Positions 1-64,000 of a stretch of DNA of 64,000 nt are shown here, piece after piece (the first letter of the stretch is position 1; each line of letters opens with the position of its first letter). The DNA is taken from contig CAJOEJ010000005.1 in NCBI GenBank assembly GCA_905233375.1, positions 1-64,000 on the forward strand. The letters run 5' to 3'. The translations under genes were made by a program, and so were the position numbers. Origin of the DNA: Paludibacteraceae bacterium (GTDB lineage: Bacteria; Bacteroidota; Bacteroidia; Bacteroidales; Paludibacteraceae). Under the pieces are notes generated by a model. That model searched no databases, was not told where the DNA came from, and saw nothing but the letters and a program-made list of their open reading frames with translations.

Positions 1-1
1 G

Positions 2-136
2 CCGGAGATCGAACCCGAAGGTCTCGATCAAATCACCAATGACCAAGTACAAAGTACCAAGGTCATCCGTGACGGTATGCTCCTCATCGAGCGGAACGGA
101 AAGACCTACAACGCACAAGGCGTAGAGGTTCGCTAA
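2..136 (+). CDS. C-terminal end of a T9SS substrate (5' end outside window)
   Basis: In-frame reading ending at TAA 134-136 gives ...QVQSTKVIRDGMLLIERNGKTYNAQGVEVR*, matching the sorting tail of the next gene. Confidence 0.7.
   Translation, partial: PEIEPEGLDQITNDQVQSTKVIRDGMLLIERNGKTYNAQGVEVR
41..62 (+). repeat. ACAAAG heptad element (family A), partial copy
   Basis: gaccaagtacaaagtaccaagg; reads DQVQSTK. Confidence 0.8.
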
Positions 137-288
137 TCCGGTGAATTTTCTGCCACTTGATCGAGACAAAGTCGAGAAGATTGACTGACAATGTCGAGAC
201 CAAGTCATTACAATCGGCTAAGCAGGGCTGATCCCCCGCTTGGCTACAAAAAAACGATAAACACTTTTAACAATAAAACAATCACTTT

Positions 289-2397
289 ATGAGAAAAATC
301 TACTCTCTTTTGCTCATACTCTTGATGGCAGTGATGAGCGTGAATGCGGCTAACGTGGTCGATTCCGGCACTTTTGAAGGTGGTGGCAACTGGACGTTTT
401 ATTCCGACGGTACGCTGAACATTGATGCGCAGAAAGTACCGGACTACACCTTTTCAGGCAATAAAACCGATGCACCCTGGGCTAACAGACAGGTGAAAAA
501 TGTCGGTTTCTCGGGGCAGATCCGATACATCGGTAGGAATTCCTTCCGCGGAATGTACGACCTGCGCACCGTGACATTTGGTACCAATTCGGGGACGGTA
601 AAGATCTGCGAGAATGCGTTCCTTGGTACCAGCGTGAATGATTTCGACTTCTCCTATGTCGGTGAAATTGAAGACCAGGCGTTCACCGGAACCCTGCTGC
701 CCCGCGTCGTGCTGCCGAAGATTAACTCGATCAAGGGCGCACCGTTCACCGATTGTATGTATCTGGAGCGCAGCAACCCCTTGGATGCCACCCGGTTACG
801 GTTCAATCCGTCCATCATCATCACCTCCACCAGCTCGCTGAATATCACCGGCGCCATTGCCAAATATACCGATTCGGGTATTGGCACCCGCACGGTGATC
901 ATGTCCCGCTATGACTGTATGGATGCGCAATGGACAAGCAGTGAGATCCTCGGCGTGCGTTCCTATAACACGCTCGTGTTCGGTGCGTTCGAAGACAATG
1001 GTGAGCAGATGTGGTACGTGGATGCAAACGACCGCATGATCTTTGACTGCGCCGGCGCCGACATGAAGGCGTATTCGGTTACAATCAACTCCTCCTCTTC
1101 TATCACGAGCGATGCGCGCCCGTGGAAAGATGCCCTTACGAAGATCAAAGAGCTGCATATCTATCGCAACGATGGTAAAAAAATCAGTTCCTATGCCTTC
1201 TTTGGTTTCAGCAATCTGGAGAAAGTGGAGTTCCACAGCGCCACCGGTACCATCGATGATTCGGCTTTCCGCAAGTGTGCCAAACTGACCACCGTGGACC
1301 TGTCGGAGATAGCGACCATCAATCAGAATGCGTTCAACAGCAGTGCCCTGACCGCTGCCAACCTGACAGCATGCAAGAAGGTGGGCGATTTTGCGTTCGC
1401 CTATAACAAACTTACATCGGTCGTCCTTGGACCGGATCTTGCCAATATCGGCACTTCTGCGTTCGCCTATGCCATCAAAGACAACGGCGATATCACCGCC
1501 AAACGCAGTACACCGCCTACCTTGGGATCGAATGTGTTTGAAGGTGTGAACCAGAACAAAGTGTGGCTGTGGTACGACGAGTCCTTCGCTTCGGCTTATA
1601 ACAAATCGCCGTGGAACCAGTTCAAACATACCGCCGACGCAAATCCTATCTACGGCGTGTATAACGGTACTACCTTGACCATCTACTATGACAACCAGAT
1701 CGCTTCACGTAACGGTGTCGCTGAATGGTGGTGGGAAGCCGAGCGGCGCAATGTAACCAAAGTGGTGTTTGACGCCTCGATGGAGAATGCACGCCCGAGC
1801 AGCACGAAGAACTGGTTCTACGATTTTGAGAATCTGACCAGCTTCGCCAATATATCATACCTGCATACCGACCGCGTGACGACGATGTACAGCATGTTCG
1901 ACGGCTGCAAGAAGTTGACAGCGGTGAAACTCGATCATTTCAAAACGTCCAACGTGACCGATTTCGGTCATATGTTCGCCGGTTGTGAAGCGCTCACCGC
2001 GCTGGATCTGAATTCGTTCGACATGAGCAGTGCCACCACTACCAGTATGATGTTTAGCAACTGCCAGAACCTCCAGCGGATCAACTGCGAGAAGGACTGG
2101 ACGCAATACAGCAGTACCATCATCCTGCCCGGCTCCATGTTCGAAGGGTGTAACAACCTGAAGGGCGGCAGAGGTACGCTCTTTGACTCCTCCAAGAAAG
2201 CGCTTGAATACGCTCGTCCTGACGGCGGTCCCGATGCTCCGGGGTACTTCTGGAGAGCTACCGACACCGGTTCCACCCAGGACGTGGAGAATGTACAGAG
2301 TGACAACGTACAAAGTACAAAGGTTCTCCGCAACGGACAATTCTACATCATTCGTGACGGCAAGATCTACAACGTACAAGGCGTAGAAATCAAGTAA
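289..2397 (+). CDS. BspA-like leucine-rich-repeat / DUF285 surface protein with T9SS C-terminal sorting domain
   Basis: Signal peptide MRKIYSLLLILLMAVMSVNA; repeated LRR_5-like units (SSYAFFGFSNLEKVEF, DSAFRKCAKLTTVDL) and DUF285-like MFxGCxxLTAxxLxxF units; C-term KVLRNGQFYIIRDGKIYNVQGVEIK. Confidence 0.85.
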   Translation: MRKIYSLLLILLMAVMSVNAANVVDSGTFEGGGNWTFYSDGTLNIDAQKVPDYTFSGNKTDAPWANRQVKNVGFSGQIRYIGRNSFRGMYDLRTVTFGTNSGTVKICENAFLGTSVNDFDFSYVGEIEDQAFTGTLLPRVVLPKINSIKGAPFTDCMYLERSNPLDATRLRFNPSIIITSTSSLNITGAIAKYTDSGIGTRTVIMSRYDCMDAQWTSSEILGVRSYNTLVFGAFEDNGEQMWYVDANDRMIFDCAGADMKAYSVTINSSSSITSDARPWKDALTKIKELHIYRNDGKKISSYAFFGFSNLEKVEFHSATGTIDDSAFRKCAKLTTVDLSEIATINQNAFNSSALTAANLTACKKVGDFAFAYNKLTSVVLGPDLANIGTSAFAYAIKDNGDITAKRSTPPTLGSNVFEGVNQNKVWLWYDESFASAYNKSPWNQFKHTADANPIYGVYNGTTLTIYYDNQIASRNGVAEWWWEAERRNVTKVVFDASMENARPSSTKNWFYDFENLTSFANISYLHTDRVTTMYSMFDGCKKLTAVKLDHFKTSNVTDFGHMFAGCEALTALDLNSFDMSSATTTSMMFSNCQNLQRINCEKDWTQYSSTIILPGSMFEGCNNLKGGRGTLFDSSKKALEYARPDGGPDAPGYFWRATDTGSTQDVENVQSDNVQSTKVLRNGQFYIIRDGKIYNVQGVEIK
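2293..2323 (+). repeat. Family A heptad element inside CDS
   Basis: gtacagagtgacaacgtacaaagtacaaagg; VQSDNVQSTK. Confidence 0.9.
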
Positions 2398-2416
2398 TGT
2401 ACAAAGTCCTAACCGA

Positions 2417-2450
2417 CACCCTCCCTCACACACGGGAGGGTGTTTTGTTT
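2417..2450 (+). terminator. Rho-independent terminator
   Basis: CACCCTCCC-loop-GGGAGGGTG followed by TTTTGTTT. Confidence 0.8.
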
Positions 2451-2518
2451 ATCCTCCCCGCGATTTTTTCTGTCTTTAAACTATCCACTTTTCACTTTCA
2501 ACTGAAAAAAGACGAATT

Positions 2519-2555
2519 TTGGTAGCATTTTTGCAAAAATTGGTAGCATTTTTTG
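2519..2555 (+). promoter_or_regulatory. Direct-repeat operator candidate (TTGGTAGCATTTTT x2, 21-bp spacing)
   Basis: ttggtagcatttttgc at 2519 and ttggtagcattttttg at 2540, just upstream of the promoter at 2565. Confidence 0.5.
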
Positions 2556-2564
2556 ATAAGAAAA

Positions 2565-2597
2565 TTTGTGTATATCGTAAAAAAGCAGTACCTTTGC
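2565..2597 (+). promoter_or_regulatory. Bacteroidota promoter, CAG subtype
   Basis: TTTG-tgtatatcgtaaaaaagcag-TACCTTTG, 20-nt spacer. Confidence 0.75.
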
Positions 2598-2627
2598 AGC
2601 GGATTTTAAAAACAAGCAATCTTTTAT

Positions 2628-2864
2628 ATGACATTAGCTGTTCGATTTAGGTATGCAGCCGCCAAGACACCGACGTTTGACATTGTGGAATTGAGTGATG
2701 CCCAATGGCGTGAGTTCTTCTGGCTGGAGCGCAGTATGATGCGTATGGAGTGGATGATTCATTTTCTCCATTATGAGTACATGCAGCACGAAATCAAGGA
2801 ATTATGGTGGATACCGTTGGATGACCAAGACGGGCTGCTGATCGCGCCAAACGGATTCTTATGA
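2628..2864 (+). CDS. Hypothetical protein (78 aa), overlaps start of pectinesterase
   Basis: ORF downstream of a promoter; ATGA overlap with the next CDS. Confidence 0.55.
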   Translation: MTLAVRFRYAAAKTPTFDIVELSDAQWREFFWLERSMMRMEWMIHFLHYEYMQHEIKELWWIPLDDQDGLLIAPNGFL

Positions 2865-3976
2865 TAGCACTTATTTTATCCTTGGTTCTGCATGTTCATC
2901 CGGGAGAATGCATCAATGCCGCATTGGATAGTGCGCGGGGGGTGTATGCGGCGAAAGGGGAACGGACAACGATACTGATTGAACCGGGTACGTATCAGGA
3001 GGAACTGACAATCGACGTGCCGGGGTTGAAGCTCAAAGGCACGAGCCGGAAACAACCGGCGAAGATCACCTGGTACTACGGACACGGGTATCAGTACAGG
3101 TCGATGGGCGGAACGATTAATTACGGCGGTAGCCGTACCCGCCGATGGAATGCGTCCGTACTGGTAACCGCACCCGATTTCTATGCGGAGAACATCATCT
3201 TCGAGAACTCGTTTAATCTCTATGTGAGCGAAAAAGAAGCGCAGGACAGCCTGTATGAGGTACAAAGGGACAAGGTACAAAGTACAAAGGAGAAGGGAAA
3301 AGGGAAAGTGATGCCGGTGCGCCCCAAGGAGGTCGGTTCGACGATAGTATCCACGAAAGCCTACCGTGAACGGGCAGCCGCTATCTCGTTTACCGAAACC
3401 GCCAGGAACGCGCACCTCAAGAACTGTCAGGCGATCGGCAAACAGGACGTGCTGTACGGCGATCAGGGAGCGAGTATATGGTGGGAAGGCGGTGTGCTGT
3501 CCGGAGGAGTGGATTTCATCTTCGGCGCCATGACGCTGTGCGTCGATCGGGCAACGATCATTGCCAATATCACCGACGAGAAAGGCGACAAGTGTTATAT
3601 CTCCGCCGGTCGTTCAGGCGGTGATCAAGAGCCTAACCCCGACCCTTCCCTGAAAGGAAGGGGGATGTTGTTCTATAAATGCCATATCCAGTCGCCGGTA
3701 GCGGGACAAGTGTGGCTGGCGCGTCCATGGCGCTGGTGGGGCGAGACCGTGTGGGCTTATACGACGTGGGACGAAGGGGTGTTGAACCCCGAAGCGTGGA
3801 ACACGGGTTTGATCAAGAAACGGGACGACTTCAATCCCGAGAACCCCTGTCCGTACAGCTACGAATACAAGTCGCAGGACGGTTCTGCGGGGAGACCAAA
3901 ATGGGTCTCCGTTCTCAGGAAACCCATTTTACCGGATGGCACGCGTTTGACTCCCAAAGCCTGGTTGGGACGTTAA
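2861..3976 (+). CDS. Pectinesterase (pectin methylesterase family)
   Basis: PME-like segments RERAAAISFTETARNAHLKNC, QDVLYGD, GGVDFIFGAMTLCVDRATI, LARPWRWWGETVWA. Carries two short repeat insertions. Confidence 0.85.
   Translation: MIALILSLVLHVHPGECINAALDSARGVYAAKGERTTILIEPGTYQEELTIDVPGLKLKGTSRKQPAKITWYYGHGYQYRSMGGTINYGGSRTRRWNASVLVTAPDFYAENIIFENSFNLYVSEKEAQDSLYEVQRDKVQSTKEKGKGKVMPVRPKEVGSTIVSTKAYRERAAAISFTETARNAHLKNCQAIGKQDVLYGDQGASIWWEGGVLSGGVDFIFGAMTLCVDRATIIANITDEKGDKCYISAGRSGGDQEPNPDPSLKGRGMLFYKCHIQSPVAGQVWLARPWRWWGETVWAYTTWDEGVLNPEAWNTGLIKKRDDFNPENPCPYSYEYKSQDGSAGRPKWVSVLRKPILPDGTRLTPKAWLGR
3260..3290 (+). repeat. Family A heptad element inside pectinesterase
   Basis: gtacaaagggacaaggtacaaagtacaaagg; VQRDKVQSTK. 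Confidence 0.9.
3630..3665 (+). repeat. GC-rich palindromic element (family P) inside pectinesterase
   Basis: agcctaaccccgacccttccctgaaaggaaggggga; stem CCCTTCC/GGAAGGG; reads EPNPDPSLKGRG. Confidence 0.85.
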
Positions 3977-3993
3977 CGCATAGTCTGATTTGG

Positions 3994-4860
3994 CTACTTA
4001 ACGGCCTTGAACGACATGTCAAGACTCTTGTAACTGTGGGTGAGCGCACCGACGGAAACGAAGTCCACGCCTTGCAGCGCATAGTCGCGGATGGTATCGA
4101 TGGTGATGCCGCCGGAGGACTCGATCTCCATGTGACGGCCGGCTGTCTTCTCCCAAGCGCGGATGATATCCACCGCCTCTTTGGTCTTGGCAGGTGTGAA
4201 ATTGTCGAGCATGATACGATCGGGGATGTTTGTTGCGAGCGCCTCGTTGATCTCGTCGAAGTTGCGCACCTCAATTTCAATCTTGAGGTTCTTGCCTTTC
4301 TCCTTACAATAATCGCGGGCACGCGTCAGCGCGTTCGTGATACCGCCGGCGAAATCGACGTGGTTGTCTTTGAGCAGAATCATGTCGAACAAACCGATCC
4401 GGTGGTTCATACCTCCTCCCAAAGCAACCGCCTCTTTCTCGAGATAACGCAAGCCCGGGGTGGTCTTGCGGGTATCAAGCACGTGGCATCCGGTATCCTC
4501 TATGAGCGCCTGGTACTTGTGCGCGGTCGTGGCAACACCCGACATGCGCTGCATGATATTGAGCATGGTGCGCTCGATTTGCAGCAGACTCAGTTCTTTT
4601 CCATATACCTTGAACGCCACATCGCCGGGTTTCACATGGTCGCCGTCATGCAGGAACTGCTCGAAGCGGCATTCGGGATCGAAATAGGCAATGATCTCTT
4701 TCGCTACTTCCACACCTGCCAGTACGCCGGTGTCCTTGATGATGAGTTGCTGGCAGCCCATTTGGGTAGGCGGGATACAACTGAGCGAGGTGTGGTCACC
4801 GTCGCGGATGTCTTCTTCAAACCAGATAGCAATCAGTTTGCGCAAAGCTTCTTTTTCCAT
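3994..4860 (-). CDS. nadC: Nicotinate-nucleotide pyrophosphorylase (carboxylating)
   Basis: EEDIRDGDHTS, LDTRKTTPGLRYLEKEAVALGGGMNHRIGLFDMILLKDNH, SSGGI; start MEKEALRKL. Confidence 0.93.
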   Translation of the reverse strand: MEKEALRKLIAIWFEEDIRDGDHTSLSCIPPTQMGCQQLIIKDTGVLAGVEVAKEIIAYFDPECRFEQFLHDGDHVKPGDVAFKVYGKELSLLQIERTMLNIMQRMSGVATTAHKYQALIEDTGCHVLDTRKTTPGLRYLEKEAVALGGGMNHRIGLFDMILLKDNHVDFAGGITNALTRARDYCKEKGKNLKIEIEVRNFDEINEALATNIPDRIMLDNFTPAKTKEAVDIIRAWEKTAGRHMEIESSGGITIDTIRDYALQGVDFVSVGALTHSYKSLDMSFKAVK

Positions 4861-4880
4861 AGATTTATTCAAATTTTGGT

Positions 4881-4913
4881 GCAAAGGTACTATATTTTTT
4901 GCATATACACAAA
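4881..4913 (-). promoter_or_regulatory. Promoter of nadC
   Basis: Minus strand TTTG-tgtatatgcaaaaaatatag-TACCTTTG. Confidence 0.75.
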
Positions 4914-4929
4914 TTTTTTTGCAAATAAA

Positions 4930-4962
4930 TTTGCATATTCCATTTTTTTGTTGTAAATTTGC
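4930..4962 (+). promoter_or_regulatory. Promoter of M24 peptidase gene
   Basis: TTTG-catattccatttttttgttg-TAAATTTG. Confidence 0.75.
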
Positions 4963-4980
4963 AGCCCAAATGACAGAACT

Positions 4981-6777
4981 ATGAATGTATGTGAAAAAAT
5001 AGAAGCTTTGCGTGGTATGATGCGTCAGTATGGTCTGGCGGCATATGTGGTTCCCGGAAACGACCCTCATGCGAGTGAATATATGTCATCGCACTGGTTT
5101 GAGATGCAATGGCTGTCGGGTTTCAAGGGAGAGAGCGGAACGGTCGTTGTCACCTTGGACAAGGCGCTGTTGTGGACGGACAGCCGCTATTACTTGCAGG
5201 CGGGTATCGAGTTGGAGGGCTCGTCCATCGAACTGATGCGCGAGAGCGATATCGACTGCCCGTCGGTCATCGACTGGCTGGCGGAGCATGTGCAGGGATC
5301 CGTGGGGGTGAACCCCGAGATGTTCAGTGTCAACGATTTCGCGGACTGGAAACAGAAGGCGGAACTGAAGAGCGTGGATCTCATCAAACCGCTCTGGACG
5401 GACGGCCGTCCGGCTATCCCGCAGGACAAGTTCTATCCGTACAGCGTGGATTTTGCAGGGGAGAGCGTGGAGAGCAAGCTGGCACGCATGCGGGAGAAGA
5501 TCGCCGCCCTGCATGGCGACGCCCTCATCGTAAGCGCTCTGGACGAGATAGCCTGGCTGCTCAATATCCGCGGAAATGATGTGGAGTATAATCCGGTGGT
5601 CATCTCGTACGTGGTGCTCGAGGCGGACCAATGTACGCTGTTCGTCGATGCAAACAAGATAGACACGATGACGCAGAACTACCTGGACTTCAATAATATC
5701 TCCGTGCATCCCTATGAAGCGGTCTTTGCCTATATCGCGGGTCTGGAAGGAACTATTCTGTACGACGGTGCGCGTGTGAACGAGGCGTTGTATGAAGCCA
5801 TTCCTGAAGGATGCAAAGCAATCAATACGAAGTCTCCCATTCTGGTGGATAAAGCGAAGAAGAACGCCGTGGAGCTGGAGGGCGAGCGTATCGCCATGCG
5901 TCAGGATGCAGTAGCTCTCACGCGTTTCTTCAAATGGCTCGAAGAACAAGCGTTTAAGGGACAAAGTGACAATGTACAAAGTACAAAGGTTACCGAATGG
6001 GATCTGATGGAGAAACTGCACGAGTTCCGCATGATGGGCGAGAACTTCGTGGAGGAGTCGTTCGGCACAATCGCGGGCTATTTGGGGAACGGTGCCATTG
6101 TACACTATGCGGCTACACAAGACCACTGCGCGGAGGTCAAGCCCGAAGGCATGTTGCTGCTCGACAGCGGTGGTCAGTATCTGGACGGCACGACGGATAT
6201 CACCCGTACCATCTGGCTCGGCGGGCGCATCCCGCAGCAGGCGAAACTGGACTATACCTACGTGCTCAAGGGACACATCGCGCTCGCCCGCGCCCGTTTC
6301 CCGAGAGGTACACGGGGAAACCAGTTGGACGCTCTCGCGAAGCAGTTCATGTGGGAGGCAGGTATCACCTACGGTCATGGTACAGGTCACGGCGTGGGAC
6401 ACTTCCTCGGCTGTCACGAAGGACCGCAGAACGTACGTACGGACAATAACCCCACCGTCCTCGAAGCGGGACACATCGTCTCAGACGAACCGGGTATATA
6501 CCGTACCGGCAAATGGGGTATCCGCACGGAGAACCTGATCACCGTCATTCCTGCGAAGACGACCAAAGCCGCTACCACGGAAGACGAATGGCTGGTGTTC
6601 GAGACGCTCACGCTCTGCTTCTATGACACCTCGCTCATCGAGATGAGTATCATGACCGAGGACGAGATAGACTGGATCAACGCCTATCACGTGCGCGTAT
6701 ATAAGGAGGTGGCTCCGCTGCTCAATGCTGACGAACGCGCCTTCCTCGCACGCAAGTGCGCAGCGCTGGAGAGATGA
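4981..6777 (+). CDS. M24-family Xaa-Pro aminopeptidase
   Basis: LLLDSGGQYLDGTTDITRTIWLG, GHGTGHGVGHFLGCHEGP, SDEPGIY, GIRTENL motifs. Confidence 0.92.
   Translation: MNVCEKIEALRGMMRQYGLAAYVVPGNDPHASEYMSSHWFEMQWLSGFKGESGTVVVTLDKALLWTDSRYYLQAGIELEGSSIELMRESDIDCPSVIDWLAEHVQGSVGVNPEMFSVNDFADWKQKAELKSVDLIKPLWTDGRPAIPQDKFYPYSVDFAGESVESKLARMREKIAALHGDALIVSALDEIAWLLNIRGNDVEYNPVVISYVVLEADQCTLFVDANKIDTMTQNYLDFNNISVHPYEAVFAYIAGLEGTILYDGARVNEALYEAIPEGCKAINTKSPILVDKAKKNAVELEGERIAMRQDAVALTRFFKWLEEQAFKGQSDNVQSTKVTEWDLMEKLHEFRMMGENFVEESFGTIAGYLGNGAIVHYAATQDHCAEVKPEGMLLLDSGGQYLDGTTDITRTIWLGGRIPQQAKLDYTYVLKGHIALARARFPRGTRGNQLDALAKQFMWEAGITYGHGTGHGVGHFLGCHEGPQNVRTDNNPTVLEAGHIVSDEPGIYRTGKWGIRTENLITVIPAKTTKAATTEDEWLVFETLTLCFYDTSLIEMSIMTEDEIDWINAYHVRVYKEVAPLLNADERAFLARKCAALER
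5957..5990 (+). repeat. Family A heptad element inside Xaa-Pro aminopeptidase
   Basis: gggacaaagtgacaatgtacaaagtacaaaggt; GQSDNVQSTK. Confidence 0.9.
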
Positions 6778-6861
6778 AAGTATATAGTTAAAAGTTATTA
6801 TATCGGAAAATCCGAATCGCCGGAAAGGATGTAGGATTAACAAACAAAATTCATTACTATT

Positions 6862-7239
6862 ATGAAAGCAGATTTAGTTACCGCATGGTTGTTCAACGAG
6901 GGTTACAAACATGAAATCGATCAGGACGGAGATGTACACTTCCGTTATCAGGGCAAGCACATTTATTTCACGCCGGATGAGGACGCTACCTATTTCCGTC
7001 TGATCATGCCGAACGTATATCAGTTGGAAAACAACCGCGTTAAAGTGCTGGAAGCATGCAACACCATCACCCGTCAGTACAAGGTGCTGAAAGCATACCT
7101 GGTAGAGGATCGTCTGTGGCTGTCGATTGAGATGTTCGTTGACTCCACTCCGGAGATCGGCGATTTTATCGAGCGTTGCTGCAATATCCTTATCTCGGGA
7201 TTCGACGACACCGCAAGAGAGATCTTTAAAGAAGACTAA
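6862..7239 (+). CDS. YbjN-like conserved hypothetical protein
   Basis: 125-aa ORF, compact alpha/beta sequence MKADLVTAWLFNEGYKHEIDQDGDVHFRYQGKHIYF; 2 bp before the next CDS. Confidence 0.6.
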   Translation: MKADLVTAWLFNEGYKHEIDQDGDVHFRYQGKHIYFTPDEDATYFRLIMPNVYQLENNRVKVLEACNTITRQYKVLKAYLVEDRLWLSIEMFVDSTPEIGDFIERCCNILISGFDDTAREIFKED

Positions 7240-7241
7240 TT

Positions 7242-8966
7242 ATGGCAGTATTAACGACATCCGAGCAACTCGGTGCGTATAGAGTACAAAGTCTGATCAA
7301 AGCGAACCACTACACGGAAACTTACCGTGTAGTGGACGCAGACAGCCGTCCGTTCTTCCTCAAATTGTTCATCATGAGCAAGATGCCGCCGAAACTGATC
7401 AATCAGGAGACCCGGACGGTGAAGGAGATCGAGTATTGCCGTCTGCTCAATCATCGCAATATCGTCAGTTACGTAGCGGACGACCGTTTCGAGCGTGAGA
7501 GTGATGCGTACCAGTACTACGTGACGGAGTATTTCTCCGGCGCGTTGTTAGCGGATCGTTTGTCCACCCAGGGTGTGATGAGCGAGTCGGAGGCGTTGCG
7601 GGTGTTCCGCAGCCTGCTGGTGGGACTGCAGTATATGCATGCGCAGTCGCCGGCTTTGTGCCACAATGATATCACGCCGAGCAATATCGTTCTGTGCGAT
7701 GCATTGGATGGCGAAGCGGTGCTCATCGACCTCGGTCACACCTGCACGCCTTGTGCCGGTATAGCCGACTTCGATACGGACGATCTGGATGTGCTCTATC
7801 ACGCCAAGGAGACCATGGTCGGTATCTTTGACCAGCAGAGCGATATCTTCTCCGCGTGCGCCGTACTCTATGCAATGCTCACCGGCAAAGCGCCTTGGGA
7901 CACCGAGGTGGCTTCCAGCGGCGATTATAAGGAACGGTTCAAAATCATCTGGCAGTACCGTCAGGCGCATAAGCTCGATCTGGGCGGACTCGATGTAAGC
8001 GGCAAGGTCAAAGTGATTCTGGAGAACGGTCTGGCGCTCAAGGCATCCGACCGTACGGCATCCGTGGGTGATATCATCGCCATTATCGATGACAAAGAGC
8101 CGGCTTCCAAAGGTCCCAACCACAAAAGCGGTGGCAGTCAGAGCGAAGGAAGTGGCTCGTCAGGTCCGGATAACAGCAGTGTAGATGTCGATATCCGTCG
8201 CGGCGGAGGAAACGGTTTCGCCGATATCGCCGGAATGCAGGAGCTCAAAGACTACTGGACAGAGCTTCTGTTGCTGTTATATGGTCCTCCGGGATGCGGT
8301 AAGACGTTCTTCGCGGAGAAATTTGCAGAGGAGACAGGATTCAATTTCATGCTCATCAAAGCATCCGATATAGGCAGCAGTCTGGTACACGGAACGGAAG
8401 CCAAGATCAAGGAGCTGTTTGTGAAAGCAGAGAAAAACAGTCCTATCGTGCTTTGTTTCGATGAGTTCGATGCGTTGGTTCCGAACCGCGGTGCGCACGG
8501 AAACGAGTACGTGGCATCGGATGTGAACGAGTTCCTTGCGCAGATGAACAACTGCGCCAAGAAGGGAATCTTCATCATCGCTACCAGCAACCGTCCGGAC
8601 AAGATCGATCCTGCCGTACTGCGTACGGGACGTATTGACAAGCAAGTCTTTGTCCCCCTGCCGGATTTCGATGCGCGCAAGGAGATGTTCAAGATGTATC
8701 TTGCCAAGCGTCCGACGACCGATGATGTCAATTGTGACGACTACGCACAGAAGACGGAAGGCTATATCGCATCCGATATCGCGTTTATTGTCAATGATGC
8801 GGCGATGACGGCTGCGTTTGCACGCAATCCGATCAGTCACAGCCTCATGTGTACCACCATCAGCAATATCCAGCCTTCTTTGCAGAAAGAGGTTATTGAG
8901 GAGTACACGCACATCAAGAACAAGATGGACGGCATCCAGAGACGTGCCGTGGTACAAGGACTGTAA
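7242..8966 (+). CDS. Eukaryote-like Ser/Thr kinase fused to AAA+ ATPase
   Basis: Kinase: HNDITPSNIVL catalytic loop, VLIDLGHTC, SDIFSACAVLYAMLTGKAPW. AAA+: LYGPPGCGKT (Walker A), IVLCFDEFDAL (Walker B), NRPDKIDPAVLRTGRID. Confidence 0.87.
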   Translation: MAVLTTSEQLGAYRVQSLIKANHYTETYRVVDADSRPFFLKLFIMSKMPPKLINQETRTVKEIEYCRLLNHRNIVSYVADDRFERESDAYQYYVTEYFSGALLADRLSTQGVMSESEALRVFRSLLVGLQYMHAQSPALCHNDITPSNIVLCDALDGEAVLIDLGHTCTPCAGIADFDTDDLDVLYHAKETMVGIFDQQSDIFSACAVLYAMLTGKAPWDTEVASSGDYKERFKIIWQYRQAHKLDLGGLDVSGKVKVILENGLALKASDRTASVGDIIAIIDDKEPASKGPNHKSGGSQSEGSGSSGPDNSSVDVDIRRGGGNGFADIAGMQELKDYWTELLLLLYGPPGCGKTFFAEKFAEETGFNFMLIKASDIGSSLVHGTEAKIKELFVKAEKNSPIVLCFDEFDALVPNRGAHGNEYVASDVNEFLAQMNNCAKKGIFIIATSNRPDKIDPAVLRTGRIDKQVFVPLPDFDARKEMFKMYLAKRPTTDDVNCDDYAQKTEGYIASDIAFIVNDAAMTAAFARNPISHSLMCTTISNIQPSLQKEVIEEYTHIKNKMDGIQRRAVVQGL

Positions 8967-8968
8967 GA

Positions 8969-9036
8969 TAATTGACAATTGGACGATTTACGATTAGACG
9001 ATTGATGGTTCAATTGAAATAAATTAACGATTGATA
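8969..9036. repeat. Period 7/8 microarray upstream of clpP
   Basis: attgacaattggacgatttacgattagacgattgatggttcaattg. Confidence 0.75.
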
Positions 9037-9039
9037 ATT

Positions 9040-9654
9040 ATGAAAGAAGATTTTTCTAATCCCAAAGACCGGTTGTTTAATCCGTATATTATCGAAGAGC
9101 GCCAACTGAACATCACCCAACTGGACGTGTTCAGCCGCTTGATGATGGACCGTATCTTGTTCCTCAGCGGCGAAGTGGTAGGTGATACGATGGACACGCT
9201 GGTGGCACAACTGCTCTTCCTCGACTCGCTCAACCATGATCCGATCCACCTCTATATCAATTCGGGTGGCGGTGAGTGCTATTCGGGTCTGGAACTGATC
9301 TCGGTGATGAAGTTCATCAAGTCTCCGGTTTATACGACCGTACTGGGTCTGGCAGCTTCGATGGGTGCTGTCATCGCTTCGAGCGGAGAGAAAGGTCACC
9401 GTACCGCTCTACCGTATTCGCGGTTCATGATCCATCAGCCCAGTTCGGGTATCGGTTATTCGACGTTCAAGGATCAGGCGATCCATCTCAAGGAAATGGA
9501 GAACCTCAAGATCGACTTGTACAAAGTGCTTGCCGAGAACAGCGGTAAGACGCTGGAGGAGATCGAGGCACTCTGTGACCGCGATAACTGGATGAAAGCC
9601 GACGAGGCTATCCAGATGGGCTTCCTCGATGCCATCGTGGAACGCAAAGAATAA
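9040..9654 (+). CDS. clpP: ATP-dependent Clp protease proteolytic subunit
   Basis: YINSGGG, GLAASMGAVIASSG (Ser), SRFMIHQPSSG (His), CDRDNWM (Asp). Confidence 0.92.
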   Translation: MKEDFSNPKDRLFNPYIIEERQLNITQLDVFSRLMMDRILFLSGEVVGDTMDTLVAQLLFLDSLNHDPIHLYINSGGGECYSGLELISVMKFIKSPVYTTVLGLAASMGAVIASSGEKGHRTALPYSRFMIHQPSSGIGYSTFKDQAIHLKEMENLKIDLYKVLAENSGKTLEEIEALCDRDNWMKADEAIQMGFLDAIVERKE

Positions 9655-9660
9655 CGGAAA

Positions 9661-9697
9661 GTACAAAGGGACAAAGTACAAAGTACCAAGGAACAAT
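9661..9697 (+). repeat. Family A heptad element, intergenic
   Basis: gtacaaagggacaaagtacaaagtaccaaggaacaa. Confidence 0.9.
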
Positions 9698-9701
9698 AGA
9701 T

Positions 9702-9733
9702 AAACGGCTGTCCATCGGGCAGCCGTTTATTGT
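9702..9733. terminator. Bidirectional terminator between clpP and htpG
   Basis: AAACGGCTG-tccatcggg-CAGCCGTTT with flanking A/T tracts between convergent genes. Confidence 0.8.
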
Positions 9734-9775
9734 GTCGGAATTCCGGTACTCCGGGATTCCGTGAGAGTCCGTTTG

Positions 9776-11716
9776 TCAGAGCAGTTCCACCGAGCGGTTA
9801 ACGAACTTGGCGAGTGCTTCTCCTTTGAGTTGCCCGCTGGCGAGCAGGGCGATATCGATGAGCTGCTTGAGCCGCTCGTCCTCTCCGCTGAGTGTAAAGA
9901 CGGTCTTCTTGACAGCCTCTTTCGGTTCTTCGCCTTCCCGGGTCTCCGGTATCTCCTCCACCTCTTCGCTCGTCATTTGGGCGACAAGGCTCTGAATAAG
10001 CGGGTGGGCGGTATTGAGTACCAAGGTGTAACTGTCCGGCATGTTGCCGTAGAAATTCATGCCCTGCTGGTGCGCCGACATCTCTTTCATACGACGCATA
10101 AACTCATTCTGGGTAATAAATACCGGGAGCGCGTCCGCCGAAACGGCTTCGCAGCTGACGTAGTAGTTCAGTTTCTCATTGACCGGCAGCAATGCCTCAA
10201 CAGCTTTGCGCAGTCCTTCTTTCTGCTCGTCGCTGTACTCGTCTTTGGCGGCGTCTTCTTTCTTGATCAGGTTCTCGATGGTATCGCTGTCGATACGTAC
10301 GAAACGCAGTTTCTCCGATTTCTGCTCCGCCTGACTCATCGCATGAACATCCAGTTCGCCGTTTTGCAGGAGGACGTCGTATCCTTTGGCTTTGGCACGC
10401 TCGATGAAAGTATAATGGGCATCGGGGTCGTTGGTGTAGAGTACGACCATATTGCCGTCCTTGTCCACCTGGTTCTCGCGGATGTGGTCTTTGTACTCCT
10501 CGATGGTGAAGTACTTGCCGTCCAGGTTCTTGAGGAGCGCAAAGCCTACAGCTTTCTCGTAGAACTTCTCGTCCGTCAGCATGCCGAACTGGATAAAGAG
10601 CTTGATGTCATCCCATTTGGTCTCAAAACTTTCCCGGTCGTTCTTGAACATCTCCGCTAACTTGTCCGCCACTTTCTTGGTGATGTATCCGCTTATCTTC
10701 TTGACGTTGTTGTCGCTTTGCAGGTACGAACGGCTGACGTTAAGCGGAATATCTGGGCTGTCGATGACGCCGTGCAGCAGGGTCAGGTACTCCGGCACGA
10801 TGTTCTCCACCTCATCCGTCACATAGACCTGGTTGCAGTAGAGCTGGATCTTATTGCGGTGTACATCGAGGTTGGTCTTGATTTTCGGGAAGTAAAGAAT
10901 ACCCGTGAGGTTGAACGGGTAGTCCACATTAAGGTGAATATGGAAAAGCGGTTCGTCCATCTGCATCGGATAGAGTTCGTGGTAGAATTTCTCGTAATCC
11001 TCTTCGGTCAGGTCGGCAGGCTTGCGTGTCCATGCAGGAGTCGTGTCATTGATGATGTTTTCCTCGTCCAACTCGACCTGCTTGCCCTCTTTCCACTCTT
11101 TCTTCTTTCCGAATGCAATTTCTATCGGGAGGAACTTGCAGTATTTCTTGAGCAGCCCTTCGATGGTAGCGTCTTCCAGGTACTGCGAGAACTCATCGTC
11201 TATATGCAGCACGACATCTGTTCCGCGCTCCGCTTTGATGGTATCGTCCATCGTATATTCGGGCGAACCCTCACAGCTCCAGTGTACCGCTTTGGCATCC
11301 TCTTGGTACGACTGCGAGAAGATCTCCACTTTCTTCGAAACCATGAATGCCGAGTAGAAACCGAGTCCGAAATGTCCGATGATGGCTTCCGTCCGGTCTT
11401 TGTACTTGTTGACAAACTCCTCCGCGCCGGAGAAAGCAATCTGGTTGATGAACTTGTCCACTTCTTCGGCGGTCATGCCGATTCCATGATCCGAGACGGT
11501 CAGCGTTTTCTTTGCTTTGTCGATGGTCACGCGTACGCGCAGATCACCCAGGTCGCCTTTGACCTCTCCTACGGAGGACAAGGTTTTCAACTTCTGGGTC
11601 GCATCAACGGCATTACTGATTAACTCACGAAGAAAAATCTCGTGGTCCGAATACAAAAATTTCTTGATGACGGGGAAGATGTTATCACTCGTTACCCCAA
11701 TATTTCCTTTATTCAT
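9776..11716 (-). CDS. htpG: Molecular chaperone HtpG (Hsp90)
   Basis: ELISNAVDATQKL, DHGIGMT, IGHFGLGFYSAFMV, GTDVVLHI motifs; start MNKGNIGVTSDN. Confidence 0.95.
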   Translation of the reverse strand: MNKGNIGVTSDNIFPVIKKFLYSDHEIFLRELISNAVDATQKLKTLSSVGEVKGDLGDLRVRVTIDKAKKTLTVSDHGIGMTAEEVDKFINQIAFSGAEEFVNKYKDRTEAIIGHFGLGFYSAFMVSKKVEIFSQSYQEDAKAVHWSCEGSPEYTMDDTIKAERGTDVVLHIDDEFSQYLEDATIEGLLKKYCKFLPIEIAFGKKKEWKEGKQVELDEENIINDTTPAWTRKPADLTEEDYEKFYHELYPMQMDEPLFHIHLNVDYPFNLTGILYFPKIKTNLDVHRNKIQLYCNQVYVTDEVENIVPEYLTLLHGVIDSPDIPLNVSRSYLQSDNNVKKISGYITKKVADKLAEMFKNDRESFETKWDDIKLFIQFGMLTDEKFYEKAVGFALLKNLDGKYFTIEEYKDHIRENQVDKDGNMVVLYTNDPDAHYTFIERAKAKGYDVLLQNGELDVHAMSQAEQKSEKLRFVRIDSDTIENLIKKEDAAKDEYSDEQKEGLRKAVEALLPVNEKLNYYVSCEAVSADALPVFITQNEFMRRMKEMSAHQQGMNFYGNMPDSYTLVLNTAHPLIQSLVAQMTSEEVEEIPETREGEEPKEAVKKTVFTLSGEDERLKQLIDIALLASGQLKGEALAKFVNRSVELL

Positions 11717-11818
11717 ATCGTTTGTTGTTAGTTTACTAATTTGTATTGTCAATTATCCATTATCAATTCCCGTGCCATAGTGCTTTCCTCTGCCAAAATG
11801 TCAGTCCCTGTTCACGAC

Positions 11819-11852
11819 AAGAGGCGTACAGGTTTGCCCTGTGCGCCTCTTT
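11819..11852 (-). terminator. Terminator downstream of small TM protein gene
   Basis: AGAGGCGtACAGG-tttg-CCCTGTGCGCCTCTT. Confidence 0.7.
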
Positions 11853-11872
11853 GACCGTATTGTATCCGTCTG

Positions 11873-12292
11873 TCATTCGGTTAGCTTGTCTCTTTTAAGG
11901 AACCTGCTCGGTTTGATTATTCTCCACGCCAAGTACAGCATCGCCAGAACGAGGAGTATGAGCGGTTCGCCGACGGGTGTATCCAACTGACCAATTGGAG
12001 GGTCGGTAGGTCTGTCCCATGGGCCTTTTCGCAGCATGTTGTTCTGCGGAGCATATGCACCCGGCGCAGTCAATTCGGCGGTATAGGATGTAGTACCCAC
12101 TACCGGCGTGAAGGCGGAAGAGGAGTGAAACTCGTACCGGGGGCGGATATCATTACTCATCGTCGGGTTGGTCTGCCACGCGGAGGGCTGCGCAGGCTGA
12201 TTATAGATTCCTGCAGCGAGCGGAGCAGCACAAGCCATCAGCCAAAAGCCGATAGCTATGATCCATCTGTATGTGCCTGAATATCTCTGCAT
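11873..12292 (-). CDS. Small signal-peptide / single-TM protein paired with giant T9SS protein
   Basis: N-terminal hydrophobic signal, Pro/Thr-rich middle, C-term TPVGEPLILLVLAMLYLAWRIIK; homologous to 56932..57288. Confidence 0.75.
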   Translation of the reverse strand: MQRYSGTYRWIIAIGFWLMACAAPLAAGIYNQPAQPSAWQTNPTMSNDIRPRYEFHSSSAFTPVVGTTSYTAELTAPGAYAPQNNMLRKGPWDRPTDPPIGQLDTPVGEPLILLVLAMLYLAWRIIKPSRFLKRDKLTE

Positions 12293-12295
12293 GGT

Positions 12296-15200
12296 TTATC
12301 TCACTTTCTGTCCGAACATCGTATATACATGCCCGTTACGCAGGATGAATACCTGTCCGTTGTGTACGATTTTTATTGCCTGTTCATTATCCGCACCGAT
12401 GTGTTCCAGTCCGGTCGGTATCTCCGAGTTGTTGCCGAGTTTATATCCGCGCCGGCGTATGTAATAGCGTTTCAAATGGCTCTCCTGCGGAGTCTCTATG
12501 TCTATGTAGATACCATCGACGATGTTCCGACTGAAATCCAGAACAGCGTCGTAGAACTCCAGCGGTTCCTCTATGTTGTTCACGCCGGTGAACCACAGAC
12601 GGGTCGTCTGGTCATACGGCAGGTCGCTGATGTAGAATGATACCGGCACATTGACAATGGAGTCTCTGAGGTCAATACTTAATCCCTTGTTTCCTTCCGC
12701 TGCGTAGATATTGAATGGCGTAGCGGGTGCGTTCACCATCGAGAAGTCGTCGATACAGATGGTAGTAAGTACGGCATCTTCCCCCTCGCGTACCTCCGGG
12801 TGGTATCCTTGTCCGAGCAGCAGACGGGAGGTACATATCGGCGAGACAGGGTTGATGGCGGTGATGGTCATGATACCTTTGTTAATTGGAGGAACCCCTC
12901 CCGACCTCCCCTCAATGGAGGAGATGGATTTGTGCCGTGGAGCGGGCGGACGGACGATAGCGCCCGCGTCGGTCACAACACGGTTGGCATTGAGCGTTAT
13001 ATCCAGATTCGCAGCCGCTGATTCGTCCGCTTTCATGACCACGATCGCCCGCATCGGAGGCAGGTAGCGCCAGCGGTTGTTGATGGTATTGGAGGTTTCG
13101 TCCGCGGCGTCTTTGGTGACCTGGGTATAGACACTTGCGCCCAGGCTCTCGTCCATATAGTGGAACTCCTCCTTGAGACTGTTGTCGGCGATGAAACCCC
13201 ATATGTCGATATATCCCATCGTGGGGTTTCCGAAGACGAAGGACGATGAACCGCCGGGGTTGTCATTATGGATCCTGTACGCCTGCGCATCGCGGGTGAA
13301 CGCCAGCTTGCCGGCTTCTCCGCTACCTCCTGCCCGTTTGTCCAGGGTGTCGCGCAATGCCAGCAGGTTCGACTCATAGCGGTCGTTTATCTGCTCGCCG
13401 TACGTGCCGAAATAGTAGTATATATCATCGTTCTTCGGGAGCCGCACTACGGCATCGTTCTCCGCTGCGGTCAGCGAGTACACCGCCCATCCTTGTGCCG
13501 GCATCAAAGGCAGCGTCATGGCGTTGGTCACTCTGGACCAGTCGGCATCCGCCGTACGGACGGAGTCTTCCGCATTATGGTTGATGCGTCTGGTCTCGCG
13601 GCTGTAAACGGACAGCCAGAAGGACGCATTGCCGGTATTGTAATTGCGTCCGTTCGCATCGAACGTACCGACAGACCAGTACTTTGTCTCTCCGGAAAGG
13701 TCGGTATTCGCCATAAACAGGTCACCGCTTATCAGTCCGGTCAACGGCGCGGAACGGAACGCCCATTTGTCAAACGGCATGGTCATGTCCGCCACCACCA
13801 CGTCGCAGGTCAGGCGCTGTTGCTGGCTTATCGCCGCACCCTGCATGAAGCGGATGTCATCGCATATGTTGTAACTGAATCCTACCTGCTTGACGGAGTC
13901 TTGCGGGGAGATAGCGCCCGGGTCCGGCAGATGGGGGTAAGGCATGCCTTCCGGAACCTCCATGATAATGACATCCGTAACCGGCAGCGGTGCAAACCGT
14001 CCTATATTGGGAATGGTGTCATTGTTGGCGTCAACGCCTATCCAGTTATCCGGATTGTTCCATTGGTTGTTATCCGGGCTTTGCGGAGCCCAACGCAAGT
14101 AATCGGGCACAATACCGAGCGTGAACGGAACGGTTCCTACCGGACATCCGTCATTATCCGTCAGCGAGCCGGTCAAACTCTGCATAAGGATTGCGAAGGT
14201 ATAGTGATATCCCTGACGCATCTGATAGTTGTTGGACGGGGAGGGACGAAGGACGATATCTTGTCCGTTGACGTAGTAACCTGAGTTGTCGCCTCCGAAG
14301 TTATATACCCTGTCCGGCTCCAGGTTCAATCGGTGGACACCTGCATAATAATCGGGGTCATTGGTGGACATGAGCGTGACCGAATGGAGCGCCGCAGTAG
14401 TCATGATGGAGTCGATGTAGAGGCTGAACTGGTTATTGGCGGTTCGTTCGTTCATCAGAACCACTACCGGCAGGTTCATCTGTGTCGAGTCGCGCTTGAT
14501 ACCGCCGACAATCAGCGGTATACCGCCGCCATTGGAGGGCTTGAGCTTGATAACCATCGGCGTAGGACATACTTCCATGTTGTTCTTGTAGATGTCCTCC
14601 GAACCGGTACCCAAAATCGGGAAGATCACATACTGCAATGAGTCACCCATTGCCACCGTGGCGGTCATCTGGGATTGATATAGCGTCAGGAAACCGTTGT
14701 TCACCAGATGCGATAGAATGACATATGGGTCATAATGGCTTCCGGGGGGCGGCTCTTCCGTGTCGTTGATGCGGACATGCTCATTCTTTTGTACATTCAG
14801 CATGTTGTTATGGTTCACCTCCGTCAGGCTACGGGCGAACTGGTTGACATTCGTCACCGTTTTCGCCTCACACCGCAAGATATCCTTGATGACTTTCTTG
14901 ATATCGCTGTATTTGTATCCGTAGCGCGCCAGACTGCTTACATCCGATGTGTCTCCGTATAGCAGCCAGTCGTTGGTACACGAGCCGTTGACATCCAGCG
15001 GGGCAATACTGTCCAGGAACAGCGAACCTTTGACGCGTACGCTCAGGTCATACGTGGCGTTGGCGCATAGTTTGGTCACGTTCGGGTCTTCTTTCTCCTC
15101 GTTGTCTAGCATCAAAATCATTCGGTTCGTCACTTTCAGGTCACTGGTCATGGCGCACTTGCTACTCATCAGTCCTTCGTTTTCTGCCGACAGACGCACC

Positions 15201-18200
15201 GTGTAGGTGTTGTCCGCCGTCATCTTGGCATTGTGGATGACGTACAGCACAGGACGGATGATGCCGTCCAGATTCTCGTACAGATAGCCCATGTTGAAGA
15301 ACGTATCTGTCTTTTCTTCCAGGTAACGCTGGAATGTCGTGTCAAACCGCTCTACGAAATCCGACAGATTGACGAAGATGGAGTCTTTGCCGGTCGGCAC
15401 GTAGTCGTGTTTCGGCATCGGAATATGTCCGGATATGGTATCCGGTTTGCTTGCCTTGCCCGGTCGTATCGCCTCATAGAGGTAGCCGTCTATCATCGGA
15501 ACGAACGTGGTGTCGTTCGTCTTGGATGTCTGCTGAACGGTGTAATAGACGTTGTTGCCGTTGTAGGTCAACGTATCGATGAAGCCCTGATAATCGACAC
15601 GAAGCACGACATGGATAACCGAGTCATTCTTGATGTCATCCACACACTTGGTGTTCGCCTGATAGGCAATCAACGGCGGCTTGGTGGCGAAAACGCACAT
15701 GTCGTCAATGATGAAGTCGTTGCCGTCAAAGTCGGACGCCATGTTGTATATGCGGACGCGGAAATGATCATAAGTCTCTTTCTGCTTGATGGGGAAGTAT
15801 ATCTGGCTCCACTGGTTGGACGGCTTGATATCACCGGTCATATACGTGGAAATATCCTCCCATACCGTGTCGTTGGCTGAACCTTGCACGGATATGGTGA
15901 AGTTCGGGTTCGCCTTGCCGCTCTGGTTGCTCGGGTTACCGACAAAGGCGGAGAAGTACATCTTCTGTCCTTCGCACAGTTTCGTTTCCAGAGAGAGGGC
16001 GGCCACCTGTCCGGAGGAGTTCATGCCGTCGCAGTATATCATGTATCCGTTCTCCGCGCCGCCGTGCTGCTCCATCTTATGCCAGTAGTTGGAGTAGGGG
16101 ATACGGTTAATCAGTCCGTACTCTCCCACACCCGGGAAATTCGGCGCGAAGTCATTGTGGTAGCGGTTGTCGGGGATGTCAGGGCGTACCGGATAACTGT
16201 ATCCGTACGAACCGTCACCCCAAGGCAGCGGGTGCGGATAGACCTGATAGTCCTTGCCCGGCTTGATGTAGTCGAAGTTCAGACGCTCCAATATCTCGTA
16301 GTTCTGCTCAATCTCATCGTTCGTGATGAGCGCTTTCGTTACGCCGCTTTTGGTGGTCTCCTGCAGCGGGCCGAACTTACGCGGGTTATGGTACATAATC
16401 TTGTATCGGCAGATGTTGAACCAGTAATCGCCCGGCTTTTCGAGAGGAGGCATGGTCAAATCCGCTTCATTGAAGACAGAAGCCACGCTGTGTGCGCGCA
16501 GACAGTAATAGACGGTGTCGGACGAGTTGCCGGACAGACTGGTCTTGGCAGGCACATTCAGGAAATCGTCATCTACGGTAATCGGGTGGTTACAAGGTGT
16601 GTAGGTCTGGGTGGAAGGATCGTAGGTGAACCACATGCAATCCACATCCCATCCGCCGCACCAGATCATCGTGTCCTGACGACTCACGCCATCTTCATCG
16701 GGCGTGCTCCAACTGGCGGTTGACCAGTTGTCATCGCGCATGTAGTAACCCAAAAGTGACTCGGAGTGTCCTTTCTTGGTCAGGTTATCGTATATATAGC
16801 GCTGCTCGGTACGGAGCAGCAGACGGTTGCCGATAGGCGCCATCACCTCATGATCCTCCATGTATCGCATGTTGCGATAAGAAGAGGCTATTGTATCCTT
16901 GTATCCTTCCAGAATTTCCGCCATTTCGGTCCACGGACGGAGTTCGAACACTTCGCGGAGCGACAGGGTAGGTTCAATGATGTTTTGCATCGTATCCAGC
17001 ACAGCGGTATCAATCTGGTTGACATGCGCCATAGATAGCGGCAGGTTGTCGTAGTAGTTACCCAGGTCCACCACATACGTTACCGTCTTTTTATTAATGG
17101 GCGGTACTACCTGCGGCGATTTGGCAGGCGGATCGACCTTGGTAGCATATTGCACAGACGGATAATGGAATACCGTGTAGCGACCCATCGTCACGAGTTT
17201 CTTACCCTTCGACGGGTCTTCCGGGTCCACAAGAACCGAGTCACCAATGATGCGGAATGGGTAGTTGAATTTACCTACGTTTCGCGGCGGGGTAATCCAT
17301 AATGAGTCGAGGATATCCATGTCGCTGCAGTCAAAGTCGTTCTCGTCTTTACCTTCGCGGTACCAACGCCACCAGCCGTAGAAACCGCGCTCTCGAACAG
17401 GCAGTTCGACAGCCTGGTTTACTTTGCCGTAGTTGCCGGGGTTGTAGTAATAGAGAATACGTTTGTTCTCATGCGTCTGTTGACGGCCGTCCGGCATCAA
17501 GGGGTCGCCCGACGCACCCGCACTATGTACCAGCGTCTGGTTGTTGGCGTATTGGAAGAAGCTGGGCTGCGATACGGTCAACTTGAAGTTGGCGTAACGA
17601 TAGTCATATCCTTCGGAGCCGTCCACATCGACAATGTATGCAAAATAGAGAGTGGCTGAACGCGGCGAACGAATACCGTTTTTCAGACACTTCATCGTAA
17701 CGGTACTATCGCCTATGGCGCTGATCTCGCACCAATCCGGTTTCTTACCATACTCGTCCACCAGACGGATTTCTGCAAGGGAGGGATTCCCAAGATGCAT
17801 TTCGTCCGTCAGGTTATCGGTCTCGGAAGCGACATACTTAACAACGTGACCATCCGCATCCAAGGTGTTCGTTCCATGACGATAGACCGTCGACAGGTAG
17901 AAGGTATGGGTAGAGTCGGCTCCTACGCCGGTAGGTAAAGTGGCAGGGAAAGTGAAGTTGTATTCTTCTCCCTCCGGCACGCAGACGAGCGAGTCATAGG
18001 GTGCCGTGTGATAGGTCTTGCGGATCAACGGAATCTTGAGGCAGGCGTCGCTAAGCGAGGTGAACGAACTCCAGTCGCCTTTGAACCGATAGTCCGGCGG
18101 CGTTCCGCCTTGCAGACCGACCGTCACTCGCAGCGTATCAACGATATTGACGTACTTGCCGTCAATGGTCACATCCATAGGACTGGAGCCAGAAGGCGTG

Positions 18201-21200
18201 ATGGTGGAGGTGAAATTCGTGGTCGTCCTGTTCAAACCGCTCAGCGGCTCCGGTGAGCCATCAAAGTCTCGTCTATCACGTATCGTATCTACCGTGTACG
18301 TGAGTTGCCATATTTTTTCCGGATTTGTCAAGTTAGCCAGACTCGATTCGTCCTGCCGGCAGACATACACTTTCTTGTTATCCAGCAGCATGGAGTACTC
18401 ATGGTAGGCCTTGAAAGCCGTTTGGACGGTTACCGGCGAAGTACTGTTATAACCGAACTCGACGCTCGGATGGTCCGGATACGTGCCGTTATTCTGGATG
18501 TTGAATTCGTCCAAGAGATAACTCCACGAGAACGTGGAAGCCTCCTCTTTATTCGTTACAAATTCAAGAGATGTACCGTTAAACTTCAGCCAATGGGGAG
18601 TAGGACCGTAGCTCAATCTGACCTGTTCCTCATAGTTGGCATTATCATTGGCATAGGTATTGACTATCTCAAACGTCAAGGTGGAGGGACTTTCGGGAGC
18701 ACTTACTCCGGCTGTATACGGGTCAGAGCCGCTGACAGCGAAGGATTTTCCTACGCCGTACTCCGTATTAAATGTTATATTATTGCCTGTAAACGAATAT
18801 GTCCACGGGGTAATATACCTCGCATCATTGTTCTTTGCATTGGCGGAACCTTTGATCAGTTTGGTCTTGATGTCGTTCAGTTTGTACAGTGTGAGGCTGT
18901 TTTGGGTGAACTCGCGGTAAATGAGTCCGTCCTCTCCTGCCATGATGAAATAGCGTCTGCCTGTTGTTTTATCCACTACCGACCATACCAGTTCGGTGCC
19001 GGAAAGGGCGGCTTGCATCAAAGGCACGCGTAACGAGATTGCCTCGCCGGCAATGGTAACCGAGATATTGAGTGTGTCGCGGTCCGCTTTCTCCGTGTTC
19101 TGCGCTTTGGTGGTCAGTCGGATACCGGTAGCGGTTGTCGCGCTGATAGTGAAAATTACATCTCCGCCGGTCAGCGTGCAGGTGGCACTCGTTAGATCGA
19201 GGATCGTCGTCGTGTCCTTGGTGGTGACGATATCCTCGCGGATGACGTTGTCCTCGGCGTCCAATAACTGACGGTAGGTTTGTTTCTCCAACGTGAAGTT
19301 CAGCGTCTGCGACTGCGATGCCAACGGACTGAAGTTATAGGTCTCGTGCTCCGGCTTCAGCATCAAACGCGTCTGTACAGCGCCATAGTGATAAGTCTTG
19401 GTTTTCACAAGAATGTCGCGATAACGCGAACCGTCCTTCTTTACATGTACACCCGGTGCTCCTTTCTTCCATCTGCCGTAATAGTCCTTAACCTTACTGA
19501 GGGGCGCAGGACGAAGCCATACGCGAAGCGTATCTCTGATATCATCCTCAAAGTCACCGATAGGGCTGGATGCGCCGCTGTAGATATTGCAGCAGAAGCC
19601 GTTCTCCGTCTCCTCCATGATCACGCTGTCTCCCTCGGCAATCCGGCCCGCTACTGCTGAACGTTTGTCGTAGATATATTGGAACGTGTGTGTCAAACGA
19701 TAATCCTGCGACAGACGCAACTCATTGGCATTCGTGATGGTCTTATCCGGATTCGGGTGGAAATAGATGGTATCGCCACCCACTTTCATTTGAGCAAGCA
19801 GTTGCTTACCTATCAGTTTCGACCAAACCTGTTGCATCGAAGGCTCGGTATGATAGTCAAACGTAATCGATTCCGTCCAGGGAATGGTAGCATCCGTTGT
19901 GTCCGGCAAAATGACATAATACCCATCCACGACGCCCACACCGGAAATCATAAAGGCGGTGCTGTCTCCTGCTGCCACACCGTCGAACTGATTCGTGGTC
20001 GGATCATATTTGACATTGGGCTTGTCGCTATTACTACGCACACTCTTTGTAATCACGCCTTCTACCCTATGCAGATAGTGCGTGGAGTAGATGCGGGTGC
20101 TATCGACACAGGCGTTAGCGGGCGTAGGCCAACCTTTGGTCGATGTGAATAGACCCGCCCAGGTGTTGTTGGCAATGATGGTATTCGGGTCGGTATAGTA
20201 CAAACCTAAATACTCATCGCCGTTCGGCTGGTAATCCTCATAGAAGGTAAGCGAGTCCCTGGCGCCTTTCATCGTTTCATGCTTCGGATCCAGTACATAT
20301 TCGTTGGTTCCGCACTCTACACATATACCTTCATTACCTATAATCTTGTACGATGTGAGGTAATTCGGATCGGAGTTATCGGCATTGCCGATACCTTGAC
20401 GCACGTTGGTCCAGTCGTTGTAATAACGGGCACGGGCGTAACGAGGTGCACCACCCGGATGCGTCAGGAAGTACCGCTTACCGTCCTCTTTGAGGAAAGA
20501 GACAGCGACGTTAATGCTACCTTTATATCGTGCTTGCGCATAGAGTTCCAGCACGCGCTTACCCTCCACTTCTGGTACGGTACTAAAATCCACCACATCG
20601 CCGATGGCGTAAGAGGTTCCGGAGCCGTCGGCTGCAGTGTTCCAACCGAGGAACTCATAATCGCCCAACAAACGAGGGGCCTGTACCGTCACGGTGGATT
20701 CATCCTTAACAGCATGCTGGTCCGGAATCTGTGTACCGAAGTGGCCATTGTTGTTGTAGTGGATATATTTGTCGGCTTCTGCCTCTACAAACACCATACC
20801 GCCATTCTTCGACGGATCGGCAACGTTGATTTGTGCCCAACCGGACTTGCCGTTACATGACTCACCTGTACTTTTTACAAGCACGGTATTACCAACTATC
20901 ATCTCACTCCAGCCGCTGATGTCCGCCCCCGGGTCCGTCTCGCTGAACTCCGGACCGGTCTGCAAGGTGGCTTTAATGGTCAGAGCGCCCCACGCATCTG
21001 TAATGGTCCACATTTCTTCGGAGGTCCAGATGGTACGGTCCGCGTTCGGAATCATCTTTACGTTCGTTCCCGTGCTGACTTTCAAGAAATAACCCGCCGG
21101 CTCAAACGCCACGCCTAAGTTGTCCTCGCTCGAGGTCGTATCAATCGCCATGTAGCCGAATGCATCCTTGGTAGGTACGTATGCCTTCGGCTGATCTTTC

Positions 21201-22378
21201 AATGCCCGGATGCGCAACGAATCGATGGAGGTGAATACGGATTTGGACTTGTTGCTGCCTAAACTATCTCCGGTATAATAGTGATTGTTGTAGCCCACAT
21301 AGTAATAGACACTGTCCCGATCCGGCACTTTTATTCCCCGGGTCTGGAAGAAAGAAGTGTCTGCAAACACACGCTCCATGCACTCGAAATGGTCCAGTGT
21401 ATAGATTTTGCGCCAAGTAGAGAATGACGTCATATTGTCCGCATTACGGTAGCGCAGGTAATCCTGTGTATCCCAGCCGAAGAAATACGAAGGACAGGAA
21501 TTGAACTCTTTCTCGCCCAATACGTACAGACGGAAAATGGTACGCGGTGTCGGTTTGTGCTTGTTGTCCGCAAAAGCATATCCCGCCATACCCGGCGTGA
21601 GGGTAAAGTCGCCATTGGCGCATTTTATGTTGCTAAGCGTTGTGTTGAAGGTTACCAACGATGCATTCGTATAAGTGTTCGGCGTGTTGAAACGCGGAAT
21701 GTCGAACCAATACACCTCGCGGTACGTCATGCCGGCAAAGCCCGTTCTCATATTTCCGTCAAACGCCCATGTCGGTTCTCCGACACTGCCGTCACCTCTA
21801 TGCCGCCTTTCCGCCGTATGGCTCGCGTTCAAGGTGCTGTTCGGGTCCATGTTTTCCGTGGCACGCACGGTCGGCACGACGAACACCACATCGCAGAGGT
21901 AGGAACTGTTCTTGTTGTTGGACAGGCATCCCAGGTACTTGAAGGCACTGGTGGAGGTCGGTGTACCCGACATCAGGGTATAACCGCTCGAACTCCACAT
22001 CGTATAACTGATACCGCCCAATGCGTAGTCCACATTGCTCTTGACACGCGTCAATGGCGCATCAATCGTCCAGACAGATGCCTCGGACGGCACAGTCGCA
22101 CCCTCTGTTTGCGGAATGAGGCGCAGTTCATGTCCCGCTTTATATTTGAATCTGCCGCCCGTATAACTGGGGTAATGGCACACGAAATATTCTTCGCCAG
22201 GATCCTCTTCTCCGTCACCGTCTGTATCAATCCATACCGACAGCAGGAATTGGTCATTCTGCTTGAAATCAACGACCAGACCCGCATCTGTCGGCGTAAA
22301 ACCTACACCAAACACTTGTATCGGAACAAACGTCAAAAGTCCCAATAAAACCGCTGCAATCTTCCTTCTTGCGTTCAT
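12296..22378 (-). CDS. Giant T9SS surface protein (about 3360 aa)
   Basis: Start MNARRKIAAVLLGLLTFVPIQVFG; uninterrupted 10-kb ORF; C-term KIVHNGQVFILRNGHVYTMFGQKVR sorting tail; one InlB-B-like stretch YEFLGWNTAADGSGTSYAIGD. Confidence 0.88.
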   Translation of the reverse strand: MNARRKIAAVLLGLLTFVPIQVFGVGFTPTDAGLVVDFKQNDQFLLSVWIDTDGDGEEDPGEEYFVCHYPSYTGGRFKYKAGHELRLIPQTEGATVPSEASVWTIDAPLTRVKSNVDYALGGISYTMWSSSGYTLMSGTPTSTSAFKYLGCLSNNKNSSYLCDVVFVVPTVRATENMDPNSTLNASHTAERRHRGDGSVGEPTWAFDGNMRTGFAGMTYREVYWFDIPRFNTPNTYTNASLVTFNTTLSNIKCANGDFTLTPGMAGYAFADNKHKPTPRTIFRLYVLGEKEFNSCPSYFFGWDTQDYLRYRNADNMTSFSTWRKIYTLDHFECMERVFADTSFFQTRGIKVPDRDSVYYYVGYNNHYYTGDSLGSNKSKSVFTSIDSLRIRALKDQPKAYVPTKDAFGYMAIDTTSSEDNLGVAFEPAGYFLKVSTGTNVKMIPNADRTIWTSEEMWTITDAWGALTIKATLQTGPEFSETDPGADISGWSEMIVGNTVLVKSTGESCNGKSGWAQINVADPSKNGGMVFVEAEADKYIHYNNNGHFGTQIPDQHAVKDESTVTVQAPRLLGDYEFLGWNTAADGSGTSYAIGDVVDFSTVPEVEGKRVLELYAQARYKGSINVAVSFLKEDGKRYFLTHPGGAPRYARARYYNDWTNVRQGIGNADNSDPNYLTSYKIIGNEGICVECGTNEYVLDPKHETMKGARDSLTFYEDYQPNGDEYLGLYYTDPNTIIANNTWAGLFTSTKGWPTPANACVDSTRIYSTHYLHRVEGVITKSVRSNSDKPNVKYDPTTNQFDGVAAGDSTAFMISGVGVVDGYYVILPDTTDATIPWTESITFDYHTEPSMQQVWSKLIGKQLLAQMKVGGDTIYFHPNPDKTITNANELRLSQDYRLTHTFQYIYDKRSAVAGRIAEGDSVIMEETENGFCCNIYSGASSPIGDFEDDIRDTLRVWLRPAPLSKVKDYYGRWKKGAPGVHVKKDGSRYRDILVKTKTYHYGAVQTRLMLKPEHETYNFSPLASQSQTLNFTLEKQTYRQLLDAEDNVIREDIVTTKDTTTILDLTSATCTLTGGDVIFTISATTATGIRLTTKAQNTEKADRDTLNISVTIAGEAISLRVPLMQAALSGTELVWSVVDKTTGRRYFIMAGEDGLIYREFTQNSLTLYKLNDIKTKLIKGSANAKNNDARYITPWTYSFTGNNITFNTEYGVGKSFAVSGSDPYTAGVSAPESPSTLTFEIVNTYANDNANYEEQVRLSYGPTPHWLKFNGTSLEFVTNKEEASTFSWSYLLDEFNIQNNGTYPDHPSVEFGYNSTSPVTVQTAFKAYHEYSMLLDNKKVYVCRQDESSLANLTNPEKIWQLTYTVDTIRDRRDFDGSPEPLSGLNRTTTNFTSTITPSGSSPMDVTIDGKYVNIVDTLRVTVGLQGGTPPDYRFKGDWSSFTSLSDACLKIPLIRKTYHTAPYDSLVCVPEGEEYNFTFPATLPTGVGADSTHTFYLSTVYRHGTNTLDADGHVVKYVASETDNLTDEMHLGNPSLAEIRLVDEYGKKPDWCEISAIGDSTVTMKCLKNGIRSPRSATLYFAYIVDVDGSEGYDYRYANFKLTVSQPSFFQYANNQTLVHSAGASGDPLMPDGRQQTHENKRILYYYNPGNYGKVNQAVELPVRERGFYGWWRWYREGKDENDFDCSDMDILDSLWITPPRNVGKFNYPFRIIGDSVLVDPEDPSKGKKLVTMGRYTVFHYPSVQYATKVDPPAKSPQVVPPINKKTVTYVVDLGNYYDNLPLSMAHVNQIDTAVLDTMQNIIEPTLSLREVFELRPWTEMAEILEGYKDTIASSYRNMRYMEDHEVMAPIGNRLLLRTEQRYIYDNLTKKGHSESLLGYYMRDDNWSTASWSTPDEDGVSRQDTMIWCGGWDVDCMWFTYDPSTQTYTPCNHPITVDDDFLNVPAKTSLSGNSSDTVYYCLRAHSVASVFNEADLTMPPLEKPGDYWFNICRYKIMYHNPRKFGPLQETTKSGVTKALITNDEIEQNYEILERLNFDYIKPGKDYQVYPHPLPWGDGSYGYSYPVRPDIPDNRYHNDFAPNFPGVGEYGLINRIPYSNYWHKMEQHGGAENGYMIYCDGMNSSGQVAALSLETKLCEGQKMYFSAFVGNPSNQSGKANPNFTISVQGSANDTVWEDISTYMTGDIKPSNQWSQIYFPIKQKETYDHFRVRIYNMASDFDGNDFIIDDMCVFATKPPLIAYQANTKCVDDIKNDSVIHVVLRVDYQGFIDTLTYNGNNVYYTVQQTSKTNDTTFVPMIDGYLYEAIRPGKASKPDTISGHIPMPKHDYVPTGKDSIFVNLSDFVERFDTTFQRYLEEKTDTFFNMGYLYENLDGIIRPVLYVIHNAKMTADNTYTVRLSAENEGLMSSKCAMTSDLKVTNRMILMLDNEEKEDPNVTKLCANATYDLSVRVKGSLFLDSIAPLDVNGSCTNDWLLYGDTSDVSSLARYGYKYSDIKKVIKDILRCEAKTVTNVNQFARSLTEVNHNNMLNVQKNEHVRINDTEEPPPGSHYDPYVILSHLVNNGFLTLYQSQMTATVAMGDSLQYVIFPILGTGSEDIYKNNMEVCPTPMVIKLKPSNGGGIPLIVGGIKRDSTQMNLPVVVLMNERTANNQFSLYIDSIMTTAALHSVTLMSTNDPDYYAGVHRLNLEPDRVYNFGGDNSGYYVNGQDIVLRPSPSNNYQMRQGYHYTFAILMQSLTGSLTDNDGCPVGTVPFTLGIVPDYLRWAPQSPDNNQWNNPDNWIGVDANNDTIPNIGRFAPLPVTDVIIMEVPEGMPYPHLPDPGAISPQDSVKQVGFSYNICDDIRFMQGAAISQQQRLTCDVVVADMTMPFDKWAFRSAPLTGLISGDLFMANTDLSGETKYWSVGTFDANGRNYNTGNASFWLSVYSRETRRINHNAEDSVRTADADWSRVTNAMTLPLMPAQGWAVYSLTAAENDAVVRLPKNDDIYYYFGTYGEQINDRYESNLLALRDTLDKRAGGSGEAGKLAFTRDAQAYRIHNDNPGGSSSFVFGNPTMGYIDIWGFIADNSLKEEFHYMDESLGASVYTQVTKDAADETSNTINNRWRYLPPMRAIVVMKADESAAANLDITLNANRVVTDAGAIVRPPAPRHKSISSIEGRSGGVPPINKGIMTITAINPVSPICTSRLLLGQGYHPEVREGEDAVLTTICIDDFSMVNAPATPFNIYAAEGNKGLSIDLRDSIVNVPVSFYISDLPYDQTTRLWFTGVNNIEEPLEFYDAVLDFSRNIVDGIYIDIETPQESHLKRYYIRRRGYKLGNNSEIPTGLEHIGADNEQAIKIVHNGQVFILRNGHVYTMFGQKVR
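12886..12926 (-). repeat. Family P-like element inside giant T9SS gene
   Basis: ggaggaacccctcccgacctcccctcaatggagga; reads SSIEGRSGGVPPIN. Confidence 0.6.
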
Positions 22379-22511
22379 TATATACCTTTGTTTTTCTGTC
22401 TTCGTTACACGATGTATAGTTGCATACGCACATGTCCGGCGCTCGGCTTGGAAGCGTCGCACGGAGAATGCTTTTTTTCGTCAAAAACACTCATCTTCAA
22501 CGAAATAGTCT

Positions 22512-22544
22512 GCAAAGGTACTGCTTTTTTTTTATATATGCAAA
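22512..22544 (-). promoter_or_regulatory. Promoter of giant T9SS gene, CAG subtype
   Basis: Minus strand TTTG-catatataaaaaaaaagcag-TACCTTTG. Confidence 0.78.
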
Positions 22545-22592
22545 AAAAATTGCACTTTTTTCTTAAAAAAATGTATAAAAGCATGTTTTATA

Positions 22593-22624
22593 GGTACAAA
22601 GGGACAAAGGACAATGTACAAAGG
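22593..22624 (+). repeat. Family A heptad element, intergenic
   Basis: ggtacaaagggacaaaggacaatgtacaaagg. Confidence 0.88.
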
Positions 22625-22626
22625 CA

Positions 22627-22661
22627 TAAAAAAACAGCCCGCATTGCTGCGAGCTGTTGGA
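22627..22661 (-). terminator. Terminator of T9SS gene 22716..25277
   Basis: Minus strand AACAGCTCGCAGCAATGCGGGCTGTTTTTTT. Confidence 0.75.
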
Positions 22662-22715
22662 AAGTGGTTCCCTAATAGCGGATAGGTACTATCCGGTAGG
22701 AAATCTTAAAGGCGA

Positions 22716-25277
22716 TTAGAAGCGGATACCGGTTGCATCGTAACGGACACCGTTCTTGATGATGACGAGTTTTCCGTTCTCGATCATCTTGACAGCCTTG
22801 ATCTCAGCGTCGGTGTTGTCAATAGCAGCCGGATAGATTACTTTAGCTGCATAGATGCAGTTGTAATGCCAGTCATCGCCACCCTGATAGTCCGGACGGA
22901 AGTAGATGACATACTCGGCGTCCTCATTAATAACATAGTTGTCGCCCTCACCAGGATACCACGTAGAGGTTTCACCGGAGATGCCGATCACTTTGAGCTC
23001 ATCCGCTATATGCAGTACAATACCCTCCAGCATGTACTCACCCTCAGCTTCCGGATTAGCCTTGAACTGATAAGCCTCGTCTGCAGCCCATCCGTTGAAG
23101 GAACCAACGAGGTAGTATCCATCTTCCAGTTGCGGAGTCGGAGGAACGACACCACCCTTGCGAACTACGTTGAGCAAGGTAACATACATAGCGGTGTTGC
23201 CATGACGAGCAAGGAGCAGCGAATCCTGATCAGTCTCCAAGATGTAGGTCTGAACGATAGGCTCTGCAGCAGAGGTACGACCGTTGATCGTCGAAGCAGA
23301 GTCAGTACGCCACAAGCGGGTTGTACCATCAGCAGCAAAGAAATCTACCATGCAATATTTGGTATCATCATTATTGTTGAATACAACTGCTACGCTGATT
23401 TCATCGCCAGCCATAAATCCACCCTCTGCCGGCTTGATAGCCAGACGGTTAGCAGAACTGCTAAACTTAACAGAAGGAACTTCATCGGTGTTGGTATGAA
23501 TCTTAACGTTAGCAGCCTCTGCTCCATTCAGGATCGAAATACCGACTTCAGCAGCCCAGTCGTAGATGGTTTCAACTTCCTCAACGGGCTCATCCTTCAG
23601 GATGACGAAGGTACAACCAGCAGCGAACTCCGGAGTGCTGTAGTATTTGGTAAGCGAACCTGTAACAGCTACTTTGTCACCTACCACAGGAGCTTCCTCT
23701 TCGCTTGCGCAAGCAGCGTGGTAAGCCTGAAGCACTTCACCTCCATCCTGGGTGTCCGCCATCCAGAAAGTAATGTTGTGATACTGGTCACTATAAGCGG
23801 TTTTGATGCCGGTTACATAGCCCTCGATGGTATAAACAGCACCGTCGTTGTAAGGTTCGTTGTTAGCAGAAACGCTCATCGCAGCGGCAGCAGCTTCAAC
23901 GCAGTTGGTCGGAGCAGCAAGCGGCTCAACAACAGCTACAAAGAGGCAGTTATAGTACCAGTCTTCGCCACCTTGTCCGTCCGGGCGGAAGTAGATATTA
24001 TACAAGCTATCTACCTCAATTACATAGTTAGGTGCGTTGTCAGGATACCACGTGGTGGTCTCTCCAATGACACCAATTACTTTGATAGAATCCTCTGCGG
24101 ACAATGCAACATTTTCCAGCATATACTCGCCGGCATTCTCAGCATTCGCTACGAACTTATAATCAGCGTTTGCCGTCCATCCGTTGAACGAACCAACGAG
24201 GTAGTAATCAGTTACGACAGCATGCTCAAGAATCATGAAAGTACAACCTGCTGCGAACTCGGGAGTAGAACCATACTTGGTGAGTTGACCGATAACTTTC
24301 ACTTTGTCACCTACAGCAGGAGCATCTTCCTCGCTTGCGCAAGCAGCGCGGTAAGCCTGAAGTACCTCACCGCCGTCCTGGGTGTCTGCCATCCAGAATG
24401 AGATGTTGTGATACTGGTCGTTGTAAGCGGTTTTGATCGAGGTTACATAACCCTCGATGGTATAAGTAGCGCCGTCATTGTAAAGTTCGTTGTTAGCAGA
24501 AACGCTCATCGCAGCAGCAGCAGCGGTAGCGCAGTCGGTCGGTTCTGCGATCGGCTCGTGGAAAACAAGCTGAGCATCAACCGTCTCGGTAGCGGGGTCG
24601 AAAGTGATCGTGAGGGAGTAGTCACCATCCTCAGCGATGTTTAGCACGTAGTTGCTGGTCGGATAAGCAACATCCCAGCTGTGGTTCTTAGCGACCTTGA
24701 ACTCCAAAATACCCAGGTTGAGTGTCACTTCTTTCTGCCATTTGTAGATACCTCCTGCCAGAACCATGTCGTTGTCTGCGTTAGACGCATCCCAGGCGGT
24801 TCCGAAAGCAGAAGCAATGGAACCAGCTACGGTGAAGGTGTCCAGAGAAACCGGAGGAACTTCTCCGCCCTCAAGGGTGACAACGATCTGGGTAGCACGT
24901 ACCTGATTCGACTCAGCGGTAAAAGTTACGCTGGTAGCAGAACCTGCCCACGTACCGGTATTACCATTCGGATCAAAGGTGTAACCATCCTGTGCGTTGA
25001 AGCAACCTGGACCGTACTTTGTCGTACCGTTAGCGGTGCAAGTAAAGACGATACTGGTGATGTTCGACGCAGCCGAAATCGTGATCGTCTGATTCTTAAA
25101 AATACGAATCTGATCAGAAGTAACAGTAGAGGCAGCAACAGCAACCGTTACACCTTCCTTCACTGTAGAGTAATCAGCGGATGTGGTTTCAGTAAAATCA
25201 CCAGGGGTGATTGTCACCTGAGCCATCATGCTGCCTGCGAAAAGCACAGCAGCAATCAAAGAGAAGAATTTCTTCAT
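22716..25277 (-). CDS. T9SS-secreted protein with duplicated OB-fold-like and starch-binding-like modules
   Basis: Signal MKKFFSLIAAVLFAGSMMA; two copies of NDGA.YTIEGYVT.IKTAY.DQYHN; two copies of YYLVGSFNGW; C-term MIENGKLVIIKNGVRYDATGIRF. Confidence 0.87.
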   Translation of the reverse strand: MKKFFSLIAAVLFAGSMMAQVTITPGDFTETTSADYSTVKEGVTVAVAASTVTSDQIRIFKNQTITISAASNITSIVFTCTANGTTKYGPGCFNAQDGYTFDPNGNTGTWAGSATSVTFTAESNQVRATQIVVTLEGGEVPPVSLDTFTVAGSIASAFGTAWDASNADNDMVLAGGIYKWQKEVTLNLGILEFKVAKNHSWDVAYPTSNYVLNIAEDGDYSLTITFDPATETVDAQLVFHEPIAEPTDCATAAAAAMSVSANNELYNDGATYTIEGYVTSIKTAYNDQYHNISFWMADTQDGGEVLQAYRAACASEEDAPAVGDKVKVIGQLTKYGSTPEFAAGCTFMILEHAVVTDYYLVGSFNGWTANADYKFVANAENAGEYMLENVALSAEDSIKVIGVIGETTTWYPDNAPNYVIEVDSLYNIYFRPDGQGGEDWYYNCLFVAVVEPLAAPTNCVEAAAAAMSVSANNEPYNDGAVYTIEGYVTGIKTAYSDQYHNITFWMADTQDGGEVLQAYHAACASEEEAPVVGDKVAVTGSLTKYYSTPEFAAGCTFVILKDEPVEEVETIYDWAAEVGISILNGAEAANVKIHTNTDEVPSVKFSSSANRLAIKPAEGGFMAGDEISVAVVFNNNDDTKYCMVDFFAADGTTRLWRTDSASTINGRTSAAEPIVQTYILETDQDSLLLARHGNTAMYVTLLNVVRKGGVVPPTPQLEDGYYLVGSFNGWAADEAYQFKANPEAEGEYMLEGIVLHIADELKVIGISGETSTWYPGEGDNYVINEDAEYVIYFRPDYQGGDDWHYNCIYAAKVIYPAAIDNTDAEIKAVKMIENGKLVIIKNGVRYDATGIRF
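23592..23922 (-). repeat. Tandem domain repeat, copy 2 (approximate limits)
   Basis: Encodes PTNCVEAAAAAMSVSANNEPYNDGAVYTIEGYVTGIKTAYSDQYHNITFW..., near identical to 24222..24548. Confidence 0.8.
24222..24548 (-). repeat. Tandem domain repeat, copy 1 (approximate limits)
   Basis: Encodes PTDCATAAAAAMSVSANNELYNDGATYTIEGYVTSIKTAYNDQYHNISFW.... Confidence 0.8.
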
Positions 25278-25377
25278 GATTTTTTTTGATGAATTTGTTA
25301 AACAAAAAAGTTAATTATATAGTTGTTGTATGTTAATCGCCCATGTATGGTCGATGCGTTGTTTTTCCAAATCCGGT

Positions 25378-25410
25378 GCAAAGTTACTGCTTTTTTCTGA
25401 CATACGCAAA
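25378..25410 (-). promoter_or_regulatory. Promoter of 22716..25277, CAG subtype
   Basis: Minus strand TTTG-cgtatgtcagaaaaaagcag-TAACTTTG. Confidence 0.78.
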
Positions 25411-25554
25411 TAAATTTGCAGTTTTTTTGATTATAAATTTCAAAATCACGCGATATATACTATAAGTATATATAGATATGGGTGGGATGCGGTATTATCT
25501 CGGCTCCTTCTCGGCTCCTCCTTGACTCGCCCAATACCCGGTTCTGAAAAGAGG

Positions 25555-26571
25555 TTACTTTTTGTGAGCGGCGATGGATAGTTGGACCGAATTAAAGAGA
25601 TTTTGCCAGATGATATACGCAGTCGCTCCCAATACGGCTAAAGGATGCAGGTACATCTGCGCCATCCATACGCCGAGGGAGGTGTTCTTTTGTCCGAACG
25701 CTTGTCCGGCTGTAATGGACGAGACGCCCGCCATGGTCTTGGGTGCAGCCGCGGGGTTGATGAGGACATCCTGGTAGTCCCGTCCTTTGGACGGCGCGGG
25801 CATGTGGTAGCCGATCAGTTTGCCGAGACCAAACTGCAACAGACAAACGACAAACGAACCGACAATGACCAGTATGATGTTCGAGATCTGCTCTGCAAAA
25901 TTCTCTATGACCGTTTTCGTAACGACGGCTGTCAGGACAATAATGGACATGACCCACAGGTAGAAGGGAATGACCGCCAGTTTAGTTGGCAGAACGAACT
26001 CGCGATGGGTAAACCTATTATAACCAAGCCGCACTGCCCATGCTGCGAAGAAGGGCGTGAGCAGCAATGGACCTACACGACTGAGAATCAGCAGAAACGC
26101 TTCCCAAAAGGTCATGTCTGCCGCGGGGTTCACAATAGGGAAGAACGCTGGGACGATGATGGAGGTGGCAAAATTGGACAACAAGGTGAACGTTGTCAGA
26201 TTCTGTATCGAACCGCCTAACTTGCCGGCAATAATGGGTGCGGCGGTGGCTGTCGGCATAATGAAGCATAACATCAGCCCTTGCGCCAGAATGCTGTTTC
26301 CTGTGAGCGCCATTAAAGCGTAATACACTCCCACCGCGAAACATAACTGAACCGCCAAAACGACTCCATGCCATTTATGGAGGCGCAGATCGAGGGGGTT
26401 AACCTTGCAGAAGGTGAAAAAGAGCATGAAGAAAATGAGCCACGGCAAGACCGGCTTGAGCGGTAGGAGCCATTGGTAACACAAGGCACCGATGAGCATC
26501 GAGAGCCAGAGGGCGTTGGAATCAAAGAATGTACGAAGTGACGATGTACAATGTACAAAGGATTTTTTCAT
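25555..26571 (-). CDS. Bile acid:sodium symporter family transporter (BASS-like)
   Basis: Multi-TM ORF; LMCFIMPTATAAPIIAGKLGGSIQNLTTFTLLSNF; start MKKSFVHCTSS overlaps dus stop. Confidence 0.8.
   Translation of the reverse strand: MKKSFVHCTSSLRTFFDSNALWLSMLIGALCYQWLLPLKPVLPWLIFFMLFFTFCKVNPLDLRLHKWHGVVLAVQLCFAVGVYYALMALTGNSILAQGLMLCFIMPTATAAPIIAGKLGGSIQNLTTFTLLSNFATSIIVPAFFPIVNPAADMTFWEAFLLILSRVGPLLLTPFFAAWAVRLGYNRFTHREFVLPTKLAVIPFYLWVMSIIVLTAVVTKTVIENFAEQISNIILVIVGSFVVCLLQFGLGKLIGYHMPAPSKGRDYQDVLINPAAAPKTMAGVSSITAGQAFGQKNTSLGVWMAQMYLHPLAVLGATAYIIWQNLFNSVQLSIAAHKK
26531..26560 (+). repeat. Family A heptad element, antisense to the N-terminus of the BASS-like transporter
   Basis: gtacgaagtgacgatgtacaatgtacaaag; on the gene strand reads FVHCTSSLRT. 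Confidence 0.8.
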
Positions 26572-27647
26572 GACCATTTTTCTACTATTTCGTCCATGAT
26601 GGAGAATACTTCGTTGACTGTTTCGGCACGGAGGAGGGCGATGCGTGTCTGTTTGAAGTCGTTCAGCCCTTTGAAGACCGGTGAGGCGGCAAAATGGCGG
26701 CGTGAATGGACGATTCCTTTGCGCTCGTCGTTGCCACACCAGGCGATCGAAGCGAGGACGTGCTCCTTGAGGACTGATACTTTTTCGGACATCGTTCGGG
26801 GGAAGCCTACCCCCTGCCCCTCCCCGAAGGGAAGGGAGTTCGGATCCAGATGCGCTTTCATCTCTGCGAAGAGCCAAGGCGCTCCGAACGTGGCACGCCC
26901 TATCATGATGGCATCGACGCCGTACCGGTCGAAGCATTCGCGTGCGCGTTCGGGCGTACACACGTCTCCGTTTCCTATAATAGGTATACGTATGCGCGGG
27001 TTGTTTTTGACTTCTCCGATGAGTGTCCAGTCCGCTTCGCCGCGGTACATCTGCGAACGTGTGCGACCGTGAATGGCGAGTTCCTGGATTCCGCAGTCCT
27101 GGAGGGCGAGTGCCAAATCGAGGATGAAGAAAGAGCCTACCCCCGTCCCCTCCCTGAAGGGAAGGGAGGAAAGTCCAAGCGGATTATAACGCGGGAGGAG
27201 GTCGTTTTCATCCCATCCGAGGCGGGTCTTGCAGGTGACGGGTGTGTGGACGGCGTTGACGACGGCACGGGTGATCTCCAGCATCTTCGGTACGTCTTTG
27301 AGGAGTCCTGCGCCGGCACCCTTTCCGGCGACTTTCTTGACCGGACAGCCGAAATTGATATCGATGAAATCGGGGTGCGCCTGTTCGACGATGCGTGCGG
27401 CGTCCGCCATCGATTCGGGTTCGCGTCCGTAGATCTGAATGGCTACGGGTCGCTCGGCATCGTGGATGGTCAGTTTGCGGGTGGTGGAGGCGATATCGCG
27501 GACGAGAGCGTCGGCGTTGACGAACTCAGTATAGACCCGATCGGCACCGTACCGCTTGCACAACATCCGGAAAGCGGGATCGGTCACGTCTTCCATCGGA
27601 GCCAAATATAAGGGGTGATTGGTTATTGGTGATTGGTTATTGGTCAT
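26568..27647 (-). CDS. dus: tRNA-dihydrouridine synthase
   Basis: LAPMEDVTDPAFR, INFGCPVKKV, PVTCKTRLGW, IHGRTRSQMYRGEADW, PIIGNGDV, IMIGRATFGAPW. Confidence 0.93.
   Translation of the reverse strand: MTNNQSPITNHPLYLAPMEDVTDPAFRMLCKRYGADRVYTEFVNADALVRDIASTTRKLTIHDAERPVAIQIYGREPESMADAARIVEQAHPDFIDINFGCPVKKVAGKGAGAGLLKDVPKMLEITRAVVNAVHTPVTCKTRLGWDENDLLPRYNPLGLSSLPFREGTGVGSFFILDLALALQDCGIQELAIHGRTRSQMYRGEADWTLIGEVKNNPRIRIPIIGNGDVCTPERARECFDRYGVDAIMIGRATFGAPWLFAEMKAHLDPNSLPFGEGQGVGFPRTMSEKVSVLKEHVLASIAWCGNDERKGIVHSRRHFAASPVFKGLNDFKQTRIALLRAETVNEVFSIMDEIVEKWS
26801..26838 (+). repeat. Family P element in dus, antisense to gene
   Basis: ggaagcctaccccctgcccctccccgaagggaagggag; gene strand reads NSLPFGEGQGVGFP. 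Confidence 0.85.
27131..27170 (+). repeat. Family P element in dus, antisense to gene
   Basis: aagagcctacccccgtcccctccctgaagggaagggagga; gene strand reads SSLPFREGTGVGS. Confidence 0.88.
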
Positions 27648-27648
27648 T
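27612..27648. repeat. Period-7 microarray (KATTGGT)n at HD/dus junction
   Basis: tgattggttattggtgattggttattggtcatt; encodes dus N-terminus MTNNQSPITNH. Confidence 0.88.
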
Positions 27649-29557
27649 TGTTCAGCGTCGGATAGGAGATACGGTGGTGGTGGATGGCGACGAGACGGGA
27701 GATGAAGACACGGCGGATGTCCTCCACATCTTTGAACGAGAGCGGTGTTTCAGCAAACTGCCCGTCCGCTATCTGGCTGTCTATCATCTGGTTAACAGCA
27801 TTGGAGATGGACTCTTCGGTATATTCGGACAGACTGCGCGAGCGTGCTTCGATGGCGTCCGCCATCATGAGTATCGCCCCTTCTTTGGTCGAGGGTTTGG
27901 CACCGGGATAACGGAAGAGTGACTGGTCCACCTGCTCGCCGGGATGCGCGTTGCAGTAGGTGTTGTAGAAATAGCGCACGAGCGAATTGCCGTGATGGGT
28001 GGTAATGAAGTTAATGACCACTTCGGGCAGGTGGTTGCGCCGTGCTATCTTCTCTCCTTCGGCGACGTGTGCAATGATGATTTTCGCCGCTTCCCTCGGA
28101 TCCATCTTCAGCAGCGGGTTTTCTCCACCGCTCTGGTTCTCCACAAAATAGAGCGGGTTGGCTATTTTGCCTATATCGTGATAGAGAGCACCTGTCCGAA
28201 CGAGGAGTGCATTCGCCCCGATCGTCTTGGCTGCTTCGGAGGCGAGGTTGGATACCTGCATGGAGTGCTGGAATGTTCCGGGCGCCCGTTCGGCGAGCGT
28301 GTGGAGCAGTTCGGAGTTGATATCCGCCAGTTCGACGAGGGTGATAGACGAGATGAAACGGAAGATTTTCTCGAACGCGTAGATCAGTCCGTAACAACCG
28401 ATCGTGAGCAGTCCGCAGATGAAGAAATCGAGGTACATCCACGGGTTGATGGCGGTCCAGACCCCTGTCTGCGCAAAGGAAATAGCGGTATATGCGACCG
28501 TCTGTGCGAGGAAGATCCATCCGGCAGTCTGTACGAGCTGGGCGCGGCGTGTCATGTCGGAGAGCGAGGAGACAGCCACCATTCCGACCACTATCTGGAT
28601 AAAGAAGAACTCGACCGGTGCGGGCACGACGATAGAGGCAATGAGTACGGTGGTGAAATGCAGGTAGAGGGCGGTGCGGGAGTCAAAGAACACGCGGGTC
28701 AGGATAGGTACCCACGCAAAAGGAATGAGATAGACGGAGAGGTTGAACCGCAACGCCAGACACGACAAGGCAATGAGAATGAAAATCTGGATACAGAAGA
28801 AGATGACGGTGGATGTGGCGCGGATGTACTGGATACGGAAGACGTAGAGGAAGACGACGAACAGACACAGGAAAAGCGCTACGAGAATGGACTCGCCCAG
28901 GATGGAGAGGGTGCGCTGTTTGTTTCCGAGAGCCTCGTCATCGTACGCCGTCCGTAGCGACTGGAGTACCTGATAGGTGCGGTCGGAGACGATTTCCCCT
29001 TTCTCGATTATTTTCTCGCCTTTCTGTACCATTCCTTGTGTGGGTGAGAGGGTGGCGAGCAGTTTCTCCTGCATCGACTCGGTGAGCGCCGTGTCGCGGA
29101 CGAGGTTCTGTTCGCAGGCGTATCCGTAGTGCTCGTACGCTGTCTTGGGGGTGTATATCTCGGAGAGAGGATAGGTTTTGTAGGTGGATCCTTTCTGCTG
29201 GATCGCCAGCCGGTTGAAGCCTTCCGACTCCATCCATTCCATCTCCTGAAGCGACACGACGGATATCTGGCGCTGCGTTCCGCGGATGTATTTGTAGCAG
29301 GGCGAGAAAGTGGACAGCAGTTGTTGCTGCTCTTTGTGCAGCTGCTCCTCGGTTTTGTAGATAGGGAAGTCAAAATCCGCCGTCAGGGTGGAGTATCCCC
29401 ACGGTTTGCCTATCTCGTAGTGGTATCGGAAGGCGTTGTTATAGCGCGGGAACATGAGTACAATGACTGCTGCCAGTACGACAAAGGTCCCCAAACGAAG
29501 AATCGTCCGGATCTTTTTCGAATGGGTGAGGGGTAATAGGTAATTGGAGACTTTCAT
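27644..29557 (-). CDS. 7TM-HD domain phosphodiesterase (PgpH/YqfF-like)
   Basis: LYHDIGKIANPLYFVENQ, ITTHHGNSLVRYFY, multiple TM helices. Confidence 0.88.
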   Translation of the reverse strand: MKVSNYLLPLTHSKKIRTILRLGTFVVLAAVIVLMFPRYNNAFRYHYEIGKPWGYSTLTADFDFPIYKTEEQLHKEQQQLLSTFSPCYKYIRGTQRQISVVSLQEMEWMESEGFNRLAIQQKGSTYKTYPLSEIYTPKTAYEHYGYACEQNLVRDTALTESMQEKLLATLSPTQGMVQKGEKIIEKGEIVSDRTYQVLQSLRTAYDDEALGNKQRTLSILGESILVALFLCLFVVFLYVFRIQYIRATSTVIFFCIQIFILIALSCLALRFNLSVYLIPFAWVPILTRVFFDSRTALYLHFTTVLIASIVVPAPVEFFFIQIVVGMVAVSSLSDMTRRAQLVQTAGWIFLAQTVAYTAISFAQTGVWTAINPWMYLDFFICGLLTIGCYGLIYAFEKIFRFISSITLVELADINSELLHTLAERAPGTFQHSMQVSNLASEAAKTIGANALLVRTGALYHDIGKIANPLYFVENQSGGENPLLKMDPREAAKIIIAHVAEGEKIARRNHLPEVVINFITTHHGNSLVRYFYNTYCNAHPGEQVDQSLFRYPGAKPSTKEGAILMMADAIEARSRSLSEYTEESISNAVNQMIDSQIADGQFAETPLSFKDVEDIRRVFISRLVAIHHHRISYPTLNK

Positions 29558-30730
29558 TTATCGTTTCTTTTTAAAAAAATCCTGCATAAGTGCGCGGCAT
29601 TCGTCTTCGAGTACGCCGGCAGTGACGGTTGCTTTGGGATGCAACGCCCGCGGTGAGTAGGTGGCAAACCCGCGTTTGGGGTCGGGTGCGCCATAGACGA
29701 TCCGTTTTATCTGCGCCCATCCGATTGCTCCAGCGCACATGACGCAGGGTTCGACGGTGACATAGAGGGTGGCGTCCGGCAGATATTTGCCTCCGAGGGT
29801 CTGTGATGCGGCTGTAACCGCTTGAATCTCTGCGTGCGCCGTGACGTCGGTGAGTGTCTCGGTGAGGTTGTGCCCCCGTCCGATGACCCGGTTCTGCGCG
29901 ACGATGACGCATCCAACGGGTATCTCATCGGCGGCGAGTGCTTTCTCCGCTTCCAATAACGCCATCTTCATGAATTTCTCGTCTTCTTCAGTTCCCCGAC
30001 GGCTCTCCGTCTCGGTTTTGTGGCAGAAAAGTGCCAGTTGCTCGGGATGGTCTTCGAAGTGGTTTCCTATGACAACGATATCCGCGCCGGCATCAAAGGC
30101 GGCGTTCATGGCTTCGGGGGTTCGTATACCTCCGCCCACGATGAGCGTGACGGTGGTATGAGCTCTGACCGCCTTGATTATTTCCGATGAAACCGGCGTT
30201 TTTGCCCCGCTTCCGGCTTCCAGATAGATGTATTGTTTGCCCATCATCTCGGCGGCTATCGCGGTGTCCACGATCCGGTCTGTCTGATCCTGCGGAATAG
30301 GCGTTGTCTGCGTGACGCGCATGGTGGATGTCTCCACTCCGCCATCGATGAGGATATAGGCGGTAGGAAGCACTTCGACGGACGAGTTGCGGATGGCTCC
30401 TGCCGCCCGGATCTGCTGATCTACAAGGTATTCCGGGTTTCGTCCGGAGAGAAGCGAGAGAAAGAGAATCGCGTCCGCTTCGGGGGTGAACTGGGCGGCG
30501 TTGCCGGGGAATAAAATGATGGGTAATTGGTGATTGGTGATTGGTGATTGGTGATCGGTGAGTGGTAATTTTTTCCTGAGAGCGCGGACAAAATCCGTTG
30601 TGTCCCCGCCGGTGGAACCGCCGACAAAGATATAGTCGGGGTGGCACTCTGCGGTGAAACGGAGTGCGTCCAGATTCGCCTTTTCGGGATCCAGCAGCAA
30701 GGCAAGACTATGTTTCTTTTTCATTTCCAT
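29558..30730 (-). CDS. GGGP synthase (PcrB-like) fused to tRNA adenosine deaminase TadA
   Basis: N-half: LLDPEKANL, FVGGSTGG, ILFPGNAAQFTPEADAILFLSLLSGRNPEYLV, GGGIRTPE. C-half: HAEIQAVTAA, PCVMCAGAI, YGAPDPKRG. Single uninterrupted frame. Confidence 0.88.
   Translation of the reverse strand: MEMKKKHSLALLLDPEKANLDALRFTAECHPDYIFVGGSTGGDTTDFVRALRKKLPLTDHQSPITNHQLPIILFPGNAAQFTPEADAILFLSLLSGRNPEYLVDQQIRAAGAIRNSSVEVLPTAYILIDGGVETSTMRVTQTTPIPQDQTDRIVDTAIAAEMMGKQYIYLEAGSGAKTPVSSEIIKAVRAHTTVTLIVGGGIRTPEAMNAAFDAGADIVVIGNHFEDHPEQLALFCHKTETESRRGTEEDEKFMKMALLEAEKALAADEIPVGCVIVAQNRVIGRGHNLTETLTDVTAHAEIQAVTAASQTLGGKYLPDATLYVTVEPCVMCAGAIGWAQIKRIVYGAPDPKRGFATYSPRALHPKATVTAGVLEDECRALMQDFFKKKR
30521..30570. 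repeat. Period-7 microarray (TGATTGG)6 inside GGGPS coding region
   Basis: taattgg tgattgg tgattgg tgattgg tgatcgg tgagtgg; gene strand reads LTDHQSPITNHQLPI. Confidence 0.9.
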
Positions 30731-31332
30731 TCAAAGGTCTCGACCATTTTGATGACATCCGTTCGGAGGTAGTTATAAACCGGTGCGAGCGAGTCGGCGT
30801 TCGGGGGACAGTTGCAGTAAACCGACGCCCGGAAAAAATGCCGGGTGGAGTCGGTGACAAAGAACTGGCAGGACGAAGCGGTGTTTCCCTCCAGATCAAA
30901 CAACACGCCGTATACCTGCGCTTCGGGATGGCTGTATTCGCGTTCGGGGATCGCATTCGCGAAGGAGGCGTTGCGATAAACAAATTCCAAGGCATCGTTG
31001 GTCAGTTCGCGCAGGTTGTTGCGGACGGGTTTGTAGGAACAATGGATAGTGGCGTCCAGCGCGGGATAGTAGATATTGATCCACCAGGGCTCGTCTGTCC
31101 GCACACGGACATGTGCGTTTTTTGACAATGCGAAGGAGTAGGGGTAACGGCTCAGCGAGGGTTGCATTTCGCCGGCGGAAGGGTATTGGTCAAAAGGCAT
31201 ATACGCTGTGTCGGGTACGGCGATGCGGTAGTATCCGTAGGGCTTGGGGGTGCTGACAGAAGTGCATGCTACGCACATGAGCAATGCCAGACAGATCATG
31301 AGGACAATACTATTTTTTATTTTACAGCGCAT
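30721..31332 (-). CDS. gldD: Gliding motility lipoprotein GldD
   Basis: Lipobox-like MCVACTS; PKPYGYYRIAVPDTAYMPF; WWINIYYPALDATIHCSYKP. Confidence 0.85.
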   Translation of the reverse strand: MRCKIKNSIVLMICLALLMCVACTSVSTPKPYGYYRIAVPDTAYMPFDQYPSAGEMQPSLSRYPYSFALSKNAHVRVRTDEPWWINIYYPALDATIHCSYKPVRNNLRELTNDALEFVYRNASFANAIPEREYSHPEAQVYGVLFDLEGNTASSCQFFVTDSTRHFFRASVYCNCPPNADSLAPVYNYLRTDVIKMVETFEWK

Positions 31333-31367
31333 TTTACTCCAAATTACGGTGCAAAGATAATACTTTT

Positions 31368-31401
31368 AATTGAAAATTGAAAATTGAAAATTGAAAATTT
31401 G
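31368..31401. repeat. Period-7 microarray (ATTGAAA)n
   Basis: ttaattgaaaattgaaaattgaaaattgaaaatttgc between gldD and the GMP-pyrophosphorylase gene. Confidence 0.85.
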
Positions 31402-31450
31402 CATTTTTGTACTCAATTTGCATTTTTTGTCAATAAAAATGTGCGCGCGC

Positions 31451-31482
31451 TTGCATATGTAAAAAAAAAGTTGTATCTTTGC
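31451..31482 (+). promoter_or_regulatory. Promoter of mannose-1-phosphate guanylyltransferase gene
   Basis: CTTG-catatgtaaaaaaaaagttg-TATCTTTG. Confidence 0.78.
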
Positions 31483-31506
31483 GCCCGATTAGGCAAAAAG
31501 TATATT

Positions 31507-32592
31507 ATGAACGATATTCAAAATAATTTCTGTGTCATTATGGCTGGCGGCATCGGAAGCCGTTTCTGGCCGTACAGCCGTGAGCAGAAACCGAAGCAGT
31601 TCCTGGATTTTTTCGGAACCGGTCGCAGTCTGTTGCAGATGACGGTGGACCGTTTCCGTCCGTTGATCCCGATAGAGAATGTGTTTGTGGTGACGAACAA
31701 GGCGTACAAGGATATCATCCTGGAGCAAGTGCCGGATATGTCGGAGAGCCAGATTTTGTGCGAACCTGCTCGCCGGAATACGGCGCCGTGTATCGCGTAT
31801 GCAACGAATCGCATCCGCTCTAAGGTACAAAGTGACAAAGGACAAAGGACAAAGGACATCCGCATTGTGGTGGCGGCAAGTGACCATCTGATTTTGGAGG
31901 AGGAGAAATTCCGCCGGACCGTTCAGCATGCATTTGATTTCGTCGGGGAGAACAAAGCCATTTGTACCTTAGGTATGCAGCCGACCCGTCCCGAGACCGG
32001 ATACGGATATATTGAAGTACAAAGGGACAATGTACCAAGTACAAAGGATATTTTCCCCGTCAAGCAGTTCCGGGAGAAGCCGGATTTAGAGACGGCGAAG
32101 GGATACCTGGCGAGCGGCGACTACCTGTGGAACAGCGGTATTTTTGTCTGGAGTCTGGAGACGATCAGCGAGGCGCTGGACAAATACCTGCCGGAGGTGG
32201 CGGATATCTTTGCGAAAGGCGCAGGGGTCATCGGAACCCCGGACGAATCCGCATTCATCGACGAGTATTTCCCGAAATGCCCGAATATATCCATTGACTA
32301 TGCGGTGATGGAGAAAGCGGACAATGTGTATGTGTTGCCGTCTTCGTTCGGCTGGAGCGATTTAGGTACCTGGGGCAGTTTGTACGAGTTGAGCGAGAAA
32401 GACGGGAACGGGAATGTGAGTCTGCACAGCGAGGCGCATTTCTATGAGGCGGAGCGCAATATAGTGGTGCTGGAGCCCGGCAAAGTGGCGATCGTGCAAG
32501 GAGTGGAGGATATGATTATTGCGGAGCAGGACGGCGCATTGCTCATTTGCAAGAAAGCGGAGGAGCAGCGTATCAAAGAATGGGTGAAATAA
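31507..32592 (+). CDS. Mannose-1-phosphate guanylyltransferase
   Basis: VIMAGGIGSRFWPYSREQKPKQFLDF, FREKPDLETAKGYLASGDYLWNSGIFVW. Confidence 0.92.
   Translation: MNDIQNNFCVIMAGGIGSRFWPYSREQKPKQFLDFFGTGRSLLQMTVDRFRPLIPIENVFVVTNKAYKDIILEQVPDMSESQILCEPARRNTAPCIAYATNRIRSKVQSDKGQRTKDIRIVVAASDHLILEEEKFRRTVQHAFDFVGENKAICTLGMQPTRPETGYGYIEVQRDNVPSTKDIFPVKQFREKPDLETAKGYLASGDYLWNSGIFVWSLETISEALDKYLPEVADIFAKGAGVIGTPDESAFIDEYFPKCPNISIDYAVMEKADNVYVLPSSFGWSDLGTWGSLYELSEKDGNGNVSLHSEAHFYEAERNIVVLEPGKVAIVQGVEDMIIAEQDGALLICKKAEEQRIKEWVK
31823..31858 (+). repeat. Family A heptad element inside GMP pyrophosphorylase, copy 1
   Basis: aggtacaaagtgacaaaggacaaaggacaaagga; VQSDKGQRTK. Confidence 0.88.
32016..32048 (+). 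repeat. Family A heptad element inside GMP pyrophosphorylase, copy 2
   Basis: agtacaaagggacaatgtaccaagtacaaagg; VQRDNVPSTK. Confidence 0.88.
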
Positions 32593-32641
32593 AAAACGAG
32601 CGATTCAAACAAAAACAATTTACTTAATATTAAATCACATC

Positions 32642-34618
32642 ATGAGTTATCTGAATTTTGACAAGACAGTGCTTGTTAATCTGGAGCGGTCGCTTCAGAA
32701 GGAGATGATTCGGACGAACCGTGCGGGTGTGTACAATTCGACCACGCTGGTGGATTGCAACACACGCAAGTACCATGGTCAGCTGGTGATGCCGATTCCC
32801 GAGCTGGGCGAGGACAATTATGTGCTGCTCAGTTCGCTGGACGAGACGGTGATCCAGCATGGCGCGGAGTTTAACTTGGGTCTGCACGAGTACGGCGAGA
32901 ACCATTTCAGTCCGAACGGACACAAGTACATCCGCGAATTTGACTGTGAGTTGATTTCGCGAACGACGTATCGTGTAGGAGCGATGGTTCTTCAGAAAGA
33001 GCGTCTGTTAGTTAGTTTCGAACCGCGTGTGCTGATCCGTTACACGCTGTTGGAGAGCGGCAGTCCGACGATCTTGCGTTTCCGTCCGTTTCTGGCGTTC
33101 CGTAGTGTGAACGAGCTGACGCACGAGAACCCGCTGGCTAATCCGAACATGGACGACTGCGAGAACGGCCGTTGCAACCGGATGTACCCGGGTTTCCCGA
33201 ATCTGTACATGCAGTTCAGCAAAGCGGTGGAGTATCACCATGACCCGCAGTGGTACAAGGATATCGTCTATCGCAAGGAGCGGGAGCGCGGTTATGCGTT
33301 CAAAGAGGACCTGCTGGTTCCGGGTTATTTCGAGTTGCCGATGAAGAAAGGCGAGAGTGTCATCTTCGCTGCGGGTGTGACCGAGTGCAAGACGGCGCAG
33401 TTGAAAGCCGTGTGGAAGAAAGAGCTGGAGCGCCGCAACCGTCGCGAGGATATGTTCTCCACGCTGAAGAACAGCGCAAGCCAGTTCTACAAGCGTGAGG
33501 GCGACAAGTGCTATCTGTTGGCGGGCTTCCCGTGGTTCAAGGCGGACGCCCGTGCCACGTTCTTCAGTGTAGCCAGCTGTACGCTGGATATCGACCGCCC
33601 GGAGTACTGGGACGCTATCATCAACAAGACGGCGATCGACGAGATCCTGAAATTCATGAGCAACCGTGGTCACGAGGTGAAGATGACCGGAATGGACGAA
33701 CCCGACGTGCTGTTGTGGTTCATCCGTGCCTGCCAGAAATACGCCCATAAATACACGGTTCGCGAGGCGGCGGAGTTGTACGGCGAGTTGTGTCTGGAGA
33801 TCGTCAAGTGGTACCGCAAGCAGAACCATCCGCGTGCCAAACTGCATCAGAACGGTTTGCTGTGGGTGGACGGTACGCAACGTCCGGCAACGTGGATGAA
33901 CGCGACCGAGAACGGCTGGCCGATCGTACCGCGTACGGGCTATGTGGTAGAGATCAACGCGTTGTGGTATAACGCAATGCGTTTCACGGCGGAGATGCTG
34001 CGCGAGATGGGCAAAGAAACGAGTGCCGACCTCATGGAGTATCAGGCGGAGATCACGAAGGACGCGTTTGTCAAGACGTTCTGGAACGGACTCTATCTGA
34101 ATGACTATGTGATAGACAACTACGAGAACCGCGAGGTGCGTCCGAATATGATCTGGGCGGTAGGTCTGCCATACAGTCCGCTGGACCGCAAACAGCAGAA
34201 AGCGGTGGTGGATATATGCACGAAGGAGCTGCTGACACCGAAGGGTCTGCGCAGTCTGAGTCCGAAGAGCGGATTATATCATCCGTACTACGGGAGCGAT
34301 GCGGCGGAGCGCGAGCGTGCGCTGTTCAACGGCATCGTATGGCCATCGACCATTACGGCGTACTCACGTGCCTATATGAACGTGTACAAATACAGCGGTG
34401 CGAGCTTCATGGAGCGTCTGCTGGTCGGTTTCGAAGCCGAGATGGACGAACTGACGATCGGTACGCTCAGCGAGTTCTACGAGCCGAACCCGCCTTACAA
34501 GGGACGCGGCGGTATGAGCAGCGCACCGTGCGTAGCGGCAGTCATCAGTGTGATGGATACCCTTAAGAAATATCAATTAGCCGAGAAAGAGGCTCAAGAA
34601 AAGGAGGCACAACAATGA
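32642..34618 (+). CDS. Glycogen debranching enzyme (amylo-alpha-1,6-glucosidase family)
   Basis: GVYNSTTLVDCNTRKYHGQLV, GFPWFKADARATF, LWVDGTQRPATWMNA. Confidence 0.88.
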   Translation: MSYLNFDKTVLVNLERSLQKEMIRTNRAGVYNSTTLVDCNTRKYHGQLVMPIPELGEDNYVLLSSLDETVIQHGAEFNLGLHEYGENHFSPNGHKYIREFDCELISRTTYRVGAMVLQKERLLVSFEPRVLIRYTLLESGSPTILRFRPFLAFRSVNELTHENPLANPNMDDCENGRCNRMYPGFPNLYMQFSKAVEYHHDPQWYKDIVYRKERERGYAFKEDLLVPGYFELPMKKGESVIFAAGVTECKTAQLKAVWKKELERRNRREDMFSTLKNSASQFYKREGDKCYLLAGFPWFKADARATFFSVASCTLDIDRPEYWDAIINKTAIDEILKFMSNRGHEVKMTGMDEPDVLLWFIRACQKYAHKYTVREAAELYGELCLEIVKWYRKQNHPRAKLHQNGLLWVDGTQRPATWMNATENGWPIVPRTGYVVEINALWYNAMRFTAEMLREMGKETSADLMEYQAEITKDAFVKTFWNGLYLNDYVIDNYENREVRPNMIWAVGLPYSPLDRKQQKAVVDICTKELLTPKGLRSLSPKSGLYHPYYGSDAAERERALFNGIVWPSTITAYSRAYMNVYKYSGASFMERLLVGFEAEMDELTIGTLSEFYEPNPPYKGRGGMSSAPCVAAVISVMDTLKKYQLAEKEAQEKEAQQ

Positions 34619-35877
34619 AAGCGTTAATGTTCGGCTGGGAGTTTCCCCCTCATATCTTAGGTGGTCTGGGAACAGCGAGTTACGGTTTGACCCGCGGTAT
34701 GAGTGAGCAGAAAGATCTGGAGATCACGTTCGTTATCCCGAAACCGTGGGGCGACGAGGACCAGTCTTTCCTGCGTATCATCGGTGCAAACAGTATTCCT
34801 ATCGTTTGGAAGGATGTGGACTACGACTATGTGCGTCAGCGCATGGAGGGAAAGATGAGTCCGGAGGAGTTCTACCATTTCCGCGACGGTATCCGTTATG
34901 ACTACCGCCGTATCGGTACGGATGACCTCGGATGTGTCGGTTTCTCGGGTCGTTATCCGGACAACCTGATCGAAGAGATAGGCAACTATGAGGCGGTAGC
35001 AAGTGTGCTGGCGCACAGTCTGGACTTCGATATCATCCATAGTCACGACTGGCTGACCTATCCGGCGGGTGTATTCGCCAAACAGATCAGCGGCAAGCCG
35101 CTTGTTATCCACGTGCATGCCACGGACTTCGACCGCAGTCGCGGCAACGTGAACCCGACTGTGTTCGCCATTGAGAAACGCGGAATGGAGGAAGCGGATC
35201 ATATCATGTGCGTTAGTAACCTGACGCGTAACACGGTGATCGAGAAATACGGTATCGACCCGCGCAAAGTGAGCACGGTGCACAATGCGGTGGAGCCTCT
35301 GGCTCATCCGGAAGAGTTCACCAAGCCGGAGCGCAAGGACAAACTGGTTACGTTCCTCGGCCGTATCACGATGCAGAAGGGACCGGAGTACTTCGTGGAA
35401 GCGGCAGCACGTGTGCTGAGCAAGACGGACGGTGTCCGTTTCGTAATGGCTGGCAGCGGCGACAAGATGAACGAGATGATCGACCTGGTAGCCAAACGCG
35501 GTATCGCCGACAAGTTCCACTTCCCTGGCTTCATGCGCGGCAAGCAGGTGCAGGAGATGCTGGCGATGAGCGACGTGTATATCATGCCGTCCGTGAGCGA
35601 GCCGTTCGGTATCAGCCCGCTGGAGGCAATGCAGGTCGGATGTCCGTCCATTATCAGCCACCAGTCCGGTTGTGCGGAGATTCTGCAACACGCCATCAAG
35701 ACCGACTATTGGGATATCGACGCCATGGCGGACGCTATCTATGCCATTGTCAAGTATCCGGCGATGTACAAGAGTCTGCATGACCTCGGTATAGCGGAAG
35801 TCAACAATATCAAGTGGGCTGACGCGGGACTGAAAGTACGGAGAATATATGACGGCGTGATCAATCACACCTTGTAA
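34615..35877 (+). CDS. GT4/GT5-like glycosyltransferase (glycogen synthase-type)
   Basis: FGWEFPPHILGGLGTASYGL, HSHDWLTYPAGV, MPSVSEPFGISPLEAMQVG. Confidence 0.9.
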   Translation: MKALMFGWEFPPHILGGLGTASYGLTRGMSEQKDLEITFVIPKPWGDEDQSFLRIIGANSIPIVWKDVDYDYVRQRMEGKMSPEEFYHFRDGIRYDYRRIGTDDLGCVGFSGRYPDNLIEEIGNYEAVASVLAHSLDFDIIHSHDWLTYPAGVFAKQISGKPLVIHVHATDFDRSRGNVNPTVFAIEKRGMEEADHIMCVSNLTRNTVIEKYGIDPRKVSTVHNAVEPLAHPEEFTKPERKDKLVTFLGRITMQKGPEYFVEAAARVLSKTDGVRFVMAGSGDKMNEMIDLVAKRGIADKFHFPGFMRGKQVQEMLAMSDVYIMPSVSEPFGISPLEAMQVGCPSIISHQSGCAEILQHAIKTDYWDIDAMADAIYAIVKYPAMYKSLHDLGIAEVNNIKWADAGLKVRRIYDGVINHTL

Positions 35878-35912
35878 GGTTGATAGTTTAAAGTTGATAG
35901 TTTAAAGTTTAA
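35878..35912. repeat. Period-7 microarray (GTTGATA GTTTAAA)n
   Basis: gttgata gtttaaa gttgata gtttaaa gtttaaa. Confidence 0.85.
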
Positions 35913-35930
35913 AGAAAATTTTTTAGTATT

Positions 35931-37199
35931 ATGAAAAATATATGTTTATGCTTCCAGATGCACAGCCCGTATCGTCTGAAGCGTTATCGTTTCTTTGAGA
36001 TCGGTCATGATCATTATTACTACGATGACATGGCTACGGAGGAACATGTTAACTGGCTTGTTCAAACCTCTTATCTGCCGTTGTGCCAGACGCTGCGCGA
36101 CATGATCAGCCTGAGTAAGGGTAAGTTCCACTGCGCTATCAGCATCAGCGGTACGATGATCGAGATGTTCGAGCAGTTCAACCCGGAGATGATTGATATC
36201 CTCAAGGAGCTGGCAGCCACCAAGGCGGTTGAGTTCCTGGCTACTCCGTACAGCTATTCGCTGGCTTCCGAGTACAACGAGAGCGAGATGAAAGAGCAGT
36301 TCAAGAAACAGGGTGCGTTGTTAGAGTCGATCTTCGGCGTCAAGGCTGCAACCGTATGGAACACGGAGTTGCTTTATACTGACGAGGCGGCTTGCCAGCT
36401 GAACAAGATGGGGTACAAAGCCATCATGACGGAGGGTGCCAAACATATTATCAGCTGGAAGAGCCCGAACCACCTCTATCAGTCGGCGGGTGCTCCGAAG
36501 ATGAAAGTGCTGCTGCGCAACACGGGTCTGAGTGACGAGCTGAGTTTCCATTTCTCGGATCCCAACTGGGCGAACTTCCCCATGGACGCGGAGAAATACG
36601 CCAACATGCTCAATTCGCTGCCCGCAGAGGATGAGATCATCAATATTTGGGTCGGCGCGGAGACGTTCGGTGTCCGTCAGAATGCCGGAACCGGTATCTT
36701 CGACTTCCTCAAAGCGTTGCCGTACTATGCGCTGGAGCGCGAGATGGGCTTCATGACGCCGGCTGAGGCTGCGAAGAAACTCGCTGCGAACGATGTGCTG
36801 GCGAGCCCGTATCCCTTGACCTGGAGCGGCGAGGCGAAGGACCTGAGTGTCTATGCCGGCAATGACCTGCAGCAAGAGGCGATCCACAAACTGTTTGCGG
36901 TAGCGGAGCGTGTTCATCTGTGCCAGGACAAGGCGCTGAAGACCAACTGGTTGCGTTTGCAGGACGTGAATTATCTGCATTACATGAACCATATTGACCA
37001 GGGTCAGACGCAGTATGAGTCCGCATATGACGCGTTCATTAACTATATGAACGTGCTGTCCGACTTCCTGCAGTCCGTGGAGGAGCAGTATCCGACAACG
37101 ATCGAGAATGAAGAGTTGAACGAGTTGCTCAAGACCATCCGCAATCAGGAGGAGGAGATCCAGCAACTCAACGAGAAACTGAAAGCGAAGAAGAAATAA
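35931..37199 (+). CDS. Glycoside hydrolase family 57 (alpha-amylase)
   Basis: CFQMHSPYRLKRYRFF, WNTELLYTDEAA; downstream of debranching enzyme and glycosyltransferase. Confidence 0.87.
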   Translation: MKNICLCFQMHSPYRLKRYRFFEIGHDHYYYDDMATEEHVNWLVQTSYLPLCQTLRDMISLSKGKFHCAISISGTMIEMFEQFNPEMIDILKELAATKAVEFLATPYSYSLASEYNESEMKEQFKKQGALLESIFGVKAATVWNTELLYTDEAACQLNKMGYKAIMTEGAKHIISWKSPNHLYQSAGAPKMKVLLRNTGLSDELSFHFSDPNWANFPMDAEKYANMLNSLPAEDEIINIWVGAETFGVRQNAGTGIFDFLKALPYYALEREMGFMTPAEAAKKLAANDVLASPYPLTWSGEAKDLSVYAGNDLQQEAIHKLFAVAERVHLCQDKALKTNWLRLQDVNYLHYMNHIDQGQTQYESAYDAFINYMNVLSDFLQSVEEQYPTTIENEELNELLKTIRNQEEEIQQLNEKLKAKKK

Positions 37200-37208
37200 A
37201 CGGTCTTT

Positions 37209-39146
37209 TTGGTAAAAAGATTTGGGATAGTATTAGTTCTGTTGGCAACGGCTGTAACGGCCGTTGCCAAACAGCGTGTTAAGACGGTAGTCCATACATG
37301 GACGATGCCGTCCTATACGGCTGTAGCGGATACGGTGCCATTCCTCGACACCCTGACGCTCAATTACCACGACGTGGATGTGCAGCAGCTCTATTCGATT
37401 AGCAGTACGACGAACGGCAACCGGCTGGTATCGGCGATAGAGAGCAGGGTGGTTCAGGACCGGGTGCGGACGATAGAAGACCCGTTCGCATGGGGGCTGG
37501 CGCCCTATGTGGTGACACCGCAGCAGCAACGGTATTTCAATACGACCACGCCCTTTTCCACGGTAGCCTACAAGCGCACGTTCCTCAGCGGACACGAGGA
37601 GCACGATATTGATTTTCTGTTTACGGGCAATATAGGCAAGCGTGTCAATTTCGGCGTGAAGATGGACTATTTGAATTCAGTCGGCGTCTATGCCAATACG
37701 GCGGGCAAGGTGTACCGCGGTTCGGTCTGGGGCAGTTATGACGGCGCGCATTACAGCATGCATGCCGCGTTCGGGTGGAGCAAACTGAGCCATTTTGACA
37801 ACGGCGGTTTGTCCGATATGAATGATCTGGGCAGCAGCCTGAGTGCGCCGGATCTGCCTGTGAGGATGAATGCCATGACGGGATACCGGTACCTGAGCGG
37901 TTATTTGCACAACCAGTACGCTATAGCTACGCCGCGCGAGTACCACGACTCGATCGAGGTAATAGAGGACAACAGGCGGGTCAAGCGGGATACCATTAAG
38001 GTGGATTATATCCCGTTGATGACGTTCTCGCATATTTTTGAGACGAACAACTCCAACCGGCGCTATGTGGAGAAATCGGCGAAGCAGGGGTTCTATGATT
38101 CGACCTATTACGACACGCAGAAAACGAATGACACGACGGATGTGCTGACGATCCGCAATACGGTAGCGGTCACGTTCTGCGAGGCGTACAACACCAAACT
38201 CAAGTTCGGCGCGACGGTATATGCCATGAACGAGTGCCAGCGTTTTCTGAACGACTCCGTGCCGTACGACAGTATCTATGACTATAAATGGACGAACAAC
38301 ACGTTTGTCGGCGGAGCGGTTCACAAACATTCGGGTGCGCACGTGCATTATGATGTGGAGGGGCAGGTGTGTGTGCTCGGATACAAGATAGGCGAGTTTG
38401 ACGTACACGGTCGGCTGGAGACGCGGTTTATCGTCGGCGGCAACCCCTTGTGCGTCAGTGCGCGGGCGACGGCGAAGAGCGAGACACCGAACTGGTATCT
38501 ACAACATTTCCGCTCGAATCACGTGTGCTGGGAGAACGATTTTACGTTCACCTACCGTTTCCTCGGCGGTGCGAAGGTGGCTTATCCGACCAAGTGGGTG
38601 AAACCGTCGGTGGATTTCAGTTTTGAGAACCGCACGAATCCTATTTACGTGTCCGCGTCGGACTGGACGCCGCGGCAGTATAGGGGCAACGTGCAGATTA
38701 TAACGGGCGATGTGGGACTGGATGTGACTACGCCCTGGGTGAATCTGGAGAACCGGGCGGTGATCCAGCATACAACGAATGACAGTGTGCTGCCGGTACC
38801 CCTGGTCATCCTGCAGCATCGTCTGTACTACCACGGCACATGGTTCCGTGCGCTCGATGCCCAGATCGGAGTGGATGTGCGGTATTTCACCCGTTATTAT
38901 GCGCCGACGTTGTGCCCGGCAACCGGCATGTTTGCCACCCAGCACGAGACCTGGGTCGGCAATTATCCGTGGATGAACGTGTATGCCAATTTTTATGTGC
39001 GTTCCATCCGCTTGCGCTTTTTTGCGCAGTATCAGCATATAAACCGTTTGTTTATGCAAGCCAATACAGACTATTTGACTATGCCGGGCTATCCGACGAA
39101 CCGCGATGTGTTCCGCGCGGGGCTGGCATGGCACTTTTATAATTGA
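37209..39146 (+). CDS. Putative outer-membrane porin/beta-barrel
   Basis: Signal peptide; Tyr/aromatic-rich alternating strands; TTG start. Confidence 0.65.
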   Translation: MVKRFGIVLVLLATAVTAVAKQRVKTVVHTWTMPSYTAVADTVPFLDTLTLNYHDVDVQQLYSISSTTNGNRLVSAIESRVVQDRVRTIEDPFAWGLAPYVVTPQQQRYFNTTTPFSTVAYKRTFLSGHEEHDIDFLFTGNIGKRVNFGVKMDYLNSVGVYANTAGKVYRGSVWGSYDGAHYSMHAAFGWSKLSHFDNGGLSDMNDLGSSLSAPDLPVRMNAMTGYRYLSGYLHNQYAIATPREYHDSIEVIEDNRRVKRDTIKVDYIPLMTFSHIFETNNSNRRYVEKSAKQGFYDSTYYDTQKTNDTTDVLTIRNTVAVTFCEAYNTKLKFGATVYAMNECQRFLNDSVPYDSIYDYKWTNNTFVGGAVHKHSGAHVHYDVEGQVCVLGYKIGEFDVHGRLETRFIVGGNPLCVSARATAKSETPNWYLQHFRSNHVCWENDFTFTYRFLGGAKVAYPTKWVKPSVDFSFENRTNPIYVSASDWTPRQYRGNVQIITGDVGLDVTTPWVNLENRAVIQHTTNDSVLPVPLVILQHRLYYHGTWFRALDAQIGVDVRYFTRYYAPTLCPATGMFATQHETWVGNYPWMNVYANFYVRSIRLRFFAQYQHINRLFMQANTDYLTMPGYPTNRDVFRAGLAWHFYN

Positions 39147-39156
39147 CAACTGAAGA

Positions 39157-41421
39157 ATGGTAATAACGAAGAATTTCAATAATATCATCGTCTATTCGAG
39201 GGAAGAGGCGGAGCGGTTGAAGAGCTACGAGGTCTTTTCGCTGCATTTGTTGCTGGCTATTCTCCGTCTGGAGAAGAGTTCCGCGTCCGATTTGCTGGCT
39301 CAGACATCGTTTAATCCGGTGGATGCGAAGGCGCAACTGGATGTGAAAGCGCGCGGCGATCATTCGCCGGACGAGCCGTTGAAGACCAATGACGATATAG
39401 AGCGTCTGGTCCGTATCGCGGAGGCGATCAGCCGTGAGTATGAGGCGAATGAGGTGCATTCGGTTCATATGCTGCTCGCTATCATGCGCGAGCAGATCAA
39501 CGATGCAGCGTGGTACCTGGAGTCGGAATGGGGACTGAGTTACGAACAACTGGTGGACCTGTACGGTCAGCCGCACTATGTGCCCGAATCCCCGCGGAAC
39601 AATGCCTCCGACTCAATGGACGGAGTGAATGACGGCGACTGGCAACCCCAGCGCGGGCAGAAGAACCAGAAGACCGCGGCGCTGGACAAGTACGGTCACG
39701 ACCTGACCAAACGGGCGGAGGAAGGCAAACTCGATCCTGTGGTGGGAAGAGAAAAGGAGATAGAGCGGGTGGTACAGATCCTGAGCCGGCGAAAGAAGAA
39801 CAACCCCATCCTCATCGGTGAACCTGGCGTCGGCAAGTCCGCTATTGTGGAGGGGCTGGCGTTGCGTATTATCAGTGACAACGCAGGTGCGCTCAAAGGC
39901 AAACGCATCGTGACCTTGGATATCGCTTCGATGGTAGCGGGTACGACCTACCGCGGTCAGTTCGAAGAGCGGATGAAGCAGGTCATAACCGAGTTGTACA
40001 ACCATCCGGAGGTGATTCTGTTTGTGGATGAGATTCACACCCTTATCGGCGCCGGCAATGCTTCGGGCTCGCTGGATGCCGCCAATATCCTGAAGCCTGC
40101 CTTGGCGCGTGGCGAAGTGCAGTGCATCGGTGCGACGACGACGGCGGAGTACGCGAAGACGATCGAGAAAGACGGTGCGCTCGAGCGCCGGTTCCAGAAA
40201 GTGCCGGTTCGTCCCACTACGGCGGAGGAGACCCTGGATATACTGCGCAAGCTGTGCTGCCATTACGCCGACTACCACCGGGTCGTTTATACGGAGGAGG
40301 TGCTCAAGGCGTGTGTGAACCTGAGCGAGCGCTATCTGACCGACCGCTCGTTCCCCGACAAGGCGATCGATGTCATGGACGAAGTGGGGGCGCGCAGTCA
40401 TGCCTGCCGTCAGGAGACGGGGGACGATGCTACGACGCCCTATGTGGTCACGGTCGAAGATGTGGCGAATGTGGTCAGTATGATGTCGAGTGTGCCTGTC
40501 CAGCGGGTGGCAACCGCCGAGAGCGAGCGTTTGCGGACAATGGGCGATGCCCTGCGCCGGAAGATCATCGGACAGGACGAGGCGGTGACGACCGTCGTTC
40601 GGGCTATCCAGCGGAGCCGTCTGGGCTTGCGTGACCCGAAACGACCCATCGGTACGTTTTTCTTCTTAGGGCAGACAGGTGTAGGCAAGACCTATCTGGC
40701 GCAGTGCCTGGCGGAGGAGATGTTCGGCAGCAAGGACGCCATGATACGGTTTGACATGTCCGAGTATATGGAGAAGCACACGGTGAGTCTGCTGGTGGGT
40801 GCCCCTCCGGGATACGTGGCGCATGAGGATGGCGGCAAACTGACCGAAGCCGTACGCCGCAAACCCTATTCGATCATCCTGTTTGACGAGATAGAGAAAG
40901 CCCATCCGGATATATTCAATATACTGCTCCAGGTCATGGACGAAGGGCGGTTGACCGACCGTCAGGGGCACATCGTCGATTTCCGTAATACGATCATCGT
41001 GCTGACCAGTAACGTCGGTACGCGTCAGGTGCAGGAGTTCGGCGGAGGGATCGGTTTCGGCGCGGAAGAGATGGATCGTCACCGCGTCAACCAGACGCTG
41101 CTCAAGGCGTTGCAGAAACAGTTCCCGCCGGAGTTTGTCAACCGCATAGACAATATCGTGTTCTTTGCTCCGCTGAACCGCGAGTCCGTCGCGCGAATCG
41201 TGCGCATCGAGATCGGATTGCTGCAGCAACGCCTTCGTGCGCAGGATCATATATTGAGTGTGGCGCCCGAAGTGGTGGAGCAACTGGTGGAGAAGAGTTT
41301 TGACAGCAAGAACGGCGCACGTCCGGTCAAGAGGGCGGTGCAGACCTATCTCGAAGACCCGATAACGGACATCCTCCTGCGCCGGCCGAATCAGAAAAAA
41401 ATAACTATTAAACAATTATAA
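39157..41421 (+). CDS. ATP-dependent Clp protease ATP-binding subunit (ClpA/ClpC family)
   Basis: Two AAA modules: [68 protein letters not shown]. Confidence 0.92.
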
Positions 41422-41425
41422 TATT

Positions 41426-41740
41426 ATGACAGTAGAAATTACAGACGCTAACATCCAGGATGTGATCGCGTCAGGCAAACCGGTAGTCGTTGATTTTTGG
41501 GCAGCATGGTGTGGCCCGTGCAAAATGATGCTTCCTATTCTGGAGGAGTTGTCGAACGAATACGACGGCAAGGTCGTAGTAGGCAAACTGAACGTGGATG
41601 ACAACCCGGACACCTGCGAGCAGTACGGCATCATGAATATCCCGACGATGCTCTTCTTCCGCAACGGAGAGTTGGTCAATCGTCACGTCGGAGCTTGCCG
41701 CAAACAGGATCTGGCGCAGCTTTTTGACACCCTTTTGTAA
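41426..41740 (+). CDS. trxA: Thioredoxin
   Basis: VDFWAAWCGPCKMM, IPTMLFFRNGE. Confidence 0.92.
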   Translation: MTVEITDANIQDVIASGKPVVVDFWAAWCGPCKMMLPILEELSNEYDGKVVVGKLNVDDNPDTCEQYGIMNIPTMLFFRNGELVNRHVGACRKQDLAQLFDTLL

Positions 41741-41778
41741 AAAAAAGAAGGGTAAAAACGCAAAAAAGTACGATTTTA

Positions 41779-41811
41779 TTTGCATATATCAAAAAAAAGT
41801 TGTACCTTTGC
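41779..41811 (+). promoter_or_regulatory. Promoter upstream of tRNA-Arg
   Basis: TTTG-catatatcaaaaaaaagttg-TACCTTTG. Confidence 0.78.
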
Positions 41812-41973
41812 ACCCCATTTTGCCGTATTCGGCATACTTTTTGTGTGCCTAATATGGAATTATGGGGTCCCCGATGTAACTCGTAGAGTTGCAGCGGGGG
41901 GAAGCGTAGCACGGAACGAAGGCACAATTGAGCGACGAGGTAGCGAATCGTGCGAAGTTCCGATGCAAGCGCA

Positions 41974-42047
41974 GGTCCGGTAGCTCAGCTGGATAGAGCA
42001 ACAGCCTTCTAAGCTGTGGGTCTCGGGTTCGAATCCCGACCGGATCA
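41974..42047 (+). tRNA. tRNA-Arg (anticodon TCT)
   Basis: Acceptor GGTCCGG/CCGGATC, D-arm TAGCTCAGCTGGATAGAGCA, anticodon stem ACAGC-CTTCTAA-GCTGT, T-arm CGGGTTCGAATCCCG. Confidence 0.95.
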
Positions 42048-42062
42048 CTCTCAACCTCCCTG

Positions 42063-42187
42063 TTGAGAATTGACGAATGGACGATTGACGAATGGACGAT
42101 TGATTGTTCAATTGACTTTAATTGTACAATTGACTAAATCGTCAAATAAATCGTAAATCGTAAATCGTAAAATCGTAAATGACAAAT
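42063..42187. repeat. Period 7/8 microarray (GACGAATG-GACGATT)n and (TCGTAAA)n upstream of rpoD
   Basis: tgacgaatggacgattgacgaatggacgattgattg...aatcgtaaatcgtaaatcgtaaaatcgtaaat. Confidence 0.85.
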
Positions 42188-42188
42188 T

Positions 42189-43049
42189 ATGCGTCAATTA
42201 AAAATCACAAAATCAATCACGAATCGTGAGTCAGCCAGCCTTGACAAGTATCTCCAGGAGATCGGAAGGGAAGAGTTGATCACGGTGGATCGTGAAGTAG
42301 AGCTGGCGGGTCGTATCCGTAACGGGGACCGCGCTGCTTTGGAGGAACTGGTTCGCAGCAATCTACGCTTTGTAGTGTCTGTAGCCAAACAGTATCAGAA
42401 TCAGGGTTTGAGTCTGCCGGATTTGATTAATGAAGGCAACCTGGGTCTGATTAAGGCGGCTGAGAAATTTGATGAGACCCGCGGATTCAAGTTCATCTCC
42501 TATGCAGTATGGTGGATTCGTCAGTCCATACTTCAGGCGTTAGCGGAGCAGAGCCGTATCGTGCGTCTCCCGCTTAACCAGGTCGGTTCGATTAACAAAA
42601 TCAACAAGGCGTACCAGCGTTTCGAGCAGGAACATGAGCGTAAGCCGAGTGCGGAGGAGTTAGCGGAAGAACTGGATATCCCGGTTGATAAGATTGCGGA
42701 GACGCTGAAGATGTCGGGTCGTCACGTGAGTGTCGATGCGCCGTTTGTGGAAGGAGAGGACAACAGTCTGATCGACGTGATGGTCAACGAGGATTCGCCC
42801 AATGCGGACCGTGGACTTATCAACGAGTCGCTCTCTACCGAAATAAGCCGTGCGCTCGCGACGCTCACTCCCCGTGAGGCGGACATCTTGCGTAAGTTCT
42901 TTGGTATCGGTACACCCGAAAAAACGCTGGAGGAGATAGGTGACGAATTGCACCTGACCCGCGAACGTGTGCGCCAGATCAAAGAGAAAGCCATCCGCAA
43001 GCTCAACACCGGGCAACGCAGTCACATCCTGATGACCTATTTAGGTTGA
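42189..43049 (+). CDS. rpoD: RNA polymerase primary sigma factor (sigma-70/RpoD)
   Basis: [75 protein letters not shown]. Confidence 0.96.
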
Positions 43050-43072
43050 TTCACGAGAAGTGAACAATTGGC

Positions 43073-43100
43073 AACGCCTCCCGAGAAGGGAGGCGTTTTT
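43073..43100 (+). terminator. Terminator after rpoD
   Basis: AACGCCTCCC-gaga-aGGGAGGCGTTTTT. Confidence 0.85.
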
Positions 43101-43101
43101 C

Positions 43102-43131
43102 TTTCAACTTTCAACTTTCATCTTTCAAAAT
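43102..43131. repeat. Period-7 microarray (CTTTCAA)4
   Basis: ctttcaactttcaactttcatctttcaa. Confidence 0.85.
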
Positions 43132-43187
43132 TTGACTTGTCAAATAATCGTGCCCTTCAGGGCTAAGAACTCTCAACTTGTTCGATG

Positions 43188-43367
43188 TCAATCGAACAAA
43201 GTAGGCTGGTCTTTTTCCATTTGTTGGAGGATGGTCCGCATCAGTGTCTCGCGAATGAGCCGGCTACGGTTGGCAACCCCGTACTGGTCGCAGAAACGAT
43301 CCAAGGCGCGTTGCTCGCTCTCGTTGAGCAGAATAGTCACTTTATGTTCGCGGGGTTGCTTTTTCAA
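43188..43367 (-). CDS. Small ribbon-helix-helix-like DNA-binding protein (TTG start inferred)
   Basis: LKKQPREHKVTILLNESEQRALDRFCDQYGVANRSRLIRETLMRTIL. Confidence 0.5.
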   Translation of the reverse strand: MKKQPREHKVTILLNESEQRALDRFCDQYGVANRSRLIRETLMRTILQQMEKDQPTLFD

Positions 43368-43399
43368 GGTGTGTACAGATTGAAAATTACGAATGGCGC

Positions 43400-44140
43400 T
43401 CAGAAATACAGACTCAGCTTGACGCCCGTGGTGACCAGACTGCGTCCCACTTTGTTGGTAAAAGCGGTGGTTCCGATCGTCTCTTCTATGGACAGCACCG
43501 CTTGCTGGAACTGGGTGTAGGCGGTAACCGCCAGGGCTGTTTTGGGGTTCAGCTGGCACCGGTAGCCGAAATCAAGCCCCGCATAGATACCACCTGTGTA
43601 GTTCTTGCTCAGCGCGATACCGTATCCGAGCGATGCACCGAAGACGGGTGCATGCTTCTCTTCCGTGAGCGGCATCCTCACTGCAACCTGTATCGGCAGG
43701 AAGTTATATTTCTCTGCGCCTAAGAAAATACCGTGATAGCCTAATCCGGCTCCGACAAAGAGATGCCGGTTCTTGATATGGTGTGATCCGACCAGCAGGT
43801 CCGCGCTCAAACCGCCTCCGACCGCTTCGTTGGGCTGCGATGCCACGCCGCCAGCTAACTCCAGCAGGATAGACGCTTTCTTCATCGTCGTGATGCCGGC
43901 ATCGTCCGTAACGACGCTGTCACGCGTTTCCTGTATCGCATCGTTGGACAGTATATCCTGCACGTCCGAGCGCGGATATTGGAAACGGGCACCGGACTCG
44001 TCGCGGATGATGACTACCTCCTCGTTCTGGAAGACGATGGTTCCTTTCACGCGTGCACCTGTGCGTAACAATAAGGTTTCCGCGTGCGCGCACAAGACAA
44101 ACGAGCAAAGAAGCAGAATTATATAGATGCGGTTTTTCAT
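43400..44140 (-). CDS. Secreted/outer-membrane beta-rich protein of unknown function
   Basis: Signal MKNRIYIILLLCSFVLCAHA; C-term alternating strands ending SLVTTGVKLSLYF. Confidence 0.7.
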   Translation of the reverse strand: MKNRIYIILLLCSFVLCAHAETLLLRTGARVKGTIVFQNEEVVIIRDESGARFQYPRSDVQDILSNDAIQETRDSVVTDDAGITTMKKASILLELAGGVASQPNEAVGGGLSADLLVGSHHIKNRHLFVGAGLGYHGIFLGAEKYNFLPIQVAVRMPLTEEKHAPVFGASLGYGIALSKNYTGGIYAGLDFGYRCQLNPKTALAVTAYTQFQQAVLSIEETIGTTAFTNKVGRSLVTTGVKLSLYF

Positions 44141-44147
44141 ATCGGGT

Positions 44148-44180
44148 GCAAATTTACACAAAAATTCGCATATACACAAA
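44148..44180 (-). promoter_or_regulatory. Promoter of 43400..44140
   Basis: Minus strand TTTG-tgtatatgcgaatttttgtg-TAAATTTG. Confidence 0.7.
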
Positions 44181-44209
44181 TTTTTTATTTGTATTTTTTG
44201 TTTTTTATG

Positions 44210-45625
44210 CTATTTGACGATTTCGAAGTCTGTTTGCCCCCTGTTAACGTCCGTTTTCAGCACTCTGACGGTGACCGGATCGCCGAGGGTGTAGGATGCC
44301 GGGTGGTGTTTCGGTGACGGCTGGGCGTTCTCGCACACCAGACGGAAGTTCTGCGCGTCGTATTGCCAGTACTCACCCGGTTCGCCGATTCGGGAGAGAT
44401 GAACTAATCCTTCGCAACGGCTGTCGTCCAGCTGGATGAACAGCCCGAAATCGGTCACGCCGCAAATATGTCCGGGCAGTATTTCGCCGAGGTGGTCGCT
44501 CATCCACATGGCCTGGAACTGTCTGATCGATTCGCGCTCCGCCTCGATGGCTTTCTGTTCGCACGCAGAACAATGCTCGCATTTGTCCTCCAGCTCCTGC
44601 CGCGTCATGGATTCTTTTTTGCCCGTGAGGATGTATTTTTCCACCAGACGGTGAACCATCAAGTCGGGGTAACGGCGGATAGGGGAAGTGAAGTGGGTGT
44701 AATGGGTGAAGGCGAGTCCGAAGTGACCGATGTTATAGGTCGAATAGACCGCTTTTGCCTGCGCGCGGATGGTGAGCAGTTCCACGGCGCGCTGGATATT
44801 TGCCAACTGATACGGGTCCTTGCCCGTTTTGCTTGTCATCCGCTTCTTGAAAGTGGCTACGGCATCTAATTTCTCTCCGTCCGGCAGGTCGTGAACACGA
44901 TAGACAAACGGTCGTCCCGAACCCACCGCTTTCGCTACCGTGCGGTTGGCAAGCAGCATGAATTCCTCGATCAGATGGTGGGCTTCGTTGGGAGTCTCGA
45001 AATAGATATCCGTCGGATGTCCGTGTGCATCCAGATGAAAACGCATTTCTTCCTGCTCGATGGTGAGTGCTCCGTTCGCGATACGCTCCGCCCGCAGTTT
45101 GAGCGCCAGACCGTTCAGCGTCGTCAGGGCGGTCAGAAGCTCCGGAGCCGGCGAGCTCAAACTGTCAGGCGTTCTGCCCTCGAGGATCTCCTGAGCTTCT
45201 TCGTAGTTCAGGCGCGCATTGGAGCGGATGACCGTCCTGCATATCTTGTGTTTGATCACATGCGCCTCCGAGTCCATGGTGAAGATGACGGACATGCACA
45301 GCTTGTCTTCGTTAGGTCGCAGCGAGCACTTGTCGTTGCACAACTCTTCGGGCAGCATGGGAAGCACGCGGTTCACCAGATAGACCGAGGTGCCGCGCTG
45401 GTACGCCTCGTCATCGACCTTCGTGCCCGGACGCACGTAAAAACTTACATCCGCTATATGCACTCCTATGCGGTAAATCTCCCCTCCTTGCAGGGAGGGG
45501 TCGGGGGAAGGCTCCTTTTCAAAAGACAGCGCATCGTCAAAGTCCTTCGCATCAGCCGGATCGATGGTGAAGGTGAACGCGTCCCGCATATCGCGCCGCC
45601 GTAATATCTCTAATGGGTCTATCAT
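44210..45625 (-). CDS. Ribonuclease R-like RNB exoribonuclease lacking N-terminal cold-shock domains
   Basis: Starts MIDPLEILRRRDMRDAFTFTIDPADAKDFDDALS (RNB domain) and continues to S1 domain DHLGEILPGHICGVTDFGLFIQLDD; only 471 aa. Confidence 0.87.
   Translation of the reverse strand: MIDPLEILRRRDMRDAFTFTIDPADAKDFDDALSFEKEPSPDPSLQGGEIYRIGVHIADVSFYVRPGTKVDDEAYQRGTSVYLVNRVLPMLPEELCNDKCSLRPNEDKLCMSVIFTMDSEAHVIKHKICRTVIRSNARLNYEEAQEILEGRTPDSLSSPAPELLTALTTLNGLALKLRAERIANGALTIEQEEMRFHLDAHGHPTDIYFETPNEAHHLIEEFMLLANRTVAKAVGSGRPFVYRVHDLPDGEKLDAVATFKKRMTSKTGKDPYQLANIQRAVELLTIRAQAKAVYSTYNIGHFGLAFTHYTHFTSPIRRYPDLMVHRLVEKYILTGKKESMTRQELEDKCEHCSACEQKAIEAERESIRQFQAMWMSDHLGEILPGHICGVTDFGLFIQLDDSRCEGLVHLSRIGEPGEYWQYDAQNFRLVCENAQPSPKHHPASYTLGDPVTVRVLKTDVNRGQTDFEIVK
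45480..45515 (-). repeat. Family P element inside RNase R-like gene, sense orientation
   Basis: Minus strand gagccttcccccgacccctccctgcaaggagggga; reads EPSPDPSLQGG. Confidence 0.87.
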
Positions 45626-45669
45626 CCTGTGGGGGCTTTCTTTAATGTATTTTATGTTTATGTCTTTGG

Positions 45670-45719
45670 AATGATTTAACTCGCAGAACCCACCTCTGAA
45701 TCATTCAAAAGGGTTTTGT
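45670..45719. repeat. 50-bp hairpin repeat, copy A (RNase R leader)
   Basis: aatgatttaactcgcagaacccacctctgaatcattcaaaagggttttgt; 48/50 identical to 49143-49192. Confidence 0.9.
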
Positions 45720-45745
45720 TTGTTTTTTTCTAAATGATTTCGGCT

Positions 45746-45778
45746 ACAAAGATACTACATTTTTTGCACATATACAAA
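45746..45778 (-). promoter_or_regulatory. Promoter of RNase R-like gene
   Basis: Minus strand TTTG-tatatgtgcaaaaaatgtag-TATCTTTG. Confidence 0.72.
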
Positions 45779-45911
45779 AAAACCGCACAAAAATTTGAAG
45801 TTTTCCTCAAAATACAGCCCTATGGGGTGTTTTTTATTTCATATCTTATATCCCAAACTGACAAATCGAATAGACAATTTGCATAATCAGAGGTAATTTT
45901 TTCAAAAATTC

Positions 45912-45943
45912 TTGCATATATAAAAAAAATATTGTAATTTTGC
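45912..45943 (+). promoter_or_regulatory. Promoter of glycogen phosphorylase gene
   Basis: CTTG-catatataaaaaaaatattg-TAATTTTG. Confidence 0.78.
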
Positions 45944-46035
45944 ACGCTTTTTTCCCGTTGGGTGAATAGAAGCCCCAGGGCTTGTCGGCGGGAGAGCAAC
46001 AAAACAGAAATTTAATTACATAAATATATTTACCT

Positions 46036-48594
46036 ATGAACGTAAAAGTAAGTAATGTGAATCAGCCGAATTGGAAAGAGTGCAACGTGCATGCTTCTCT
46101 TCCCGCCGAGCTGAGTAAATTGCAGGAGTTGGCGTACAATGTATGGTGGAGCTGGAACGCAGGTGCCAAGGACCTCTTCCGCAACATTGACAACGATGCA
46201 TGGCATCGCGCGAACTCGAATCCCATTGTGTTGCTGAACATTATCAGTTACGACCGAATGGTGGAGTTGACCAAGGACACCAAGTTCATGAAGCAACTCG
46301 ATCAGGTCTATAAGGAGTTCCGTGCCTATATGGACGCTCCCAAGGACAAGAAAAAACCGTCTATCGCTTATTTTTCTATGGAGTACGGTCTGACGCACGT
46401 GCTCAAGATCTATTCCGGTGGTCTGGGAATTCTGGCAGGTGACTATATCAAAGAGGCTTCGGATTGCAACGTCGATATGGCGGCGATCGGTTTCCTCTAT
46501 CGTTACGGCTATTTCACACAGACCTTGTCCCCTGAAGGTCAGCAGATTGCCAACTACGAGGCGCAGAACTTCAGCAACCTGCCTATCACGCAGGTCAAGG
46601 AGAAAGACGGCTCGAACATGGTGGTCGAGGTGCCTTATCCCGGACGTACCGTCAAGGCGTACTTGTGGCGCGTGGCGGTTGGTCGTATGGACCTCTACCT
46701 GCTTGACACCGACAACGAACTCAACAGCGAGTGGGATCGTCAGATCACCCACCAGCTCTACGGAGGCGACTGGGAGAATCGTATCAAGCAGGAGATCATG
46801 CTCGGTATCGGCGGTATGCTGGCGCTCAAGAAACTGGGTATCAAGAAGGACGTTTACCACTGCAACGAGGGTCACGCTGCCCTCATGGGCTTGCAGCGTC
46901 TCGTGGACCTGGTTGCCGAAGGACTGACCTTCAACCAGGCGAAGGAGGTCGTTCGCGCGTCCGGTCTCTATACCTGCCACACGCCGGTGCCTGCCGGACA
47001 CGACTATTTCGAGGAGGGCTTGTTCTACAAGTATATGAGCGAGTACGCTCCGAAACTCGGTATCGAGTGGCATGACCTCATCGGAATGGGTCGTACGAAC
47101 CCCGATGACAGCAACGAGAAATTCTCCATGTCCGTCTTTGCGCTCAATACCTGCCAGGAGGCGAATGGTGTTTCGTGGCTCCACGGAGAGGTAAGCAAGA
47201 AGATGTTCTCGCCCGTATGGCCAGGTTACTTCCCCGAGGAACTGCACGTGGACTATGTCACCAACGGTGTCCATATGCCGACATGGGCTGCTCACGAGTG
47301 GAAAGAGATCTACCTCAAGTACCTGCCGAAAGAGTGGATGAGCGACCAGTCCAACCTCGAGATGTGGAAACCCTACAACGATATTCCCGACAGCGAGATC
47401 TGGAAGACACGTATGAGTCTCAAGCGCAAACTGATCGATTATATCAAGGTCAAGTTCCGCGAAGACTGGATGAAGTCGCAGGGTGATCCCGCACGTATCG
47501 TACGCGCTCTGAGCGAGATGAAGCCGGAGAACCTCATCATTGGTTTCGGTCGCCGTTTCGCTACCTACAAACGTGCCCACCTCCTCTTCACCGACCTCGA
47601 GCGTCTCGACAAGCTGGTGAACAACCCCAATTATCCCGTTCAGTTCCTCTTCACCGGCAAGGCACACCCTGCTGATGGCGGTGGTCAGGGACTCATCAAA
47701 CGCATCATCGAGATCAGCCGAATGCCGCAGTTCCTCGGTAAGATCATCTTCCTCGAGAACTACGACATGCGTCTGGCAAAACGTCTCGTTTCCGGTGTCG
47801 ATATCTGGCTCAACACGCCGACTCGTCCCCTCGAGGCGTCCGGTACATCCGGCGAGAAAGCGCAGATGAACGGTGTGCTCAACTTCTCCGTCAAGGACGG
47901 TTGGTGGTACGAGGGGTACGTAGAGGGCGCCGGATGGGCGTTGACAGAGCATCGCACCTACGAGAACCAGGCACACCAGGATCAGCTCGATGCTGCGACT
48001 ATCTACCAGATGCTGGAGAACGAGATCATTCCGCTCTATTATGCGAAGAATAGCAAGGGCTACAGCCCTGAGTGGGTGCAGTATATCAAGAACTCCGTGA
48101 CCAAGATCACACCGCGTTTCACCATGAAGCGCATGATGGACGACTATTTCGACAAGTTCTATTACAAACTGGCGAAACGTCACAACTTGCTCATCGCCGA
48201 CAACTACAAGGTTGCCAAAGAGATTGCCGCATGGAAAGAGAACATGGTGGCGCACTGGGACGAGATCGAAGTGCTCCATAAGACTATCTCGAAGGACTTG
48301 AGTTCCCTCATCGTAGGTGACAAGGTTTGTATTGCCGTTGAGCTCGATACCCACGGTCTGAACGACAAGGGTCTGGGCGTCGAACTGGTAGCCGTGCGTA
48401 CTTCGACCCACAACAACGACAAGCTCTATGAAGTGGAGCCGTTGAAGATGGTCAAGAGCGAAGGAAGCCACTTGTTCTTCGAGAACACCTATCAGGTGGA
48501 CTATGCCGGAGGTATGAAGTTCGCGTTGCGTATGTATCCGCAGAACGAACTCCTCCCGCACCGAATGGACTTCTGCTACGTCCGCTGGCTCTAA
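46036..48594 (+). CDS. glgP: Alpha-glucan (glycogen/starch) phosphorylase
   Basis: [107 protein letters not shown]. Confidence 0.93.
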
Positions 48595-48602
48595 AAAGAT
48601 CA

Positions 48603-48662
48603 CGGTCGATTTATCATCCTTCGATCTATCGATAACTCGATCTCTCGATATCCCGATCTCCC
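48603..48662. repeat. Period-8 microarray (TCGATNNN)n after glgP
   Basis: tcgatcta/tcgataac/tcgatctc/tcgatatc/ccgatctc. Confidence 0.8.
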
Positions 48663-48663
48663 C

Positions 48664-48697
48664 AAGAGAGACTTTCGCCCCGAAAGTCTCTCTTTTT
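48664..48697 (+). terminator. Terminator of glgP
   Basis: AGAGAGACTTTCG-cccCGAAAGTCTCTCTTTTT. Confidence 0.85.
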
Positions 48698-48734
48698 CTC
48701 TAAAAACGTAGATTTTTTTAGCATTTATTGTCAC

Positions 48735-49221
48735 TAGTGTCCATTAAAAACAGAAAAAAACATCTAAAACCCTTTGAGCGCTTTATCAGCGGTGCTTCTT
48801 GAACAAACAGTTAGTAAAACCTGCTTGTAAGCAAGCTTCTAGACGGCTTTTACTAACAATTTGTCACACTATGAGTCAAAGCACTCAAAGCAATAAACAT
48901 AAATAAAATCAAATCGTCGCGCATAAAACATTAGTAGTTTCTTGTGGAAAAATTTGGCGAATCTTGTTTTTTTCCAACTGCATCAATATCTACTCGATAC
49001 CAAGACGAGAGAGAGACGAGAGCAAACCGAGAGTAACCCGACGGTCGACCGACAGTGAGTGCTAACGAGACGCTAACCAGGACGTACTCTTGTCGAATTG
49101 TTTTATATGTATATGTCTTTGGAAATAATCGTTGTGGCTAAGAATGATTTAACTCGTAGAACCCACCTCTAAATCATTCAAAAGGGTTTTGTAGTTTTTT
49201 GTTTAATTTTAGTGGACACTA
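48735..49221. mobile_element. MITE-like non-coding element with 15-bp terminal inverted repeats
   Basis: Left TAGTGTCCATTAAAA (48735), right TTTTAGTGGACACTA (49207-49221), 14/15 match; no ORF of note; nested internal hairpins. Confidence 0.65.
49143..49192. repeat. 50-bp hairpin repeat, copy B (inside MITE-like element)
   Basis: aatgatttaactcgtagaacccacctctaaatcattcaaaagggttttgt. Confidence 0.9.
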
Positions 49222-49254
49222 ATATGAAAAAGTATAAAAAAATGTAGCCAGCTC

Positions 49255-49286
49255 TTGCATATGTCAAAAAAAAGCAGTAATTTTGC
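49255..49286 (+). promoter_or_regulatory. Promoter of giant T9SS gene, CAG subtype
   Basis: CTTG-catatgtcaaaaaaaagcag-TAATTTTG. Confidence 0.78.
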
Positions 49287-49445
49287 ACCGTCTTTGCTCA
49301 AGTGCCCTTAGGCACGAAAGAATTGACTTGTCGTAAAAGGTCTAACACGTTACAAAAGTTTCGTGTCGGTCTTTGCGAAAATCTTTTTGTGTAACCGTAC
49401 TACGGTGCCTGGTAATGAACATAAATAGCAAAAATACATAAAACA

Positions 49446-52400
49446 ATGAAAAATAGTAACTATAATTTCAAATCAATCGTGCAGAGTAATGCACGGTGGT
49501 TATTGACCTTACTCGCTATCCTCACCCTCGGCGTGGGACAAATGAGAGCTTACGAAGCTACAATCTTTTTTGCTCCGGGAGAAATAGATGCAGCTTGGGA
49601 TAGCTGGACCGAATGTTGGGTGAATGTCAATCACGGAAATTGGGTAAATTATGAAATGGACAATACTGGGCTTACGTATAATGGTCATACATTATATTAT
49701 AAACATTATACGGATGGTAATCAAGACAAAGCGTGGACTATAGAGTTTCATAAAGAGCAAAATGAATGGCTGGGAAGAAAAGCTTTAGATAATGTTGAAA
49801 CCAATTCTTCTGTCTTTAATAACAAATTATGGAACGGCTCGTCATGGGTTGATGTGAAATATATATATGGTGACGGAGATGGGAATTGGCTGAATGGGCA
49901 ATTATGGGTTAGTGATGCTGTGTCCAACTCGATAATAAAAGGTACAACAAGAACCTATACCTCCTGTGCTCCTGGTTTAAAAAGTTTCAGATTGACGGGA
50001 AGTAGTACTTTGGGCTATTCTAATATTAATGAATGTAATGTGCCATACTATACGAACGAGCACAATAACATTTGTTTCTCAACTGTAGCCACAGCAGATA
50101 TAACCATTGGTTATGACGATTCCGGCATATCAATCAATGTGACCTATGCTGATTTGGCATCTACGCTGAATGATATTCTTAATAATCAAAAGATTATGTT
50201 CTATTATGGAGATAATTGGAGTGTAGATTGTGCAAAATATCTTCATACAACAAATTCACCCCGAGATAATCATTATTCGTCTGTTAGTATACATTTAAAT
50301 GATAGACGTTTGGCTATAGCCATTGTCGAGCCTGACGTGCGATACTGGGTTGCAAATGATGGTTCTTGGGCTGGTTTACAAATGACTCAAGTTGCTAAAA
50401 AAGGAGGTCGTTATACACTTTATTCAGACAATGGAGATCGACTTGACGAGTCCAATGGTGAATTACCGTCATGGACAACGAGTGCTGCAACTATAGCTAA
50501 AGGAACAACCAATTCCGGATTAGCGGCTACGTGCAATAATTCTGTAATAGGCAGATCACATACTTATTCGTATTATTATACCCAAGATGCGGATAATGGA
50601 AGTGCTTCTTGGAACGAGTTCAATCCGGCAAGTGCAGCAAGTCTTGCTGTTGGTGAATACACCGTGCGGGCACTGGCGCATGACGGAAACATCTATGTGC
50701 GTACCGAATCAGCTGCTACGTTGACGGTATATGCTGCGATCACCCTGAATAACCACGGTGCAACGTCGGCGGGTACGACAAGTGTAAATGCGGTGCTCGG
50801 TAGTACAGCAGCGGATATTTCTGTTCCGTCGAAGACGGGTTATACTTTCAATGGTTACTATACCGGCGAGAATGGGGCAGGAACAAAAGTCATTAACGCG
50901 AATGGTTCGTGGGTATCCAATAATTCGGGATATACGGACAATTCTTCGCCGTGCAAATATGATGCCACAGCTAATCACGAATTACATGCCTATTGGACGG
51001 AGGACGACCATACTGTTACTGTTAATGCAACCGCAGGTGGTTCGGTGGCTTCTGCCAGCGTAACTGGTCATTATGAAACAAACGTAACGCTGCCTACAGC
51101 AACAGCTGATCCGGGATATTACTTCACAGGTTGGACAACTACTGATGGTTCTGTTACCTATACGAATCAAAGTAGTGCTACTTCGGCACAAGTGAACGGT
51201 CTGACAGCCGCAGCTACCGTGCAAGCTAACTTCCTTCCAATTTGGCGCGTTGCTTATTCAGGCGATAGTTACTATACGGATAACCATCAAATCACTACTA
51301 TCACAACTTCGGCAGGTGTGATGACTTCGGGTTCGGTAACGATAGACCTGAATGCGAACACAGACTATGCGTTCAAAATTTTCAACAAACAGGCCGATCA
51401 TTGGTGGGGGCATGTTGGCGATGTGACCAAGATTACATACGCAAATCAGGCTACGGCGCAAAGTTTGTCAGATGATAATACAGGAAACGACCAGACCTTC
51501 CATACCGCCGGTAAGGGTACATATACCTTTACTTGGAATGTAAGCAGTAGCGAGATAACCATTACATACCCGACTTCTTATACCGTTACCTTTGGTGAAG
51601 GAACAGGATACGGAGCGGCTGTTACGGCTTCTGTAGAGAGTTCGGGGGCTATCAATAGTGGTGACTATGCAGCAGCAGGTAAGGATATTACCTTTACGCA
51701 GTCAGCGGCTACTGGTTATTCGTTCGCAGGTTGGTATGATGCCAGTACCGGGGGCTCAGCTGTTGCAACGATGGGTGTAGGCGATAATGTGCTGGACGAC
51801 ATTGGAGCTAATGCAACCGTTTACTCGCGCTACACCGAGAACAAATCAACTATTACCGTTAGTGCCGGCACAGGTGGTACTGTGACTACTGGTAGCGGTG
51901 AGCACTCGCTCGGTGTGGCTACCACACAAGCCATCAATGCTTCTGCTAATCCCGGTTATACATGGAGCACATGGACAACAACCGGTGTCGCAAGATTGAC
52001 AGATGCCGCTACTTCTGCAAGCAATACCGCCACGACAGACGGTACGAATGGTGGCACAGGTACAATTACCGCTACCTTTACCGCCAATACATACTACGTA
52101 GCCTTCAATGCGAATGGCGGAACCGGCTCGATGAGCAATGAATCCTTTACCTACGATGCCGATGCCAAGGCGTTGACCACCAATACGTTCACACGCAGTC
52201 ATTATACATTTGCGGGATGGAATACAAAAGCAGATGGTTCTGGAGACCCCTATACTGACGAACAAAAGGTAAGCAATCTTGCTACTTCCGGCACACTGGC
52301 TCTTTACGCCCAATGGACGGAGATTACACACGATGTTTCGGCATCTGCTTCTCCCGTAGCAGGTGGTACGGTAACGCCTACCAGCGCAACTGCAATGGGC

Positions 52401-55400
52401 GAAGATAACGGTGGTGACATTACCGCATCTGCTAACACAGGTTATACTTTCTCTGCATGGAGTATTGCATCTGGTTCGGGTGATTTCGGTGCTTCAGGAA
52501 CTGCGACTACCAGTACGACTGCCAACACTAAGTTCCGCCCGTTAGCAAATGCTACCCTGACGGCTACCTTTACTGCCCACACATACTCCGTTCGTTTTAA
52601 CGCGAATAGCGGTAGCGGAAGTATGGATAATCAAGCGTTTACTTATGATGCAGCGCAGAACCTGACTGCTTGTGCTTTCACCAAAACGGGTTACAGTTTC
52701 GGCGGATGGGCTACATCGCAAGCGAATGCCGATGCCGGTACTAAAGCATATGATAATGAAGAGAGCGTTAGCAACCTTGCCAGCGCACAAGGCGCAGTAG
52801 TGGATTTGTATGCTATTTGGACTGCGAATCCGTACACCGTAACGCTGAATGTGGATGAAGCGAACAAGGGAACGATTGCAGAAGCAACGACCAGCCAAGA
52901 CGTTACCTATGATGACGCCACAATAACCGTTCCGAATCTTCCGACAGCTGCTAACGGCTACTGCTTCATGGGCTTTTATACCGCAACAGCCGGAGGTGGT
53001 ACGAAACTTATCAACGCCGATGGTACATGGATCGCTTCCGTAGCCGGATACACGGATGGAAGCGCTAACTGGAAATATACAGGTAATGTGACCCTCTATG
53101 CGTACTACCAGAAAGCAGAGATTACCAATATTGCCTTTACAGGTGGCGCGGTAGCTCCTCCGAGTACGTCCAAGACGGTGACGGCGACCATCAGTCCGAC
53201 ACCGACGGGAACGACGACTGTCTGCTGGCGGATCCTTTATAGCAATGACAACCCGCTGGATCCTCAACCGGCATTCAGCCCTTCCGCACAAGGTACTTCG
53301 GTTAGTTTCACTTCGCCGGCTGAAGGCGGTGCGTACAAAGTAGAAGCGGTATTGCGTACCGGTAGTTTATGTGGCGGAGGCACAACGCTGGATTCTGTTA
53401 CGGCGAACTTCCAGGTAGCCACTGAACATAACGTCACCGTGCTTTACAAGTGCGGAAGTGATATTATCGCCGCTTCTACAAGCATGACCGGTAAGCCCTT
53501 AGAGTGGACTTCTATAACCGCACCGGACATCTTCGGCTATACTTTCGATCATTGGGTTGCCGGTGATGGTATTACGCTGAGTGAAGACGGTGAAGATGAA
53601 TTAGGAGAGGATGAGAGTGAAGAAGAAACAATCTATATCAGAGCCGTTTATGACGGTCGTCTGACAGCGGTTTATGACAAGAAGAAACTGATCTTTTTGG
53701 ATCTGTCGCAAACGTTCAGCTTAAGTGGCAAATGGAATAATCCATATGCATATTTCTATACATCTGCTGGCTATTGGGACAGCTCTAAGGGAGCCGGTGC
53801 TACTGGAGCCGCCTGCGTGGGAAAAGGGGCGATGACCAATATCGAGGGAACCGATATATGGTACTACGATTATGGAAGCGTATCTAACTTCGGCAATATA
53901 ATTGCTTTTACCTGGGACGATCATCTTACTGCAGTTAATTTCTCTAGCACTGATGTTATTTACCGTAGTGACTTTAGTGAAGGCACACCGCTCTTTGTTC
54001 CGCACGTAGGACAAACTCCCGAAGAAAAGAACACTCCATCTGCTAAATACTACGAAGCCGGTTATTGGGTAACGTATCTGGGCGAGAAAACGGGTTATAC
54101 TTTGCGTATTAAGAATAGTAGTACCCATGAGTTAATAAAGGAGGTTCCGTTCACTTCGGAGACTAAACGAATGAGCATGGAAGCGGTTACTGACCTTGAG
54201 GCTTCGCACACATATGAGTTCGAAGTAATGCGTGATAATGGAAAGTACTACAAGAATAATGGTTCAATGACCTATTCAAGTAGAAATGGCAACTGGGAAT
54301 TCACGGAGGCTAAGAGTATAGGTACTATTGTTACCACCGCTTCCGGAGACTACACGTTCACCTTAAGTTTTGCGGATAACAACAATGATGAAAACTACCA
54401 GTTACGTGTTAATGTAAAATATCCGGTTGCAACGAATGACTATCGTTTGATATATAAAGACGATGTACACACCGCTTTCAAGCCTTCGGCTGTTGTTGCC
54501 AATAAACCGGGCGGCACCGATATAGTATCGTTCTTCGTCCGTCCGAATAGTAATCCGATCTTGTACAAACAGACGGCATCGGTCGCAGGGGATGGTACAA
54601 TTACCTGGGCAACAACAGCAACGAACTTAATCACCGCCGATATGAAGTCCGCGGTAATCACCAAGGACAGTGTCTATAACTTCAACTTGGTGATGGACGA
54701 AGGCGGTAATTTGAGTGTAGGTAGCGTAGAGGCTTACACCGGTAACTTCTATATCCGTACCGATGGAGCGAACAACAAGTGGGATAACTATACTAATGCA
54801 GACCACATGATGACCTATTCCGAGTATTCGGAGAAGAACGCCGGCTATAGTCACTACTTTATGGCATTCGTGGAGAATAATGTGAATGTGAAGTTTGTTG
54901 TTGCCAACGACTATAGTCCGTGTATCTCGGATACATTGGTACAAGGCAGCGAATCAGCGCTTATGGACGCAAGCGGATTTATCTATGAAAGAGCGAATGT
55001 TCGCTTCATGTGGAACAGACATGATAACTCCTTAAGACGTGCATATCTGGCAGCAGCCAAGGACGATGGAACAAAATTCCTCGTTCTGCGCGCTAATTCT
55101 TCTTCAGACATGATGGACAAGGACGGCAATGCGCTGATTAATTCTGCTAATAGTGGACAAGCTGGTTATAACCGCAAAGCTCCGGATAATAGTATTCAGT
55201 TTGTGGATACCGAGAATTGGATTTATGAGACGAACGTCAAGATTAAACCGAGTGCTTATGTGAAGTTGTATGCGCACTACCACTCGGCAGATCATTACTT
55301 TAAGGGTGAGAATAATGGTACTTTCGATGGAAGCAATGCTATCCAGTTGATGACAGGTACGGGTGAGCCTGAACTCGTTCGTGTTATCTATGACTTCAAG

Positions 55401-56894
55401 ACCGACCGTCTGTTAGCAGCATTGGAACCGAGTGGAAACATCGATGCAGAACAGGCAATCAATGCAGATGTCATGTTCGTTCGTGAGCATCAGGGAGATA
55501 TCAAGCAGTTGACCTTCAGCGAAAATGCATTGACTGAAGAGATGGGAGCCATTACGGAAATTAAAACTGCCTACGCGGTAATGCGATTCAATAAGTGGAC
55601 TTTGAACAACAAATCAAAGGAAGGTGGACATGCCGTTTTGGATCCGTTACTCTCTCGCTATGAGCGTGACTTGTTCTATGTATCGTTCCCGTTCCGCGTT
55701 TCAATGAACGAGGTATTCGGATTTGGTACGTACGGTAAGCATTGGATTATTGAGTACTATGACGGAGAAGCACGCGCGGCTAACGGATTCTGGGCAGAGA
55801 CTGCGTCCTACTGGAGATATGTTACGGATCGTAGGGGTAAGTTCTTTGAACCGAACCAGGGATATATTATAGCCTTGGATCTGGATGAGTTGGGCGAGGA
55901 TTCCGAGGTATGGAACAATAACGTGCAGAACGTTGAACTCTACTTCCCGTCATACGGAACGATGGGAGATATTACCAATGCTACAGTAGAAATGACTATA
56001 CCCGAACATACATGTACTATCGGCCCACGCTTTGTGGGTGGAGACGACCGCCGTGTGAAGGATAGTCACTGGAATGTGATGTCTGTTCCGACATACGTCA
56101 ATACGAGCAGTGTAGACTTCGCTAACACAACGTGGACAGCAACTAAACCGAGCTTCCTCTATGAGTGGAACCCCAGCGATAACTCGCTTACACCTCGTTC
56201 AGGAACCGGTTATACGTACCACGCTATGCATGCATACATCGTACAATACGCCGGAAAAGTGACTTGGACGTCCACCAGCGTCACGCCGTCATCTGTCGTG
56301 GCGCGTGAGCGCAAGGCACCGAGTGAAGTGGAATTCCGTCTGGAGTTGAGTCAAAACGACCGGATAATGGATCAGACCTTCGTCAAGTTGAGTGACGATG
56401 AGGAGGTAAGTACGGAATTTGTCTTCGGTGAAGATATGTCGAAGGAGTTCCACAAGAGCAATTCGAACATCTACACAATGGTTAGCACAATGATTGACGG
56501 CGACCTCTCCGTTACCGAGACCGCAGGTAACACGCTGCCTATGACAGAGCAGACAACCCTTGTTCCGGTAGGTGTGAAGATAGCTACTGACGGCGATTAC
56601 ACCTTCGCGATTCCGGAAGGAACGAATGGAGTAGGCGTCACGCTCATTGATAACGAGACCGGAATCCGCACGAGCCTGAGCGCACTCGATTATACCGTTA
56701 ACCTGAGTGCCGGTACGTACAATGGACGCTTTGAGTTGGAGATATCGCCGATTGTTCAGACACCTACGGACGTCGAAAATGTACAAAGTGACAATGTACA
56801 AGGTACAAATGTACGCAAAGTGCTCATTGACAACATGCTCTATATCGTCAAGGACGGCAAGATGTATGACGCGCGCGGAGCACGTGTAGAATAA
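49446..56894 (+). CDS. Giant InlB-B-repeat (Listeria-Bacteroides repeat) T9SS surface protein (2482 aa)
   Basis: Extended signal MKNSNYNFKSIVQSNARWLLTLLAILTLGVGQMRA; repeats YYVAFNANGGTGSMSNESFTYD...AGWNTKADGSGDPY...LYAQW; C-term KVLIDNMLYIVKDGKMYDARGARVE. Confidence 0.92.
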   Translation: MKNSNYNFKSIVQSNARWLLTLLAILTLGVGQMRAYEATIFFAPGEIDAAWDSWTECWVNVNHGNWVNYEMDNTGLTYNGHTLYYKHYTDGNQDKAWTIEFHKEQNEWLGRKALDNVETNSSVFNNKLWNGSSWVDVKYIYGDGDGNWLNGQLWVSDAVSNSIIKGTTRTYTSCAPGLKSFRLTGSSTLGYSNINECNVPYYTNEHNNICFSTVATADITIGYDDSGISINVTYADLASTLNDILNNQKIMFYYGDNWSVDCAKYLHTTNSPRDNHYSSVSIHLNDRRLAIAIVEPDVRYWVANDGSWAGLQMTQVAKKGGRYTLYSDNGDRLDESNGELPSWTTSAATIAKGTTNSGLAATCNNSVIGRSHTYSYYYTQDADNGSASWNEFNPASAASLAVGEYTVRALAHDGNIYVRTESAATLTVYAAITLNNHGATSAGTTSVNAVLGSTAADISVPSKTGYTFNGYYTGENGAGTKVINANGSWVSNNSGYTDNSSPCKYDATANHELHAYWTEDDHTVTVNATAGGSVASASVTGHYETNVTLPTATADPGYYFTGWTTTDGSVTYTNQSSATSAQVNGLTAAATVQANFLPIWRVAYSGDSYYTDNHQITTITTSAGVMTSGSVTIDLNANTDYAFKIFNKQADHWWGHVGDVTKITYANQATAQSLSDDNTGNDQTFHTAGKGTYTFTWNVSSSEITITYPTSYTVTFGEGTGYGAAVTASVESSGAINSGDYAAAGKDITFTQSAATGYSFAGWYDASTGGSAVATMGVGDNVLDDIGANATVYSRYTENKSTITVSAGTGGTVTTGSGEHSLGVATTQAINASANPGYTWSTWTTTGVARLTDAATSASNTATTDGTNGGTGTITATFTANTYYVAFNANGGTGSMSNESFTYDADAKALTTNTFTRSHYTFAGWNTKADGSGDPYTDEQKVSNLATSGTLALYAQWTEITHDVSASASPVAGGTVTPTSATAMGEDNGGDITASANTGYTFSAWSIASGSGDFGASGTATTSTTANTKFRPLANATLTATFTAHTYSVRFNANSGSGSMDNQAFTYDAAQNLTACAFTKTGYSFGGWATSQANADAGTKAYDNEESVSNLASAQGAVVDLYAIWTANPYTVTLNVDEANKGTIAEATTSQDVTYDDATITVPNLPTAANGYCFMGFYTATAGGGTKLINADGTWIASVAGYTDGSANWKYTGNVTLYAYYQKAEITNIAFTGGAVAPPSTSKTVTATISPTPTGTTTVCWRILYSNDNPLDPQPAFSPSAQGTSVSFTSPAEGGAYKVEAVLRTGSLCGGGTTLDSVTANFQVATEHNVTVLYKCGSDIIAASTSMTGKPLEWTSITAPDIFGYTFDHWVAGDGITLSEDGEDELGEDESEEETIYIRAVYDGRLTAVYDKKKLIFLDLSQTFSLSGKWNNPYAYFYTSAGYWDSSKGAGATGAACVGKGAMTNIEGTDIWYYDYGSVSNFGNIIAFTWDDHLTAVNFSSTDVIYRSDFSEGTPLFVPHVGQTPEEKNTPSAKYYEAGYWVTYLGEKTGYTLRIKNSSTHELIKEVPFTSETKRMSMEAVTDLEASHTYEFEVMRDNGKYYKNNGSMTYSSRNGNWEFTEAKSIGTIVTTASGDYTFTLSFADNNNDENYQLRVNVKYPVATNDYRLIYKDDVHTAFKPSAVVANKPGGTDIVSFFVRPNSNPILYKQTASVAGDGTITWATTATNLITADMKSAVITKDSVYNFNLVMDEGGNLSVGSVEAYTGNFYIRTDGANNKWDNYTNADHMMTYSEYSEKNAGYSHYFMAFVENNVNVKFVVANDYSPCISDTLVQGSESALMDASGFIYERANVRFMWNRHDNSLRRAYLAAAKDDGTKFLVLRANSSSDMMDKDGNALINSANSGQAGYNRKAPDNSIQFVDTENWIYETNVKIKPSAYVKLYAHYHSADHYFKGENNGTFDGSNAIQLMTGTGEPELVRVIYDFKTDRLLAALEPSGNIDAEQAINADVMFVREHQGDIKQLTFSENALTEEMGAITEIKTAYAVMRFNKWTLNNKSKEGGHAVLDPLLSRYERDLFYVSFPFRVSMNEVFGFGTYGKHWIIEYYDGEARAANGFWAETASYWRYVTDRRGKFFEPNQGYIIALDLDELGEDSEVWNNNVQNVELYFPSYGTMGDITNATVEMTIPEHTCTIGPRFVGGDDRRVKDSHWNVMSVPTYVNTSSVDFANTTWTATKPSFLYEWNPSDNSLTPRSGTGYTYHAMHAYIVQYAGKVTWTSTSVTPSSVVARERKAPSEVEFRLELSQNDRIMDQTFVKLSDDEEVSTEFVFGEDMSKEFHKSNSNIYTMVSTMIDGDLSVTETAGNTLPMTEQTTLVPVGVKIATDGDYTFAIPEGTNGVGVTLIDNETGIRTSLSALDYTVNLSAGTYNGRFELEISPIVQTPTDVENVQSDNVQGTNVRKVLIDNMLYIVKDGKMYDARGARVE
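56780..56814 (+). repeat. Family A heptad element inside giant T9SS protein
   Basis: tgtacaaagtgacaatgtacaaggtacaaatgtac; VQSDNVQGTN. Confidence 0.88.
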
Positions 56895-56931
56895 GTGAAA
56901 CAGTAACAGTAGATAGATGATAACTTGCGAT

Positions 56932-57288
56932 ATGAAAAGATTTGTTATGATAATCATGGTATTGGGCGCGCTCACAGCGTGCCTGATGCCTGCGAACGCA
57001 CAGACCGATATGAAGTGGCAGAATGCCACCCTGCAAGGCTCTGGAAGCACCTATGCTCCGCAGATAACGCCGGTTGGAGCCACTTCGGCATACAGCGAAG
57101 CCACTACGACCCAGACTTATTCGCCCGCACAAGCGCCCACCGGACCACGTAGGGGTTTTGATGTCGGTGGAGAAACCGGTCGGTCGGACGAGTCTCCCAT
57201 CGGCGATGCCCTATTCCCGTTGCTCCTCTTCGCAATGCTATTCTGCGGATATATAGCCCTCCGCCGACTTAAAACATTAAATCATTAA
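56932..57288 (+). CDS. Small signal-peptide / single-TM protein paired with giant T9SS protein
   Basis: MKRFVMIIMVLGALTACLMPANAQ...ITPVGATSAYSEATTTQTYSPAQAPTGPRRG...SPIGDALFPLLLFAMLFCGYIALRRLK. Confidence 0.75.
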   Translation: MKRFVMIIMVLGALTACLMPANAQTDMKWQNATLQGSGSTYAPQITPVGATSAYSEATTTQTYSPAQAPTGPRRGFDVGGETGRSDESPIGDALFPLLLFAMLFCGYIALRRLKTLNH

Positions 57289-57366
57289 ATCATTATATCA
57301 TTAAATCATTAAATCATTAAATCATTAAAACATTATATCATTATACCATTATACCATTTAATCCTT
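57271..57366. repeat. Period-8 microarray (ATTAAATC)n upstream of TA module
   Basis: About ten units attaaatc/attatatc/attaaaac/attatacc in tandem. Confidence 0.9.
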
Positions 57367-57402
57367 AATTTTGGACTAAAAGCAAAGAAAAAATACAAAT
57401 TA

Positions 57403-57435
57403 TTTGCATATTATAAAAAAATATTGTAATTTTGC
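57403..57435 (+). promoter_or_regulatory. Promoter of TA module
   Basis: TTTG-catattataaaaaaatattg-TAATTTTG. Confidence 0.78.
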
Positions 57436-57462
57436 AGCGCAAAATCAAGAGAGGAGGTATTT

Positions 57463-57711
57463 ATGCAAGTAGTTATCGATGGAAATATTTATTCGCAGGC
57501 ACAAGCGTACGCGCAACAGAATGGGCAGAACCTGAATAAGCTGATTGAGAATTTCTTACTCCTTTTTATCCAGCGAAGTAACCGTGCAGCGTCCGAGGAG
57601 CCCGTTCCGGATGTGGTGGCAAGTCTGTTAGGCGCAGGTTTACCCCTTGATGCTGAAGATATCAACGGGCGTGAGGCTTATTCTCAGTATTTGGAGGAGA
57701 AATATAAATGA
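57463..57711 (+). CDS. Antitoxin-like protein (DUF6364-type) of VapBC-like module
   Basis: 82 aa, small N-terminal RHH-like domain; ATGA overlap with PIN gene. Confidence 0.65.
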   Translation: MQVVIDGNIYSQAQAYAQQNGQNLNKLIENFLLLFIQRSNRAASEEPVPDVVASLLGAGLPLDAEDINGREAYSQYLEEKYK

Positions 57712-58115
57712 AAAGGCTCTTTCTGGATACCAATATCGTGCTCGATTTGTTAGAAAAGCGCGAGCCCTTTTGTAATGATGCCGTCAGGCTTTTTTCGTTG
57801 GCATATAACAAAAAGGTGAAGTTGTTTGTCTCTCCGATCACATTTGCTACGGCATCCTATGTATTGTCGAAACATGAAGCGTCCGAAGTCAACAAACTCC
57901 TGTCTAATCTTCGCCAATTAGTAAGTGTGGCAACTACCAATGAGCGCACGATAGACGATGCCTTGGCATCTCAGTTCACCGATTTTGAAGATGCTATACA
58001 ATATTACTCCGCGCTTACTTGCAAAGCGGAAGCAATTATCACTCGTAACGGCAAAGATTTTGCGCATTCCAAGTTGCCGGTTCTAACGGCGGGCGAGTGG
58101 CTTGACAATTTATAA
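57708..58115 (+). CDS. PIN-domain toxin (VapC-like)
   Basis: MKRLFLDTNIVLDLLEKREPF...DFEDAIQYYSALTCKAEAIITRNGKDF. Confidence 0.88.
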   Translation: MKRLFLDTNIVLDLLEKREPFCNDAVRLFSLAYNKKVKLFVSPITFATASYVLSKHEASEVNKLLSNLRQLVSVATTNERTIDDALASQFTDFEDAIQYYSALTCKAEAIITRNGKDFAHSKLPVLTAGEWLDNL

Positions 58116-59069
58116 CCCCCTCACAATCACGATGCTGTAAAGCATGCCGAGGAACATCGTGAATTTGATAACCTGCTGGCAGGTCTTGTAATCACTTGGG
58201 ATCTTGGCTGCCCACAGGAGCCACAAGGCACCTGACAACGGCGTGACGACTCCCAAGACTATATAACGCGTGCTGAGGCTCGTCCAACTGATAGGGAAGG
58301 GCAGGATGTGATACCACAGATGTCCGATGACCGCGAACGTGAGGAGGATAAGCGCTGTGACAAACACTTTCGTCCATGTCTCTCCCCATACAACCGGCAT
58401 GGAGTGACATTCCAACTCGCGGTCACCCATCTGGTCCTGCATGTCTTTGACGATCTCCCGTATCCATGTTAGCAGGAAAGCGAACAACGCAAACCCGCCG
58501 AGCCAGGCATAGAGGTCATGAACCAGTGTCGTGTACGGCAGGATGATGCCGTAGCGCAACTCCAGCACAGCTACATTACTCATCGCAATCATCATCGGCG
58601 TCAGTGCCGCCAACAGGGCGATAGTGAGGTTGCCGATGAACAGCAAACGCTTGTAACTGCTGGAGTAGAACCACAGCAATCCCGGAACTATCACAAACAC
58701 GATTCCCAGTGACAGGCTGCGCAGCCACCATGCCGCCAGTAAACCGCACACGATACCTGTACCGCTGAGCCACAGACTCAGCTGCATCGCCGCTTGTTTG
58801 GTGACCGTACGTGTGACGATGACCTCATCGGGGCGGTTGATACGGTCTATCTTGACATCAAAATAGTCATTGATAACGTATCCTCCCGCCGCAATGAGCA
58901 TCGTTGCTAACATGATGAGCAGCAGAATATACCACGGCAGTTGTTCGCCGAATGCTGCTTTGTCCAATATGGGTACTGCGACCCATTTCTCCATGAGCCA
59001 TACCAGCGCTCCCACGAAGAGCACATTGCTCCACCGTATCAGCCGCAGGATGTCTTTAAATTGTTCCAA
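58110..59069 (-). CDS. UbiA-family prenyltransferase (geranylgeranylglycerol-phosphate geranylgeranyltransferase-like)
   Basis: GGYVINDYFDVKIDRINRPDEVI, WIREIVKDMQDQMGDRE, multi-TM. Confidence 0.87.
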   Translation of the reverse strand: MEQFKDILRLIRWSNVLFVGALVWLMEKWVAVPILDKAAFGEQLPWYILLLIMLATMLIAAGGYVINDYFDVKIDRINRPDEVIVTRTVTKQAAMQLSLWLSGTGIVCGLLAAWWLRSLSLGIVFVIVPGLLWFYSSSYKRLLFIGNLTIALLAALTPMMIAMSNVAVLELRYGIILPYTTLVHDLYAWLGGFALFAFLLTWIREIVKDMQDQMGDRELECHSMPVVWGETWTKVFVTALILLTFAVIGHLWYHILPFPISWTSLSTRYIVLGVVTPLSGALWLLWAAKIPSDYKTCQQVIKFTMFLGMLYSIVIVRGL

Positions 59070-59073
59070 TTCG

Positions 59074-59106
59074 AATTAACAATTTACAATTACCAATTAC
59101 CAATTA
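59074..59106. repeat. Period-7 microarray (ACCAATT)n at 3' end of GH13 gene
   Basis: attaacaatttacaattaccaattaccaattac. Confidence 0.75.
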
Positions 59107-60744
59107 CTTCACGCGAAGTACCACGCCTTTCCATGCCTCAAGGGTAATGGTCACAGGTTGGTCCGGCACAAAAGCAACCGGCTGTTTACTGCCGTAGAGC
59201 AAATCCGTAGCGGTCGCTTTGGGCTTCTCTTCCAGCCCGAGATAGATGAACGCATCGTTGGGGATGCGCAGCGTGATCTCCTGCTCGCGGTCATGGAAAT
59301 TAACCACCACAAGCAGCGTCTCGCCTTTGACGTGACGCAGGAACGCATAGTGCTGCTGGCGGTTGAATCCTTCGCCTTGCGCATAGGTGATATCGTACAT
59401 CTTGCCTTTCTGAATGGCTTTGTCGTCGCGCGCCAGAGTCATCAGACGCTTGTAGAAATCGCGTAACTCGCGTTGCGCATCGTTCATCTTGGCGCCGTCG
59501 AACTTGCCCTTGTTTGCCCATGCCTGGATACTCTTGATGCCCCAGTAGTCGAAGATCGTCGTGCGACCGTCTATGCCGCTGAAGCCCTCCATATCCATTC
59601 CCCGTTCACCCAGTTCCTGACCCGAATAGACCATCAGCGGACACTGGTTGAGCGTCGCGGCTACGATCATCGCCGGTTCGGCACAGCGCCCGTCGCCGCA
59701 GAAGAATCCGCTTGCCAGACGCTGCTCGTCATGGTTCTCGAGGAAATAGAGCATGTGCTGCAACAGGGCGTCTCCGTGCATCATCCATTGGGCGGTAATG
59801 CCTTCGGCGGGCCATCCTTTGCTGGTCACACCGCGCAGGTAGTCGTACATGCCCACTTTGTCGTAGAGATAGTCGAAGCCGGCATCCAGATAGGCATGGT
59901 AACGCCCCGGATCGTAACACTCGCCGATAAAGAGGAATTTCTTGTGTTTCTTCTTCACCTGTGCGATTGCCCATGCGAAGAACTCGACCGGTACCATCTC
60001 CGCCATATCGACACGCACGCCGTCGATGCCTTTGTTTGCCCAGAAGAGCAGGATGTCCCGCATCTTGATCCAAGTGTTGGGAATGGGGTCAAACTGCTTC
60101 TCCATGCCGCCTTGATAGAAGACGCCGTAGTTCAGTTTGACCGTCTCGTACCAGTCGTTCTCGCCCGGATGGGAGGTGAAGCAGTCATTGCCGGTGACCT
60201 TGGCGGGGTACTCTTCGTAGCCCTGCAGGTCCTTGTCCATGGTGAAACGCTCGCCCGGCAGGTAGTAGAAGTTGTTCAGCGGTGAGAACGCCCACTCGGG
60301 ATGATCGGTCTCGCCCAGATCCTCTACTCCGGCAGGTTTGCACAGACTCTTGTATTCGCGGCTGACATGATTAGGTACGAAATCAATCAGAACGCCCAGT
60401 CCCGCTTCGTGCGTCCGTTGTACGAGCGCCTCGAACTCCTGCATTCGTTTGGCTTCGTTCTTCGCCAGATCCGGATCCACGTCATAGTAATCGGTAATGG
60501 CGTAGGGGGAACCAGCCAGACCTTTGGTGATAGCGGGATGATTGTGCTCGGCTGTCGCGTGACGGATGACACCGGTGTACCAGACATGCGTGGCACCCAA
60601 GTCCACGATGGACTTGAGTGCGCGCTCTGTGATGTCAACAAACCGTCCGCAGCCATTCTCCTCTCGTGTGCCGTTGCGCTTGCGCGTCTCGTTGTAGTTA
60701 CCGAACAAACGAGGGAAGAGTTGATAAATAATGGGTTTGTTCAT
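59104..60744 (-). CDS. GH13 alpha-amylase family protein
   Basis: DFVPNHVSREY, GVRVDMAEMVPVEFF, ENHDEQRLASGF. Confidence 0.88.
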   Translation of the reverse strand: MNKPIIYQLFPRLFGNYNETRKRNGTREENGCGRFVDITERALKSIVDLGATHVWYTGVIRHATAEHNHPAITKGLAGSPYAITDYYDVDPDLAKNEAKRMQEFEALVQRTHEAGLGVLIDFVPNHVSREYKSLCKPAGVEDLGETDHPEWAFSPLNNFYYLPGERFTMDKDLQGYEEYPAKVTGNDCFTSHPGENDWYETVKLNYGVFYQGGMEKQFDPIPNTWIKMRDILLFWANKGIDGVRVDMAEMVPVEFFAWAIAQVKKKHKKFLFIGECYDPGRYHAYLDAGFDYLYDKVGMYDYLRGVTSKGWPAEGITAQWMMHGDALLQHMLYFLENHDEQRLASGFFCGDGRCAEPAMIVAATLNQCPLMVYSGQELGERGMDMEGFSGIDGRTTIFDYWGIKSIQAWANKGKFDGAKMNDAQRELRDFYKRLMTLARDDKAIQKGKMYDITYAQGEGFNRQQHYAFLRHVKGETLLVVVNFHDREQEITLRIPNDAFIYLGLEEKPKATATDLLYGSKQPVAFVPDQPVTITLEAWKGVVLRVK

Positions 60745-60786
60745 TCTGTAATAAGTGTGTGTTTTTCTATGGGTGTACTTACGGCG

Positions 60787-61977
60787 TTATACTAATGCCG
60801 CTGTGTCGCTTGCAATCATCAATTCCTCGTCGGTCGGGATGAGACAAACGGTTACTTTGGAGTTCTTGGTGGAGATGATACGCTCTTCTCCGCGTACGTT
60901 GTTGGCTGCTTCGTCCAGCTCGATGCCGAGGAAACTCAGACCCTTCATGATCTGTGCGCGGATATACGGATCGTTCTCGCCGATACCTGCGGTGAAAACA
61001 AGGATGTCCAGACCGTTCATCGCAGCGGCATAAGCACCGATATACTTGATCGTGCGGTAGATGAACATCTTGCGCGCCAGGTCAGCACGTTTGTTGCCCT
61101 GATTGATAGCTGCTTCAATGTCACGGCAATCGCTCGAAACACCGCTCACGCCGAGCAGACCCGATTTCTTGTTCACCAGGTTGTTGAACTCGGCTGTGCT
61201 CAAATGCTCCTTGTCCATGATGAACGTAGCCGCTCCGAGGTCGAGGTCACCGGCACGGGTACCCATTACCAGGCCCTCCACCGGCGTCAGACCCATACTC
61301 GTATCCACGCTCTCGCCGTTCAGTACTGCGGTACAACTGCCGCCGCCGCCGATGTGGCAGGTAACAATCTTCTGCTTTTTGGGATCTACACCTAAATATT
61401 CACATACGCGCGCGCTCACGTAACGATGGCTCGTTCCGTGGAAACCGTAACGGCGGATGGCATATTTCTCATAGAGCTCGTACGGCAACGCGTACATGTA
61501 CGCATAATCCGGCATCGTCTGGTGGAACGCGGTGTCAAACACAGCTACTTGCGGTACGCCCGGAAGAATCTTCTCGATGGCATCAATACCCTTCAGGTTC
61601 GCAGGATTGTGGAGCGGAGCCAGATCCACGCATTGGATAATCTCCGCCTTTACCTCCGGCGTAATCAGTACCGATTTGTTGAATTTCTCGCCGCCATGTA
61701 CGACGCGGTGTCCTACAGCGTTGATTTCCTTGAGCTCCTTGATGCAACCGATCTGCGGATCCACGAGTTTCTCCAGAATCAGTTCGATACCCACTGTGTG
61801 CTCCGGCATCGATTTCTCGAATTTAACCTTCTCGCCATTCGGCAGTTTTACCAGCAGGAACGAATCCGGCAAACCGATCTTCTCTATGCCGCCTTGTGCC
61901 ATTACTGCCTTGCTCTCCATGTCAAAGAGCTTATACTTAATACTGCTGCTACCGCAGTTCAAAACTAAGATTTTCAT
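60787..61977 (-). CDS. ackA: Acetate kinase
   Basis: LVLNCGSSSIKYKLF, HRVVHGGEKF, FDTAFHQTMP, RRYGFHGTSHRYV, HIGGGGSCTAVLNG, VFTAGIGENDP. Confidence 0.96.
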   Translation of the reverse strand: MKILVLNCGSSSIKYKLFDMESKAVMAQGGIEKIGLPDSFLLVKLPNGEKVKFEKSMPEHTVGIELILEKLVDPQIGCIKELKEINAVGHRVVHGGEKFNKSVLITPEVKAEIIQCVDLAPLHNPANLKGIDAIEKILPGVPQVAVFDTAFHQTMPDYAYMYALPYELYEKYAIRRYGFHGTSHRYVSARVCEYLGVDPKKQKIVTCHIGGGGSCTAVLNGESVDTSMGLTPVEGLVMGTRAGDLDLGAATFIMDKEHLSTAEFNNLVNKKSGLLGVSGVSSDCRDIEAAINQGNKRADLARKMFIYRTIKYIGAYAAAMNGLDILVFTAGIGENDPYIRAQIMKGLSFLGIELDEAANNVRGEERIISTKNSKVTVCLIPTDEELMIASDTAALV

Positions 61978-62032
61978 ATGATATTAAATTAAATCGTCAA
62001 TTTTATTCAATCGTCAAATGTCCGATCGTCCA

Positions 62033-63031
62033 TTATTTGATCGCCTGATTCGCGGTGATCACTACCATCTGCACAATGTCCTGTACCTTGCATCCGCGGC
62101 TAAGGTCGTTGACCGGAGCGGCGATACCCTGGAGAATCGGTCCTACGGCATCTGCACCCGAGAAACGCTCTACGAGCTTGTAACCGATATTACCTGCCTG
62201 CAGGTCAGGGAAGACGAGTACGTTCGCTTTGCCTGCAACGGGACTGCCCGGAGCCTTGGTAGCCGCTACGCTTTCAATCAGCGCGGCATCAGCCTGCAAC
62301 TCTCCGTCGATAGCCAGTTCAGGAGCCATCTCCTTTGCCAGTTTGGTCGCTTCGGCTACTTTGTCCACGAGCTCATGCTTGGCACTGCCCTTGGTACTGA
62401 ACGACAACATGGCTACGCGCGGTTCGATACCGGCGATGGCACGTGCGGTCTCCGCCGTCGAGACGGCAATCTCCGCCAGCTGTTTGGCATCGGGATTCGG
62501 GTTCACAGCGCAGTCTGCGAACAAGAGGAATCCGTTCTCGCCCAGATGCTTGGCGGGCGTGAACATAAGGAATGCACCGCTGACGATGGAGCAACCCGGA
62601 CGGGTCTTGAGAATCTGGAACGCCGGACGGATCGTGTCCGCTGTCGTGCCGCGTGCGCCCGCTAACTCACCATCCGCGTCACCTGCTTTGATCATCAGAC
62701 AACCCAGATAAAGCGGGTCTTGCGCCTTCTTTGCCGCCTCTTCCTCCGTCATGCCTTTTGCCTTGCGCAACTCAAAAAGCAGCTTGGCATACTCCGGCAT
62801 CTTGGGGTCATGCAGCGGGTCGATGATTTTCGCCTCGCCGATGTGCTCATAGCCTTTCTCCGCCGCCATGCCCTTGATCTTCTCCGGGTCACCGATCAGG
62901 ATGAGATCGGCAATCTTGTCGCGCAACAAGATGTTGGCTGCTTCTAACGTACGCGGTTCGTCGCCCTCCGGCAACACAATGCGCTGCGGATGTGCTTTCG
63001 CGCGCGCAATCATTTGCTGTAGAATGTCCAT
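62033..63031 (-). CDS. pta: Phosphate acetyltransferase
   Basis: RIVLPEGDEPRTLEAA, GEL.QADAALIESVAATKAPGSPVAGKANVLVFPDLQAGNIGYKLVERFSGADAVGPILQG. Confidence 0.94.
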   Translation of the reverse strand: MDILQQMIARAKAHPQRIVLPEGDEPRTLEAANILLRDKIADLILIGDPEKIKGMAAEKGYEHIGEAKIIDPLHDPKMPEYAKLLFELRKAKGMTEEEAAKKAQDPLYLGCLMIKAGDADGELAGARGTTADTIRPAFQILKTRPGCSIVSGAFLMFTPAKHLGENGFLLFADCAVNPNPDAKQLAEIAVSTAETARAIAGIEPRVAMLSFSTKGSAKHELVDKVAEATKLAKEMAPELAIDGELQADAALIESVAATKAPGSPVAGKANVLVFPDLQAGNIGYKLVERFSGADAVGPILQGIAAPVNDLSRGCKVQDIVQMVVITANQAIK

Positions 63032-63067
63032 AATTATAATGTGTATAAATTGTTTCCTAAATCGACC

Positions 63068-63100
63068 GCAAAGATACAAAAAAAAATCCATATATGCAAT
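63068..63100 (-). promoter_or_regulatory. Promoter of pta-ackA
   Basis: Minus strand ATTG-catatatggatttttttttg-TATCTTTG. Confidence 0.72.
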
Positions 63101-63135
63101 ACCCGTTATAAAAAATATTTTTTTTTGTCAAAAAA

Positions 63136-63168
63136 TTTGCGTATGTCAAAAAAAAGTTGTACCTTTGC
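63136..63168 (+). promoter_or_regulatory. Promoter of OMP gene
   Basis: TTTG-cgtatgtcaaaaaaaagttg-TACCTTTG. Confidence 0.78.
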
Positions 63169-63210
63169 ACCCAAATTGTGATTATTGAATCAAACATACG
63201 CTTTTTAAAC

Positions 63211-64000
63211 ATGAAAAAAGGTTTACTTTTTCTCTTGGCGCTCTGCGTTTCCGGAATGGTAGTAGCGCAAGAAGCAGAGTTACAAACGGCTGATTCCGTT
63301 AAGATTAAGGGTGTTCACCCGTACAAGTTGGAGGAGAACGCAAAGGGTATTGCTCCCGAGATTGCTCACTGGAGTATCATCCCGCGTATCGGCTTTAGTG
63401 TGTTCGACGGTGATTTTACGAATGAGAAGAAGCATGCATTTGCTATTCCTTCTGCCGGTCTGGCTGTGGAGTACAACTTCACCCCGGTATGGAACATCGG
63501 TGTCGAGTACATGTATGACCAGTACACGGTGACGGGTAAGCAGGGTCTTGACGAGAATGGCAATAAGCGTCTGAATGCGGATACCTTGCTCAATGGTCAT
63601 TTGCATCGCGCCGGCGTTTATATCTCCATGGATCTTATCAATCTGCTCTTCCCGCGTGTCAACAAGAAGATTTTCTCCATGCTTCCTTATGTAGGAGCCG
63701 GTGGCGCGTGGTACAAGCGTTCGGCTTATTACATGGATGACCGCTATTTCGATGGCGATAAGAACATGTGGATCAATCCTACTCACGGCAGAGGTAACAC
63801 CGTTAACTATATCAACGCCGATGGTCAGCTTGGTCCGGATAAAGACACCAAGTATATCATGGAGGGCTATGTTCTTGCCGGTGTTGACTTGGATTTCAAT
63901 ATCAACCGTACAATCGCGTTAGGCTTGCGCGCGAACTATACATATTTCACGCGCGACTATTTCGACGGTCGTGGTTATCACCATGGCGAGGATGCCAATT
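63211..64000 (+). CDS. Outer-membrane beta-barrel protein, 3' end outside window
   Basis: MKKGLLFLLALCVSGMVVAQ signal; IIPRIGFSVFDGDF..., GYVLAGVDLDFNINRTIALGLRANYTYF; open to window end. Confidence 0.75.
   Translation, partial: MKKGLLFLLALCVSGMVVAQEAELQTADSVKIKGVHPYKLEENAKGIAPEIAHWSIIPRIGFSVFDGDFTNEKKHAFAIPSAGLAVEYNFTPVWNIGVEYMYDQYTVTGKQGLDENGNKRLNADTLLNGHLHRAGVYISMDLINLLFPRVNKKIFSMLPYVGAGGAWYKRSAYYMDDRYFDGDKNMWINPTHGRGNTVNYINADGQLGPDKDTKYIMEGYVLAGVDLDFNINRTIALGLRANYTYFTRDYFDGRGYHHGEDAN

Follow-up and report, generated by a model that had tools for sequence, protein, structure and literature searches.

A heptanucleotide-based repeat dispersed in frame through unrelated genes of an uncultured Bacteroidales species

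Results

Family A copies in the window

The 64-kb stretch of DNA analysed here (the window) encodes, among others, a BspA-type LRR protein, a pectinesterase, an M24 aminopeptidase, a BASS-like membrane protein, a tRNA-dihydrouridine synthase, a GMP pyrophosphorylase and a 2482-aa protein, and carries copies of a 31-mer repeat, family A, together with arrays of other heptads (Table 1). Eight matches to the 31-mer were found at ≤3 mismatches, a number for which dinucleotide shuffles (n = 100) predict 0.00; a ninth copy has four mismatches, and a further one is degenerate. The degenerate copy is weak by itself and recognisable only from its context, a 75% repeat with positions 2301-2387. A previous sequence-only reading had counted about ten copies. 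In a single sense frame, it placed one each in the LRR protein, the pectinesterase, the M24 peptidase and the 2482-aa protein and two in the GMP pyrophosphorylase; one was antisense in the N-terminal part of the BASS-like protein (FVHCTSSLRT), and two lay between genes. Each of these placements was recovered, all of the sense copies reading as VQSDN-type peptides, although the start of the BASS-like gene is uncertain and the ORF tested had no Pfam match. A cluster of family A copies lies in linkers that precede the C-terminal tails of secreted proteins.

Table 1. Repeat copies in the window, antisense copies at other loci of the same genome, and a recurrent 43-nt motif
Feature	Position or locus	Strand	Remarks
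Degenerate family A copy (VPSTK)	32..62	+	5' of the C-terminal tail, truncated window-start CDS; 9 mismatches
Family A, sense frame 0, VQSDNVQSTK	2293..2323	+	BspA-type LRR protein 289-2397, linker before C-terminal tail
Family A, sense frame 0, VQRDKVQSTK	3260..3290	+	Pectinesterase 2861-3976
Family A, sense frame 0, GQSDNVQSTK	5959..5989	+	M24 aminopeptidase 4981-6777
Family A, intergenic	9661..9691	+	≤3-mismatch match
Family A, intergenic	22594..22624	+	4 mismatches
Family A, antisense to BASS-like membrane protein	26531..26561	+	Reads MKKSFVHCTSSLRTFF, directly before first hydrophobic segment
AATCACC heptad array	27605..27652		N-terminus MTNNQSPITNHP of tRNA-dihydrouridine synthase, minus strand
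AATCACC heptad array	30517..30570		In-frame KLPLTDHQSPITNHQLPI, 390-aa protein 29558-30730; different heptads there in L086/L087
Family A, GMP pyrophosphorylase site 1	31825..31855	+	Model residues 107-116, helix end/loop; common to L086 and L088; not in L087 or others
Family A, GMP pyrophosphorylase site 2	32017..32047	+	Model residues 171-180, beta-hairpin loop
Family A, sense frame 0, VQSDNVQGTN	56781..56811	+	2482-aa protein, linker before C-terminal tail
Antisense copy, signal peptide	L035	antisense	Judged by eye
Antisense copy, signal peptide MKKSICSFILCTLSLCTLQAATYY	L056	antisense	Judged by eye
Antisense copy, lipoprotein signal CTLYIVTLSFVMASC	L068	antisense	Judged by eye
Antisense copy, lipoprotein signal CTLYIVTLSFLSGC	L070	antisense	Judged by eye
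Antisense copy, membrane segment	L082	antisense	Judged by eye
43-nt motif copies	2564-2606, 4929-4971, 31449-31491, 41778-41820, 45910-45952, 49253-49295, 57402-57444, 63135-63177

Structure and genome-wide number of the element

Family A is built on the heptad AADGTAC (D = A, G or T), its second unit, AAAGKGAC, being 8 nt long and thus one base longer than the others. The layout is AAD GTACAAAG KGACAAD GTACAAD GTACAAAGG (roughly AAD-GTACAAAG-KGACAAD-GTACAAD-GTACAAAGGA), and because of the extra base in the second unit the distance from GTAC to the last AAG comes to 30 nt, a multiple of three. The whole element spans about 31 bp plus 3-4 flanking bases, as its constant part runs some three bases further upstream (RAD), with an A at position -2 in 75 of 75 copies. 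Coding and noncoding copies alike start with AAD and favour a T in front and GGA behind; the two flanks, RAD and GGA, are therefore features of the DNA, and RAD may belong to the element rather than to its target. No inverted or terminal inverted repeat was found within the element, which agrees with the earlier description of a sequence that is not a simple palindrome and has a 7/8-nt internal period, and a hairpin or RNA function was set aside because no fold was significant (z-scores -0.3 to -1.6).

In the draft genome (2.23 Mb in 47 contigs, 84% complete), the scan proposed with the sequence-only reading returned 112 copies at ≤3 mismatches, dispersed among unrelated loci, and none for the reversed-pattern control; a degenerate pattern returned 133. 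Longer arrays are head-to-tail forms, one of which consists of four 39-nt units in frame. Among 75 copies there were 60 distinct 31-mers and no clear subfamilies, and a phylogeny of subfamilies was dropped. The statistics that follow are based on 55 stretches chosen around copies plus the window (487 kb), in which 120 clusters were annotated. Gene calls come from a hexamer model of our own making, which leaves a few edge cases uncertain, and functional names derive partly from sequence recognition and conserved motifs, a few of them having been checked by Pfam or PDB search.

Reading frame and strand

Among 90 isolated copies, 52 lie in sense frame 0, 2 in frame 1, 4 in frame 2 and 2 antisense, and 30 are noncoding or at gene edges, so that 52 of the 60 coding copies read as VQSDNVQSTK-type peptides. 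This answers the proposal that frame bias be tested: frame 0 makes up 87% of the coding copies versus 36% predicted from the RAD|G context (p about 4e-16), which eliminates flanking-sequence preference as the sole cause, and its excess holds when sense copies are taken by themselves (p = 2e-7). Noncoding DNA accounts for 10.4% of the sampled DNA and is enriched in copies (30 of 90, p = 4e-9). For three other species, frame 0 accounts for 20 of the 30 copies and frame 2 for 2; 3 are antisense and the remaining 5 noncoding or uncertain.

The peptide encoded in sense frame 0 has a mean hydropathy of -1.4, and the antisense peptides (FVLCTLSLCT and LCTLYIVTLY, also LCTLYIVTLS) are hydrophobic, with means of +0.7 to +2.1. 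All six antisense coding copies examined in the genome itself fall in a signal peptide, a lipoprotein signal, or a membrane or pre-membrane segment, and the three from other species all fall at N-terminal signals, one of them a lipoprotein signal and one apparently comprising two tandem copies; these assignments were made by eye from a basic start, a hydrophobic run and a cleavage or lipobox motif. Because the bias exceeds what the flanks predict, and because the antisense reading, being hydrophobic, occurs only at places that can accept such sequence, frame and strand bias are best explained by filtering at the protein level. Frame 0 is strongly favoured even over frame 1, which is also polar (MYKVTMYKVQR), and hydrophilicity alone may be insufficient to account for this preference.

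Comparison with relatives and known structures

In EngB, FolD and RsmA, the VQSDN peptide is missing at the corresponding site in most congeners. RsmA site 1 is common to three congeners, and some insertions must therefore predate speciation. In GMP pyrophosphorylase, site 1 is shared only by the close relatives L086 and L088 and site 2 only by L086, L087 having a GATTGAA heptad array at site 2 and L088 no repeat there; most other Bacteroidales have a short loop, and at neither site do distant members of the order carry the same peptide. The copies shared with relatives (RsmA site 1 and GMP pyrophosphorylase site 1) are old, so that not every copy is recent.

Alignments to solved homologues of RsmA, EngB and DXS (PDB) have gaps at or beside the peptides. 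In an AlphaFold model of GMP pyrophosphorylase (mean pLDDT 89), site 1 coincides with the end of a helix and a loop; site 2 falls in a hairpin loop, where local confidence is lower than anywhere else except the C-terminus. The peptide is derived and located in loops, as congeners and solved homologues mostly do without it at these sites; this bears out the earlier placement in surface loops between conserved blocks, and the congener and PDB alignments rule out ancestral sequence. The ortholog alignment proposed alongside that placement thus found sites lacking the peptide in most relatives, but gave fuzzy insertion boundaries: at the DNA level even the closest relatives match at only about 72-79% identity, too little to place exact junctions or to demonstrate target duplication or microhomology. 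Family A also often takes the place of ancestral loop residues instead of adding to them.

Family A was detected in 67 of 121 sampled genomes of the genus (the present one included), at 0-54 copies in the other genomes versus 133 here, and in none of 148 other genomes sampled across the order, among them one from the same family but a different genus. Among named genomes, the closest relatives belong to uncultured Bacteroidales and Paludibacteraceae, and we read the sample names of several as rumen-type. A single exact-pattern scan of viral contigs gave no match, and carriage by phage was rejected on this ground. The copies are homogenised in a species-specific manner, with variants at positions 9, 15 and 22 differing between species (p < 3e-6 each), which points to recent copying within genomes; neighbouring variable positions are correlated within single copies, and the two patterns together are what recent within-genome copying and exchange between units would give.

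Other heptad families

Seven nucleotides is the dominant tandem period. Heptad arrays occur at 209/Mb in our own sample (enriched, since it was chosen around copies), 125/Mb in the window, 93-143/Mb in four congeners and 93-263/Mb in the genus, compared with 15/Mb in 73 loci from other organisms, the majority of them Bacteroidota. Our sample contains 31 heptad types, family A being the most expanded of many in the genus. Members of the AATCACC family encode PITNHQS in many proteins, and AAAGGTG, translated as GERLKVKGE, predominates in one congener (G015). The same loop may hold different families in different species, as in the C-terminal loop of RsmA (five heptads), the EngB hairpin, site 2 of GMP pyrophosphorylase, the window sites near 29986 and 30517, and the protein at L084/L196.

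Other short repeats were seen in coding sequence. One of GACCGCTGCGCTGTAAGA type sits in permissive loops of some congeners, at L088 near the equivalent of window position 29986 and in the EngB loop at L177. A CCCTCCC-rich repeat is in frame in the dihydrouridine synthase (26804-26838 and 27134-27168; NPLGLSSLPFREGTGVGS, PNSLPFGEGQGVG) and the pectinesterase (3630-3664; DPSLKGRGM) of the window, and similar peptides occur in LigA-, LepB- and DapB-like proteins at other loci. A 253-aa DapB-like protein (L043, 7577-8335) apparently contains three in-frame repeat families (VQRDNVQGTK, EELRIKNYELRS and LSPTLSTGEGEG).

Discussion

Heptameric repeats of bacteria have so far been known mostly from intergenic DNA, and invasion of reading frames by repeats mainly from Rickettsia palindromic elements (RPEs), which are dispersed in frame through unrelated metabolic genes and encode a conserved peptide compatible with folding (PMC10969869). 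Family A resembles RPEs in its in-frame position in unrelated genes and its one conserved peptide; however, RPEs are palindromic and about 150 bp long (PMC10969869), whereas family A is a 31-bp, heptad-based sequence with no palindrome and belongs to a set of dozens of interchangeable families. The RPE precedent invoked in the sequence-only reading thus applies to the effect of in-frame insertion but not to palindrome or length, and RPEs are a functional parallel of family A rather than its parent family. Heptads of the TAACTGA type have been described from Beggiatoaceae and some Cyanobacteria and Bacteroidetes (PMC4679880), and GGGAATC and GGGGAYT from Xanthomonas and Nostoc (PMC4692102), in both cases mainly from intergenic DNA and upstream of genes. 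With these repeats, including Calothrix heptads, family A shares 7-base units (here in excess over other periods and over relatives), many dispersed arrays per genome and species-specific dominant units, but it differs in being a fixed, irregular 31-mer most copies of which are coding and in frame (60 of 90 isolated copies are coding, despite the enrichment outside genes). REP/REPIN-RAYT systems (PMC3116915) are similarly short, dispersed and species-specific, but family A lacks a hairpin and the genome a clear Y1 transposase. MITE and REP-type elements in general differ by terminal inverted repeats or a hairpin, neither of which is present in family A. The very small mobile repeats of cyanobacteria (SDRs) measure 21-27 nt and are comparable in size and dispersal. 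Family A unites an RPE-like effect with the heptanucleotide sequence class, and adds a peptide filter that depends on strand.

Several explanations of this pattern were weighed. Loop lengths vary in any case, and the peptide might be taken for ordinary ancestral loop sequence or for chance low-complexity DNA, but with no matches in shuffled or reversed controls and with the relatives' sites empty this idea is refuted, and we give it practically no credence. If VQSDNVQSTK itself acted as a linker or as a site for sorting or proteolysis, with the DNA merely following, the very strong preference for one frame and the clustering of copies in linkers before the C-terminal tails of secreted proteins would be accounted for. 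Selection for the peptide is nonetheless very improbable, as one third of the copies are noncoding with identical consensus and variable positions, third codon positions in coding copies are no more variable than second positions, unrelated heptad peptides occupy the same loops in other species, and antisense readings serve, as judged by eye, as signal peptides. Purely local slippage, in which arrays grow in place from a flanking 7-mer with no copying between loci, would suit the dominance of the heptad period, the many different units and the flanks that in some cases resemble the unit (AATGAAC beside the RsmA arrays); over-representation of bacterial heptad repeats is attributed to slippage in PMC4679880 and PMC4692102, which cite earlier work. 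More than 100 unrelated loci, however, have the 8-nt second unit and the KGAC signature, which occur in none of the other genera sampled, and variants are homogenised across loci within species, so that we judge slippage by itself to be quite improbable.

A dedicated transposase or integrase acting in trans on a miniature mobile element, as is thought for RPEs, MITEs or REPs, would explain many dispersed copies confined to one genus, species-specific bursts, constant ends, and arrays with periods of 22, 39 and 44 bp that resemble insertions beside or into older copies. Against it stand the absence of a palindrome or terminal inverted repeat and the fact that many unrelated heptad families act alike, which a single sequence-specific enzyme would not explain. 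In searches of the genome (84% complete), Y1_Tnp gave one sub-threshold match and RVT_1 none, and on these results the Y1/RAYT and reverse-transcriptase mechanisms were rejected. We regard a mobile element as unlikely.

We think it probable that short heptad repeats are copied round the genome and then filtered by compatibility with the host protein; the manner of copying, and that the filter reflects tolerance rather than benefit, we infer. Family A, in this account of copying and filtering, would have been copied to many loci in one uncultured gut Bacteroidales species, and less so in its congeners, probably through short homologies, by template switching or ectopic conversion via its RAD and AAAGG ends; we prefer these routes to a dedicated transposase, given the like behaviour of many unrelated heptads and the lack of terminal structure. 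Heptad slippage would reshape the arrays afterwards. Landing sites would be blind to genes, with selection purging copies whose peptide the host protein cannot tolerate. The sense reading, VQSDNVQSTK, would make a short polar loop and persist in loops and linkers, the hydrophobic antisense reading (FVLCTLSLCT/LCTLYIVTLS) would persist in signal peptides and membrane segments, and further copies would persist between genes. A broader proposal, that a genus-wide process other than a classical transposon copies heptads between loci and swaps families in permissive loops, so that many genes, housekeeping ones included, are continually supplied with new loops from one strand and with new signal peptides or membrane segments from the other, is offered tentatively, as a possibility that we doubt somewhat more than we believe. 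The interpretation with which this analysis began thus stands as regards dispersal, in-frame insertion, loops and the non-palindromic sequence, but has to be amended in that family A is one of many families and often replaces a loop rather than being cleanly added.

The heptad repeats described here reach into tRNA synthetases, DXS, EngB, RsmA, FolD, DapB, LigA and signal peptidase (named from sequence and motifs). Strand decides whether a copy reads as a polar loop or an export signal, and related species have different repeats in the same loop, which would make the genus a natural setting in which to test the remodelling of proteins by small repeats. With more than 100 congeners available, one can directly test how loops and signal peptides arise from non-protein DNA. 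Repeat-bearing proteins of this kind mimic errors of assembly or annotation without being such, and call for caution.

Other features of the window

The window also contains eight copies of a 43-nt motif, ATTTGCATAT...TTGTA..TTTGCA (Table 1), several of them just 5' of genes, and the motif is probably a Bacteroidetes-type promoter with conserved context. Within an 853-aa gene (22716-25277) lies a 284-bp direct repeat (23644-23927 and 24274-24557, 83%), and positions 57269-57368 hold an intergenic 8-nt repeat, TTAAATCA, in 12.5 copies.
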